Shown here: positions 1 through 34,507 of the stretch, piece by piece
Numbering within the stretch: position 1 is the first letter of the stretch
Layout: the number at the start of each line of letters is the position of its first letter
DNA from: Rhizomicrobium sp.
Lineage (GTDB): Bacteria > Pseudomonadota > Alphaproteobacteria > Micropepsales > Micropepsaceae
DNA: 34,507 nucleotides
Assembly: GCA_025451875.1 (NCBI GenBank)
Contig: JANWJQ010000066.1
Span: 1-34,507, forward strand
Direction: 5' to 3'
Program-made: the position numbers and the translations under genes
The notes under the pieces: model-generated
Told to the model about the DNA's origin: nothing
Seen by the model: only the letters and a program-made list of their open reading frames with translations
The model's database searches: none

Positions 1-614
1 ACCGGCGCCAGCATCTTGGTCTCGAACGGGCCCGGCGCGATGGCGTTCACATTGATGTGGTCCCTCGCCAGATGCTTGGCCATGTTGCGCGTCAGGTGAT
101 GCACTGCCGCCTTGCTGGCGGAATAGGCGTAGGTTTCGAGCGACGGCGCGAGAATGCCGTCGATGGAGCCGATGTTCACAACACGCGCCGGATCTTCCTT
201 CGTGCCCGCGGCGCGCAGAAGCGGCAGCAACGCCTGCGAAAGCAGGAACACGGCTTTGAGGTTCACATTCATCAGCTTGTCCCATCCGGCTTCCGAATAG
301 GTCTCGAACGGCTCGGCCCATGCCGCGCCGGCGTTGTTGATGAGAAAGTCGAGCTTCTTTTCGCGCGACTTCACATCTTCCGCGAGCTTCTTCACTTCGG
401 CGGTGGTCCCCAGATCGTGCGGCAGCGCGATACAGGTGCCGATCTTGCTGAGTTCTTCCGCCGCTTCGGCGCAGGCCCGGGCGTTGCGCGAGGAGATGTA
501 GACCTTCACGCCTGCTTCCACGAAGCCACGCGCGATCATCAAGCCGATGCCGCGCGATCCGCCCGTGACGAGCGCAGTCTTGCCGGAAATGTCGAAGAGT
601 TTGGAAATGGGCAT
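1..614 (-). CDS. Short-chain dehydrogenase/reductase, 3' end cut by the window edge
   Basis: Translating the minus strand from the ATG at 614 gives about 204 residues with no stop before the window edge, so the C-terminus is missing. The protein begins MPISKLFDISGKTALVTGG and shows the classical SDR signatures: the nucleotide-binding TGGSRGIG near residue 17, NNAG near residue 91, a catalytic Ser in NIGSIDG, and the YSASK active site (Tyr and Lys). The following IAPGPFETKM is the usual post-catalytic segment. An AGGGAG ribosome site precedes the ATG. The gene starts only 10 bases after the stop of the upstream acylase gene, so the two are probably co-transcribed. Classical SDRs use NAD(H) or NADP(H) to oxidise or reduce alcohols, ketones or acyl intermediates in the cytoplasm. 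The substrate cannot be told; a 3-oxoacyl reductase-like role is possible. Confidence 0.93.
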   Translation of the reverse strand, partial: MPISKLFDISGKTALVTGGSRGIGLMIARGFVEAGVKVYISSRNARACAEAAEELSKIGTCIALPHDLGTTAEVKKLAEDVKSREKKLDFLINNAGAAWAEPFETYSEAGWDKLMNVNLKAVFLLSQALLPLLRAAGTKEDPARVVNIGSIDGILAPSLETYAYSASKAAVHHLTRNMAKHLARDHINVNAIAPGPFETKMLAP

Positions 615-624
615 GGTGTTCTCC

Positions 625-2733
625 CTAATGCGGCTGGCCGGGTTTGTAATCGGCTTCGATGTGACCCTTGAGTTCGTCGCGCGTGAACAGCACCGGTTTG
701 GTCTTCATCGCTACGAACATCGGCACCTGATCGTCATAATGCTTGGACGTCTTGTCCAGCGTGGCGGAGCCAAACTGGTGGATGCTCTGCGATGAGAGCT
801 TCCCATTTTTGTCCCAGGTCACAAACATGATGAAGGTATCGCCGTCCACGGCTGTCAGCGTCCCGTCATCTTGCGGCACGCCATAGACGGCGCGATAGAC
901 ATCCGGCCCGCCATCGACAGGCAGATCGTATTTGCCGCGACGGAAGCGGTTCACCTGCCCCCATTCCGGATCGAGCCGGCCGAAATGATCCTTCAGCACC
1001 GTGATCGCTTCGCGCAGCGCGGGCAGCGGTTGCATCTTGCGCGGGCCGCCCTCGTCTTCCGGCGCCACGCGCACGCCCATCAGAACCGCCAGCGCCGCGC
1101 CGCGAGTGTGGATGTCCGTCTTGCGGTTCCAGTTTTTCAGGATCGCCTGCGCCTGTTTCAGATCGGCGTCGCTGCCGGGATTGACCGCTTCGATCTCCGC
1201 GATCTCTTTCGCCAGATCGGACTTCGCGCTGTAGGACAGATCGAATTTGTACTCGCGGAATTTCGCCGCACTGATGTGCGGATCGGCGCCGAAGGTTTCC
1301 AGCGCGCGATAGGCGCGGTTGGTCATGTTGGTCTGGATGCCCATCCAGTCCGGAAACTGCGATGGTTTCAGATCGTCTTCCGGCGCCGTCGCCTGGAACG
1401 GCGTGTTGTTGGAATTGAACACGAATCCGGACTTCGGATTCCACAGCTGCGGGATTTTGTCGAACGGTACATAAGCGTGCCAGATCAGGTCGGAGCGATC
1501 GCCCGGCAATATGCCCTTCCAGTCGAAGCCCGGCTTTCGCACCGGAAACTGGCCGTTATAGACGTAACCGATATTCCCCTTCTCATCGGCATAGATGTAA
1601 TTGATCGACGGCAGCGCCTGCATGCGCATCGCCGCCAGCCATTCCTCGCGGCTCCTGGCCTTGTCGAGGTGATAGTACTGGTTCACCTGCCGTGTTTCGT
1701 TCATGCCGGCATAACGGATGGCGAAGACGCCGTGATCGGTTTTCAGCACCGGGCCTTGTGCAGAGAAGAACGCATCGCGATGCACCGTCCAGATCAGCGG
1801 GCCGAACAGCTTCACGCGCAGCGCCACGTCTTCTTTCTGGAAATCGCGCCACTTGCCGTCGAGCCGGTACTGGTTCTCGTTGTCGGGATTGATCGTCAGG
1901 CGATAAACGTCCGCAAGGTCGGGACTGTCCACCGTGTTCGCCCAGCCCAGATGCTCATTGTGCCCGTGCAGCATGAAAGGCGAGCCGGGGAAGAAGCCGC
2001 CGGCAACGTGCCAGCCTTCGTCGCTCTGCAGCACCGCCTCGTACCACGACACCGGCCCCGCATAAGGCTGATGCGAATTGACCAGCAGCCGCGTCGCGCC
2101 ATCGGAAGAACGCGATGGCGCGACCGATATGCCATTGGACCCTTGCGGAAGTTTTCCCGTGTCGGCGGCGGGTGCCAGAACATGTTTCAGCGTGTTGTCG
2201 AGGCCATAGAAGAAGGGCGTCTTGAACACAAAACCGGCCACCACATCCTTGCCAGTGAGCGGCAGAACGCCCGGCATGCGCTGTTCGGGATGCAGCGCCG
2301 CGTAGTAGCTCACGCCCGCCGCATAGGCCTCGCACACCTTGCGCACATCGGCGGGCAGCTTCGCATATCCAGCGTTCACCGTTTCCCACACCCGCATGAG
2401 ATGCACGAGATAGTCGGTCTTGGCAGCGTCGATACCCTTCACCGCGGCCAGCGTGCCGCGCGTCGCCAGCACGACGTCCTGGATCGTTCCGAAATCGTCC
2501 TCGCTATGCGCGAAACCCAGCCCGAAGGCGACATCGGCGTCGCGATGTCCAAAGACATGCGGCACGCCGAAATTGTCGCGCACGATACGCGCATGGTATT
2601 GGGCAGCCGCGGCAATGAACTGCTGCGGATCGGCTTCCGGCGGCTGGTTCAACCGGTCGATGGCGATCACCGCGCCAAGCCCGACGACAATGAGCACCAC
2701 CAGCGCCAGCGCGCCGTATTTCAGAAATCGCAT
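625..2733 (-). CDS. Penicillin acylase family N-terminal-nucleophile amidohydrolase
   Basis: The 702-residue protein belongs to the penicillin acylase / acyl-homoserine-lactone acylase family of Ntn hydrolases. The family is made as a precursor that cuts itself before a Ser which becomes the N-terminal nucleophile of the beta chain. That Ser is visible as S199 in PQGSNGISVAPSRS, followed by the family's NSHQPY segment and a later NSNNTPF segment. The start is set at ATG 2733 because it gives a hydrophobic N-terminus (residues 5-25), a signal peptide or membrane anchor; upstream in-frame codons only add arginine-rich sequence. The enzyme is therefore probably periplasmic or membrane anchored. 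Family members hydrolyse amide bonds of beta-lactams, N-acyl-homoserine lactones, aculeacin or N-acyl amino acids, and the substrate here is unknown. It is followed after 10 bases by the dehydrogenase gene. Confidence 0.9.
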   Translation of the reverse strand: MRFLKYGALALVVLIVVGLGAVIAIDRLNQPPEADPQQFIAAAAQYHARIVRDNFGVPHVFGHRDADVAFGLGFAHSEDDFGTIQDVVLATRGTLAAVKGIDAAKTDYLVHLMRVWETVNAGYAKLPADVRKVCEAYAAGVSYYAALHPEQRMPGVLPLTGKDVVAGFVFKTPFFYGLDNTLKHVLAPAADTGKLPQGSNGISVAPSRSSDGATRLLVNSHQPYAGPVSWYEAVLQSDEGWHVAGGFFPGSPFMLHGHNEHLGWANTVDSPDLADVYRLTINPDNENQYRLDGKWRDFQKEDVALRVKLFGPLIWTVHRDAFFSAQGPVLKTDHGVFAIRYAGMNETRQVNQYYHLDKARSREEWLAAMRMQALPSINYIYADEKGNIGYVYNGQFPVRKPGFDWKGILPGDRSDLIWHAYVPFDKIPQLWNPKSGFVFNSNNTPFQATAPEDDLKPSQFPDWMGIQTNMTNRAYRALETFGADPHISAAKFREYKFDLSYSAKSDLAKEIAEIEAVNPGSDADLKQAQAILKNWNRKTDIHTRGAALAVLMGVRVAPEDEGGPRKMQPLPALREAITVLKDHFGRLDPEWGQVNRFRRGKYDLPVDGGPDVYRAVYGVPQDDGTLTAVDGDTFIMFVTWDKNGKLSSQSIHQFGSATLDKTSKHYDDQVPMFVAMKTKPVLFTRDELKGHIEADYKPGQPH

Positions 2734-2867
2734 GAAAGCCCCGTAGCCAATGCCAGCCGCGCGCACGCTAGCGCGCGGACCACGCCGGGACAAACCGACC
2801 CCGCGAAGAATACTCGGTAAATCACTGTGGAATCGATTTGTGTCGCGAGATGTCGCGTTTGGGGCCT

Positions 2868-2881
2868 TGGACAAATGTCCA
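2868..2881. promoter_or_regulatory. Candidate operator palindrome in a divergent promoter region
   Basis: The perfect inverted repeat TGGACA-AA-TGTCCA lies between the divergent acylase gene (start 2733) and the secreted Gly/His-rich gene (start 2949). Just to its left a 7-base direct repeat TGTCGCG occurs at 2841-2847 and 2851-2857, spaced by exactly one helical turn. Both are seen directly. Regulator binding is inference, and no matching regulator is identified in the window. Confidence 0.3.
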
Positions 2882-2948
2882 CATTGAAGACGCCGCAATG
2901 CCTGCATAGCTGCCTGTGGCGGGTATTCCATCCGCGAGTGAGGCGGTC

Positions 2949-3446
2949 ATGCAGAAGGTCAGCGCCATAGCATTGGCAATCGGATTATCGGTTTCGGCAT
3001 TTGCCGGTGCGGCGCAGGCCGCGCCCGGTCACGGCGGCGGCGGTGGTCACAGCGGCTTCAGCCTCTCCGGCGGTGGCCACGGTGGTCATTCTGGCGGTCA
3101 TGGACATGGCGGTTATCACGGTGACGGCGGTTACCACCGCGGTCACGGTTATTATGGTTATGGTTTGGGGCTCGGCCTCGGTCTTGGACTCGGCGCTTAC
3201 TACTATGGCAGTCCCTATTGGGACGGCGGTTACGGCGCTTATGACTATCCGGATGCCGATGACGATTATTCCGACGCCGGTCCTCCGCCGCCGGATGGAA
3301 ACGTCCCGCCGCCGGATTCAACAGGACCGGGCGGCACGCCCTATTGGTATCACTGCAGCAATCCGGAGGGGTACTATCCCTACGTGAAGAGCTGCCGCAA
3401 TTGGGAGCCCGTGCCTGCGGCGCCTCCACAGAATTCCGGCGACTGA
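2949..3446 (+). CDS. Secreted glycine/histidine-rich protein with C-terminal GYYPYV motif
   Basis: This 165-residue protein starts at ATG 2949, preceded by GAGTGAGG, and has a clear signal peptide (residues 1-24, ending AGAAQA before APG). The mature part opens with a Gly/His-rich repetitive tract (residues about 25-75, many GGH, HGG and GYH units), followed by a Gly/Leu segment and a Tyr/Asp-rich stretch. A proline-rich linker leads to a short C-terminal module with two cysteines, YHCSNPEGYYPYVKSC, ending in WEPVP. This Cys-GYYPYV-Cys-W module is familiar from many small exported proteobacterial proteins of unknown function. The His-rich tract could bind divalent metals, but that is inference. 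Expected location is the periplasm or outer surface. Confidence 0.85.
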   Translation: MQKVSAIALAIGLSVSAFAGAAQAAPGHGGGGGHSGFSLSGGGHGGHSGGHGHGGYHGDGGYHRGHGYYGYGLGLGLGLGLGAYYYGSPYWDGGYGAYDYPDADDDYSDAGPPPPDGNVPPPDSTGPGGTPYWYHCSNPEGYYPYVKSCRNWEPVPAAPPQNSGD

Positions 3447-3578
3447 TTTTTGCAATTGCTGCATAGCGCGATGCGTGGGTCCGAAGGATATCACCCTCCA
3501 GCCTGCGCATTCTGTCTTGGCCTCGCCTTCTCTCGCGTGCGAATGTCGTCTCGAACGAGACGGTCGAAAGGCGCGACG

Positions 3579-4511
3579 ATGGAGCACCCGCAGAAAGGCG
3601 CCCACTACAAGCGGCTTCTGAAACGGGCCGAAGGGCTGGAAGCGATCCGGACGGCCGTCGTCCATCCCGTGGACGAGGTCTCCATCACGGGCGCCGTTGA
3701 AGCGGCGAAGGCGAAGCTGATCGTGCCGGTGCTGATCGGACCGGAGGGCAAAATCCGCGCCGCCGGCGCGGCGTCCAACATCGATCTTGCGCCGTTCGAA
3801 CTGGTGAACACAGAACACAGCCATGCCGCGGCGCAGAAAGCCGTCGAATTGGTCAAGGCCGGCGCGGTCGAGGCGATAATGAAAGGCAGCCTTCACACGG
3901 ATGAGCTGATGCATGCCGTCCTCGTCGAGCCGTTCATGCGCACCGCGCGGCGCATGAGTCACGTCTTCCTGATCGATGCGCCACTCTATCCCAGGCCTCT
4001 TTATCTCAGCGACGCGGCGGTCAACATCTATCCCACGCTCGACGACAAACGCGACATCGTTCAGAACGCGATCGATCTGGCGCATGTGCTGGGTCTGAAT
4101 TTGCCGAAAGTCGCGATCCTGTCTGCCGTTGAGACGGTCACCGAAAAGATCAAATCGACGATCGATGCAGCGGCGTTGTGCAAGATGGCCGACCGCGGCC
4201 AGATCACCGGCGGGGTGCTGGATGGACCGCTCGCCTTCGATAACGCCGTCTCCCCGGAAGCCGCACGGACCAAGGGCATCGTGTCGCCTGTCGCGGGTGA
4301 GGCTGACATCTTCATCGTGCCCGATATCGAAGCTGGTAACATGCTCGCCAAACAGCTCGAATATCTTGCCGACGCCGATCTGGCGGGAATCGTGCTGGGC
4401 GCGCGCGTTCCGATCATTCTGACAAGCCGCGCCGACAAGACATTGGCGCGGCTGAGCTCCTGTGCCGTGGCGCTTCTGCTCGCCCGGCACAGGGAAAGTC
4501 CGCCGCAGTGA
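3579..4511 (+). CDS. Phosphate acetyl/butyryltransferase
   Basis: The 310-residue protein belongs to the phosphotransacetylase/phosphotransbutyrylase family, which interconverts an acyl-CoA plus phosphate with an acyl phosphate plus CoA. Family features include VIMKGSLHTDELMHAV-like sequence around residue 105 (here AIMKGSLHTDELMHAV), the SHVFLID segment, the ITGGVLDGPLAFDNA segment and the late GNMLAKQLEYLADADLAGI segment. The length matches the single-domain family without the extra N-terminal domain of E. coli Pta. ATG 3579 is chosen because AAAGG lies 7 bases upstream and residue alignment starts here; a longer in-frame extension looks non-coding. Its stop overlaps the start of the acetate kinase gene by 4 bases, so the pair is one translationally coupled unit that would make ATP from an acyl-CoA. 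Confidence 0.9.
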   Translation: MEHPQKGAHYKRLLKRAEGLEAIRTAVVHPVDEVSITGAVEAAKAKLIVPVLIGPEGKIRAAGAASNIDLAPFELVNTEHSHAAAQKAVELVKAGAVEAIMKGSLHTDELMHAVLVEPFMRTARRMSHVFLIDAPLYPRPLYLSDAAVNIYPTLDDKRDIVQNAIDLAHVLGLNLPKVAILSAVETVTEKIKSTIDAAALCKMADRGQITGGVLDGPLAFDNAVSPEAARTKGIVSPVAGEADIFIVPDIEAGNMLAKQLEYLADADLAGIVLGARVPIILTSRADKTLARLSSCAVALLLARHRESPPQ

Positions 4512-5677
4512 TCCTCGCGCTGAACGCCGGATCGTCCAGCATCAAGTTCTCGCTGTTCTCGGTAGAGTCGGAATTGGCCCGAATGTGCGAAGGCGCAATC
4601 GAAGGCCTGGGCGACGCGGCACGCTTCACCGCCAGGGATTCGAAAGGCGCTGTGCTGATCGATGAGCCTTTGACCTCGGCGGCGACGCATGAGGACGGCT
4701 TGAAAACACTGCTTTCCTGGTTCGAAACGCAATTCGGAAAAGAAAAATTGCGCGCGGCCGGTCACCGCATCGTGCATGGCGGCGCGCGCTACACGGAACC
4801 GGTTGTGATCGATCCTCGCGTCATGCGCGATCTGCAAGATCTCATCCCGCTTGCGCCGCTTCATCAGCCGCATGGCTTGTCCGGCGTCGAAGCGGTCGCA
4901 AATCTGGACCGCAACCTGCCGCAGGTCGCCTGTTTCGACACCGCGTTTCATCATACGCAGTCTTCCGTCGCGAGAGCGATCGCGCTGCCACGCGACCTTA
5001 CGGATAAAGGAATTCGGCGGTACGGCTTTCACGGCCTCTCTTACGAATTCATCGCAAGCGTGCTGCCGCAAATCCTCGGACCCGAGGCCGCGGAGCGCCG
5101 GATCGTGATCGCGCATCTGGGAAGCGGTGCAAGCTTGTGCGCGATGCGAGGACGCAAAAGCGTGGCGACCACCATGGGCTTCTCCACGCTCGACGGCCTG
5201 ATGATGAGCCGCAGGAGCGGCGCGATCGATCCGGGCGTGATCCTGTATCTGCTTCAGCACGAGAAGATGTCTGCCGACGCCGTCAGCGATCTCCTCTACA
5301 ATCGCTCCGGTCTTCTGGGCGTTTCCGGGATCAGCGACGACATGCACACGCTGTTGGCAAGCGACGCCGGGAACGCCAGGGCCGCCATCGATCTTTTCGT
5401 GTATCGAATCTCGCGGGAAATAGGCTCTCTGGCCGCGGCGCTGGGTGGATTGGACGCGCTCGTCTTCACCGGCGGCATTGGCGAACATGCCGCCGAAATC
5501 CGGCGGTGCATCTGCAAGGACGCTGCATGGTTGGGTGTGGAACTGGATGAAGAAGCCAACGTCGCGGGCGGCCCATGCATTTCCCGAAGCAAGGTGTCCG
5601 CCTGGGTGGTTGGCACCGACGAAGATCTCGTGATCGCGCGTCACACGCTTTCGCTTGTTGGGACGCAAGCCAGCTGA
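4508..5677 (+). CDS. ackA: Acetate/propionate family kinase
   Basis: The 389-residue protein is a cytoplasmic acetokinase-family enzyme making ATP and a short-chain acid from an acyl phosphate, or the reverse. Visible motifs are LNAGSSSIKF at residues 5-14, GHRIVHGG (Arg 87), RYGFHGLSYEF at 171-181, HLGSGAS at 203-209, DGLMMSRRSG at 229-238 and GGIGEH near the C-terminus. It starts with GTG at 4508, overlapping the stop of the phosphotransacetylase gene in a GTGA. Several usually invariant positions differ: the FHGTSH motif reads FHGLSY, so the second His is Tyr 179, and HLGNGAS reads HLGSGAS. These changes suggest altered substrate preference, for example propionate or butyrate, rather than loss of fold. 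A convergent gene ends 21 bases beyond its stop. Confidence 0.9.
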   Translation: MILALNAGSSSIKFSLFSVESELARMCEGAIEGLGDAARFTARDSKGAVLIDEPLTSAATHEDGLKTLLSWFETQFGKEKLRAAGHRIVHGGARYTEPVVIDPRVMRDLQDLIPLAPLHQPHGLSGVEAVANLDRNLPQVACFDTAFHHTQSSVARAIALPRDLTDKGIRRYGFHGLSYEFIASVLPQILGPEAAERRIVIAHLGSGASLCAMRGRKSVATTMGFSTLDGLMMSRRSGAIDPGVILYLLQHEKMSADAVSDLLYNRSGLLGVSGISDDMHTLLASDAGNARAAIDLFVYRISREIGSLAAALGGLDALVFTGGIGEHAAEIRRCICKDAAWLGVELDEEANVAGGPCISRSKVSAWVVGTDEDLVIARHTLSLVGTQAS

Positions 5678-5698
5678 AGCGGCTATGGATACCGGCTT

Positions 5699-7246
5699 CT
5701 AGAGCATCCCTTCAATCAATCTCGGCCCTCGCGCACGCATCGCGCTTTCGAACTGCGTCGCAAATTCCTCGTTCGACGCCGCGCGGCTGGCTTCGACGCC
5801 CATTCCGTTCGCGAGCGATACCCAGTTCAGTTCTGGGTTGTGAAGATCGAGCATCGAGAGAGTCTTCGGTCCCGGATTTCCCGCTCCCACCCGCGCAAGC
5901 TCGATATTGAGGATGGCATAAGAACGGTTCGCGAAAATCACCGTCGTCACATCCAGCTTTTCGCGCGCCTGCGTCCACAGTGCCTGAAGCGTGTACATCG
6001 CGCCGCCATCACCCTGCAGTGCCAGAACCTTTCGGCCCGGTGCGGCAATGGCGGCGCCTGTCGCCAATGGAACGCCCTGCCCGATCGCGCCACCTGTCAG
6101 AGACATATGATCGTGCTGAGGTGCATTGGCCGTGAATATCGCCGCGCCCGCGCCGGATGTGGCAGCTTCGTCTGAAATGATCGCGCCTTCGGGCAGAAAG
6201 CGCGCGATGATCTGGCCGACACTGAAAGCATTGAACGCTTCATTCGGGACATCCGGCCGTTTGAGCGCCGCATGGGGCACGCCATCCTTTGGTGCCTGGA
6301 TCGCGTCCGCCACGGCGGCGAGCGCGGCGCGGCCATCTTCATGCGGATGCGACAGATACAGGATTTTCGCGCCTTCGGGCGTGCACCAGGACGGCTTGCC
6401 GGGATAAGCAAAGAATGTCACCGGCGGTTTGGCGCCGACAAGCACGAGTTGCTCGACATCCTTGAGAAACTCGACGATCTGTTCGGCGAAATAGGGAATC
6501 CGCTCCAGCGCCACCACACCGGCGCCGCGCCTGATCTTTGGCGTGAAGGTGTCGCACAGAATACGCGCATTCGATTTCGCCGCGATGCGTCCCGCGCTTT
6601 CCAGCCCTTCATGCGTCAAAGCGCCGGCATCGCGGATGAGAATGGCCGTGCGTTTGCCGTTCCGAAGCGCCTGCGCGACGTCATCGATCGCGCGCGAAGA
6701 GACGGGAGCCGGACCCAGGACCGGAAGCGCGGGCGCGGCGCCCTCCGCTTCATTCCAGGCCGTATCTGCCGGTAGAACAAGAGTCGCGATCTGGCCGGGC
6801 GCATTCCGCGCCGCCTGCACCGCACGCGCGGCATCGCTCGCAACCGCGCCCGCCGAAACGCTGCTGTGTATCCAGCCCGACACCGGACGCGCGAACCCCA
6901 CAAGGTCTGAGGTCAAGGGTGCATCATATTGCGCGTGATAGGTGGCGTGATCGCCGACTATGTTGACGATCGGTGTCGAAGCCCGCCGCGCGTTGTGCAG
7001 ATTGGCGAGGCCGTTGGCGAGGCCGGGGCCCAGATGCAGCAATGTCGCTGCGGGCTTTCCCGCGATGCGGCCATAGCCGTCCGCCGCGCCCGTCGCCACG
7101 CCCTCGAACAACGCGAGCACCGCGCGCATCCCATCGACTTTGTCGAGCGCGGCGACGAAATGCATTTCCGATGTGCCGGGATTGGAAAAGCAGACTTCCA
7201 CGCCCGAACCAACCAGTGTCCGTACCAGGCTCTCCGCGCCGTTCAT
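5699..7246 (-). CDS. Thiamine-diphosphate enzyme, acetolactate synthase large-subunit-like
   Basis: The 515-residue protein has the three-part architecture of the ThDP decarboxylase/acetolactate synthase superfamily. The N-terminal pyrimidine-binding domain carries the cofactor-activating Glu (E48 in ALFEGVATGAADGYGR). A central domain follows, then a C-terminal diphosphate-binding domain with the GDG...N motif (GDGGAMYTLQ from residue 412 to Asn 440 in FANRSY). It is shorter than true IlvB and lacks an obvious small-subunit partner, so it is closer to the acetolactate-synthase-like/benzoylformate-decarboxylase-like group. The carboligase or 2-oxoacid decarboxylase substrate is unknown. ATG 7246 has AAGG about 7 bases upstream. 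It lies 31 bases downstream of the alpha/beta hydrolase gene and is likely the last gene of that operon, where it could process 2-oxo acids derived from amino acids. Confidence 0.88.
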   Translation of the reverse strand: MNGAESLVRTLVGSGVEVCFSNPGTSEMHFVAALDKVDGMRAVLALFEGVATGAADGYGRIAGKPAATLLHLGPGLANGLANLHNARRASTPIVNIVGDHATYHAQYDAPLTSDLVGFARPVSGWIHSSVSAGAVASDAARAVQAARNAPGQIATLVLPADTAWNEAEGAAPALPVLGPAPVSSRAIDDVAQALRNGKRTAILIRDAGALTHEGLESAGRIAAKSNARILCDTFTPKIRRGAGVVALERIPYFAEQIVEFLKDVEQLVLVGAKPPVTFFAYPGKPSWCTPEGAKILYLSHPHEDGRAALAAVADAIQAPKDGVPHAALKRPDVPNEAFNAFSVGQIIARFLPEGAIISDEAATSGAGAAIFTANAPQHDHMSLTGGAIGQGVPLATGAAIAAPGRKVLALQGDGGAMYTLQALWTQAREKLDVTTVIFANRSYAILNIELARVGAGNPGPKTLSMLDLHNPELNWVSLANGMGVEASRAASNEEFATQFESAMRARGPRLIEGML

Positions 7247-7277
7247 TGGGGTGCCTTATTCTGGGCCGCGACGGAGA

Positions 7278-8384
7278 CTACGGCGCGGAAGCGCCTTGCG
7301 AAAGCGGGCGCACGTCACGAACCAAATCCACCAGAACCTCGCCCGGCGCTTCACTGACGACATAGTGCGCCGCGCGCTCGATCTTGAAAAACTTTTTTTG
7401 CGGCGCCTGGATGGTGTCGAAATAATCCTTCGCAACGCTTTCCGGCGTTGTGCGGTCGTCCGCGCCCGCGAAGATGAATATCGGACATTGGAACTGGCGG
7501 ACATCGTCGAAGTTTACGCCCGCGACCGCCGGCAGAAGGGTTTGCACGGAAAGCAACTCGCCGGTTTGTGCGGAAGCGACGTCATAATCCGTGTAGTCCG
7601 GGCTCGCCGCGCGAATCAGATCGGCGTCGTCATGGCTCTTTCCGTACACCATGCCGCCCAGCGCGACGTCCCATTTGCGCTCCGTCATGACTTTCGCGAG
7701 CGACATCGGCCCGCTGGTGTTGGGATAAGGCGCAATCGCCTTCAGTTCTTTGATGGCCTGTTGATTGCCGAGCTTTTCCGCCTGCGCGAGCGTTTGCGCG
7801 TAGCCGACTTGTTCGTTGCGAAGCCCGTCCACCATCTGCCCCACGCCGATATAGGCATAGAGAAGATCGGGACGATGCGCCGCCACTTTCAATCCCAGAA
7901 CGCTGCCCCAGGAATGACCCATCAGAAATATCTTCTTCTTTTTATAAGTGTGTTCCAGATATGCGATCACCTCTTCCGCGTCGGCCTGCATGCGATCGAT
8001 CGTCATCGCAGGGTCGGGCTTGCGCTTGGCGGCGGAGAATGTCTTTCCCGCGCCGCGCTGATCCCATTGCACAACCGTGAAGTAATCCTCCCATGGCCGC
8101 TGCCATGCCCAGCTTTCGGGCATCATGGGTGACCCCGGCCCACCGTGAATGAACAGCAGGATCGGATTGGCGGGATTTCGGCCGCGCACGCTGATCCACT
8201 GCTTGATGCCGCCGATTTCGATCGTTTTCAGTTCCTGAATTCCACCGGCGGGAATAGCTTGCGCGGCCGCAATCGCCGCGCGCGCGGATGGCGCACCGGC
8301 TTTCACCGCCGGCGCTGCAGAAGCTGCTGCCGGCATCACCATCAAGAGCAGGCTCGCGACAGAGAGCTTGGCAAGGGAACGCAT
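7278..8384 (-). CDS. Exported alpha/beta hydrolase, proline iminopeptidase-like (family S33)
   Basis: The 368-residue protein has a signal peptide (residues 1-24, ending AAASAA) and an alpha/beta hydrolase domain. HGGPG at residues 80-84 is the oxyanion motif typical of proline iminopeptidases. WDQRGAGKT follows at 108-115, the nucleophile Ser 158 sits in GHSWGS, and late FAGADDRTTP and ERAAHYV segments supply the likely acid and His. Family members release N-terminal proline or other residues from short peptides. The ATG at 8384 is preferred over the TTG just upstream because GGAG lies at normal distance. The gene sits 38 bases after the TonB-dependent receptor gene on the same strand, which fits periplasmic trimming of peptides brought in by that receptor. 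Confidence 0.9.
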   Translation of the reverse strand: MRSLAKLSVASLLLMVMPAAASAAPAVKAGAPSARAAIAAAQAIPAGGIQELKTIEIGGIKQWISVRGRNPANPILLFIHGGPGSPMMPESWAWQRPWEDYFTVVQWDQRGAGKTFSAAKRKPDPAMTIDRMQADAEEVIAYLEHTYKKKKIFLMGHSWGSVLGLKVAAHRPDLLYAYIGVGQMVDGLRNEQVGYAQTLAQAEKLGNQQAIKELKAIAPYPNTSGPMSLAKVMTERKWDVALGGMVYGKSHDDADLIRAASPDYTDYDVASAQTGELLSVQTLLPAVAGVNFDDVRQFQCPIFIFAGADDRTTPESVAKDYFDTIQAPQKKFFKIERAAHYVVSEAPGEVLVDLVRDVRPLSQGASAP

Positions 8385-8422
8385 CAATCACTCCATTTCG
8401 CGAGCCGTAAAGCGGCCGTCGT

Positions 8423-10657
8423 TTACATTTTGTAGTCGAAGGTTAGGCCGATCGTGCGCGGACGCACCAGATATTGCTCCAGCGGTCCCGTCTGTCCGCC
8501 CGTTATGCCGCGCGTGTCGCCGATATTCGCGACATACGCCGTGACCGCATAGTTCCCGAATTCGACACCGACGCGAGCATCGAACAGGTTGTATCCGCCC
8601 TGCGGGATGCCGGTGAGAAACGTGCCGGGCGCTTTCGAGATATAGCGATGCGACAGTACGAACGACGGATGCCATTCATTGTCTGACCATTGGTAGGAGA
8701 CCGTATTGGACACCTGCCATTTCGACGCGCCGGGAAGCGTCGATCCGCCCGGTACGATCGGCTGACCGCCGCCCGGATTGAAGGCATCGACGAGCGCGGC
8801 GTTCAGATAGGTCACATTGGTCGAAAGCGTCAGATCGTCGGTGGCGAAATAGGTCGCCGTCGACTCGAGTCCATAGCTGCGCGCCCTGCCGCCATTCGTG
8901 GCATAGTTGAGGTTGGTCGATGTGAGCAGATGGACCTGGATGTTGCTCCAATCGATATAGAAAGCCGTTGCGTCCAACTGCAGCCGGTTGTCCAGCAGAT
9001 TGGAACGCATGCCCAGCTCATAATTGATCAGAGAGTCACTGGTGTATGACGCCGGCACGGGATCCGCCGGGGTCGACGGCGTGACGTTGGGGCCGCCGAA
9101 CCGATATCCCTTCGACACAAGACCATAGGCCATGAAATCGTCGCTTGGGGTCCAGGTGATAGAACCCTTGGGATTGAAGCCGCTGGCCTTCTGCTTTCCG
9201 AACGTATCGGTCGAAAGCCCGCCACCGCCGGTCGCTAGAACGTAGAAGCCGCTGGCTTTCGTTTCGCTGTTAAGCCTTTCGTCGAACAGGCGGCCGCCGA
9301 GCGTTGCCTTCCATTCGTCGCTGAAATGATAGGTAAATTCACCGAAAGCCGCTTCTTCACGACCTTCGGCTGGGATGTAGGCATCGAGCCATACGTCGTT
9401 CGGTGCCGCAATGGCACCTATGCCGGCGCCGAAGATGGGACCGTACACCGCCTCGATAGAGTTCGCGATGCCGGTGCCTGCACCGATATTCGTCACCTTT
9501 TCTTTCGTGTTGTCGTAGTAAAGGCCCACCACATACTCGAAGCGGTCTCCGCTGGGCGATGCGAGGCGCACTTCGTAGGTTGTCCCCGTACTCTTCGCGG
9601 GTTGCCCGACCGTCACGAGCGACGCGCCAGGGAAGAAGCCGCCGAACACAGCGGTTTGGTCCTGAAGCGTATCCTGCGTTTTCTGATGATACGTCGCTGT
9701 CGCTGTCAGCGTGGCGAAACCGAAATCCTGATCGAGCCGCAGATTGTGAATCTTGGTGCCGAAATTCGCGGTTTCGGGGATCAGCGTGGTCTTCGCATAG
9801 CGCCCCGCGAGCGTCGGCTCGGTATAGCCAAGATCGCGCGTGTTTTCCGTCTGGTCGAGGAACAGATAGTTGATGGTCGTGTTCGGCCCCGGCTTCCATG
9901 TCGCTTCGATACGCCCGCCGCGGATCAGCGTGCGGTTCGCATCTTTCTGTCCGGTCCCGATATTGTCGATGAAGCCGGCAATATCGCGATACACATAGAC
10001 GCCGCGCACGGCGAACGTGTCCGTCACGATCGGGACATTGACCATCACCTTGCCCGAGCCGCCGATATCGCCATGCGCGGTGCTTTCGATGCTCCCTTGC
10101 AGATGCATCCCGAAATCGTCGAGCTCCGGCTTTGCCGCTTGATAGTTCACCGCACCGCCAAGCGAGGAAGATCCGAACAGTGTCCCTTGCGGGCCGCGCA
10201 GGACGACGACGTTGTCCACGTCGAACGTGTCGATGTCGGGCGTTGCGATCGAATAGGACGGATCGGTCAGCGGCACGTCATCGATGAAGTAGCCGGTGGT
10301 GCCCTGCCCCTGGTCGATGCCGGTCGTGGTGGAAATGCCGCGAAGCACCACGGTCGAGTCGCCGGGCGTCTGCGCATTGAAAACGACGCCGGGCGTGCGG
10401 GTCAGGTAATCGGACATATCCTGCGCGCCGAGCGCTTCAAGCTGTGCGCCCGTCACCGCAGACACGGAGCCCGAGATCTTTCGAACCGCCTCGGGCCGCT
10501 TTTCAGCGGTCACGATGACTTCTTCGATCCCGCCTGTGCTTTTGGCGGAGGACGTGTCCGGCGCGGTCTGGCCAAAAGCGGACGGATCGCCCAGCGCGGC
10601 GATGGTCGCGCCAGCCATGAGTCCCGCGCGCAATATTCTCAATTCGAACAAAGGCAT
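8423..10657 (-). CDS. TonB-dependent outer-membrane receptor
   Basis: The 744-residue protein is a TonB-dependent transporter. After an N-terminal export segment (residues about 8-30) comes a TonB-box-like EEVIVTAEKR at 45-54. A plug domain follows, with SVSAVTGAQLEALGAQDMSD, TPGVVFN, VVLRGPQGTLFGSSSLGGAV-type sequence and other hallmarks, and then a long beta-barrel rich in aromatic strand ends. The C-terminus ends IGLTFDYKM, a membrane-strand end without the usual terminal Phe. The start is placed at ATG 10657 after GGGGGACGG; codons further upstream encode cysteine-rich nonsense. It energises uptake of a ligand across the outer membrane. Neighbouring peptidases suggest peptides, but TonB receptors without signature ligands cannot be assigned safely. 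Confidence 0.95.
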   Translation of the reverse strand: MPLFELRILRAGLMAGATIAALGDPSAFGQTAPDTSSAKSTGGIEEVIVTAEKRPEAVRKISGSVSAVTGAQLEALGAQDMSDYLTRTPGVVFNAQTPGDSTVVLRGISTTTGIDQGQGTTGYFIDDVPLTDPSYSIATPDIDTFDVDNVVVLRGPQGTLFGSSSLGGAVNYQAAKPELDDFGMHLQGSIESTAHGDIGGSGKVMVNVPIVTDTFAVRGVYVYRDIAGFIDNIGTGQKDANRTLIRGGRIEATWKPGPNTTINYLFLDQTENTRDLGYTEPTLAGRYAKTTLIPETANFGTKIHNLRLDQDFGFATLTATATYHQKTQDTLQDQTAVFGGFFPGASLVTVGQPAKSTGTTYEVRLASPSGDRFEYVVGLYYDNTKEKVTNIGAGTGIANSIEAVYGPIFGAGIGAIAAPNDVWLDAYIPAEGREEAAFGEFTYHFSDEWKATLGGRLFDERLNSETKASGFYVLATGGGGLSTDTFGKQKASGFNPKGSITWTPSDDFMAYGLVSKGYRFGGPNVTPSTPADPVPASYTSDSLINYELGMRSNLLDNRLQLDATAFYIDWSNIQVHLLTSTNLNYATNGGRARSYGLESTATYFATDDLTLSTNVTYLNAALVDAFNPGGGQPIVPGGSTLPGASKWQVSNTVSYQWSDNEWHPSFVLSHRYISKAPGTFLTGIPQGGYNLFDARVGVEFGNYAVTAYVANIGDTRGITGGQTGPLEQYLVRPRTIGLTFDYKM

Positions 10658-10690
10658 ATCCGTCCCCCAACCCTCGTATATCGTTTTTCT

Positions 10691-10718
10691 AATATGACAT
10701 ATATTTCTGCAGTGACAA
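10691..10718 (-). promoter_or_regulatory. Candidate sigma-70-type promoter for the TonB receptor operon
   Basis: On the minus strand TTGTCA (10718-10713, one mismatch to the -35 consensus) is followed after 16 bases by CATATT (10696-10691); a TATTAG at 18 bases is an alternative -10. It lies about 35 bases upstream of the receptor's ATG in a locally AT-rich stretch. The match is by eye only. Confidence 0.35.
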
Positions 10719-10786
10719 TAATTTTCTAAAGATGCGCTCACTTTCTGAGACGTGTGGCGCTGGGGCACCAGCCCAAGAGGCGTGCC

Positions 10787-12874
10787 TCACCAAAGGCGCG
10801 CGCGCTTTTCCGGCGCGAGGTACAGCACTTCGCCCGGCTTCACGCCGAAGGCCGCGTACCAGCCATCGATGTTGCGGACGACGCCGTTGACGCGGAATTT
10901 GCGCCAGCTGTGCGGGTCGCTGGCGGTGAGTTGTTTGATGGCTTCGGGTTTGGCTTTACCGGCCCAGCCTTGCGCCCAAGCAAGGAAGAAGCGCTGATCG
11001 CCGGTAAGGCCGTTCAACACCGGCGCAGGCTTGCCCTTCAGCGAGGCATGATACGCGTCGAGCGCAATCGACATACCGCCGAGATCGGCAAGATTCTCGC
11101 CCATCGTCAGGTCGGGATTGATGTGCGTTCCTGGTACCGGCTCATATTGCGCATATTGTGCGCCCAGCACCGCAGCGCGCGCCTTGAAGGCTTTGGCGTC
11201 GGCGGGTGTCCACCAATCGCGTAGCGCACCCTTTGAGTCGATGGACCGGCCTTCATCATCGAAGCCATGCGTCATCTCATGGCCGATCACCGCGCCCACG
11301 GCGCCGTAGTTGATCGCCGGATCGGCATTCGCATCGAAGATCGGCGCCTGAAGAATGCCCGCGGGAAACACGATGTCCCGCAGCGAACCGTTGTAAGCGT
11401 TGTTGGCCTGCGGCGTGAGCAGCCAGTCATCGCGATCCACCGGCCCATAGCTGCGCTTGACATAAAATGACCAATCCGCCGCCGCTGCCGCGCGCACATC
11501 GCCCATCAGATCGTCGCGGCGGATCACGACGCCACTGTAATCCCGCGGACGATCCGGATAACCGACCTTGATGATATAGGTGTCGAGCTTCGCCAGCGCC
11601 TCGGACTTTGTCTTGGCGCTCATCCAGCCGAGCGTTTCGATCCTGTGGCGGAAGGCCGCTTTCAAATTGCCGACCAGCGCTTCGATCTTGGCTTTCGTCG
11701 CCACCGGGAAATAACGCGCGGCATAAAGCTGCCCCACCGCCCATTGCAGCGTGCCGAAACAGCTATGCGGGACATAATCGCAATCCTGTCCACCCACGGC
11801 GGCAAGACCAAGCTTCCAGCGCGGCACCTGCTCGGACTGGCCCGCAAGAGCATGATCCCGCATTTTGAAACGCGCATTGACAAAGGCGTGCGGCAGATAA
11901 GGCGCAGCATCATCGACAACGCGAAACACCATCCACGCTTTCAGTGTATCCAGCGGCGTTGCGGCAAGGATGCGCGCGAATTTCGGGAAAGCGCTCTTCT
12001 GCGCAACCACGAGAGAAGTCTTCTTGGAAAGCTGGGCACCCGCCAGGAAATCGCGCCAGGAAAAGCCCGGCGCATAGGCCACGAGTTGCGCAGGCGTCAT
12101 CGGATTGTATTGCGTGGTGGGATCGCGCTGCTGAACCTTGGTCCAGCTTGCATCGGCAAGGCGTGTTTCGAATTCCACGACAGCCGCCGCCGCCTTTGCG
12201 GCGTTCGGCCATCCCGCAAGCTTCAACAGATTGGCGGCATAGAGACGGTAAGCGTCCTTCTGCTTCGCGAGATCGGGTTTCAGATAGTAATCGCGATCCG
12301 GCAGGCCCAGACCCGATTGCCACAGATACACCGCGTAGCGGCTCGTATCCTTCAGATCGCTGTCGATAACAATGAAAAACGGACTTGGATAAAAATCGAA
12401 TGCCGAACGCCCCATCAAGCCCGCAAGCGCGGCGCGATCCGGCGCGCGGCGGATCGCGGATAGTTCTGCATCAATCGGGTGAATGCCCTTCGCCGCGATG
12501 GCCGGTTCGTTCATGAAGGCGGCGTAGAACGCACCCACCTTCCCTTTCGTATCGCGCGGAACGAGCGGCACGTCCTTGGCCGCGTCATCGAAAATCCTGT
12601 GCAGATGCGCATCGATGCGATCGGTCATGTCCGAGCGGCGCGTGATCATCGGTTGATCGGCCGGGATCACTGCCCGCGCAAGATAAGAGCCGTTGGCATA
12701 TTGGAAGAAGTCATCGCCCGGCTTCGTCGCCGCATCGCGCGCCGTGAGGTCCAGCCCGAACGGCGGGTAGACGGGCGCGTCGCTGCGCGCCTGCGCGGCC
12801 GAAACTGTTGCCGCGAAAACCGCGCCGATGCAGGCAGATCGAATGAACCGGTTACGTTTTTTTCCCTTTGTCAT
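10787..12874 (-). CDS. M13 family zinc metallopeptidase (neprilysin/PepO-like)
   Basis: The 695-residue protein has an export signal (residues about 8-29, ending SAAQA) and the M13 peptidase layout. Early on it has DLTARDAATKPGDDFFQYAN, the family's N-terminal signature. The NAYN substrate-binding segment is followed by VFPAGILQAPIFD. The zinc site is HEMTH at 532-536, with the third ligand Glu 593 in GENLADLGG. The C-terminus ends ARLW in place of the usual Cys-Arg-x-Trp, as in many bacterial members. M13 enzymes are endopeptidases cutting short peptides on the amino side of hydrophobic residues; here this would be in the periplasm. The ATG follows the stop of the serine hydrolase gene by one base (TGAGATG), so the two are translationally coupled. 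Confidence 0.94.
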   Translation of the reverse strand: MTKGKKRNRFIRSACIGAVFAATVSAAQARSDAPVYPPFGLDLTARDAATKPGDDFFQYANGSYLARAVIPADQPMITRRSDMTDRIDAHLHRIFDDAAKDVPLVPRDTKGKVGAFYAAFMNEPAIAAKGIHPIDAELSAIRRAPDRAALAGLMGRSAFDFYPSPFFIVIDSDLKDTSRYAVYLWQSGLGLPDRDYYLKPDLAKQKDAYRLYAANLLKLAGWPNAAKAAAAVVEFETRLADASWTKVQQRDPTTQYNPMTPAQLVAYAPGFSWRDFLAGAQLSKKTSLVVAQKSAFPKFARILAATPLDTLKAWMVFRVVDDAAPYLPHAFVNARFKMRDHALAGQSEQVPRWKLGLAAVGGQDCDYVPHSCFGTLQWAVGQLYAARYFPVATKAKIEALVGNLKAAFRHRIETLGWMSAKTKSEALAKLDTYIIKVGYPDRPRDYSGVVIRRDDLMGDVRAAAAADWSFYVKRSYGPVDRDDWLLTPQANNAYNGSLRDIVFPAGILQAPIFDANADPAINYGAVGAVIGHEMTHGFDDEGRSIDSKGALRDWWTPADAKAFKARAAVLGAQYAQYEPVPGTHINPDLTMGENLADLGGMSIALDAYHASLKGKPAPVLNGLTGDQRFFLAWAQGWAGKAKPEAIKQLTASDPHSWRKFRVNGVVRNIDGWYAAFGVKPGEVLYLAPEKRARLW

Positions 12875-12875
12875 C

Positions 12876-14858
12876 TCAAAACGAGACGCCCAGACCGACG
12901 AAGTGGAAAACCACACCCACCCAAAGAACGATCAGGCAGCTTGCCGCGAGAACCACGCTCCACAACTTCGCCATCAGCCCCGCCTGCGCAGAGAATGTGG
13001 CCCACACGTTCCGAAATGCGATCAGAGTTGCGAGAGGAAGCACAATGATGCTGCACAAGTGCAGGACCAGCACCCATTTCTCCATCGCCGAACTGACGAA
13101 ATACGGCGCCCAGGTCCAATAGAATGTCGACATCATGCCGACGATCAGCGTCAGCCAGCCTGCCATCACCAACACGTCCGCGGCGACGGCGACGTGTATC
13201 CACCGGCGGGCGCGCGCGCCTTCAAGCGCAAGCGGCGCGCGATATCGGCGGCGGGTCAGCGCGGCGACGGGCCATGTGATCGTCGCCAGCAGCAGAACGA
13301 GAAACGACAGTTCCAGCGCCGGCAGCAGCCACGCCGCATTGCGCCATTCGGGCACCGGCGTATAGGCACCGGACGGATCTTCGTCGCCCCACATCGCGAC
13401 TTTGCCGTTCACCACTTTCGCGGCAATGAGTCCTTTGCCAGCCACGTCGCGCCATACGAATGGCGCGATCTCTTCGTATGTCTTGGGCTCGCCATTCAGC
13501 CCCGTCATCGGCGTGGTGAGGCGTCCGGACTCGTCCGCGCCGATGCCAACCTGACTGAGCAAGTTCACGAAAGACGCGAACGTCGTGTCTTCGCGGCGCG
13601 AGCCGTCATATTGGCCAACCATCATGGCGGCGTGCGCCTTTGCGATCGCCAATGGCACTTTTCCGGTCGACGTCGGACCGGGGAAATAGCGGTCGGTGAA
13701 ATCGTCGAACAGTTTTTCGCGAAGATCGAAAGTGTCGGAGCTGCGCCCCGCGCTGTTCAGCGAAATGAACAGGCCGACATTTTCGTCCAGGAACAGCGAC
13801 ACCGCGCTGTGGAAGAAGCGCGTGTCGCCGTCATGGCCGATGATGCGATGGCCGTTGCGGTCAAGCTGGAAGAATCCGAGCGTCATGCGATTGAGTGCCG
13901 GGCTAATGGTTGTGTAAGGCGTGCTATGCATCTCCTGCGCTGTCGCGACTTGAAGAATGCGATGGCCGTCATATTCGCCGTTCTGAAGATGCGCGATCAT
14001 GAATTTGGCGATGTCGGCACCGGATGCGGACAGCCCACCGGCCGGCGTTGCTCCCAGCATCTCGAAGGGGCCGGGCTCGTCGGCCGCAGACAGATATCCG
14101 TGTGACACCAACGGCGCCAGCGCCGCGGGTGGCGGCTGCAGGAAGGTCGAATGATTCATGCCAAGCGGCGCGAATATGTGCTGTCCGATATATTGCGGGA
14201 ACGGCTCACCGGAAATCCGTTCCACGATGTAACCGGCAAGCGCGGCGCCGTAGTTGGAATAGGCCGGCACCTTCCCCGCCGGAAAAATTCTCGGCGGCAT
14301 CCAGTTCTTCAGAAAGTCGCGAAGCCGCGGGTAGGTCGGCTTCACCGCAATCACTTCTTCAAGCGCATTCTCAAAGCCCGGCGTATGCGTCATCAATTGC
14401 CGCATCGTCACGGGCTTGCCGCCAAAAGGCGGAATTTTGAAATCGAGATAGATGTTGACGTCCTGGTCGAGATCAATCCGGTGCTGCTCGACGAGCTGCA
14501 TCACCGCAGTCCAGGTGAACAGCTTGGAGATGGAGCCTGGGCGGAACAGTGTCTGGTCCGGATCGACAGGGCGTTTCGCGGCGACGTCGGCGTAGCCGTA
14601 GCCTTTCTTGAACAAGATGTTTCCATCTTTAACGACAACCACCACAGCGCCCGCGATATCGGCGCGCTCAAGCGCGTAAGGCAGAAATCCGTCGAGCCAG
14701 GCTCCAACGTCTTCACGGGTGAGATCGGCGGACGTCGCGGGCGTTGCGGCGTCGGGCTTCGCGGATTGGCTTGCCGGCAAGGGGCCCGGCGCCGGCCGGG
14801 CCAAGGCTGAACCGGCAACAAAACAAATCGCCAAAACGGCGCCCACCAGCCCCTTCAA
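12876..14858 (-). CDS. Serine hydrolase (beta-lactamase class C/S12) with C-terminal membrane domain
   Basis: The protein is about 660 residues with a signal peptide at its N-terminus (MKGLVGAVLAICFVAGSALA). The beta-lactamase/D-Ala-D-Ala peptidase-like domain shows Ser-x-x-Lys as SISK (S109-K112), Tyr-x-Asn as YSN (200-202), and an HDGDTRFF segment in place of the KTG motif. The last 170 residues or so contain about four hydrophobic helices, so the catalytic domain is held at the membrane. No ATG is available in frame. TTG 14858 is preferred to TTG 14864 because AGGGGA then sits at workable distance. Such proteins may be peptidases, esterases or amidases. Co-transcription with the M13 peptidase favours peptide processing, but this is inference. 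Confidence 0.88.
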   Translation of the reverse strand: MKGLVGAVLAICFVAGSALARPAPGPLPASQSAKPDAATPATSADLTREDVGAWLDGFLPYALERADIAGAVVVVVKDGNILFKKGYGYADVAAKRPVDPDQTLFRPGSISKLFTWTAVMQLVEQHRIDLDQDVNIYLDFKIPPFGGKPVTMRQLMTHTPGFENALEEVIAVKPTYPRLRDFLKNWMPPRIFPAGKVPAYSNYGAALAGYIVERISGEPFPQYIGQHIFAPLGMNHSTFLQPPPAALAPLVSHGYLSAADEPGPFEMLGATPAGGLSASGADIAKFMIAHLQNGEYDGHRILQVATAQEMHSTPYTTISPALNRMTLGFFQLDRNGHRIIGHDGDTRFFHSAVSLFLDENVGLFISLNSAGRSSDTFDLREKLFDDFTDRYFPGPTSTGKVPLAIAKAHAAMMVGQYDGSRREDTTFASFVNLLSQVGIGADESGRLTTPMTGLNGEPKTYEEIAPFVWRDVAGKGLIAAKVVNGKVAMWGDEDPSGAYTPVPEWRNAAWLLPALELSFLVLLLATITWPVAALTRRRYRAPLALEGARARRWIHVAVAADVLVMAGWLTLIVGMMSTFYWTWAPYFVSSAMEKWVLVLHLCSIIVLPLATLIAFRNVWATFSAQAGLMAKLWSVVLAASCLIVLWVGVVFHFVGLGVSF

Positions 14859-14909
14859 GCTCAATCCCCTACATTTACAGCCTAACGATCCGTATCCCGC
14901 ATTTTTCTA

Positions 14910-14917
14910 TTGCGCAA
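14910..14917. promoter_or_regulatory. Candidate operator TTGCGCAA in a divergent promoter
   Basis: An 8-base perfect palindrome TTGCGCAA sits in the AT-rich 117-base gap between the divergent serine hydrolase and aminotransferase genes. The XRE-cupin regulator encoded at the end of the aminotransferase unit would be a natural candidate to bind here. The palindrome is short and its role is unproven. Confidence 0.22.
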
Positions 14918-14975
14918 CTATTTTCATTTCTGCCATTAATTTCTACTGAGAAAAATATAGCAGGTGATTGGCCTT

Positions 14976-16166
14976 ATGAATGATCGACGGATCTCTCCGC
15001 GCACAGCCCAACATGCCGGTAGCTCGTTGCTCAAGGCGGACATCGAACCGTTTCATGCGATCGCCATCAGCCGCCTCGCGCACACGCTGCAAACCGAAGG
15101 TCGCTCCATCATTCATATGGAATTCGGTCAGCCATCGACCGGCGCACCGCGCGCGGCGATCGAGACCGCGCACCGGATTCTCGATACGGACCCCATGGGC
15201 TATTGGGAGAGCGTGCCGTTAAAGCAGCGATTGGGGCGGCACTATTCCGACAGCTATGGCGTCATCGCCGATCCCGAACAGTTCATCCTGACATGCGGCG
15301 CATCGCCCGCGCTGGTGCTGGCGCTCATCTCGCGCTTTTCGCCCGGCGACCGCGTGGCGCTGGCACGGCCCGGCTATGTCGCCTACCGCAACACGCTGAA
15401 AGCGTTTCATCTTGTGCCGGTGGAAATCGCCTGTGGCGAAGCTGAACGCTTTCAACTTTCGGCGGCGAGTCTGGAGGTGCTGGACCCACCGCCCGCCGGC
15501 GTCATCATCGCCAGTCCGGCCAATCCCACCGGTACGATCATCCCGCCGCAGGAATTGAAGGCGATCGTGGATGTATGTCGGGCACGGAATATCCAAATCG
15601 TGTCCGATGAGATCTATCACGGGCTCAGTTATGGCGAGCGGACACATTCCATTCTGGAATTCGATCCGTCGGCGTTTGTAATCAACAGCTTCTCTAAATA
15701 TTTCAGCATGGTGGGCTGGCGGTTGGGCTGGTTGCTGGTGCCCAAGGAGCATCTGCATCGCGCTCGCGCGTTCGTGGGAAATCTGTTTCTAACCGCGCCA
15801 TCCCTCTCCCAGCACGCCGCACTTGCGGCGCTGGATGCCCATGACGAGCTGGACGGCCACGTTGCTGTCTACGAGCGCAATCGTCAGCTGCTCCTGGGCG
15901 CACTTCCGCGCCTGGGGCTGAATGCCATCGCCCCGCCCGACGGCGCATTCTATCTCTATGCGAATGTCGGACATCTGACGGACGACAGCTTCAAGTTCTG
16001 CAAGGACATGCTGATAGAGGCCGGCGTCGCCACGGCCCCCGGCATCGATTTCGATCCCGTGCATGGCCGCGAATTCGTCCGTTTCAGCTTCGCGGTTTCG
16101 ACGCCGCAGATTGAAACCGCCATCGAACGCATGGTGCCATGGATGCGGTTAAGACAACGGCCGTAG
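14976..16166 (+). CDS. Fold-type I PLP aminotransferase
   Basis: The 396-residue protein is a class I/II aminotransferase of the aspartate-aminotransferase fold. Motifs include SPANPTG at residues 180-186, DEIYHGLSYG at 211-220, the PLP-binding Lys 241 in NSFSKYFSMVGWRLGW, and a late REFVRFSFA segment with the substrate carboxylate Arg. The enzyme moves an amino group between an amino acid and a 2-oxo acid in the cytoplasm; which amino acid is not readable. ATG 14976 follows AGCAGG at slightly long spacing; a GTG 12 bases upstream is a less likely start. It is divergent from the serine hydrolase operon and followed 65 bases later by an XRE-cupin regulator, an arrangement common in amino-acid or polyamine catabolism. 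Confidence 0.92.
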   Translation: MNDRRISPRTAQHAGSSLLKADIEPFHAIAISRLAHTLQTEGRSIIHMEFGQPSTGAPRAAIETAHRILDTDPMGYWESVPLKQRLGRHYSDSYGVIADPEQFILTCGASPALVLALISRFSPGDRVALARPGYVAYRNTLKAFHLVPVEIACGEAERFQLSAASLEVLDPPPAGVIIASPANPTGTIIPPQELKAIVDVCRARNIQIVSDEIYHGLSYGERTHSILEFDPSAFVINSFSKYFSMVGWRLGWLLVPKEHLHRARAFVGNLFLTAPSLSQHAALAALDAHDELDGHVAVYERNRQLLLGALPRLGLNAIAPPDGAFYLYANVGHLTDDSFKFCKDMLIEAGVATAPGIDFDPVHGREFVRFSFAVSTPQIETAIERMVPWMRLRQRP

Positions 16167-16231
16167 ACACGGCTTTCGTGATAGCCGCGATTTTGTTAGG
16201 AATATGCTCAATACGCCAGCACGGGGATACC

Positions 16232-16927
16232 ATGTCCGACCACACAACCAAGCCGCCTTCCATCGTGAGACCCGGCGCGGCGCTGAAAGCGTTGCGGCTC
16301 GAGCGCGGCTGGAGTCTGGCCGAAGTGAGCCGGCGCAGTGGTCTTCCCGTCTCGAGTCTTTCCAAGGTCGAAAACGACAAGATGGAGTTGACGCTCGATA
16401 AGCTCATGCGTGTCAGCGTCGCACTCGATGCGGATATGGCCGGTCTCTTCGCGGCGCCCAGTTCGCAATATGCGGGGAGCGATACCAATGGCCGCCGCGC
16501 CATCACAAGAAGCGACGATGCAAAAACGATCGACACGCATATCGGGCGGTATCGCTATCTGGCCTACGAACTTCTCAACAAGCACTCCATCCCCATGACC
16601 ATCGATGTGACAGCGAAGAGCCTGGAAGAATTCGGAGAATTCAATCGCCATCCGGGCGAAGAGTTTGTTTATGTTCTTGAGGGCGAGCTCGACCTTTACA
16701 CGGACATGTATCTGCCCACCAATCTCAAAAAGGGCGACTCGATCTATTTCGACAGCAGTATGGGCCATGCCTATATTGCGATCGGCGATAAGCCCTGCCG
16801 GATTCTTTCCATCTGCATCGCACCGGAATCCGAGCTCATCAAATTCATGGAAGGCAAAACCCAGCCCATCGGCAAACACTACAATCTGGCCGATGGTTCG
16901 GCCCCGAAAGCCAAGGCGGGAAAGTAA
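16232..16927 (+). CDS. XRE-family transcriptional regulator with C-terminal cupin domain
   Basis: The 231-residue protein joins an N-terminal helix-turn-helix of the XRE/Cro type (about residues 14-72, with ALKALRLERGWSLAEVSRRS and SSLSKVENDK) to a C-terminal cupin sensing domain. The cupin has HPGEEFVYVLEGELDLY at about 140-156 and a second motif around DSIYFDSSMGHAYIAIGD. Members of this group bind short palindromes near their own and neighbouring genes and respond to a small molecule held by the cupin. Position right after the aminotransferase suggests control of that gene and perhaps of the divergent peptidase operon. ATG 16232 has GGGGA 4 bases upstream. It is the last intact gene before the left decayed fragment. 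Confidence 0.92.
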   Translation: MSDHTTKPPSIVRPGAALKALRLERGWSLAEVSRRSGLPVSSLSKVENDKMELTLDKLMRVSVALDADMAGLFAAPSSQYAGSDTNGRRAITRSDDAKTIDTHIGRYRYLAYELLNKHSIPMTIDVTAKSLEEFGEFNRHPGEEFVYVLEGELDLYTDMYLPTNLKKGDSIYFDSSMGHAYIAIGDKPCRILSICIAPESELIKFMEGKTQPIGKHYNLADGSAPKAKAGK

Positions 16928-16944
16928 GCCGCTCGAAAGCCTTT

Positions 16945-17309
16945 TAACGCTAACATGCCGTTGAGCATGGAGAGGGCCTTGGCGCCCCACACCTGCAAGG
17001 CGTTCGCCAACGCCTCCGCATCGGACACAGTGCGGAAGGGAACGCCTTTCGCTTTCAACTGCTCGCGCAGCTCAGCGTGGTTGTAGACCTCGCCGTTAAG
17101 GACACCAGAAGCTTGCCGCCGAAGGATACCTGCGGCTGTAAGCCACCGTCCAAACCGATAACGCTCAGACGGCGCGTACCCACAGCGGGTATGAGCGCAT
17201 AGCGAACGACGAGATCGGTGATGTCGCCGCGATAGAAATTAGACTCGAGCGATCGCGGCACGATCTTCTCCGCACTATCCCAGTCGACCGCAACCGCGAT
17301 ACCGCGCAC
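16945..17309 (-). pseudogene. Frameshifted N-terminal fragment of a glutamine amidotransferase/asparagine synthase
   Basis: Reading the minus strand from about 17309, one frame gives a class II glutamine amidotransferase N-terminus: VRGIAVAVDWDSAEKIV, then FYRGDITD, then TRRLSVIGLDGG and QPQVSFGGKLLV. The frame is then lost near 17105 and homology continues in another frame as VLNGEVYNHAELREQLKAKG, VPFRTVSDAEALANALQVWG and LSMLNGM, stopping near 16945. The catalytic Cys expected right after the initiator Met is an Arg (GTG-CGC instead of ATG-TGC). The C-terminal synthetase domain is absent. The fragment is therefore dead three times over: start/Cys lost, frameshifted, truncated. Related intact genes occur in polysaccharide and exosortase loci. 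The first frame also stays open a little further upstream, to 17333. Confidence 0.82.
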
Positions 17310-17424
17310 CCTCACGCGACCCCGATTGACCACGCATTCACCACTAAATATGCGCCCTCTGGTTTCTCATTATGCGCCGTCGGATATGGCGGCAGCATTG
17401 AAATATCCCAATATTCAAAATCGT

Positions 17425-17452
17425 TTGGGACAATCGGGGGACTACATATTAT
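17425..17452 (+). promoter_or_regulatory. Candidate promoter for the acyl carrier protein-serine palmitoyltransferase operon
   Basis: TTGGGA (17425-17430) and TATTAT (17447-17452) are spaced by 16 bases in an AT-rich region about 75 bases upstream of the acyl carrier protein ATG. The -10 matches the sigma-70 consensus at five of six positions and the -35 at four. The rest of the gap from 17310 to 17527 shows no gene that I recognise. Confidence 0.4.
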
Positions 17453-17527
17453 CACATCGTCTCCAAGCTGGCTGGCGTGGAATTCGACTGGCACTCTTCG
17501 TGTCGAATTGGGCTGATAAAAACGGTA

Positions 17528-17779
17528 ATGAACGAGTCCGTAGATGACATTCGAACCATCGTGACCTCCACGCTGCGCGCGTTGCTGCCGGCGCCGGTCG
17601 AACTTTCCGACAACACCAACATCATGCGCGACCTCGGCCTGGACTCGGTATCAGTGATGGATTTTGTGATGGAAACCGAGGAGTGCTTGGACATTTCCGT
17701 TCCGCTTGATCGGATTTCGGAAGTCGAAACGATCGGCGACCTCGTAACGATGCTGCACGATCTAAAAGGCGGGGATTGA
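17528..17779 (+). CDS. Acyl carrier protein
   Basis: This 83-residue protein is a stand-alone acyl carrier protein. Ser 40 in DLGLDSVSVMDFV is the attachment site for 4'-phosphopantetheine, and the four-helix pattern and length fit the family. The start at ATG 17528 gives the usual short acidic N-terminus; only a weak AACGG precedes it. The gene ends 3 bases before the serine palmitoyltransferase start. In sphingolipid-making alphaproteobacteria such as Caulobacter a dedicated acyl carrier protein gene next to spt is known, and it is thought to supply the acyl chain to the synthase. The same role is inferred here from position. It is unlikely to be the housekeeping fatty-acid AcpP, which normally sits between fabG and fabF. 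Confidence 0.93.
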   Translation: MNESVDDIRTIVTSTLRALLPAPVELSDNTNIMRDLGLDSVSVMDFVMETEECLDISVPLDRISEVETIGDLVTMLHDLKGGD

Positions 17780-17782
17780 GCG

Positions 17783-19042
17783 ATGTCATTGTTCGACAAG
17801 TTCGAGCCGCTGAATGCACAATACGTTCGGCTGGAAGCGATCGACGCCAATCCATTTGCTATCACTTTCGACCACGTGTTGTCACCCACAGAAGCGATGA
17901 TCGGAGACAGTCGCATTCTGCTGCTCGGCACCAATAACTATCTTGGTCTTACCTACGATACCGAGATTGTCACGAAGGCAGTGCAGGCGACGCGAGCGTT
18001 CGGAACTGGCACCACAGGATCGCGCATAGCCAACGGTAGCTACGACGGCCACAAGAAGCTCGAACGCGCACTGAAAGATTTCTACGGTCGCAAGCACGCA
18101 ATGGTTTTCTCAACCGGCTATCAGGCCAATCTGGGAATTATCTCAACGCTCGCCGGAAAGAACGATCACCTGCTTCTCGATGCAGATTCCCACGCAAGCA
18201 TTTACGATGGCTCGCGGCTCGGCCATGCGCAGGTCACCCGTTTTCGTCACAACGATCCTAACGATCTGCACAAGCGACTGCGCCGTTTGGCCGATGTTCC
18301 AGGCGACAAGATCGTCGTCGTCGAAGGCATCTATTCGATGCTGGGAGACACTGCTCCGTTGCGTGAATTTGCGGAGGTGAAGCGTGAATGGGGCGCCTAT
18401 CTCATCGTCGATGAGGCCCACTCGCTGGGCGTGCTTGGCGAAACGGGTCGCGGCCTCGCCGAAATGCAGAATGTCGAGCCCGACGTGGATTTTGTTGTCG
18501 GCACCTTTTCAAAGAGCCTCGGCAGCGTGGGCGGCTTCTGCGTCAGCAATCTGGATGATTTCGACATCCTACGTGTCGCGTGTCGGCCCTACATGTTTAC
18601 CGCGTCGCTGCCCCCCGGCGTGATCGCGGCGACGATGGAGGCGCTACATCAGTTACGCGCGCGGCCCGAATTACGGCTCCGTTTGATCGAAAATGCGAGG
18701 CGGCTTTATGCCGGTCTGACTGGGTTGGGTTTTTGTCTTGGTCCGGAGCCGAGTCCTGTCGTATCTGCCATCATGCCAAACCCCGAAACCGCTTTTGCCC
18801 TATGGTCCGATCTTTTGAAGGCCGGCCTCTACACCAATGTGAGCTTGCCGCCAGCGACGCCCAATGGCTTGGCGCTGTTGCGTTCGAGTGTCAGTGCCGC
18901 GCACACTCCGCAGCAGATCGATCACGCCATCGCGCTGTTCGAACAGACAGGCCGCGCATTAGGGATGGTCCCCGCATCCGCGGCCACGCATGCTTCACAC
19001 CACGCAGCTGCGTCTCCGTCATTAAGCGTAACGTCGGCGTGA
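17783..19042 (+). CDS. spt: Serine palmitoyltransferase
   Basis: The 419-residue protein belongs to the alpha-oxoamine synthase family of PLP enzymes. It matches in pattern the soluble serine palmitoyltransferase of Sphingomonas, which condenses L-serine with a long acyl thioester to give 3-oxosphinganine, the first step of sphingolipid synthesis. Visible features are SRIANGSYDGH near 80-90, STGYQANLGIISTLAGK at 110-126, the PLP-stacking His 137 in DADSHASIYDG, Asp 210 and His 213 in VDEAHSLG, the PLP Lys 244 in GTFSKSLGSVGGF, and the FTASLPPGV and PPATPNG segments. Related family members (KBL, BioF, HemA) differ in these segments. It is cytoplasmic. The acyl carrier protein gene lies immediately upstream. 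No ceramide synthase or ceramide reductase gene is seen in the window, so the pathway needs genes elsewhere. Confidence 0.9.
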   Translation: MSLFDKFEPLNAQYVRLEAIDANPFAITFDHVLSPTEAMIGDSRILLLGTNNYLGLTYDTEIVTKAVQATRAFGTGTTGSRIANGSYDGHKKLERALKDFYGRKHAMVFSTGYQANLGIISTLAGKNDHLLLDADSHASIYDGSRLGHAQVTRFRHNDPNDLHKRLRRLADVPGDKIVVVEGIYSMLGDTAPLREFAEVKREWGAYLIVDEAHSLGVLGETGRGLAEMQNVEPDVDFVVGTFSKSLGSVGGFCVSNLDDFDILRVACRPYMFTASLPPGVIAATMEALHQLRARPELRLRLIENARRLYAGLTGLGFCLGPEPSPVVSAIMPNPETAFALWSDLLKAGLYTNVSLPPATPNGLALLRSSVSAAHTPQQIDHAIALFEQTGRALGMVPASAATHASHHAAASPSLSVTSA

Positions 19043-19231
19043 CGTTTTGCGCCACAGCTGCCACAATTGGACTGTGGGATCAGATAGCTGTCTGCGATAG
19101 GGTGAAATTGCCGGTTGCCGGGGCCGGCAGACATCTTTAGCCTCGGTCCGTCGGCAATCCACGCCATCCAAAGATTCTGATCTATTGATTGCGGTTTCTT
19201 GGCCGAATAGCTTGGCACGCCTACGCACCCC

Positions 19232-20506
19232 GTGAGCGCATATCCTTTGAAAATTCTTTTCGCTTTCGAGAATTCTCTGCCGAGCACCGAGGCGGATGCC
19301 GAAGTCTTCGTAACGACGGCACGATACCTTGCATCTGCGCTTGAGAAGGCATGGTTTCACGTTCCGACTTCGCGCCTTGCAGACCGCAGCGCTCTTGCCA
19401 CGCTGACCGGTATGCCCGTGATTCACGCCATCGCGCCGGCGCGACCTGCGGCTCTGAGACATCTTCTTTGCGGGTTGACACTGATATTTCGCGAGCAATT
19501 CCGCAACGCCGATCTTGTCTACACCAGAAACCTATGGATCGCATGGATAGCGGTGAAATTCGGGCGGCGCGTGGTATTCGATCACTACCGTCCATGGCCT
19601 GATCAAATTCCACCCTTGCAATTTTGGATTTATCGACTGATGTGCAATCGGCGGTTTCTGATCAATATCTGTCATTCCGAATACACCCGCCGAAAATACC
19701 TGGCGCTCGGGATTCCACCGGGCAAGCTGGTCTGCGTTCACAATGGCTTTGAACCGCAGCGTTTCAAAATTCCGCTTTCATTGGAGAATGCGAAACAGGC
19801 GATCGGCATCTCGTCCGCGACAAAAACCGTTGTCTATACTGGGCGCATCAATCACAAGAAGGGATTGAACCTGGTACTAGAGGCAGCGAAAGGGCTGCCG
19901 GATATCCTTTTCCTACTGGTTGGTTCCTATGGTGATGGACCTATCGAGGTGATGGCCAAGGATATTCCCAATGTCCGCGTTATACCCTGGCAGCCGGAGG
20001 ATGCAGTCAGTCGGTATGTGTTCGCCGCAGACGTTTTGCTGATACCTCCATCGTCGCAGCCTCTGGCCAAGTTCGGCTCAACAGTCTTGCCGCTGAAGCT
20101 GTTTTCCTACATGGGTTCGGGGCGCGCCATCCTTGCGGGTGATACACCGGATGTGCGCGAAATTCTAAAGCACGAAGTGAACGCCTTCCTTTGCCGCCCC
20201 GATAGCCTGGAGTCTCTGATAACCGGAATTAGAGCACTGACGGATGACATCGACTTGGCGGAACGCATCGCCGCGCAAGCACTTGTGCAAAGCCGCGACT
20301 TTACGTGGGACGCACGCGCGCGAACGATTGCCCGCATTATTGAGAGCCGCCTTCGCTCCGCGCCGGAGCAAGACGGCACATGGAGCCGCGCGCAGTTCCT
20401 CAACTGGTTGCACCAGTCGCGACGCTGGCTGATGCATCTTGTTCGGCGCCGATCATGGGTGCTCCCCCCAACGCCACCGTCCACCGCAGGTGCGCCGCGC
20501 GCGTGA
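19232..20506 (+). CDS. GT4-type glycosyltransferase
   Basis: The 424-residue protein has the two-Rossmann GT-B shape of glycosyltransferase family 4. The N-terminal half has LKILFAFENSLPS and the acceptor-side segments. The C-terminal donor-binding half has VVYTGRINHKKGLNLVLEA, LVGSYGDGP, VRVIPWQPEDA and LPLKLFSYMGSGRAI, the last replacing the common E-x7-E donor motif with a variant. GTG 19232 is taken as the start because it gives a proper first beta strand. It follows the serine palmitoyltransferase gene by 189 bases and precedes the flippase gene by 4 bases, so it is probably in the same transcription unit. It would transfer a sugar from a nucleotide sugar on the cytoplasmic face of the membrane; donor and acceptor are unknown. 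Confidence 0.88.
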   Translation: MSAYPLKILFAFENSLPSTEADAEVFVTTARYLASALEKAWFHVPTSRLADRSALATLTGMPVIHAIAPARPAALRHLLCGLTLIFREQFRNADLVYTRNLWIAWIAVKFGRRVVFDHYRPWPDQIPPLQFWIYRLMCNRRFLINICHSEYTRRKYLALGIPPGKLVCVHNGFEPQRFKIPLSLENAKQAIGISSATKTVVYTGRINHKKGLNLVLEAAKGLPDILFLLVGSYGDGPIEVMAKDIPNVRVIPWQPEDAVSRYVFAADVLLIPPSSQPLAKFGSTVLPLKLFSYMGSGRAILAGDTPDVREILKHEVNAFLCRPDSLESLITGIRALTDDIDLAERIAAQALVQSRDFTWDARARTIARIIESRLRSAPEQDGTWSRAQFLNWLHQSRRWLMHLVRRRSWVLPPTPPSTAGAPRA

Positions 20507-20510
20507 CGAT

Positions 20511-21953
20511 ATGGACAGCCACCGTCAACATTTGAGTCGCGGATTCAACTGGCTTGGTGGCGCGACTATCATTGCCAAGACCATCGACTTTTCGACGATC
20601 CTCCTCGTGCTGCTGTTTCTCACCAAGGAACAGGTAGGTGTCGCGTCTCTGGTCGTCTCGATTGGCATGATTATCGAGGCATTCGATGGATTGGGCACCG
20701 CCGATGCGCTGGTGCAGGCGCCGTCGATCTCCCGTCTTCAGCTCGATACACTCTTCTGGTTTATCGTCGGCGCGGCGCTGGTCGTCGCTGCTCTTACGCT
20801 GCTTATGGCGCCGTGGATTGCGGCGATTTATGGGACCGCGGGAATGGCGGCATATTTCCTGGCTATCGCAGCCAAGCAACCCCTCGTCGCCGCTGCGGTG
20901 ATTCCACTGGCGGTCATGAACCGGAACCTGCAGTTCGAGCGCATCGCCGTGGTCAATGTCTGCGCGACCTTCGGCGCCGCAATGACGCGGCTGGGCCTGG
21001 CGGTTGCTGGTGCAGGCGCGTGGGCGCTGGTTGCCGGATACACAGCGAGCGGGCTTTTCCTGCTGCTCGGTGCCTCGCTGGCCAGCCCTTTCAAACCGAC
21101 ACTGCGATTTCAAATGCCGGCGATTACGGCGCTGGTGCGTTTCGGAATCCGGGCCGGCACCTCCAATATCATTGAACAAGTGTTCAAGAACATCGACTAT
21201 CTATTGATCGGCTGGTTTTACGGCCCGGCGCCGCTTGCGATCTATCGTGTAGCCTTCGACGTTGCAATGGAACCCGCCATGGCGATCGGCACACTTGTCA
21301 ATCGAACCGCGTTGCCTGTGTTTGCAAAGATAGCGGCGATGAAGGAGCAACTTTCGCAGGCTCTCATCTGGTCGGTAGGCCGGATTGCGACGCTGGTGGC
21401 GCCGCTGATGGTGGCACTAATTCTTATCGCGAATCCACTCATGGCGCTGCTTCATGATCGCCAAGGCCACAGTTACGCGGCAGCGGCATTGCCCCTTAAA
21501 TTGCTCGCGGGCGCCGCATTGCTACGCGTAGCCTCGCAGATTCTTTATCCATTAATGATGGGCACCGGCCGTCCAGGATCTGCAGCCCGGCTATCGGCGG
21601 CAACGTTGGTGCTTCTCACTGCCGGCATCGTGGCGGCCGGATTCAGCTTTCCGGAGGAAACAGGCATAGTGGCCGTCTCCGCGGTCTGGCTTGGCGTCTA
21701 TCCGTTGCTCATCATCTGGGGCATGCGCCATCTGCGGATTCACTGGGACATTCGGGCCGCAAATTTCTTGCAAGTCTTCGTTGCGCCGGCCCTTGGCGTT
21801 TGCGCATTGGCCGGAATCGTCGAAACCGGCCGTCTGTTCATTGCAAACGGCGACTTGACGATTCAAGTCGGCCTCGTTCTGGCGGCGACGGCGCTAACTT
21901 ATGCCGGACTTATCCTACATGCCCGTTACCACCCATCTACACCGGCGATGTGA
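20511..21953 (+). CDS. Oligosaccharide/lipid flippase of the Wzx (MVF/MATE-like) family
   Basis: The 480-residue protein is almost entirely membrane: about twelve to fourteen hydrophobic helices with short loops. It opens with SRGFNWLGGATIIAKTIDF and contains FGIRAGTSNIIEQVFKNIDYLLIGWFYGP, a segment pattern typical of polysaccharide flippases of the Wzx/RfbX type. Such proteins move lipid-linked saccharides from the inner to the outer leaflet of the cytoplasmic membrane. ATG 20511 is chosen because it starts 4 bases after the glycosyltransferase stop. Its 3' end overlaps the convergent radical SAM gene by 17 bases. In this context it may flip a glycosylated sphingolipid or a separate exopolysaccharide unit. 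Confidence 0.88.
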   Translation: MDSHRQHLSRGFNWLGGATIIAKTIDFSTILLVLLFLTKEQVGVASLVVSIGMIIEAFDGLGTADALVQAPSISRLQLDTLFWFIVGAALVVAALTLLMAPWIAAIYGTAGMAAYFLAIAAKQPLVAAAVIPLAVMNRNLQFERIAVVNVCATFGAAMTRLGLAVAGAGAWALVAGYTASGLFLLLGASLASPFKPTLRFQMPAITALVRFGIRAGTSNIIEQVFKNIDYLLIGWFYGPAPLAIYRVAFDVAMEPAMAIGTLVNRTALPVFAKIAAMKEQLSQALIWSVGRIATLVAPLMVALILIANPLMALLHDRQGHSYAAAALPLKLLAGAALLRVASQILYPLMMGTGRPGSAARLSAATLVLLTAGIVAAGFSFPEETGIVAVSAVWLGVYPLLIIWGMRHLRIHWDIRAANFLQVFVAPALGVCALAGIVETGRLFIANGDLTIQVGLVLAATALTYAGLILHARYHPSTPAM

Positions 21954-22968
21954 CGTCTCCCGGCGCGATACCCGCGGCAGCAACCGGATCTGGAATTGTC
22001 TGCGCACCGCGATGGCGATCAAACATGCTCATTTGATGAACACAACTCAAGGTGCAAGACGGGCTGCACGTTTTCTCTGTGTTGAATTCGCGGCGGATAT
22101 CGTCGCTTGTATATTCGAGTAATGGAATTCCCGGATAGCCGCGCTGCTGCGAACACCAGTGCACCTTGCCATCCTCGCAAATATACAGATAGCGCGCACC
22201 TGCCCTGCACTTCCAGTCGTTGGTCTGGCCGTGCATCAAATTTTTCTGAAACAGCCAGTAATTCAGGCTATGCACCATAGACGGCGAAATCTTCGTGACC
22301 TGGGTGTAGGCATCCATCTGTGCAGGACTGAGAGGTTTCAACGTGCCGGTGCCGTCGTGCAAGACACCAACAGAATGCTGCAGACCGTATTTTGCCGCGG
22401 TCTCTGCGACTGTCACGACTTCCTGCGTTCGCTCTCCGCTAACGCCAAGGACAGAATTGACGTTGACCTTGAATTTGGCGTGCTGCGAAAGCAATCCCAG
22501 CTTTCGCTCCACGGATGAGAGACTCTTCATCGACACTTCATCGGGCTTGAGATTGTCGATGCTGATCTGCATACCCTGCAAATCCGCCGCGTTGAGCCGA
22601 TCGATCCATGCTCGCGTCAAGCGAAAGCCATTGGTGATCATCGTCACAATCATGCCGTGATTGCGAGCTGCACGGACGAGCTTATCGAGATCTGGATGTA
22701 GAAGCGGTTCGCCGCCAGTGAAGGTGATCGATGCGGTTTTTAGCGCGGCAAGATGATCAATGCGCGCGAGCAAAACATCCAGTGGAACGGGTGGGGAAAA
22801 ATCGTCGTATTCGTTGCAGTACCCGCAACTCAGGTTGCAACGCCGGGTGACGACGATTTGGGCCAGAAGCGGATTGTACCGCGAACTGACTGCACGGGCG
22901 AGAAACCGTGCTCCGGAACTCAGTCCTCCGAGCCGGCGAGAAGCGGGTGTGATGTTGGTAACTGTCAT
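21937..22968 (-). CDS. Radical SAM protein with cysteine-rich (SPASM-like) C-terminus
   Basis: The 343-residue protein carries the radical SAM iron-sulfur motif as CNLSCGYC (Cys 44, 48, 51), the SAM-binding TGGEP at 85-89, and a TNGFRL segment. The C-terminal third has at least seven further cysteines, including CRAGARYLYICEDGKVHWC and CSPSCTLSC, resembling an auxiliary cluster-binding SPASM or twitch domain. The first domain looks like the group that includes HpnH and peptide-modifying enzymes. Its substrate is unknown, and no precursor peptide was seen nearby. It is the last gene of a minus-strand unit after the glycosyltransferase and PIG-L genes, 82 bases below the latter, so a role in modifying the same sugar or lipid is plausible. 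ATG 22968 has only a weak ribosome site. Confidence 0.88.
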   Translation of the reverse strand: MTVTNITPASRRLGGLSSGARFLARAVSSRYNPLLAQIVVTRRCNLSCGYCNEYDDFSPPVPLDVLLARIDHLAALKTASITFTGGEPLLHPDLDKLVRAARNHGMIVTMITNGFRLTRAWIDRLNAADLQGMQISIDNLKPDEVSMKSLSSVERKLGLLSQHAKFKVNVNSVLGVSGERTQEVVTVAETAAKYGLQHSVGVLHDGTGTLKPLSPAQMDAYTQVTKISPSMVHSLNYWLFQKNLMHGQTNDWKCRAGARYLYICEDGKVHWCSQQRGYPGIPLLEYTSDDIRREFNTEKTCSPSCTLSCVHQMSMFDRHRGAQTIPDPVAAAGIAPGDVTSPV

Positions 22969-23050
22969 TCGGCCACTCTGAAAAGCTTATGCGGTCTCGC
23001 AAAACTAGGTCAGTTGATAGCATTCCGGCGCATCAAACATAGTTACGGAA

Positions 23051-23860
23051 TCACAACACGGGCAGCCTTCTGCGCGCGCCGCGCCATGACGGTGGCCACC
23101 ATCTGAGACCCGCGACGTCCAGAAGCCATTCCCCGGACAGAGGCAGCCGGGGCTGTAGATCTGCGCCGGAAGGCTGGGCGTAGAGCGTCTCTTCGGCGGG
23201 CCAGCGATGGACACGAGTCCAGGTCCAAGCACCGTTGCGCCTGTACACCCGCATCAGAGCGCGTGCAGTAACGAGGTCGGGCTGGACCGCGCGGCGTTGC
23301 GTCCAACTGGGTTGGCTGGCGGTCAGTTGTGCCAAAGGCCAACTCGCGGCACCGACATAGTTGGTGAACCAGACCGTATATCCGATTTCGGCCTGCAACG
23401 CAGCAACCGCGCGATAGACTTGGATGTGGTCGGCGTGACCATACTCACCCCAGGGGTTATGCGTGTAGACCACATCACATCCAGTTAGAGCAGTTCGCAG
23501 CGCTTCGACCAGCGAGCGGTAGTTGTCTTCGTAACGGGCGCAAGCCGCAGGATCCGTGATCGCGATGCCGAAAGGTGTGGGCTGCGGCCGCGCCCAGTCC
23601 ACCAAAAATCTCGCACCACTTTCAGGCAAGGCGAGATTGAGCAGACCCCGCAAAGGGAGAGCGGCAACGGCCCGCCTTCGCGCAGCGGCTTTTTTTGATT
23701 TCCCGAACGGATCGCCGAAACAGAACACAATACGATCCGACGACGCCACGACCGAGCTGAACCAGAGGCTCTCATCGTCGGGATGCGCCACGACCAGCGC
23801 AGTTCGCGGCGATGCGGACGCTATGTCATCGCTATTCTGCACCCGACAAAACCTCGTCAT
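23051..23860 (-). CDS. PIG-L/LmbE-family N-acetylglucosamine deacetylase
   Basis: The 269-residue protein is a zinc-dependent deacetylase of the PIG-L family. The metal and catalytic motif AHPDDE lies at residues 25-30, and the third-ligand motif is HADH (142-145) in GEYGHADHIQV. Known members remove the acetyl group from N-acetylglucosamine attached to inositol or lipid: PIG-L in GPI anchors, MshB in mycothiol, BshB in bacillithiol. ATG 23860 gives 29 bases of overlap with the upstream GT4 gene, a strong sign of coupling; GGAGG lies somewhat far upstream, so a slightly different start is possible. Pairing with a GT4 enzyme repeats the transferase-plus-deacetylase logic of those pathways. The presence of inositol-phosphate synthase in the same block makes a GlcN-inositol unit an attractive guess. 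Confidence 0.9.
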   Translation of the reverse strand: MTRFCRVQNSDDIASASPRTALVVAHPDDESLWFSSVVASSDRIVFCFGDPFGKSKKAAARRRAVAALPLRGLLNLALPESGARFLVDWARPQPTPFGIAITDPAACARYEDNYRSLVEALRTALTGCDVVYTHNPWGEYGHADHIQVYRAVAALQAEIGYTVWFTNYVGAASWPLAQLTASQPSWTQRRAVQPDLVTARALMRVYRRNGAWTWTRVHRWPAEETLYAQPSGADLQPRLPLSGEWLLDVAGLRWWPPSWRGARRRLPVL

Positions 23861-24965
23861 AGAAGTTTTCGAGAACCTCCGTTTGCGTCCGGATGTCAAA
23901 CCGCTGCTCGACAAGCGCACGCGCCTGCCTGCCCATGCGAAGACGCATGGCCGGATCGCTCAAAAGATCATCGATCCGCCGGGCCAATGCCTCAACGTCG
24001 CGTTCGGGTACCAGAAAGCCCGTACGGTCATCAAGAACGCCTTCCGGTATGCCGCCGATGCGCGAAGCAACGACCGGCACTCCTGTGGCCGCAGCTTCCA
24101 GCAAAACCATACCCAAGCCTTCGACGCGTCCCGTGGTTGTTCGAACACTCGGCAGAACCAGCATTGCCGCCCGGCGCATATGCGCCAACACTTCGCCGTG
24201 GGCTTGCGCACCCAAAAAACGCACGCGCGGCCCCAACCCCAGAGACCTTGCGAGCTTTTGAAGGGTACGTTTACGCGGTCCATCACCAATGATGACCAGC
24301 TGAACATCCGCATATCTCAACGCAAGAGCCGCGAATGCCCGGATAAGGTATTTCGTGCCTTTGACGTCCGCCAACCGCGCAACATGCAGGATCGTCCGCG
24401 TTTCCTCTGAGGGATCGCGCGGCGTAATCGCACGCCAATCCACGCCGATATAGTGCGTCCGCGTACGTGCTTCCGGAAAACCCAATGCCAATATACGATC
24501 GCGAATGAATGACGAAGCGCAAAGGAATAAGGCTCCTTCTTGCGCAAGATTGCGCCTATACAGCGGATAATTCATCCAGGCAGGCGAAGACAGTAGTGCT
24601 GCTGTCGATAGCGTCGCATCGAAGCCATGAAACGTCGTCACCAACGGAATATGTAGCCGCTTCGCTAGTGGAAGCGCGTACACGCCCTCAATGCCGAAAT
24701 GGGCATGAATGATCGCGGGGTGGCGGCCCCGGAGCAGATTCTGGTAGGGCTCCGGGTTGCGCGACAGCATCTGTCGCCCGATGCGCAGATACGCTCTTGG
24801 CCCGCCATCGAACAATGCTTGGGACACAGCACCCTTCGGCGACTCACCATAGCGCATCCGCCCCAGATAGAGCGGCTTGTAGCGGCGCAGGTTTTGCGCC
24901 TGCTGAACGATGAAGGGTTCGGATATTCTGAACAGATTATGACGGAATATTATAATCTCGCGCAC
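23832..24965 (-). CDS. GT4-family glycosyltransferase
   Basis: The 377-residue protein is a clear GT-B, family 4 glycosyltransferase. Its N-terminal domain has AIIHAHFGIEGVYALPLAK and VTTFHGFDATLS. The C-terminal domain has ILHVARLADVKGTKYLIRA, LVIIGDGP, VRFLGAQAHGEVLAHM and the EGLGMVLLEAAATGVPVVAS donor motif with the E-x7-E spacing. The start is GTG 24965. It is the first gene of the minus-strand unit glycosyltransferase, PIG-L deacetylase, radical SAM, and overlaps the deacetylase start by 29 bases. By analogy with MshA/MshB it could add GlcNAc to an inositol-containing acceptor that the deacetylase then trims. That is inference; family 4 covers many donors and acceptors. Confidence 0.92.
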   Translation of the reverse strand: MREIIIFRHNLFRISEPFIVQQAQNLRRYKPLYLGRMRYGESPKGAVSQALFDGGPRAYLRIGRQMLSRNPEPYQNLLRGRHPAIIHAHFGIEGVYALPLAKRLHIPLVTTFHGFDATLSTAALLSSPAWMNYPLYRRNLAQEGALFLCASSFIRDRILALGFPEARTRTHYIGVDWRAITPRDPSEETRTILHVARLADVKGTKYLIRAFAALALRYADVQLVIIGDGPRKRTLQKLARSLGLGPRVRFLGAQAHGEVLAHMRRAAMLVLPSVRTTTGRVEGLGMVLLEAAATGVPVVASRIGGIPEGVLDDRTGFLVPERDVEALARRIDDLLSDPAMRLRMGRQARALVEQRFDIRTQTEVLENFYDEVLSGAE

Positions 24966-25047
24966 GCCGTGGCCACCCGCAGAATTTGCTTAATCTCGTC
25001 GCATCGCCGTCTATATCGATGCGAAGCGAATAGTATCCGGAAGCAAT

Positions 25048-25530
25048 ATGCGAAAATCGATGAAATCTCTGATGTCGGCTATCCTGCTGTCACTTCTCTC
25101 CGCCTGGCAACCGGTGCGGGCAGATACACTCATGTCTTGCAACGAGGCGGACCCCGCCCAGGTCCGCTTGCAGGTCAGCGTCAGCGACATGCGCTCGAGT
25201 GACGGTAACATTACAATCACGATCTATCCTGACGACCCGCCTCACTTCTTAGATGGAAAATATAAGCTCGCCCGGCAAATCGTACCGGTAAAGTCGCCGG
25301 TGACGCGCGTCTGTTTCGCAGTTGCAGCGCCCGGCTTCTACGCTGTGGCTCTTTTTCACGACGAAAACAATAACCACCACCTGGACACCACGCTGCTGGG
25401 AATACCGTCGGAGGGGTACGGCTTCTCCCAAAACCCGAAGCTCTTTCTGGGGCCGCCCAAATTCAGCCAGGTTCGTGTTGCCGCCCACCCAGGCGACAAT
25501 CCGGTCGCCATCCAGATGAAGTATTATTGA
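25048..25530 (+). CDS. DUF2141 family secreted protein
   Basis: The 160-residue protein has a signal peptide (residues about 1-25, ending PVRA) and a DUF2141-type domain with the diagnostic FHDENNNHHLD, then LGIPSEGYGFSQNP. This family of small exported beta-rich proteins is common in sphingomonads and other Gram-negatives; its function is unknown. GGAAG precedes ATG 25048 at good spacing. It is divergent from the minus-strand glycosyltransferase unit and 207 bases upstream of lptF on the same strand. The acidic HDEN motif could bind calcium, but nothing in the sequence proves it. Confidence 0.88.
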   Translation: MRKSMKSLMSAILLSLLSAWQPVRADTLMSCNEADPAQVRLQVSVSDMRSSDGNITITIYPDDPPHFLDGKYKLARQIVPVKSPVTRVCFAVAAPGFYAVALFHDENNNHHLDTTLLGIPSEGYGFSQNPKLFLGPPKFSQVRVAAHPGDNPVAIQMKYY

Positions 25531-25737
25531 TTTTCTGTAACATTTTCGACCAATACATTGGGATTTGGTAATGTTTCCGGTTCATCGAGGAGAGAAACAC
25601 GGTCAGGTTCGGTGGTAGTTTCGCTTGAATAGAGCGCCCAAGACGGGCCCCTTGGATCAGCGTAGGCTCTGTCGAAGCATCAGCTGACAATTTAAAACGA
25701 CTTCGCTCATTTTCCAAAAAGCCGGACGGCGCGCGCC
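25531..25737. other. Intergenic region upstream of lptF, no recognised feature
   Basis: The 207 bases between the DUF2141 gene and lptF are AT-rich at the left end and show no promoter match that I would defend. A short minus-strand open frame covers part of it but resembles nothing known. The region may still hold a promoter for lptFG. Confidence 0.4.
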
Positions 25738-26874
25738 TTGATCATAAACCGCTATTTGATCCGCGAGATCAGCAAGCCACTGGCGACCACACTTGTTGTC
25801 CTCGTGACCCTCTTCGCGAGCTACAGCACCGCCGAATTTCTGTCAGATGCCGTCAACGGACTGCTGCCGACGAATACCATCGGAGAGATGATCGGCCTTA
25901 AGGCATTGATCTCTCTAGAGGTGCTGATACCGGTTTCTCTTTATATTTCGATCCTTCTGTCGTTTGGAAGGCTGTACAGCGACTCCGAATTTACGGCGAT
26001 GTTCGCACTGCGCGTAACCCCACTCAGAGTCATGGGGTCGGTTCTTACATTGTCGGGCGCTTTGGCTGTTGTCGTGGCCTTGTTATCGCTGTTTGTGCGG
26101 CCTTGGGCGTACGAAAAACTGCATACGCTTTCAAAACGGGCGGAAGCTTTCGCCAATGTCGATAACATGGAAGCCGGCACGTTCTATATTGGCGAAGATG
26201 GAGGCCGGGTTATATTTTTGAACCATCGCGACGGCCCGAAATCTGCGGCCAGCGATGTATTCGTGCAGTTGAGCTACCCCAATCGAATGCGAATTCTCTC
26301 CGCACGACATGCATACCAGCTACCGCGAACCAACGATGGCGGCAGTTCGGATATCTATTTGAGCGATGCCCATATTTACGATATCGGGCGGGAAAAAGAT
26401 CAAACTGACAGTGTGATAGATGCACAGGGGATCATCTTGAGGCCGCCGGACCCGAGTCTCGAACAACCCGGATACAGTTCCGTCAGTGCAGGCACAGAAA
26501 TGCTCGCGATTTCTGGCGGACTTCAAGACATCGCCGAGTTGCAATGGCGGCTGTCTACTTCGCTTTCGACAATTCTACTTGCCATGCTCGCTGTACCGTT
26601 GAGCCGCATGAGGCCTCGACAAAACCGATATGCGAAGATGGGAACCGCGGGTCTGATCTATTCTGGCTACTATCTGTTGTTCACGTCGGCGCGCACATGG
26701 GTTCAGCAAGGGACGGTGGCGCCGCTCCCCGGCATCTGGTGGGTTCCGGCGTCGCTTGCGGCGGTCGTAGCCATCGTCTGGGTTCAACCAAATCTGGGCT
26801 TTGAATTGAGGCGGCTGCGCGTGCGCTTCAACACATGGCACGCGCAATGGTTGGGCGGCCGTGACGCGGCTTGA
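25738..26874 (+). CDS. lptF: LptF-like inner-membrane permease of the lipid exporter
   Basis: The 378-residue protein is a YjgP/YjgQ-family permease. It starts MIINRYLIREISKPL, has three hydrophobic helices in the first 130 residues, a periplasmic beta-jellyroll-like domain (about 140-265) and three C-terminal helices. Typical late LptF sequence is present: PLSRMRPRQNRYAKMG, then TSARTWVQQGTVAPLPGIWWVP. In LPS export LptF and LptG form the transmembrane part of the LptB2FG ABC transporter and pass lipid to LptC. The start is TTG 25738, which gives the normal N-terminus, with a weak ribosome site. It overlaps lptG by 14 bases. No lptD, lptA, lptB or lptC gene is seen beside it, and the pair sits inside a sphingolipid-type block, which raises the possibility of a specialised second copy. 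Confidence 0.88.
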   Translation: MIINRYLIREISKPLATTLVVLVTLFASYSTAEFLSDAVNGLLPTNTIGEMIGLKALISLEVLIPVSLYISILLSFGRLYSDSEFTAMFALRVTPLRVMGSVLTLSGALAVVVALLSLFVRPWAYEKLHTLSKRAEAFANVDNMEAGTFYIGEDGGRVIFLNHRDGPKSAASDVFVQLSYPNRMRILSARHAYQLPRTNDGGSSDIYLSDAHIYDIGREKDQTDSVIDAQGIILRPPDPSLEQPGYSSVSAGTEMLAISGGLQDIAELQWRLSTSLSTILLAMLAVPLSRMRPRQNRYAKMGTAGLIYSGYYLLFTSARTWVQQGTVAPLPGIWWVPASLAAVVAIVWVQPNLGFELRRLRVRFNTWHAQWLGGRDAA

Positions 26875-27952
26875 CCGTTACATCGCGGCCGCGGCACTCC
26901 GCGGCGTCCTGTTGGTCGCCACGGCGTTGACCTTGCTGTTCAGCCTGCTGGAATTTGTCGAACAGCTCAGTTCGGTTGGTCAAGGCCACTACCGACTGAT
27001 CGACGACCTTTTCTATGTCCTGCTCACGATTCCGTCACGCCTGCTCCAGGTGATGCCCGTGTCGATGCTGATAGGCTCCCTGCTCTCCTTGGGCACGCTC
27101 GCCGATGCCTCAGAGCTTACAGCGCTGCAATCGCTCGGCATGTCGGAACGCCGCATCATAGGTTCGGTGCTCGCGCTTGCGTGCCCGATCGTCATCACTC
27201 TGTTTCTGATAGCGCAGTTTGCGATCCCACCAACGCAACAATTCGCTGAAAGTCTGCGAGCATCGAAGTTATCGCCGTCCGCGTCGGTTCGCAGCACAGA
27301 CACTTTTTGGAGTCAGGGCAATCGCCAATATCTCAACGTGCAGCGCTTTGAACATGGCAATATTCCGAGAAACATCAATATCTATGCTTTCTCAGCGGAC
27401 GGGCGTCTGACCAGCGCGATTCGCGCAAAACGCGCTGACATTCGGTCGGACGGGACATGGCTTCTCTTCGACGTGGTGCGTAAGCGCGTTCAGTCCTCAC
27501 AATTCCAGACCGACTATCTGACTTCGCTTATCTGGCACTCTTTTTTGCCCCCCAAAAACGTCCAACAACTGCTTATGCCGCCCGACACCATGGCGCCCGT
27601 CGAATTATATCTTTACATCCGTGATCTCAGCCGCAGGCACCAGCAAGCTACGCGGTACGAGGCGGAATTGTGGACCAAGATCGGCATTCCGTTTTCGATC
27701 ATGGCCATGATCCTAATAGCGGCGCCGTTTGTGTTCGGTGCAATGCGTGCGCATGGCACTGGTCAGCGCATCGTCATTGGCGCCGGCTTCGGAATTGTGT
27801 TTTCTCTGGTCCAGCAAATTGCGGGCCGTTTAGAGTTGCTGCTAAACTTGAATCCGGCAGTGATCGCGTTGACGCCTTCTTTTGCGGTCATGGCGTTAGC
27901 AATCCACCTTTTTCAGCGGATGCATAGGCCCGGCAGGGAACTGGTCACTTAA
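26861..27952 (+). CDS. lptG: LptG-like inner-membrane permease of the lipid exporter
   Basis: The 363-residue protein is the partner permease. It begins MTRLDRYIAAAALRG at GTG 26861, inside the last codons of lptF. The first half has three membrane helices with IPSRLLQVMPVSMLIGSLLSLG and the ELTALQSLGMS coupling segment. A periplasmic beta domain with YLNVQRFEHG and NINIYAFSADGRL follows, then three helices preceded by YEAELWTKIGIPFSIMAMIL and APFVFGAMR. These are standard LptG features. It would pair with LptF to extract a lipid from the inner membrane. Its 3' end overlaps the convergent CDP-alcohol phosphotransferase gene by 8 bases. Confidence 0.9.
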   Translation: MTRLDRYIAAAALRGVLLVATALTLLFSLLEFVEQLSSVGQGHYRLIDDLFYVLLTIPSRLLQVMPVSMLIGSLLSLGTLADASELTALQSLGMSERRIIGSVLALACPIVITLFLIAQFAIPPTQQFAESLRASKLSPSASVRSTDTFWSQGNRQYLNVQRFEHGNIPRNINIYAFSADGRLTSAIRAKRADIRSDGTWLLFDVVRKRVQSSQFQTDYLTSLIWHSFLPPKNVQQLLMPPDTMAPVELYLYIRDLSRRHQQATRYEAELWTKIGIPFSIMAMILIAAPFVFGAMRAHGTGQRIVIGAGFGIVFSLVQQIAGRLELLLNLNPAVIALTPSFAVMALAIHLFQRMHRPGRELVT

Positions 27953-28868
27953 CGGGCTCCATCTCTTGGATAAACTGCGCGTAGCGCGCGGACTGACGAG
28001 GGAGAAGAACAGCCAGAATTGCGCTAAAGCCAAAAATCTCGAACAGAAAGTAATATTGAGGCACTGACAGCGCCGCGCCGATGAATATCCCAATGGTGCG
28101 ATAATTGGCGGATAGAATGGACCATCGCCGAATGGCCGGTGCGAATGTCTCGCGATAGCGCTCCCGGATGGAAGCCGCCTGTTCCGGGTTCATTTTCAGG
28201 AGATTGGCCATCTTTTCGTCGAAGCCGGCAGGTATGCCGACCACCATCAACTGGACGCCGACATATAGCCGGTTGAGCATATGCATGATGCGCGTGGTAA
28301 AGGAGGCCTTGGCTTCATTTGGCGGTGGCCTGTTGAGTGCCAAAAGTGCCGCCGATTTCCGATCCATACCCCAATACTCATATTCCTGCCTTTGCACCTC
28401 ATAGGCGGCCGCCTGAACGGCGTGGCAGATCCCAGCGGAAACGGCGAGTATCCATATCCACCCTCCGAATTGAGCGCTAAGCGCAAGTGCCAGAGCAGAG
28501 TAGACGGCGATAAACGTCGTATAATCGCAAATCCCGTCGATTACTTTCCCAAATTCGGATTGCGAATTCGTGAGGCGGGCAAGCTGACCGTCCGTGCCAT
28601 CCATGATGTGCCATAAAATCATCAGCACAAAGCCGGCAATCGCCCATTTCACGTCTTGATAGTGGTAGTAGGAAATCGCCGCCAATATACCAAACGTCAT
28701 TCCCGCGAAGGAAACGGCATTGGGAGATACATGCAGGCTCGCCAACACTGGTGTCAGACGGTTCGAGATCGGATGAATGAAATAGAGATTGGTTATCTCT
28801 TCGATATCCGACGTGCGCCGGATGGGCTCACGGGGCTTCCCCTCTCCCCCACGAGACGAACCTGTCAA
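27945..28868 (-). CDS. CDP-alcohol phosphotransferase, candidate phosphoinositol transferase
   Basis: The 307-residue membrane protein carries the complete CDP-alcohol phosphotransferase motif between residues 90 and 115: Asp 90, Asp 93-Gly, Ala-Arg 97-98, Gly 107, Asp 111 and Asp 115, in the right spacing (MDGTDGQLARLTNS, then FGKVIDGICD). Several hydrophobic helices follow. The N-terminus has FIHPISNRLTPVLASLHVSPN, a segment typical of the family. Members move a phospho-alcohol from a CDP-activated donor to an acceptor alcohol. The gene starts with TTG 28868, overlapping the cytidylyltransferase stop in TTGA, and is third in an operon after inositol-phosphate synthase. This favours phosphoinositol transfer. 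The acceptor could be ceramide, diacylglycerol or inositol phosphate; ceramide is inferred from the neighbouring sphingolipid genes. Confidence 0.9.
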   Translation of the reverse strand: MTGSSRGGEGKPREPIRRTSDIEEITNLYFIHPISNRLTPVLASLHVSPNAVSFAGMTFGILAAISYYHYQDVKWAIAGFVLMILWHIMDGTDGQLARLTNSQSEFGKVIDGICDYTTFIAVYSALALALSAQFGGWIWILAVSAGICHAVQAAAYEVQRQEYEYWGMDRKSAALLALNRPPPNEAKASFTTRIMHMLNRLYVGVQLMVVGIPAGFDEKMANLLKMNPEQAASIRERYRETFAPAIRRWSILSANYRTIGIFIGAALSVPQYYFLFEIFGFSAILAVLLPRQSARYAQFIQEMEPVK

Positions 28869-29581
28869 AGCATACCTGTTTCAAGCAGGTTCTCAGCCTT
28901 TCCGAACGCCGCGGGATCGTCAACATCGATCCAGACCCGGTCCTGAATATCGAACGCACGCGCCTTGTTCCGGCGCGCGAGCACGTTCATCGCGCCCGAG
29001 ATACTATCATCTCCGTTCGCCTGGCTTTCTTCGAGCGCGTCGAATATGGCGGGAGTGCAAAGAAAAAGGCCCGTATCCAGTGCGTTGAAGTCCCGGATGA
29101 CTTTGCCAATATGATGGATGGAGCCGCCTGAACATTTGACGCGCGTGACGTCCTCCAGATCGTTGAGCGGTCTGTCGATATTGAAATCGACCCCCAGCGT
29201 GACGGTATCCGGCTCGACAGGCACGGACATCAGGCTACGAAATATTTCCGGATCGAGCAAATGATCGCACATGGTGAGCAGAAAGGGCTCGTTCAGATAT
29301 GGCTTCGCTTTGAGCACCGAGATTCCGTTCGCACGATCCCAGCTTTCATTGACGATGTGTTCGATGCGAAGGTTTTCCCGCGCCGAAAACGCGTCTAATT
29401 CCATGCGAAGTTCATCACCCCTGTAACCACTGACAACCCAGAATTCATCGACGCCGCCACTACGGGCCCGGTCGATCACGCGCTCAATCAACGGAATTCC
29501 CTTAATTTCGATCAAAGGCTTGAGCTGGCCTTTTTCTCTCAGCCTGACGCCTTGCCCTGCGGCAACGATAAGGCACTTCAC
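28865..29581 (-). CDS. Nucleotidyltransferase, inositol-1-phosphate cytidylyltransferase-like
   Basis: The 238-residue protein is a sugar-phosphate nucleotidyltransferase-fold enzyme. The nucleotide-binding loop is LIVAAGQGVRLREKG with Lys 21 in LKPLIEIKG. A metal-binding Asp 106 lies in LTMCDHLLD, RANGISVLKAKPYL sits at about 83-96, and WIDVDDPAAF is near the C-terminus. These segments look most like the inositol-1-phosphate cytidylyltransferase domain of thermophile di-inositol-phosphate enzymes, which makes CDP-inositol from CTP and inositol-1-phosphate. Choline- or glycerol-phosphate cytidylyltransferase-like activity is the main alternative. It starts with GTG 29581 overlapping the inositol-phosphate synthase stop by 4 bases, and its stop overlaps the CDP-alcohol phosphotransferase start by 4 bases. 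This order matches the domain order of the fused archaeal enzyme. Confidence 0.85.
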   Translation of the reverse strand: MKCLIVAAGQGVRLREKGQLKPLIEIKGIPLIERVIDRARSGGVDEFWVVSGYRGDELRMELDAFSARENLRIEHIVNESWDRANGISVLKAKPYLNEPFLLTMCDHLLDPEIFRSLMSVPVEPDTVTLGVDFNIDRPLNDLEDVTRVKCSGGSIHHIGKVIRDFNALDTGLFLCTPAIFDALEESQANGDDSISGAMNVLARRNKARAFDIQDRVWIDVDDPAAFGKAENLLETGML

Positions 29582-30708
29582 AGAGCGGCCAACATTTTCT
29601 TGGTATGCGTTCGGATAAATGCCTCGATCATGTCGTAGGCGACGTCGTCCGAATATTGCTTAGCCGGGTGTTTACAAAAATACGCGCTGGGCGCCTCAAG
29701 TACGCCGCCAACACCGCTTTGAAGCGCCAGTTTGCAGCACCGGATCATGTCGATGACGACGCCGGCCGAATTGGGCGAGTCCTCCACCGACAGCCGCAAC
29801 TCCAGATCCATCGGGACGTCCCCGAACAAATGTCCTTCCATCCTCAGAAAACAAATCTTGTTGTCATTTTGCCATGGCACATAGTCGCTGGGGCCCACAT
29901 GGATGTTTTCGTCCTCGATACGGGTCTTCGCGACGGACTGCACGGCTTCGGTTTTGGATGTTTTTTTGGACACCAGCCGAGTCTGGTTCTTCATGTTGAG
30001 GAAGTCGGTATTGCCACCAGTGTTCAATTGGTATGTCCGCAACAACTTCACCCCACGCTTCGCGAACAGGTCTGTCAAAACACGATGTGTAATTGTGGCG
30101 CCAAATTGGGATTTTATGTCGTCTCCAACGATCGGCAGATTGCGTGCTTTGAACCGATCAGCGAAACTTTTGTCACTGGCGATGAACACCGGCATGTTGT
30201 TAATGAAGGCGACGCCGGCTTCTAACGCACATTCGGCGTAGAAGCGCGCGGCTTTTTCCGACCCCACGGGAACATAATTGAGCAGAATTTCGGCGCCGCT
30301 ATTTTTCAGCTCGCGAACAATTTCCGCCTTCGTCAATTCCGTTACACCGGAGCGGACGAACGTCCTGTCTTCCGCATAGTCCGCCATGTGTTCGGAAATG
30401 CCATCAAGTACCGGCCCCATGCGCACGACCACGCCACTCGGGGGGATATCTCTTTGAAAAATCTTTGTGCAGTTTGGTTTGGAAAAAATCGCCTGACTTA
30501 CGTCCATGCCGACCTTGCGGGCATCGACATCGAATGCCGCAACGACTTCGATGTCACACGGAAGATAACCGCCGATTTCCGCATGCATCAAGCCAGTAAC
30601 CCCCTGGCGACAACGCTCGGCGGTATAATAGTGAATGCCTTGGACGAGAGAACTGGCGCAGTTTCCCACCCCCGCGATCGCGATCCGGATGCTACCCTTC
30701 TTTGTCAT
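29578..30708 (-). CDS. ino1: myo-Inositol-1(3)-phosphate synthase
   Basis: The 376-residue protein is a prokaryotic-type inositol-3-phosphate synthase, which converts glucose-6-phosphate to inositol phosphate using bound NAD. It shows the NAD-binding AIAGVGNCASSLVQG near residues 10-24, DIEVVAAFDVDARKVG, NYVPVGSEKA, FINNMPVFIASD, then GDDIKSQFGATITHRVL, RTYQLNTGGNTDFLNM and, near the end, SPNSAGVVIDMIRCCKLAL. All are standard for the family, and the length is typical of actinobacterial and archaeal members. ATG 30708 has AAAGG 9 bases upstream. It is the first gene of a three-gene minus-strand operon with 4-base overlaps at both junctions. The enzyme is uncommon in proteobacteria; its presence points to an inositol lipid or inositol-linked sugar product. 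Confidence 0.93.
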   Translation of the reverse strand: MTKKGSIRIAIAGVGNCASSLVQGIHYYTAERCRQGVTGLMHAEIGGYLPCDIEVVAAFDVDARKVGMDVSQAIFSKPNCTKIFQRDIPPSGVVVRMGPVLDGISEHMADYAEDRTFVRSGVTELTKAEIVRELKNSGAEILLNYVPVGSEKAARFYAECALEAGVAFINNMPVFIASDKSFADRFKARNLPIVGDDIKSQFGATITHRVLTDLFAKRGVKLLRTYQLNTGGNTDFLNMKNQTRLVSKKTSKTEAVQSVAKTRIEDENIHVGPSDYVPWQNDNKICFLRMEGHLFGDVPMDLELRLSVEDSPNSAGVVIDMIRCCKLALQSGVGGVLEAPSAYFCKHPAKQYSDDVAYDMIEAFIRTHTKKMLAAL

Positions 30709-31001
30709 GATGTACCTTTGTGAACCTCAACCCTGAGCCCAAGGTAGCCCAAACCAATCTTAAGTTCATAGTGGGTGTCGCTTTGTTGTTTTTTCCCAAT
30801 CTTCGGATGCGGCCGGAATTCGGGTGCCGGTCATGTGGGTATAGTTAAGGAAAGCAAGGATCTGCTATGGGCCGCGCGCTGAACCGGGAAGTTTACCTGT
30901 TCTAGATTACAATCCCAAATGGCGGCACCATTAGCGGGTTGTGAGCCGGAAGAGGGATCTTTGCGCCTTCACTTGCAAACCCGTCGCAGGTCGAAACGGG
31001 G
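30709..31001. other. Intergenic region upstream of the inositol operon
   Basis: The 293 bases between the GT32 gene end and the inositol-phosphate synthase start are AT-rich and contain no recognised gene. They must hold the promoter of the inositol operon unless it is read through from the GT32 gene. I found only poorly spaced -35/-10-like pairs and do not assign one. Confidence 0.4.
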
Positions 31002-31967
31002 CTAAGTGGCGTCCGGCAAGTGACAAATACAGGAACAGACGAGCGCGCTATACAATTGATGGTTTCGATGCTCTCGCACATAGTCTGGAGCGATCAACGC
31101 GACGCGGGATTTTGTCCGGACCGACGCATACCAATGTACAATGCGGGTTTCCGCCAATAAGACCTCATTTAATCGTACATCCCGGCCAATCCGGAACCAA
31201 TGCTCCGAAATTTCTGGCGGCAAAGGATAAAACGCATCCGGCCCGTAAACGGTTAAATCTCGTCCGCGATACCGATCGACGACCTCTTGCAACAAGTCGG
31301 GACCGAGACCATAGGCCTGCTCCTGGCGTTCAGGCGCCATGGCAATCATAGCCTGGAGATAGTCGGAGAAAAAAGGCGCACGTGCTTGCGCGCCCATTAC
31401 AGCATTGTTGACGCCGCAAAAATAGAATTTCTCGATCCGCCGGAACCACTTCCATCCGTTTGGCAAATGCCTCAACGCCCTGCGGGCAACATCAAGAGCA
31501 AGATGCCGCGCCCACACCACGGGAGAAGTCGATACACGCACAGAATGGGGCCACACAATAAATTCAGACCCAATGAATTGCCTGTTATCGAGCAAAGACT
31601 TCAGAGAAGCGACCGTGATAGTGTCCATATCCAAGTACACCCCTCCCTGCATGTAGAGAATTGCCGCCCGCAGAATATCCGCCCGCGCCACCGGACTATC
31701 CAGGCGACGGTAAAGCGCCACCAATTCCCCGTCGAAGCCCAGCACACGCTCTGTCTTGGCCAAATATGTGGGGGCATCGAGTCGAGAGAGCCGCACGCGC
31801 GGCGAGTTCCTGAGCGCGCGCAGTTCAGCGCCATCTTCAAGCACATCTGTATGGTGAAGAATGATTTCCGGCAGCTCACTATGCTCAGCCGCAGATAGAA
31901 TGGCGAACACGTAGGCCCAAGATAGCCTGCTGCCGATCCAGCAGAAATGCACACAAGCGGGAATCAT
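31002..31967 (-). CDS. GT32-family glycosyltransferase (DXD sugar-binding region)
   Basis: The 321-residue protein is a GT-A fold glycosyltransferase of family 32. IPACVHFCWIG is the usual first strand. ARADILRAAILYMQGGVYLDMDT contains the DXD metal/nucleotide-sugar motif at residues 113-115, and NNAVMGAQARAPFF is the conserved downstream segment. Bacterial members add sugars to polysaccharides and lipid-linked glycans. In yeast the GT32 proteins Sur1 and Csh1 mannosylate inositol phosphorylceramide, which is notable given the inositol and sphingolipid genes next door, but specificity cannot be read from this sequence. ATG 31967 has only a weak ribosome site. It lies upstream of the inositol operon on the same strand, 293 bases away. 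Confidence 0.87.
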   Translation of the reverse strand: MIPACVHFCWIGSRLSWAYVFAILSAAEHSELPEIILHHTDVLEDGAELRALRNSPRVRLSRLDAPTYLAKTERVLGFDGELVALYRRLDSPVARADILRAAILYMQGGVYLDMDTITVASLKSLLDNRQFIGSEFIVWPHSVRVSTSPVVWARHLALDVARRALRHLPNGWKWFRRIEKFYFCGVNNAVMGAQARAPFFSDYLQAMIAMAPERQEQAYGLGPDLLQEVVDRYRGRDLTVYGPDAFYPLPPEISEHWFRIGRDVRLNEVLLAETRIVHWYASVRTKSRVALIAPDYVREHRNHQLYSALVCSCICHLPDAT

Positions 31968-32079
31968 ATTGCGTGTAACTCCACGAGGATAAAGCTTATT
32001 TCCCGATCGCTCGCAAGTATACGCATAGTGCCCCGCTATAGAGAAACTAGAGGAATTCGCGAGACTTTGCTCCAGATTG

Positions 32080-32639
32080 TTAGTCGCCGCGCGACCGCCT
32101 CGTTGGCTCGAGCCGTCTTAGTAAGCCGGTAGAAAACAAGCAACTCCACAAATCTTTGTGTCTCATCATCGATTCTCGTAGCAAGTCAGCGGGTACCAAC
32201 ATCAACGCGCCCCGATCCCGCCAAAAATGTCGGTTTCCGTGTCCGGCGGAATCGATGTCGATCGGAACCTGGCCGCGCCGCACGATCTGATTGTCATTTG
32301 CATAGACACGCATAACCTGTCCGGCCACCTGCGGCGCGATGTGCACGATGTGGGCATCTATGAAGGCATCGTCTGTGTTTTCATATTGGCGCTTGATGAG
32401 CCACCAGATAAGCCGCCTATCAGCAGAACGACGACGACTACGATCTTAAACCGTGTCTTCTGAAAGAAAGATGGCTTTTTCTCATTTTTGTCTTCGTCAT
32501 CGTCTTTGGACTCATCGTCCGTACCGTCTGCTCGATCTCTGCGGTCGTGGTCCTTGCGATCGTCATCACTCTCGCGCGGTCGGCGATCATCATGATCGTC
32601 GCGCTCGTCCTCATCACTGTTCGATCTGTCCACCGCCAT
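32080..32639 (-). pseudogene. Frameshifted, truncated N-terminus of a HlyD/EmrA-type membrane fusion protein
   Basis: From ATG 32639 the minus strand encodes a highly charged Asp/Arg/Lys-rich N-terminus followed by one membrane helix (FKIVVVVVLLIGGL). The frame then shifts near 32420. The other frame continues with WWLIKRQYENTDDAFIDAHI, VHIAPQVAGQVMRVYANDNQ and IVRRGQVPIDIDS, the classic start of an EmrA/HlyD periplasmic adaptor with its first lipoyl half-motif. Homology ends near 32248 and unrelated sequence follows to a stop at 32080. A one-base deletion plus loss of the remaining 200 residues or so explains the remnant. The 31968-32079 stretch shows nothing recognisable. Confidence 0.75.
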
Positions 32640-32721
32640 CCGCACATCGAACGGCGCGGATGAGACGCCTCGCCACCGCGACTAACGCGAAATTTGTAAG
32701 CCCGACTCTGCGCGTCCGGAC

Positions 32722-33381
32722 TTAGTTGCCGGGATTAGCATTGGGTGGGCCACCGCCAGATTTCTCGCCATGGGGCGGCATCGGCTCCACGAACTTCCAC
32801 GGCGTTGTGGTGTCGATCTTTCCGGCCGGCACTTGTTCGGTATCGGGCATCTGCGGATTGGGGGAAGTCGTTGCACCGAACGTCGCCGGCGGTTTCTCGC
32901 TGATGCTGCGCACATAGGCGACAAGCTCCCAGATCGTGCGATCCGGTAACATGGCGCCGAAGGCGGGCATGCCCGCGCTGCGGCCTTGCGCGATATCGAG
33001 ATAGATGTTCGCGTCGCTGGACCGATAGATCCACGCCGCATCGCTGAGCGCCGGGCCCATGCCGCCGCCCGCATGCGCCATGTGGCAGCCGGAGCAATTG
33101 AACGCATCGAAATCCTTCGCGCCCCGCGCCACTGCGTCAGGATCGTTGGCCAGCGGATTCTTCATGTCAGGATTGAGGCCAGCGGAAGATCCGCCCGGAT
33201 AGATTCCGGTTACCGGCACGCGCAGCAATTCACCCGCGGGCACCATGCCGCTGTAGCTGTTCGCCATACGCGCGTTCGCTTCCGGCGCAGTGCCCGGCAT
33301 GATGATGAGAGAAAGCGCGGCGACGACCACGATGACGATGACCACTGCGATCCCGACAATGGTCCAGCGGAACTTATCCAT
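32722..33381 (-). CDS. Membrane-anchored cytochrome c of the quinoprotein dehydrogenase operon
   Basis: The 219-residue protein has one N-terminal membrane helix (about residues 7-28, IVGIAVVIVIVVVAALSLII) that anchors or exports it, then a single class I cytochrome c domain with the haem motif CSGCH and a probable axial Met in AGMPAFGAMLPDRTIWELVAY. The C-terminal tail is Pro/Gly-rich. It starts at ATG 33381 with AAAGGAG upstream, overlapping the binding-protein gene by 8 bases. Position after XoxF and XoxJ indicates that it accepts electrons from the PQQ dehydrogenase, the role of XoxG/MxaG, although the sequence alone does not prove the partner. Confidence 0.9.
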   Translation of the reverse strand: MDKFRWTIVGIAVVIVIVVVAALSLIIMPGTAPEANARMANSYSGMVPAGELLRVPVTGIYPGGSSAGLNPDMKNPLANDPDAVARGAKDFDAFNCSGCHMAHAGGGMGPALSDAAWIYRSSDANIYLDIAQGRSAGMPAFGAMLPDRTIWELVAYVRSISEKPPATFGATTSPNPQMPDTEQVPAGKIDTTTPWKFVEPMPPHGEKSGGGPPNANPGN

Positions 33382-34177
33382 GGGAAGCTCCTTTGAGCGC
33401 CACCATGGGAACGCCATAGCTGCGCAGAATATTTCGGATTGCGGACTGTTCTCGCGCGATCACCGCATCGAGCTTGTCGCGCAGCGCAGTGTCGCCTTTG
33501 CGTACGCCCATCGCGATGGCGAACTGGAATTGCAGCGGCGCGAAGCGCCGGGTGTCGGCTATTGGCGTAACACGCAACGCGACCGGCGAGCCTTTCGCAA
33601 AATAGCCGCCTAGCGGCCCCCAAACCGCCGCGATGTCCACGTCCTTCTTTTCCACCGCCTCAATCAGGCGCGCGGGTGGATTGGCCTTCGCGAAATCGCC
33701 ATAGATCATGTAGCCGTGGACGTTATCGACGATACCCTCCTGGCCCAGCGCCATGGTGGGCGGCGTGGAATCGTCGCCGATCAGATGCACGCCGATCTTC
33801 AGCTTGCGCAGGCGCGGATCGGCCAGCGACGTGACAGCCAGATCGTCCTTCTTGCGCGATACGAAGACATAGGTGGACGCATAATAGGGCTGCGTCGTCT
33901 CCACACTGTCCATTCCCACGGACACACCCATCATCACATCGCATTTGTGCGCATCCAGCGTGCGCTTGATGAAGCGATCGTTCTGCAGCGCCCAGGTGTA
34001 TTCCACTCTGTCGCCCATATCGCGCGCGACAATATCGGCGATCTTGTTCTCGAAGCCCTGCCTCGCCTTGTTGGAGAACGGCAGATTGTTCGGCTCCGAA
34101 CACACGCGCAGCGTTCCTGCTTGCGCGGCCAATGACACAAGCGCGAATGCAGCTGCGAACAGACTAATGCGGCGCAT
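33374..34177 (-). CDS. xoxJ: Quinoprotein dehydrogenase-associated periplasmic binding protein (XoxJ/MxaJ-like)
   Basis: The 267-residue protein has a signal peptide (residues 1-20, ending LAAQA) and a periplasmic solute-binding fold. It opens TLRVCSEPNNLPFSNKARQG and continues with FENKIADIVARDMG and KCDVMMGVSVGMDSVETTQPYY, the pattern of the family found beside PQQ alcohol dehydrogenases. It is not thought to serve an ABC transporter but to help assemble or activate the dehydrogenase. ATG 34177 lies inside the last codons of the dehydrogenase gene (14-base overlap), and its own stop overlaps the cytochrome start, so all three are translated together. Confidence 0.88.
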   Translation of the reverse strand: MRRISLFAAAFALVSLAAQAGTLRVCSEPNNLPFSNKARQGFENKIADIVARDMGDRVEYTWALQNDRFIKRTLDAHKCDVMMGVSVGMDSVETTQPYYASTYVFVSRKKDDLAVTSLADPRLRKLKIGVHLIGDDSTPPTMALGQEGIVDNVHGYMIYGDFAKANPPARLIEAVEKKDVDIAAVWGPLGGYFAKGSPVALRVTPIADTRRFAPLQFQFAIAMGVRKGDTALRDKLDAVIAREQSAIRNILRSYGVPMVALKGASHG

Positions 34178-34507
34178 CGACGTTGCCCTGCTTGGGAAGC
34201 GAGAACACAAGCAGCGTCGAACCGCCGCTGGTGTACGCCGGAAGGTCGCCGACAGCGCCCGTGTAGCCCAGCGCACCGTTGCGCACGCGTGGATCGAGCG
34301 CGGCATTGGCGATGGCGCCCGCCCATCCGCCGACGCCCGAGAGCATCGCGATATATTGATTGCCGTCCTTGCCCTGGTAAGTGATCGGCTGTCCCACGAA
34401 CCCGCTCGGCGCGTGGAATTGATAGAGCAGCTTGCCGTTACGCGCGTCCACAACCTTGAACCAGCGATCCATCGTGCCATAGACGGCGATGTTGCCGCCG
34501 GTGACCA
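34164..34507 (-). CDS. xoxF: PQQ-dependent alcohol dehydrogenase, XoxF-like, C-terminal fragment at window edge
   Basis: Only the last 114 residues or so are in the window. The frame runs from the edge as VTGGNIAVYGTMDRWFKVVD, then ARNGKLLYQFHAPSGFVGQP, with the characteristic LSGVGGWAGAIANAAL and a final GGSTLLVFSLPKQ. These are the closing blades of the beta-propeller in methanol/ethanol quinoprotein dehydrogenases, and the SGVGGWAGAI segment with an adjacent XoxJ favours the XoxF type, whose members use a lanthanide with PQQ. The metal-deciding Asp lies outside the window. The enzyme is periplasmic; the downstream genes supply its accessory protein and cytochrome. Confidence 0.88.
   Translation of the reverse strand, partial: VTGGNIAVYGTMDRWFKVVDARNGKLLYQFHAPSGFVGQPITYQGKDGNQYIAMLSGVGGWAGAIANAALDPRVRNGALGYTGAVGDLPAYTSGGSTLLVFSLPKQGNVDAPH

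Follow-up and report, generated by a model that had tools for sequence, protein, structure and literature searches.

A conserved proteobacterial gene cluster with a predicted role in the synthesis of a glycosylated inositol-phosphoceramide

A stretch of 34,507 nucleotides from Rhizomicrobium sp. (assembly GCA_025451875.1, contig JANWJQ010000066.1, positions 1 to 34,507; hereafter the window) carries a conserved and probably mobile gene cluster, shared with dozens of other proteobacteria, that looks built to make a sugar-decorated inositol sphingolipid and to send it to the bacterial outer membrane, although the lipid itself has not been seen here and the acceptor, the sugars and the export are inferred. 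A preliminary description had proposed, on the basis of the sequence alone, that the region encodes a glycosylated inositol-phosphate sphingolipid pathway; the genes it listed are present and its interpretation is supported, but it overlooked a radical-SAM enzyme and a DUF2141 protein, and the gene set is not special to this bacterium.

The block was examined with Pfam and NCBIfam profiles. The sphingolipid branch is represented by an acyl carrier protein (ACP; 17477-17779, + strand; PF00550, 3.6e-11), the true start of which may be an internal ATG, and by a serine palmitoyltransferase (SPT; 17783-19042, +), the enzyme that commits to the sphingoid base. The latter scores 670.7 bits against the NCBIfam model NF047599 (cut-off 500), whereas the bioF and KBL models remain below their cut-offs; it matched the 'BetaP' NCBIfam model best, but a beta-/gammaproteobacterial origin was rejected. 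It is 73–78% identical to its counterparts in the genomes G030 (same genus), G017 and G389 (another family), 81% identical to a second copy in the window's own genome, and 61% identical to a partial copy in G280. The ACP lies next to SPT here, in relatives and beside the second copy on contig C59 of the own genome. This contig (locus L045) carries AMP-binding, epimerase, ACP, second SPT and GNAT genes in one run, equated by domain and order with the AasR-, CerR-, ACP- and CerS-like genes of Caulobacter; the own genome holds the rest of a ceramide pathway.

The inositol branch comprises an inositol-1-phosphate synthase of the actinobacterial Ino1 type (MIPS; 29578-30708, −; PF01658, 3.3e-35; 1gr0, E 3.6e-115), an NTP transferase (28865-29581, −) and a CDP-alcohol phosphotransferase (27945-28868, −; PF01066, 4.8e-15), the ORFs of which overlap by 4 bp each, as expected of one coupled operon. 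The best solved relatives of the NTP transferase are CTP:inositol-1-phosphate cytidylyltransferases (IPCT; 2xme, 4mnd and 4jd0, E 5.7e-23 to 6.4e-15), with R13 and K21, presumably the N-terminal Arg and Lys of the nucleotide site, invariant and aligned to IPCT. In addition, it forms one open frame with MIPS in a locus of G280 (L111 = L130) that also holds SPT, a fatty-acid hydroxylase, a ceramide-synthase-like gene and GT32; this shared frame in a sphingolipid locus is known from one MAG, and four others are in genomes without SPT. The DxxDGxxAR..GxxxDxxxD motif of the CDP-alcohol phosphotransferase is invariant in 22 sequences, and its AlphaFold2 model (pLDDT 85.6) is nearest to AF2299, though only at a TM of about 0.47.

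Three glycosyltransferases and two further candidate head-group enzymes accompany these genes. The first GT4 enzyme (GT4a; 19232-20506, +; PF00534, 1.8e-15) is 63–66% identical in G030 and G389. The second (GT4b; 23832-24965, −; PF00534, 4.6e-44), a candidate GlcNAc transferase, has E282 and E290 invariant in 15 sequences, and its solved relatives include BshA, D-inositol 3-phosphate glycosyltransferase and phosphatidylinositol mannosyltransferases. The third is a DXD (GT32-type) enzyme (31002-31967, −; PF04488, 2.2e-10) with D113xD115 invariant in 15 sequences, for which a search of solved structures gave only remote hits (best E 0.00029). The PIG-L/MshB-type N-deacetylase (23051-23920, −, start uncertain; PF02585, 4.1e-9) conserves its presumed zinc motifs (AHPDDE and GHxxH, invariant in 11 sequences), and its only solved matches at E<=0.01 are MshB, which are weak. 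The radical-SAM protein (21937-22968, −; PF04055, 2.4e-20), probably involved in head-group tailoring, has C44x3C48x2C51 and five further Cys invariant in 18 sequences; its predicted fold is nearest BlsE, but the model is weak (pLDDT 70) and the fold neighbours are mixed, among them viperin, PqqE, SkfB, MoaA, AprD4 and BtrN.

Genes with a putative role in transport are a MOP-family flippase (20439-21953, +; PF13440, 1.1e-50), proposed for the (glyco)lipid and also found in G030 and G389, and an LptF-like (25738-26874, +; PF03739, 2e-53) and an LptG-like permease (26861-27952, +; PF03739, 6.5e-72). In a tree the block LptF proteins form a clade of 7 (support 0.999) and the block LptG proteins a clade of 6 (support 0.983). 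The notion that this pair is orthologous to the SPT-linked (Caulobacter-like) pairs was rejected, as the tree separates them, with 23–24% identity, although no named Caulobacter sequence was included. The DUF2141 protein (25048-25530, +; PF09912, 1.1e-29) is a recurrent partner in sphingolipid loci, occurring in this block and, at 35–44%, near SPT/LptFG in other cluster types.

Co-occurrence in relatives, the test set by the preliminary description, was examined and the genes do co-occur. The block recurs, with rearranged internal order, in 3 of 37 genomes of the genus, in other families, and in named Acidocella, Nitrospirillum and Azospirillum, often joined by ceramide genes, while Gluconacetobacter has its core. 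SPT and MIPS of the block type occur in the same 3 of 37 same-genus genomes. G030 and G389 share 14 genes in one order; the window has SPT/ACP upstream of GT4a, and so has the MAG SZAS-36, whose cytidylyltransferase is 93% and SPT 92% identical. Acidocella aromatica and Nitrospirillum carry ceramide genes in the same run. MIPS, NTP transferase and CDP-alcohol phosphotransferase are consecutive in 55 of 80 related loci. In contrast, the flanking genes of the window (acetate kinase, TonB receptor, M13 peptidase, cytochrome c and others) gave no hit above 31% identity in these 80 loci, and the HTH-cupin and aminotransferase genes upstream (14964-16927) likewise do not travel with the block. Horizontal transfer was assessed here by a single LpxC comparison.

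Of 62 loci with a close cytidylyltransferase, 34 hold a ceramide gene in the stretch analysed (28 of them SPT), and 25 of the other 28 genomes have SPT elsewhere at E<=1e-90, against 49 of 385 class genomes at E<=1e-100; a Fisher test compared mixed criteria (any ceramide gene or SPT, against SPT alone) on related genomes, and its p-value was not used. Three close-NTP genomes (those of loci L147, L168 and L170) gave no SPT. Eight of 17 searched genomes with a more distant NTP transferase have none, so the trio also serves something else. GT4a was found in 27 and the flippase in 21 of the 62 close loci. GT4b was found in 27, PIG-L in 23, GT32 in 22 and the radical-SAM gene in 15 of them, and Gluconacetobacter loci lack GT4b and PIG-L in the stretch analysed, so the sugar part varies. 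In favour of the pathway, in two gamma MAGs the deacetylase is apparently replaced by an unrelated one. A Kordiimonadaceae locus (L178) has MIPS-NTP, a CDP-alcohol transferase on the other strand and a MOP flippase, but no LptF/LptG or ceramide gene in the stretch; its genome has SPT. Scans of ORFs outside the core in five other loci (L137, L145, L152, L155 and L158) gave unrelated families or none.

Taken together, these data are best explained by a biosynthesis-and-export cluster for a glycosylated inositol-phosphoceramide, a reading that we consider likely in the absence of lipid data. SPT with a dedicated ACP, together with acyl-ACP-synthetase-like, ketosphinganine-reductase-like, ceramide-synthase-like and, in many relatives, fatty-acid-hydroxylase genes, would make ceramide, the genes being present and the activity inferred. 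MIPS is inferred to make inositol-1-phosphate and the cytidylyltransferase to convert it into CDP-inositol. The CDP-alcohol phosphotransferase is proposed to transfer phosphoinositol from CDP-inositol to ceramide with release of CMP, so that the head group is activated rather than the lipid and neither an AUR1-type synthase nor a phosphatase would be needed; its acceptor is inferred from genomic context, and DAG or inositol phosphate remain possible. No AUR1-like PAP2 gene was found in the block, and no PAP2_3 protein in 2 of 10 genomes tested (Acidocella aromatica and Acetobacter peroxydans), but the other 8, including the window's own, have PAP2_3 proteins on other contigs or far away, so an unlinked AUR1-type step is not excluded there. 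GT4b may add an N-acetylhexosamine which PIG-L deacetylates, apparently in the manner of mycothiol and GPI biosynthesis, while GT4a and GT32 may add further sugars and the radical-SAM enzyme tailor the head group. Finally, the flippase and the block-specific LptF/LptG pair are inferred to move the lipid toward the outer membrane. A bolder version, slightly more likely than not, is that this is a proteobacterial counterpart of plant/fungal GIPCs and GPI glycolipids, made by a Kennedy-type route without AUR1, decorated with glucosamine and other sugars, exported by its own third class of LptF/LptG pair, and moving as a unit between Alpha- and Gammaproteobacteria alongside ordinary LPS.

Among the alternatives, the one that survives best, although unlikely, is that the inositol branch makes phosphatidylinositol (CDP-inositol plus diacylglycerol) or a glycosylated, GPI-like glycerolipid, and that the sphingolipid genes are a neighbouring outer-membrane lipid pathway. 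CDP-alcohol transferases related to this one are PI-phosphate, archaetidylinositol-phosphate and choline phosphotransferases that use glycerolipids, and a CDP-inositol plus DAG step has been proposed for the alternative cluster of Bacteroides (Heaver et al., 2022; PMC9246714). However, ceramide genes sit inside the same cluster in several lineages, and the SPT distribution and the content of the MIPS-NTP open-frame locus described above also speak against it. It is likewise unlikely that the LptF/LptG pair is the ordinary lipopolysaccharide exporter with no role in sphingolipid export. In the window's own genome (81.6% complete) these are the only two LptF/LptG proteins found and lpxC is present, so the extra status of the pair rests on relatives: six other block genomes have four such proteins and three Gluconacetobacter six, whereas four block-free genus members have exactly two each, and the block pair shows 21–28% identity to the canonical pairs compared. 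Synthesis of a soluble compound such as di-myo-inositol phosphate or a mycothiol-like thiol, with PIG-L/GT4 acting in that path, is very unlikely: the NTP and CDP-alcohol domains resemble the archaeal/Thermotoga DIP-phosphate enzymes, and MIPS, GT4b and PIG-L resemble Ino1, MshA and MshB, but no MshC/MshD-type or phosphatase domain occurs among the Pfam-scanned block ORFs, and the trio is found in the company of ceramide, flippase and LptF/LptG genes. A chance neighbourhood or assembly artefact, suggested only by the differing SPT/ACP position in the window and in G030/G389, is extremely unlikely given the order in SZAS-36 and the recurrence in many separate assemblies, including isolates.

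The nearest described systems each share part of this arrangement. The alternative inositol-lipid cluster of Bacteroides vulgatus/Prevotella (PMC9246714), in which enzyme functions are unconfirmed, combines MIPS, an NTP transferase and a CDP-alcohol phosphotransferase, with CDP-inositol as a proposed intermediate and a HAD hydrolase as the proposed second step; no HAD domain was detected among the scanned block ORFs, nor any unassigned ORF of 90 aa or more inside the Acidocella core of L137, while no ACP, SPT, glycosyltransferase, deacetylase or LptF/LptG is named for the Bacteroides cluster in the text consulted. The BT_1522-BT_1526 cluster of Bacteroides thetaiotaomicron (PMC9246714) also has MIPS feeding an inositol phosphoceramide but uses a PI-phosphate synthase, a phosphatase and an AUR1-like IPC synthase, whereas the block has a cytidylyltransferase and no AUR1-like or phosphatase gene. 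The Caulobacter phosphosphingolipid cluster CC_1152-CC_1168 (PMC11324152) joins ceramide genes with a flippase and LptF2/LptG2 and includes a cytidylyltransferase, CpgD, like T. maritima IMPCT (PMC12275187); there the head group is phosphoglycerate and a ceramide kinase is used, while here MIPS, PIG-L and several glycosyltransferases are present, and the LptF/LptG pair is distinct from the SPT-linked pairs found in other genomes. The IPCT/DIPPS enzymes of Archaeoglobus and Thermotoga make di-myo-inositol phosphate (PMC12275187; NCBIfam NF041135), whereas here the cytidylyltransferase and the CDP-alcohol transferase are separate proteins tied to ceramide genes. Mycothiol MshA/MshB and eukaryotic GPI PIG-A/PIG-L appear to share the logic of a GT4 enzyme plus a PIG-L-family deacetylase acting after inositol phosphate formation, but the setting here is ceramide. 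Plant and fungal glycosyl inositol phosphoceramides correspond to the predicted product class, and a GT32-type enzyme is present here, but IPC is probably made there by AUR1-type exchange from PI rather than by the CDP-inositol route predicted for the block. A PI-DHC-like lipid has been reported in Novosphingobium acidiphilum without a known cluster (PMC9246714), and no paper recognized as dealing with a proteobacterial inositol-phosphoceramide cluster was found in a literature search in which subscription papers were mostly not covered.

Glycosylated inositol phosphoceramides appear to be known above all from plants, fungi and protozoa. A compact cluster in culturable bacteria (Acidocella and Nitrospirillum, with the core in Gluconacetobacter) would give a bacterial source of these lipids, a new IPC-synthase chemistry, and a test case for how sphingolipids reach the outer membrane, which is not known (PMC11324152). 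It also makes the CDP-inositol route, proposed but unconfirmed in Bacteroides (PMC9246714), testable in other bacteria.

The genes that the preliminary description assigned to a candidate block for a glycosylated inositol-phosphate sphingolipid (acyl carrier protein (ACP), serine palmitoyltransferase (SPT), inositol-phosphate synthase (MIPS), cytidylyltransferase (NTP transferase), CDP-alcohol phosphotransferase, glycosyltransferases GT4a, GT4b and GT32, PIG-L deacetylase, MOP flippase and LptF/LptG) are present, and two further genes lie among them, encoding a radical-SAM protein (21937-22968, minus strand) and a DUF2141 protein (25048-25530, plus strand). The MIPS, NTP transferase and CDP-alcohol phosphotransferase ORFs overlap by 4 bp each. 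The window is a whole contig (C66) of a 2.98 Mb assembly of 81.6% completeness.

The block is one unit. Among 61 genomes (the window's own, G000, plus 60 relatives, 37 of them of the window's genus), block-type MIPS (84% or more identity) occurs only in G000 and in G030 and G017 of the same genus, and SPT of 73% or more occurs in the same three, whereas the other hits to the SPT query in the genus are 41% identical or less and were taken as related acyltransferases. In 385 genomes of the class, SPT at E <= 1e-100 is found in 49 and MIPS at E <= 1e-60 in 31; the two other genomes there with MIPS of 84% or more (G389 and G280, from two other families) both carry SPT on the same contig (78% and, partial, 61% identical, respectively). 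G030 and G389 have GT4a, MOP, radical-SAM, PIG-L, GT4b, DUF2141, SPT, ACP, LptF, LptG, CDP-alcohol transferase, NTP transferase, MIPS and GT32 in the same order, and the window differs only in SPT/ACP, which lie upstream of GT4a. The MAG SZAS-36 has the window's order, with ACP-SPT-GT4a on one stretch that overlaps the rest of its block, so the window's arrangement is not an assembly error.

A scan of the GTDB-220 genome set (84,980 species) with a five-sequence cytidylyltransferase alignment, based on two short peptide patterns and thus biased to close relatives, gave 86 relatives of which 80 were kept. These include Acidocella aromatica, A. facilis, A. aminolytica, Nitrospirillum, Azospirillum sp. 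B4, several Gluconacetobacter, Lichenicoccus, Acetobacter peroxydans, Acidomonas, Kordiimonadaceae/Emcibacteraceae MAGs and gammaproteobacterial MAGs. MIPS, NTP transferase and CDP-alcohol transferase are consecutive in 55 of 80 loci. In the 62 loci with NTP transferase identity of 60% or more, the counts, which are lower bounds as many contigs are short and which depend on identity thresholds of our own choice, are MIPS 55, CDP-alcohol transferase 56, LptG 42, LptF 41, SPT 28, ACP 28, GT4a 27, GT4b 27, AasR 24, PIG-L 23, GT32 22, bCerS 21, MOP 21, CerR 20, FA hydroxylase 17, radical-SAM 15 and DUF2141 9. At least one of SPT, bCerS, CerR and AasR is present in 34 of the 62, six of which have ceramide genes but no SPT in the stretch; of the 28 that have none, 25 genomes have SPT elsewhere at E <= 1e-90 (the exceptions being those of loci L147, L168 and L170). 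Among the 18 loci with NTP transferase identity below 60%, 17 were searched, of which 9 have an SPT hit (L201 at only 43% identity) and 8 do not (L184, L195, L197, L203-L207). SPT, bCerS, CerR and AasR occur together with the NTP transferase in 15 loci. In contrast, the window's flanking genes gave no hit above 31% identity in the 80 loci; an aminotransferase plus HTH-cupin regulator upstream of the block (14964-16927) is not conserved with it, and a Gly/His/Tyr-rich small protein (2916-3446) has no Pfam match.

With regard to the inositol head group, MIPS matches Mycobacterium tuberculosis Ino1 (1gr0, 3.6e-115), and the best solved relatives of the cytidylyltransferase profile are the CTP:inositol-1-phosphate cytidylyltransferases (IPCT) 2xme, 4mnd and 4jd0 (4jd0 is named so in PMC12275187). 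In G280 (locus L111, identical to L130) MIPS and this domain are one 625-aa reading frame, in a run of SPT, FA hydroxylase, ceramide-synthase-like protein, MIPS-NTP and GT32, although this is a single MAG and a stop codon lost by sequencing error is not excluded. Four distant loci (L203-L206), from alphaproteobacterial and Anaerolineae MAGs without an SPT hit, also have MIPS in one open frame with a distant IPCT-like domain and likely serve another inositol product. In addition, a different MIPS (49-58% identical to that of the window) lies within 2 kb of a protein 31-34% identical to SPT in three genomes (loci L048, L049 and L052), which may represent another inositol plus amino-ketone pathway. 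The CDP-alcohol transferase keeps the class motif in the 22 sequences aligned, and its predicted model (pLDDT 85.6) is nearest AF2299 and PI-phosphate synthases. There is no HAD hydrolase or AUR1-like enzyme in the block. No PAP2_3 protein was found at E <= 0.001 in Acidocella aromatica or Acetobacter peroxydans (2 of 10 genomes), while the other 8, the window's own among them, have some away from the block. It is therefore proposed that CDP-inositol and ceramide yield inositol phosphoceramide and CMP, the acceptor being inferred.

This proposal has precedents in part. MIPS with an NTP transferase, a CDP-alcohol transferase and a HAD hydrolase has been described in B. vulgatus/Prevotella as an unconfirmed CDP-inositol route (PMC9246714), a proposal repeated elsewhere (PMC10191378), and CpgD, an IMPCT-like enzyme, makes CDP-glycerate for a Caulobacter sphingolipid (PMC12275187). 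In the literature searched no paper was recognised as dealing with the present cluster.

As to ceramide, the genome of the window carries on a separate contig (C59; locus L045, 1170-7766) a run encoding an AMP-binding enzyme, an epimerase-family protein, ACP, a second SPT (81% identical), a phosphoesterase and a GNAT protein, which by domain and order resembles the aasR-cerR-acpR-spt-cerS set described for Caulobacter (PMC11324152). Two SPT copies also occur in SZAS-36 and Nitrospirillum viridazoti. The GNAT protein has a match in 10 of 10 genomes tested, at 76-81% on the block contig in G030, G389, G017 (77%), Acidocella and Nitrospirillum, and at 35-54% elsewhere in the three others.

The solved relatives of GT4b include BshA, a D-inositol 3-phosphate glycosyltransferase and phosphatidylinositol mannosyltransferases; PIG-L keeps its motifs and its only solved matches are MshB, weakly. 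Two gammaproteobacterial MAGs (loci L165, 15014-15862, and L141, 6442-7329) have an unrelated polysaccharide deacetylase (PF01522) next to the same radical-SAM gene and no PIG-L hit in the stretch, an apparent non-orthologous replacement which supports a deacetylation step. This would parallel the deacetylation of GlcNAc-inositol in mycothiol and GPI synthesis, but the sugar is not shown, and the Gluconacetobacter loci lack GT4b and PIG-L in the stretch examined.

Concerning export, the block-free genus members tested (4 of 4) have two LptF/LptG proteins, whereas G030, G389, Acidocella, two Nitrospirillum and Lichenicoccus have four, three Gluconacetobacter six, Acetobacter peroxydans and Acidomonas eight, and G017 five hits including a fragment; G000 has only the window's two. 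LpxC is present in 17 of 17 genomes. In a tree of 40 sequences block LptF and LptG form their own clades (support 0.999 and 0.983), apart from canonical and SPT-linked pairs. The complete genome of Gluconacetobacter diazotrophicus (loci L247, L248 and L249) holds three LptF/LptG pairs, one canonical, one near SPT and one in the inositol block, perhaps one exporter per lipid class. The Caulobacter locus also has LptF2/LptG2 and a flippase, and its authors state that the route to the outer membrane is not known (PMC11324152). DUF2141 proteins recur near SPT/LptF/LptG in two different sphingolipid cluster types (the window; loci L113, L115 and L125).

MIPS of the window is 84% identical to that of same-genus G030 and G017 but 87% to that of G389 and 85% to that of G280, which belong to other families, whereas LpxC is 61, 62 and 46% identical for G030, G017 and G389, respectively; with one marker this suggests, but does not prove, horizontal movement.

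Taken together, the gene block is confirmed and its interpretation as a pathway for a glycosylated inositol-phosphate sphingolipid is supported at the gene level, while the product is unproven. A ceramide-phosphoinositol core is very likely and CDP-inositol chemistry is likely, whereas export by the block LptF/LptG is probable and decoration with an amino sugar is more likely than not.

Follow-up and report, generated by a model that had tools for sequence, protein, structure and literature searches.

The stretch from 17.5 to 32 kb of the window (the whole 34,507-nucleotide piece of Rhizomicrobium sp. DNA analysed here, which is an entire contig) probably, though far from certainly, encodes a single pathway for a glycosylated inositol-phosphoceramide, in which the glycosyltransferase GT4_A attaches GlcNAc to the inositol head, this sugar being deacetylated in the next step. 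By analogy with known lipids, the product is best read as a zwitterionic glycosyl-inositol-phosphoceramide of the fungal type, and the gene content suggests that the bacteria carrying the cluster probably make glucosamine-decorated inositol sphingolipids like the fungal ones. A preliminary description of this DNA was confined to 23051-24965, which is the right span for the GT4_A/PIG-L gene pair but omits the remainder of the cluster (17528-31967); the genes for serine palmitoyltransferase (SPT), acyl carrier protein (ACP), LptF/LptG, flippase, cytidylyltransferase and CDP-alcohol phosphotransferase were overlooked. The features of the cluster are listed in Table 1.

Table 1. Genes of the proposed inositol sphingolipid cluster in the window
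Feature	Position	Strand	Evidence and remarks
Acyl carrier protein, adjoins SPT	17528..17779	+	Pfam PP-binding 2.3e-11; position kept in orthologous loci
Serine palmitoyltransferase (SPT)	17783..19042	+	NCBIfam NF047599 670.7 bits, cut-off 500
GT_B, GT4-like glycosyltransferase	19232..20506	+	Pfam Glycos_transf_1 1.8e-15; conserved in cluster, absent in G017
MOP-family flippase	20511..21953	+	Pfam Polysacc_synt_3 1.1e-50; conserved
Radical SAM protein, Cys-rich C-terminus	21937..22968	-	Pfam Radical_SAM 2.4e-20
PIG-L/LmbE-type de-N-acetylase	23051..23860	-	Pfam PIG-L 4.1e-09; HxDD + H motif; LmbE-like model
GT4_A glycosyltransferase	23832..24965	-	377 aa; Pfam Glycos_transf_1 4.6e-44; proposed GlcNAc adder
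DUF2141 protein	25048..25530	+	Pfam 1.1e-29; N-terminal signal-like stretch; conserved in part of loci
LptF homologue	25738..26874	+	NCBIfam TIGR04407 263.8 bits
LptG homologue	26861..27952	+	NCBIfam TIGR04408 326.3 bits
CDP-alcohol phosphotransferase	27945..28868	-	Pfam CDP-OH_P_transf 4.8e-15; proposed inositol-phosphoceramide synthase using CDP-inositol
CTP:inositol-phosphate cytidylyltransferase-like protein	28865..29581	-	Best solved relative 2xme, E 6.7e-18
myo-Inositol-phosphate synthase (MIPS)	29578..30708	-	Pfam Inos-1-P_synth 3.3e-35
GT-A glycosyltransferase (DXD GT, PF04488)	31002..31967	-	Pfam 2.2e-10; DXD conserved; GT-A fold model

On the minus strand, the PIG-L gene lies downstream of the GT4_A gene. 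Its longest reading frame begins with a GTG at 23920; the ATG at 23860, which has GGAGG upstream, yields a protein of 269 aa, and with this start the two genes share bases 23832-23860, exactly the 29-base overlap originally described. Overlap was also seen in 17/17 orthologous pairs measured (4-32 bases, a value that varies with the start codon chosen). Because of this, and because the metal-site residues H26, D28, D29 and H145 of the PIG-L protein are invariant among 18 aligned orthologues, the arrangement is not a chance one. Further, the protein belongs to the LmbE/PIG-L deacetylase superfamily by Pfam, metal site and fold alike. The PIG-L domain scores 37.4 bits, above the Pfam cut-off of 28.2, and the spacing between metal ligands 2 and 3 is about 115 residues, within the 97-148 residues that separate them in the HxD1D2 + H site of LmbE-type enzymes (PMC4101496). 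When the predicted structure (pLDDT 90) was used in a fold search, the best 21 rows were all LmbE-type deacetylases or their relatives, MshB and BshB included (Z 11.4-14.7), and the first unrelated row after this group had a Z of 8.1. As an MshB, the protein scored 23.7 bits with NCBIfam TIGR03445, for which the cut-off is 224. The nearest solved relatives of GT4_A are BshA-type chains, followed by PimB and MshA. GT4_A stays under every NCBIfam equivalog cut-off (MshA, 106 bits versus 462; BshA, 127 versus 274), and its sequence therefore does not fix the donor and acceptor.

A scan of named genomes for PIG-L homologues gave 80 loci, 15 with at least 49% identity and 65 below 43%. In each of the 15 closer loci, GT4_A is encoded directly upstream of PIG-L, together with further cluster genes as far as the contig reaches; the hosts are Acidocella aromatica, A. 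aminolytica, three Nitrospirillum amazonense strains, Elstera, Rhodovastum and other MAGs. With the genomes G030, G280 and G389 and the window itself, this makes 19 cluster loci, which are related by descent, so that their number is not a count of independent events. Within the genus of the window the PIG-L gene is rare (2/37 genomes, the window's own counted). The 19 cluster PIG-L proteins form one clade in a tree (support 100/100), and none of the 65 distant loci contained other cluster genes at the cut-offs used. MIPS, 74-86% identical among cluster-bearing genomes, is present in every orthologue genome checked: for the five loci that seemed to lack it, at contig ends or stretch limits, it was located elsewhere in the genome, as one full gene in each of four cases (74-85% identity) and, in the genome of L052, as a piece with 75% identity where a contig breaks off. 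Homologues of the deacetylase lying mostly outside inositol loci would have counted against the preliminary description; the true orthologues, however, share the same cluster, and it is the distant homologues alone that sit elsewhere. Its view that the pair is of the MshA-MshB, BshA-BshB and PIG-A/PIG-L kind and is tied to inositol genes is supported, and the inositol-phosphate synthase that it placed 4.6 kb away begins 4,613 bases past the GT4 gene.

Those distant PIG-L homologues with annotated context adjoin exopolysaccharide (EPS) genes, and EPS families such as EpsE are among those that GT4_A matches, as might be expected if the target of the pair were some polysaccharide or oligosaccharide unconnected with the lipid genes beside it. 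We consider this very unlikely, because the monophyletic PIG-L clade is linked exclusively to the sphingolipid/inositol cluster across 19 loci and because the cluster has no recognisable gene for a polymerase or a chain-length regulator. Plasmid-borne PIG-L homologues (35-36% identity) were discarded as a guide to function, as they belong to EPS-type loci and to a different clade.

In the window, one operon runs MIPS, cytidylyltransferase, CDP-alcohol phosphotransferase, its first two genes sharing 4 bases; the gene for the DXD GT lies next to that for MIPS. The best solved match of the cytidylyltransferase, 2xme, is a CTP:inositol-1-phosphate cytidylyltransferase; Caulobacter has CpgD, which makes CDP-glycerate for another sphingolipid head (PMC13228409). 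Against the bifunctional NCBIfam model the window protein does not reach the cut-off. The CDP-alcohol phosphotransferase is no more than weakly related to any characterised enzyme; the motif D-x2-D-G-x2-A-R-x8-G-x3-D-x3-D is found in the window protein and in 12 of its 13 orthologues, the remaining one being a 74-residue fragment. The combination of MshA- and MshB-related families with MIPS in one cluster might also be taken to indicate a mycothiol-like thiol, as raised in the preliminary description, formed from GlcNAc-inositol-phosphate via GlcN-inositol and cysteine ligation. This possibility was rejected as scarcely credible, given that MshC was found nowhere above cut-off in five genomes (drafts 82-100% complete) and that SPT, LptF/G, the flippase and the CDP-alcohol phosphotransferase would have no place in such a pathway. 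One sub-cut-off MshC match was present in each of the five genomes, and likewise in 14/14 control genomes; these matches are presumably cysteinyl-tRNA synthetase.

SPT carries out the first step of sphingoid base synthesis, and the genes for SPT and ACP occur in nearly all orthologous loci. Taken with LptF/LptG, the flippase, the cytidylyltransferase and the CDP-alcohol phosphotransferase, their presence makes it likely that the inositol is carried by a ceramide and by neither a glycerolipid nor a thiol. The inositol head group and the sphingolipid glucosamine that had been offered as alternatives probably belong to one and the same lipid. In G280, a contig running from SPT to PIG-L and a contig with MIPS and SPT could be joined via 127 identical bases, giving the order DXD GT, cytidylyltransferase, MIPS, a 377-residue protein, fatty acid hydroxylase, SPT, ACP, epimerase-type reductase, fatty acyl-AMP ligase, CDP-alcohol phosphotransferase, LptG/F, DUF2141, GT4_A, PIG-L, radical SAM protein and flippase. 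The ceramide genes of G280 are therefore located between inositol genes. The 377-residue protein gave no match in a family search; because of where it lies, and because a GNAT-like protein encoded in G030 resembles it, we guess that it may correspond to the bacterial ceramide synthase. CDP-alcohol phosphotransferases usually form glycerophospholipids, and the inositol might instead be placed on a glycerophospholipid, giving phosphatidylinositol (PI) and then a GPI-like GlcN-PI, with SPT a mere neighbour. Such a route would find a parallel in Prevotella, which is proposed to form PI-DAG from CDP-inositol first (PMC9246714). The near-constant company of SPT and ACP and the ceramide-type genes packed between the inositol genes of G280 nevertheless make this reading quite improbable.

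A natural variant of the cluster occurs in G017, a genome of the window's genus. Here, MIPS, cytidylyltransferase, CDP-alcohol phosphotransferase, LptF/G, ACP, SPT, DUF2141 and flippase are encoded on two contigs (L037 and L134) with a 55-base end in common. In contrast, PIG-L, GT_B and DXD GT were found nowhere in the G017 draft (82% complete, as is that of G000), the GT4_A orthologue is missing (best GT4 match, E 2.6e-17) and the radical SAM gene was not found in the two cluster contigs. The flippase gene adjoins DUF2141, at the spot expected for the GT4_A/PIG-L pair. This joint absence, together with the position of the flippase, points to a decoration module that is separate from the inositol-phosphoceramide core, and the G017-type variant may, judging from its genes, make plain inositol-phosphoceramide.

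The absence of all three glycosyltransferases together in G017 would also suit the same glycosylated inositol-phosphoceramide with an outer amino sugar, in which GT_B or the DXD GT supplies the first sugar and GT4_A adds HexNAc to that. Either of these enzymes could touch the inositol before GT4_A; the DXD GT is encoded beside MIPS in many loci, and in plant GIPCs GlcA precedes GlcN(Ac). We regard this order as unlikely, because no glycosyltransferase/modifier pair is as constant as GT4_A with PIG-L (19/19 loci), whereas in several loci, some of them on cut contigs, one or other of GT_B, flippase and DXD GT was not found. With GT4_A acting directly on the inositol, GT_B and the DXD GT would add later head-group sugars, and the acceptor of the DXD GT could be the inositol head group. 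A possible kinship of the DXD GT with the yeast IPC mannosyltransferases, which belong to the same Pfam family, PF04488, was also considered; by sequence, Och1 matches no more than weakly, and a fold search led to general GT-A enzymes.

The comparisons above show which genes are present and how far they are conserved, their catalytic motifs and folds, the exclusive linkage of the pair to the cluster, and the joint lack of the sugar module in one congener; every substrate, the order of the steps, the place of glucosamine (directly on the inositol) and export are inferred, as follows. SPT and ACP would begin ceramide synthesis, MIPS would form inositol-3-phosphate, and the cytidylyltransferase would convert this to CDP-inositol, from which the CDP-alcohol phosphotransferase would transfer inositol-phosphate onto ceramide to give inositol-phosphoceramide (IPC). 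At the cytoplasmic face, GT4_A would place GlcNAc on the inositol of IPC, and PIG-L would N-deacetylate it to glucosamine with a free amine, a sequence of steps shared with the synthesis of GPI, mycothiol and fungal GlcN-IPC. Following the addition of further sugars by GT_B and the DXD GT, the MOP flippase would turn the lipid over and the cluster LptF/LptG pair would carry it towards the outer membrane. G030, G280 and G017 each have another LptF/LptG pair besides that of the cluster; in the Caulobacter sphingolipid region, LptF2/LptG2 and a flippase have been proposed to carry phosphosphingolipids (PMC11324152).

Every part of the cluster has known relatives, and both inositol sphingolipids and glycosphingolipids have already been described in bacteria. 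In fungi, IPC is made from PI by an AUR1-type enzyme, and the window cluster differs in its proposed CDP-inositol route, unrelated enzymes and Lpt-type export. It is alike in the proposed order, IPC and then glucosamine on the inositol ring: according to PMC5872322, fungal GIPCs start with glucosamine or mannose added to the inositol of IPC, and an Aspergillus fumigatus N-acetylglucosaminyltransferase for zwitterionic GlcN-IPC is cited there (Engel 2015). The start of GPI synthesis (PIG-A complex, PIG-L) likewise uses a GT4 GlcNAc transferase and a PIG-L deacetylase on an inositol lipid, but in the window cluster no protein-anchoring or transamidase gene was recognised, the lipid is proposed to be ceramide and the sequence relation is not close. 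Mycothiol (MshA, MshB) and bacillithiol (BshA, BshB) synthesis share the pairing of a GT4 enzyme with an LmbE deacetylase and differ from the window cluster, which has lipid genes and in which MshC is not above cut-off. The Caulobacter ceramide diphosphoglycerate cluster (CC_1168-CC_1152; PMC11324152, PMC13228409) resembles that of the window in SPT, ceramide genes, cytidylyltransferase, CDP-alcohol enzyme, flippase and second LptF/LptG; its head group is glycerate, whereas inositol plus an amino sugar is proposed here. MIPS, an NTP transferase and a CDP-alcohol transferase also occur in the inositol sphingolipid genes of Bacteroidetes (BT_1522-1526 and an alternative Prevotella cluster). For Prevotella a CDP-inositol route is proposed, and the accessible portion of that source describes an HAD hydrolase and mentions neither decoration by a glycosyltransferase and PIG-L nor an Lpt pair (PMC9246714). 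The glycosphingolipids of sphingomonads and Caulobacter (Sgt1/Sgt2), some with glucosamine, are likewise sugar-bearing bacterial sphingolipids, but their first sugar, GlcA, is attached directly to ceramide, without phosphate or inositol (PMC13318209).

In the literature searched, which covered few subscription journals, neither a bacterial inositol-phosphoceramide decorated with an amino sugar nor such a bacterial cluster was found described, and searches for the polar lipids of the hosts and for bacterial glucosaminyl inositol lipids gave no direct account. GlcN-inositol lipids of the GPI and GIPC types are best known from eukaryotes. If our reading is correct, a central eukaryotic surface lipid would have been reached by convergence (or through older kinship) via enzymes of different origin, and a zwitterionic sphingolipid would be present in a bacterial outer membrane; Acidocella and Nitrospirillum would then offer culturable strains for studying sphingolipid flipping and Lpt-type export.

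The radical SAM protein is 76-83% identical in 9/18 other loci and is the best conserved of the accessory proteins. Its step would be accessory, because Acidocella-type loci lack just the radical SAM gene and DUF2141. A more detailed scheme, in which GlcN-inositol-phosphoceramide is made via CDP-inositol, flipped and passed to the dedicated Lpt pair, and the radical SAM protein alters the amino sugar or the inositol in some lineages, can be put forward only tentatively. The hopanoid enzymes HpnI/HpnK/HpnJ offer a comparison. An HpnJ-like role for the protein itself was rejected, since the family models were all below cut-off. In some of the clusters the DUF2141 gene keeps its place beside that for GT4_A or for SPT, and its product perhaps has a role in periplasmic lipid transport. 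At 16899-17200 on the minus strand, a short frame without a full gene encodes ...VLNGEVYNHAELREQLKAKG..., which by eye resembles an N-terminal piece of asparagine synthase and is probably a remnant.
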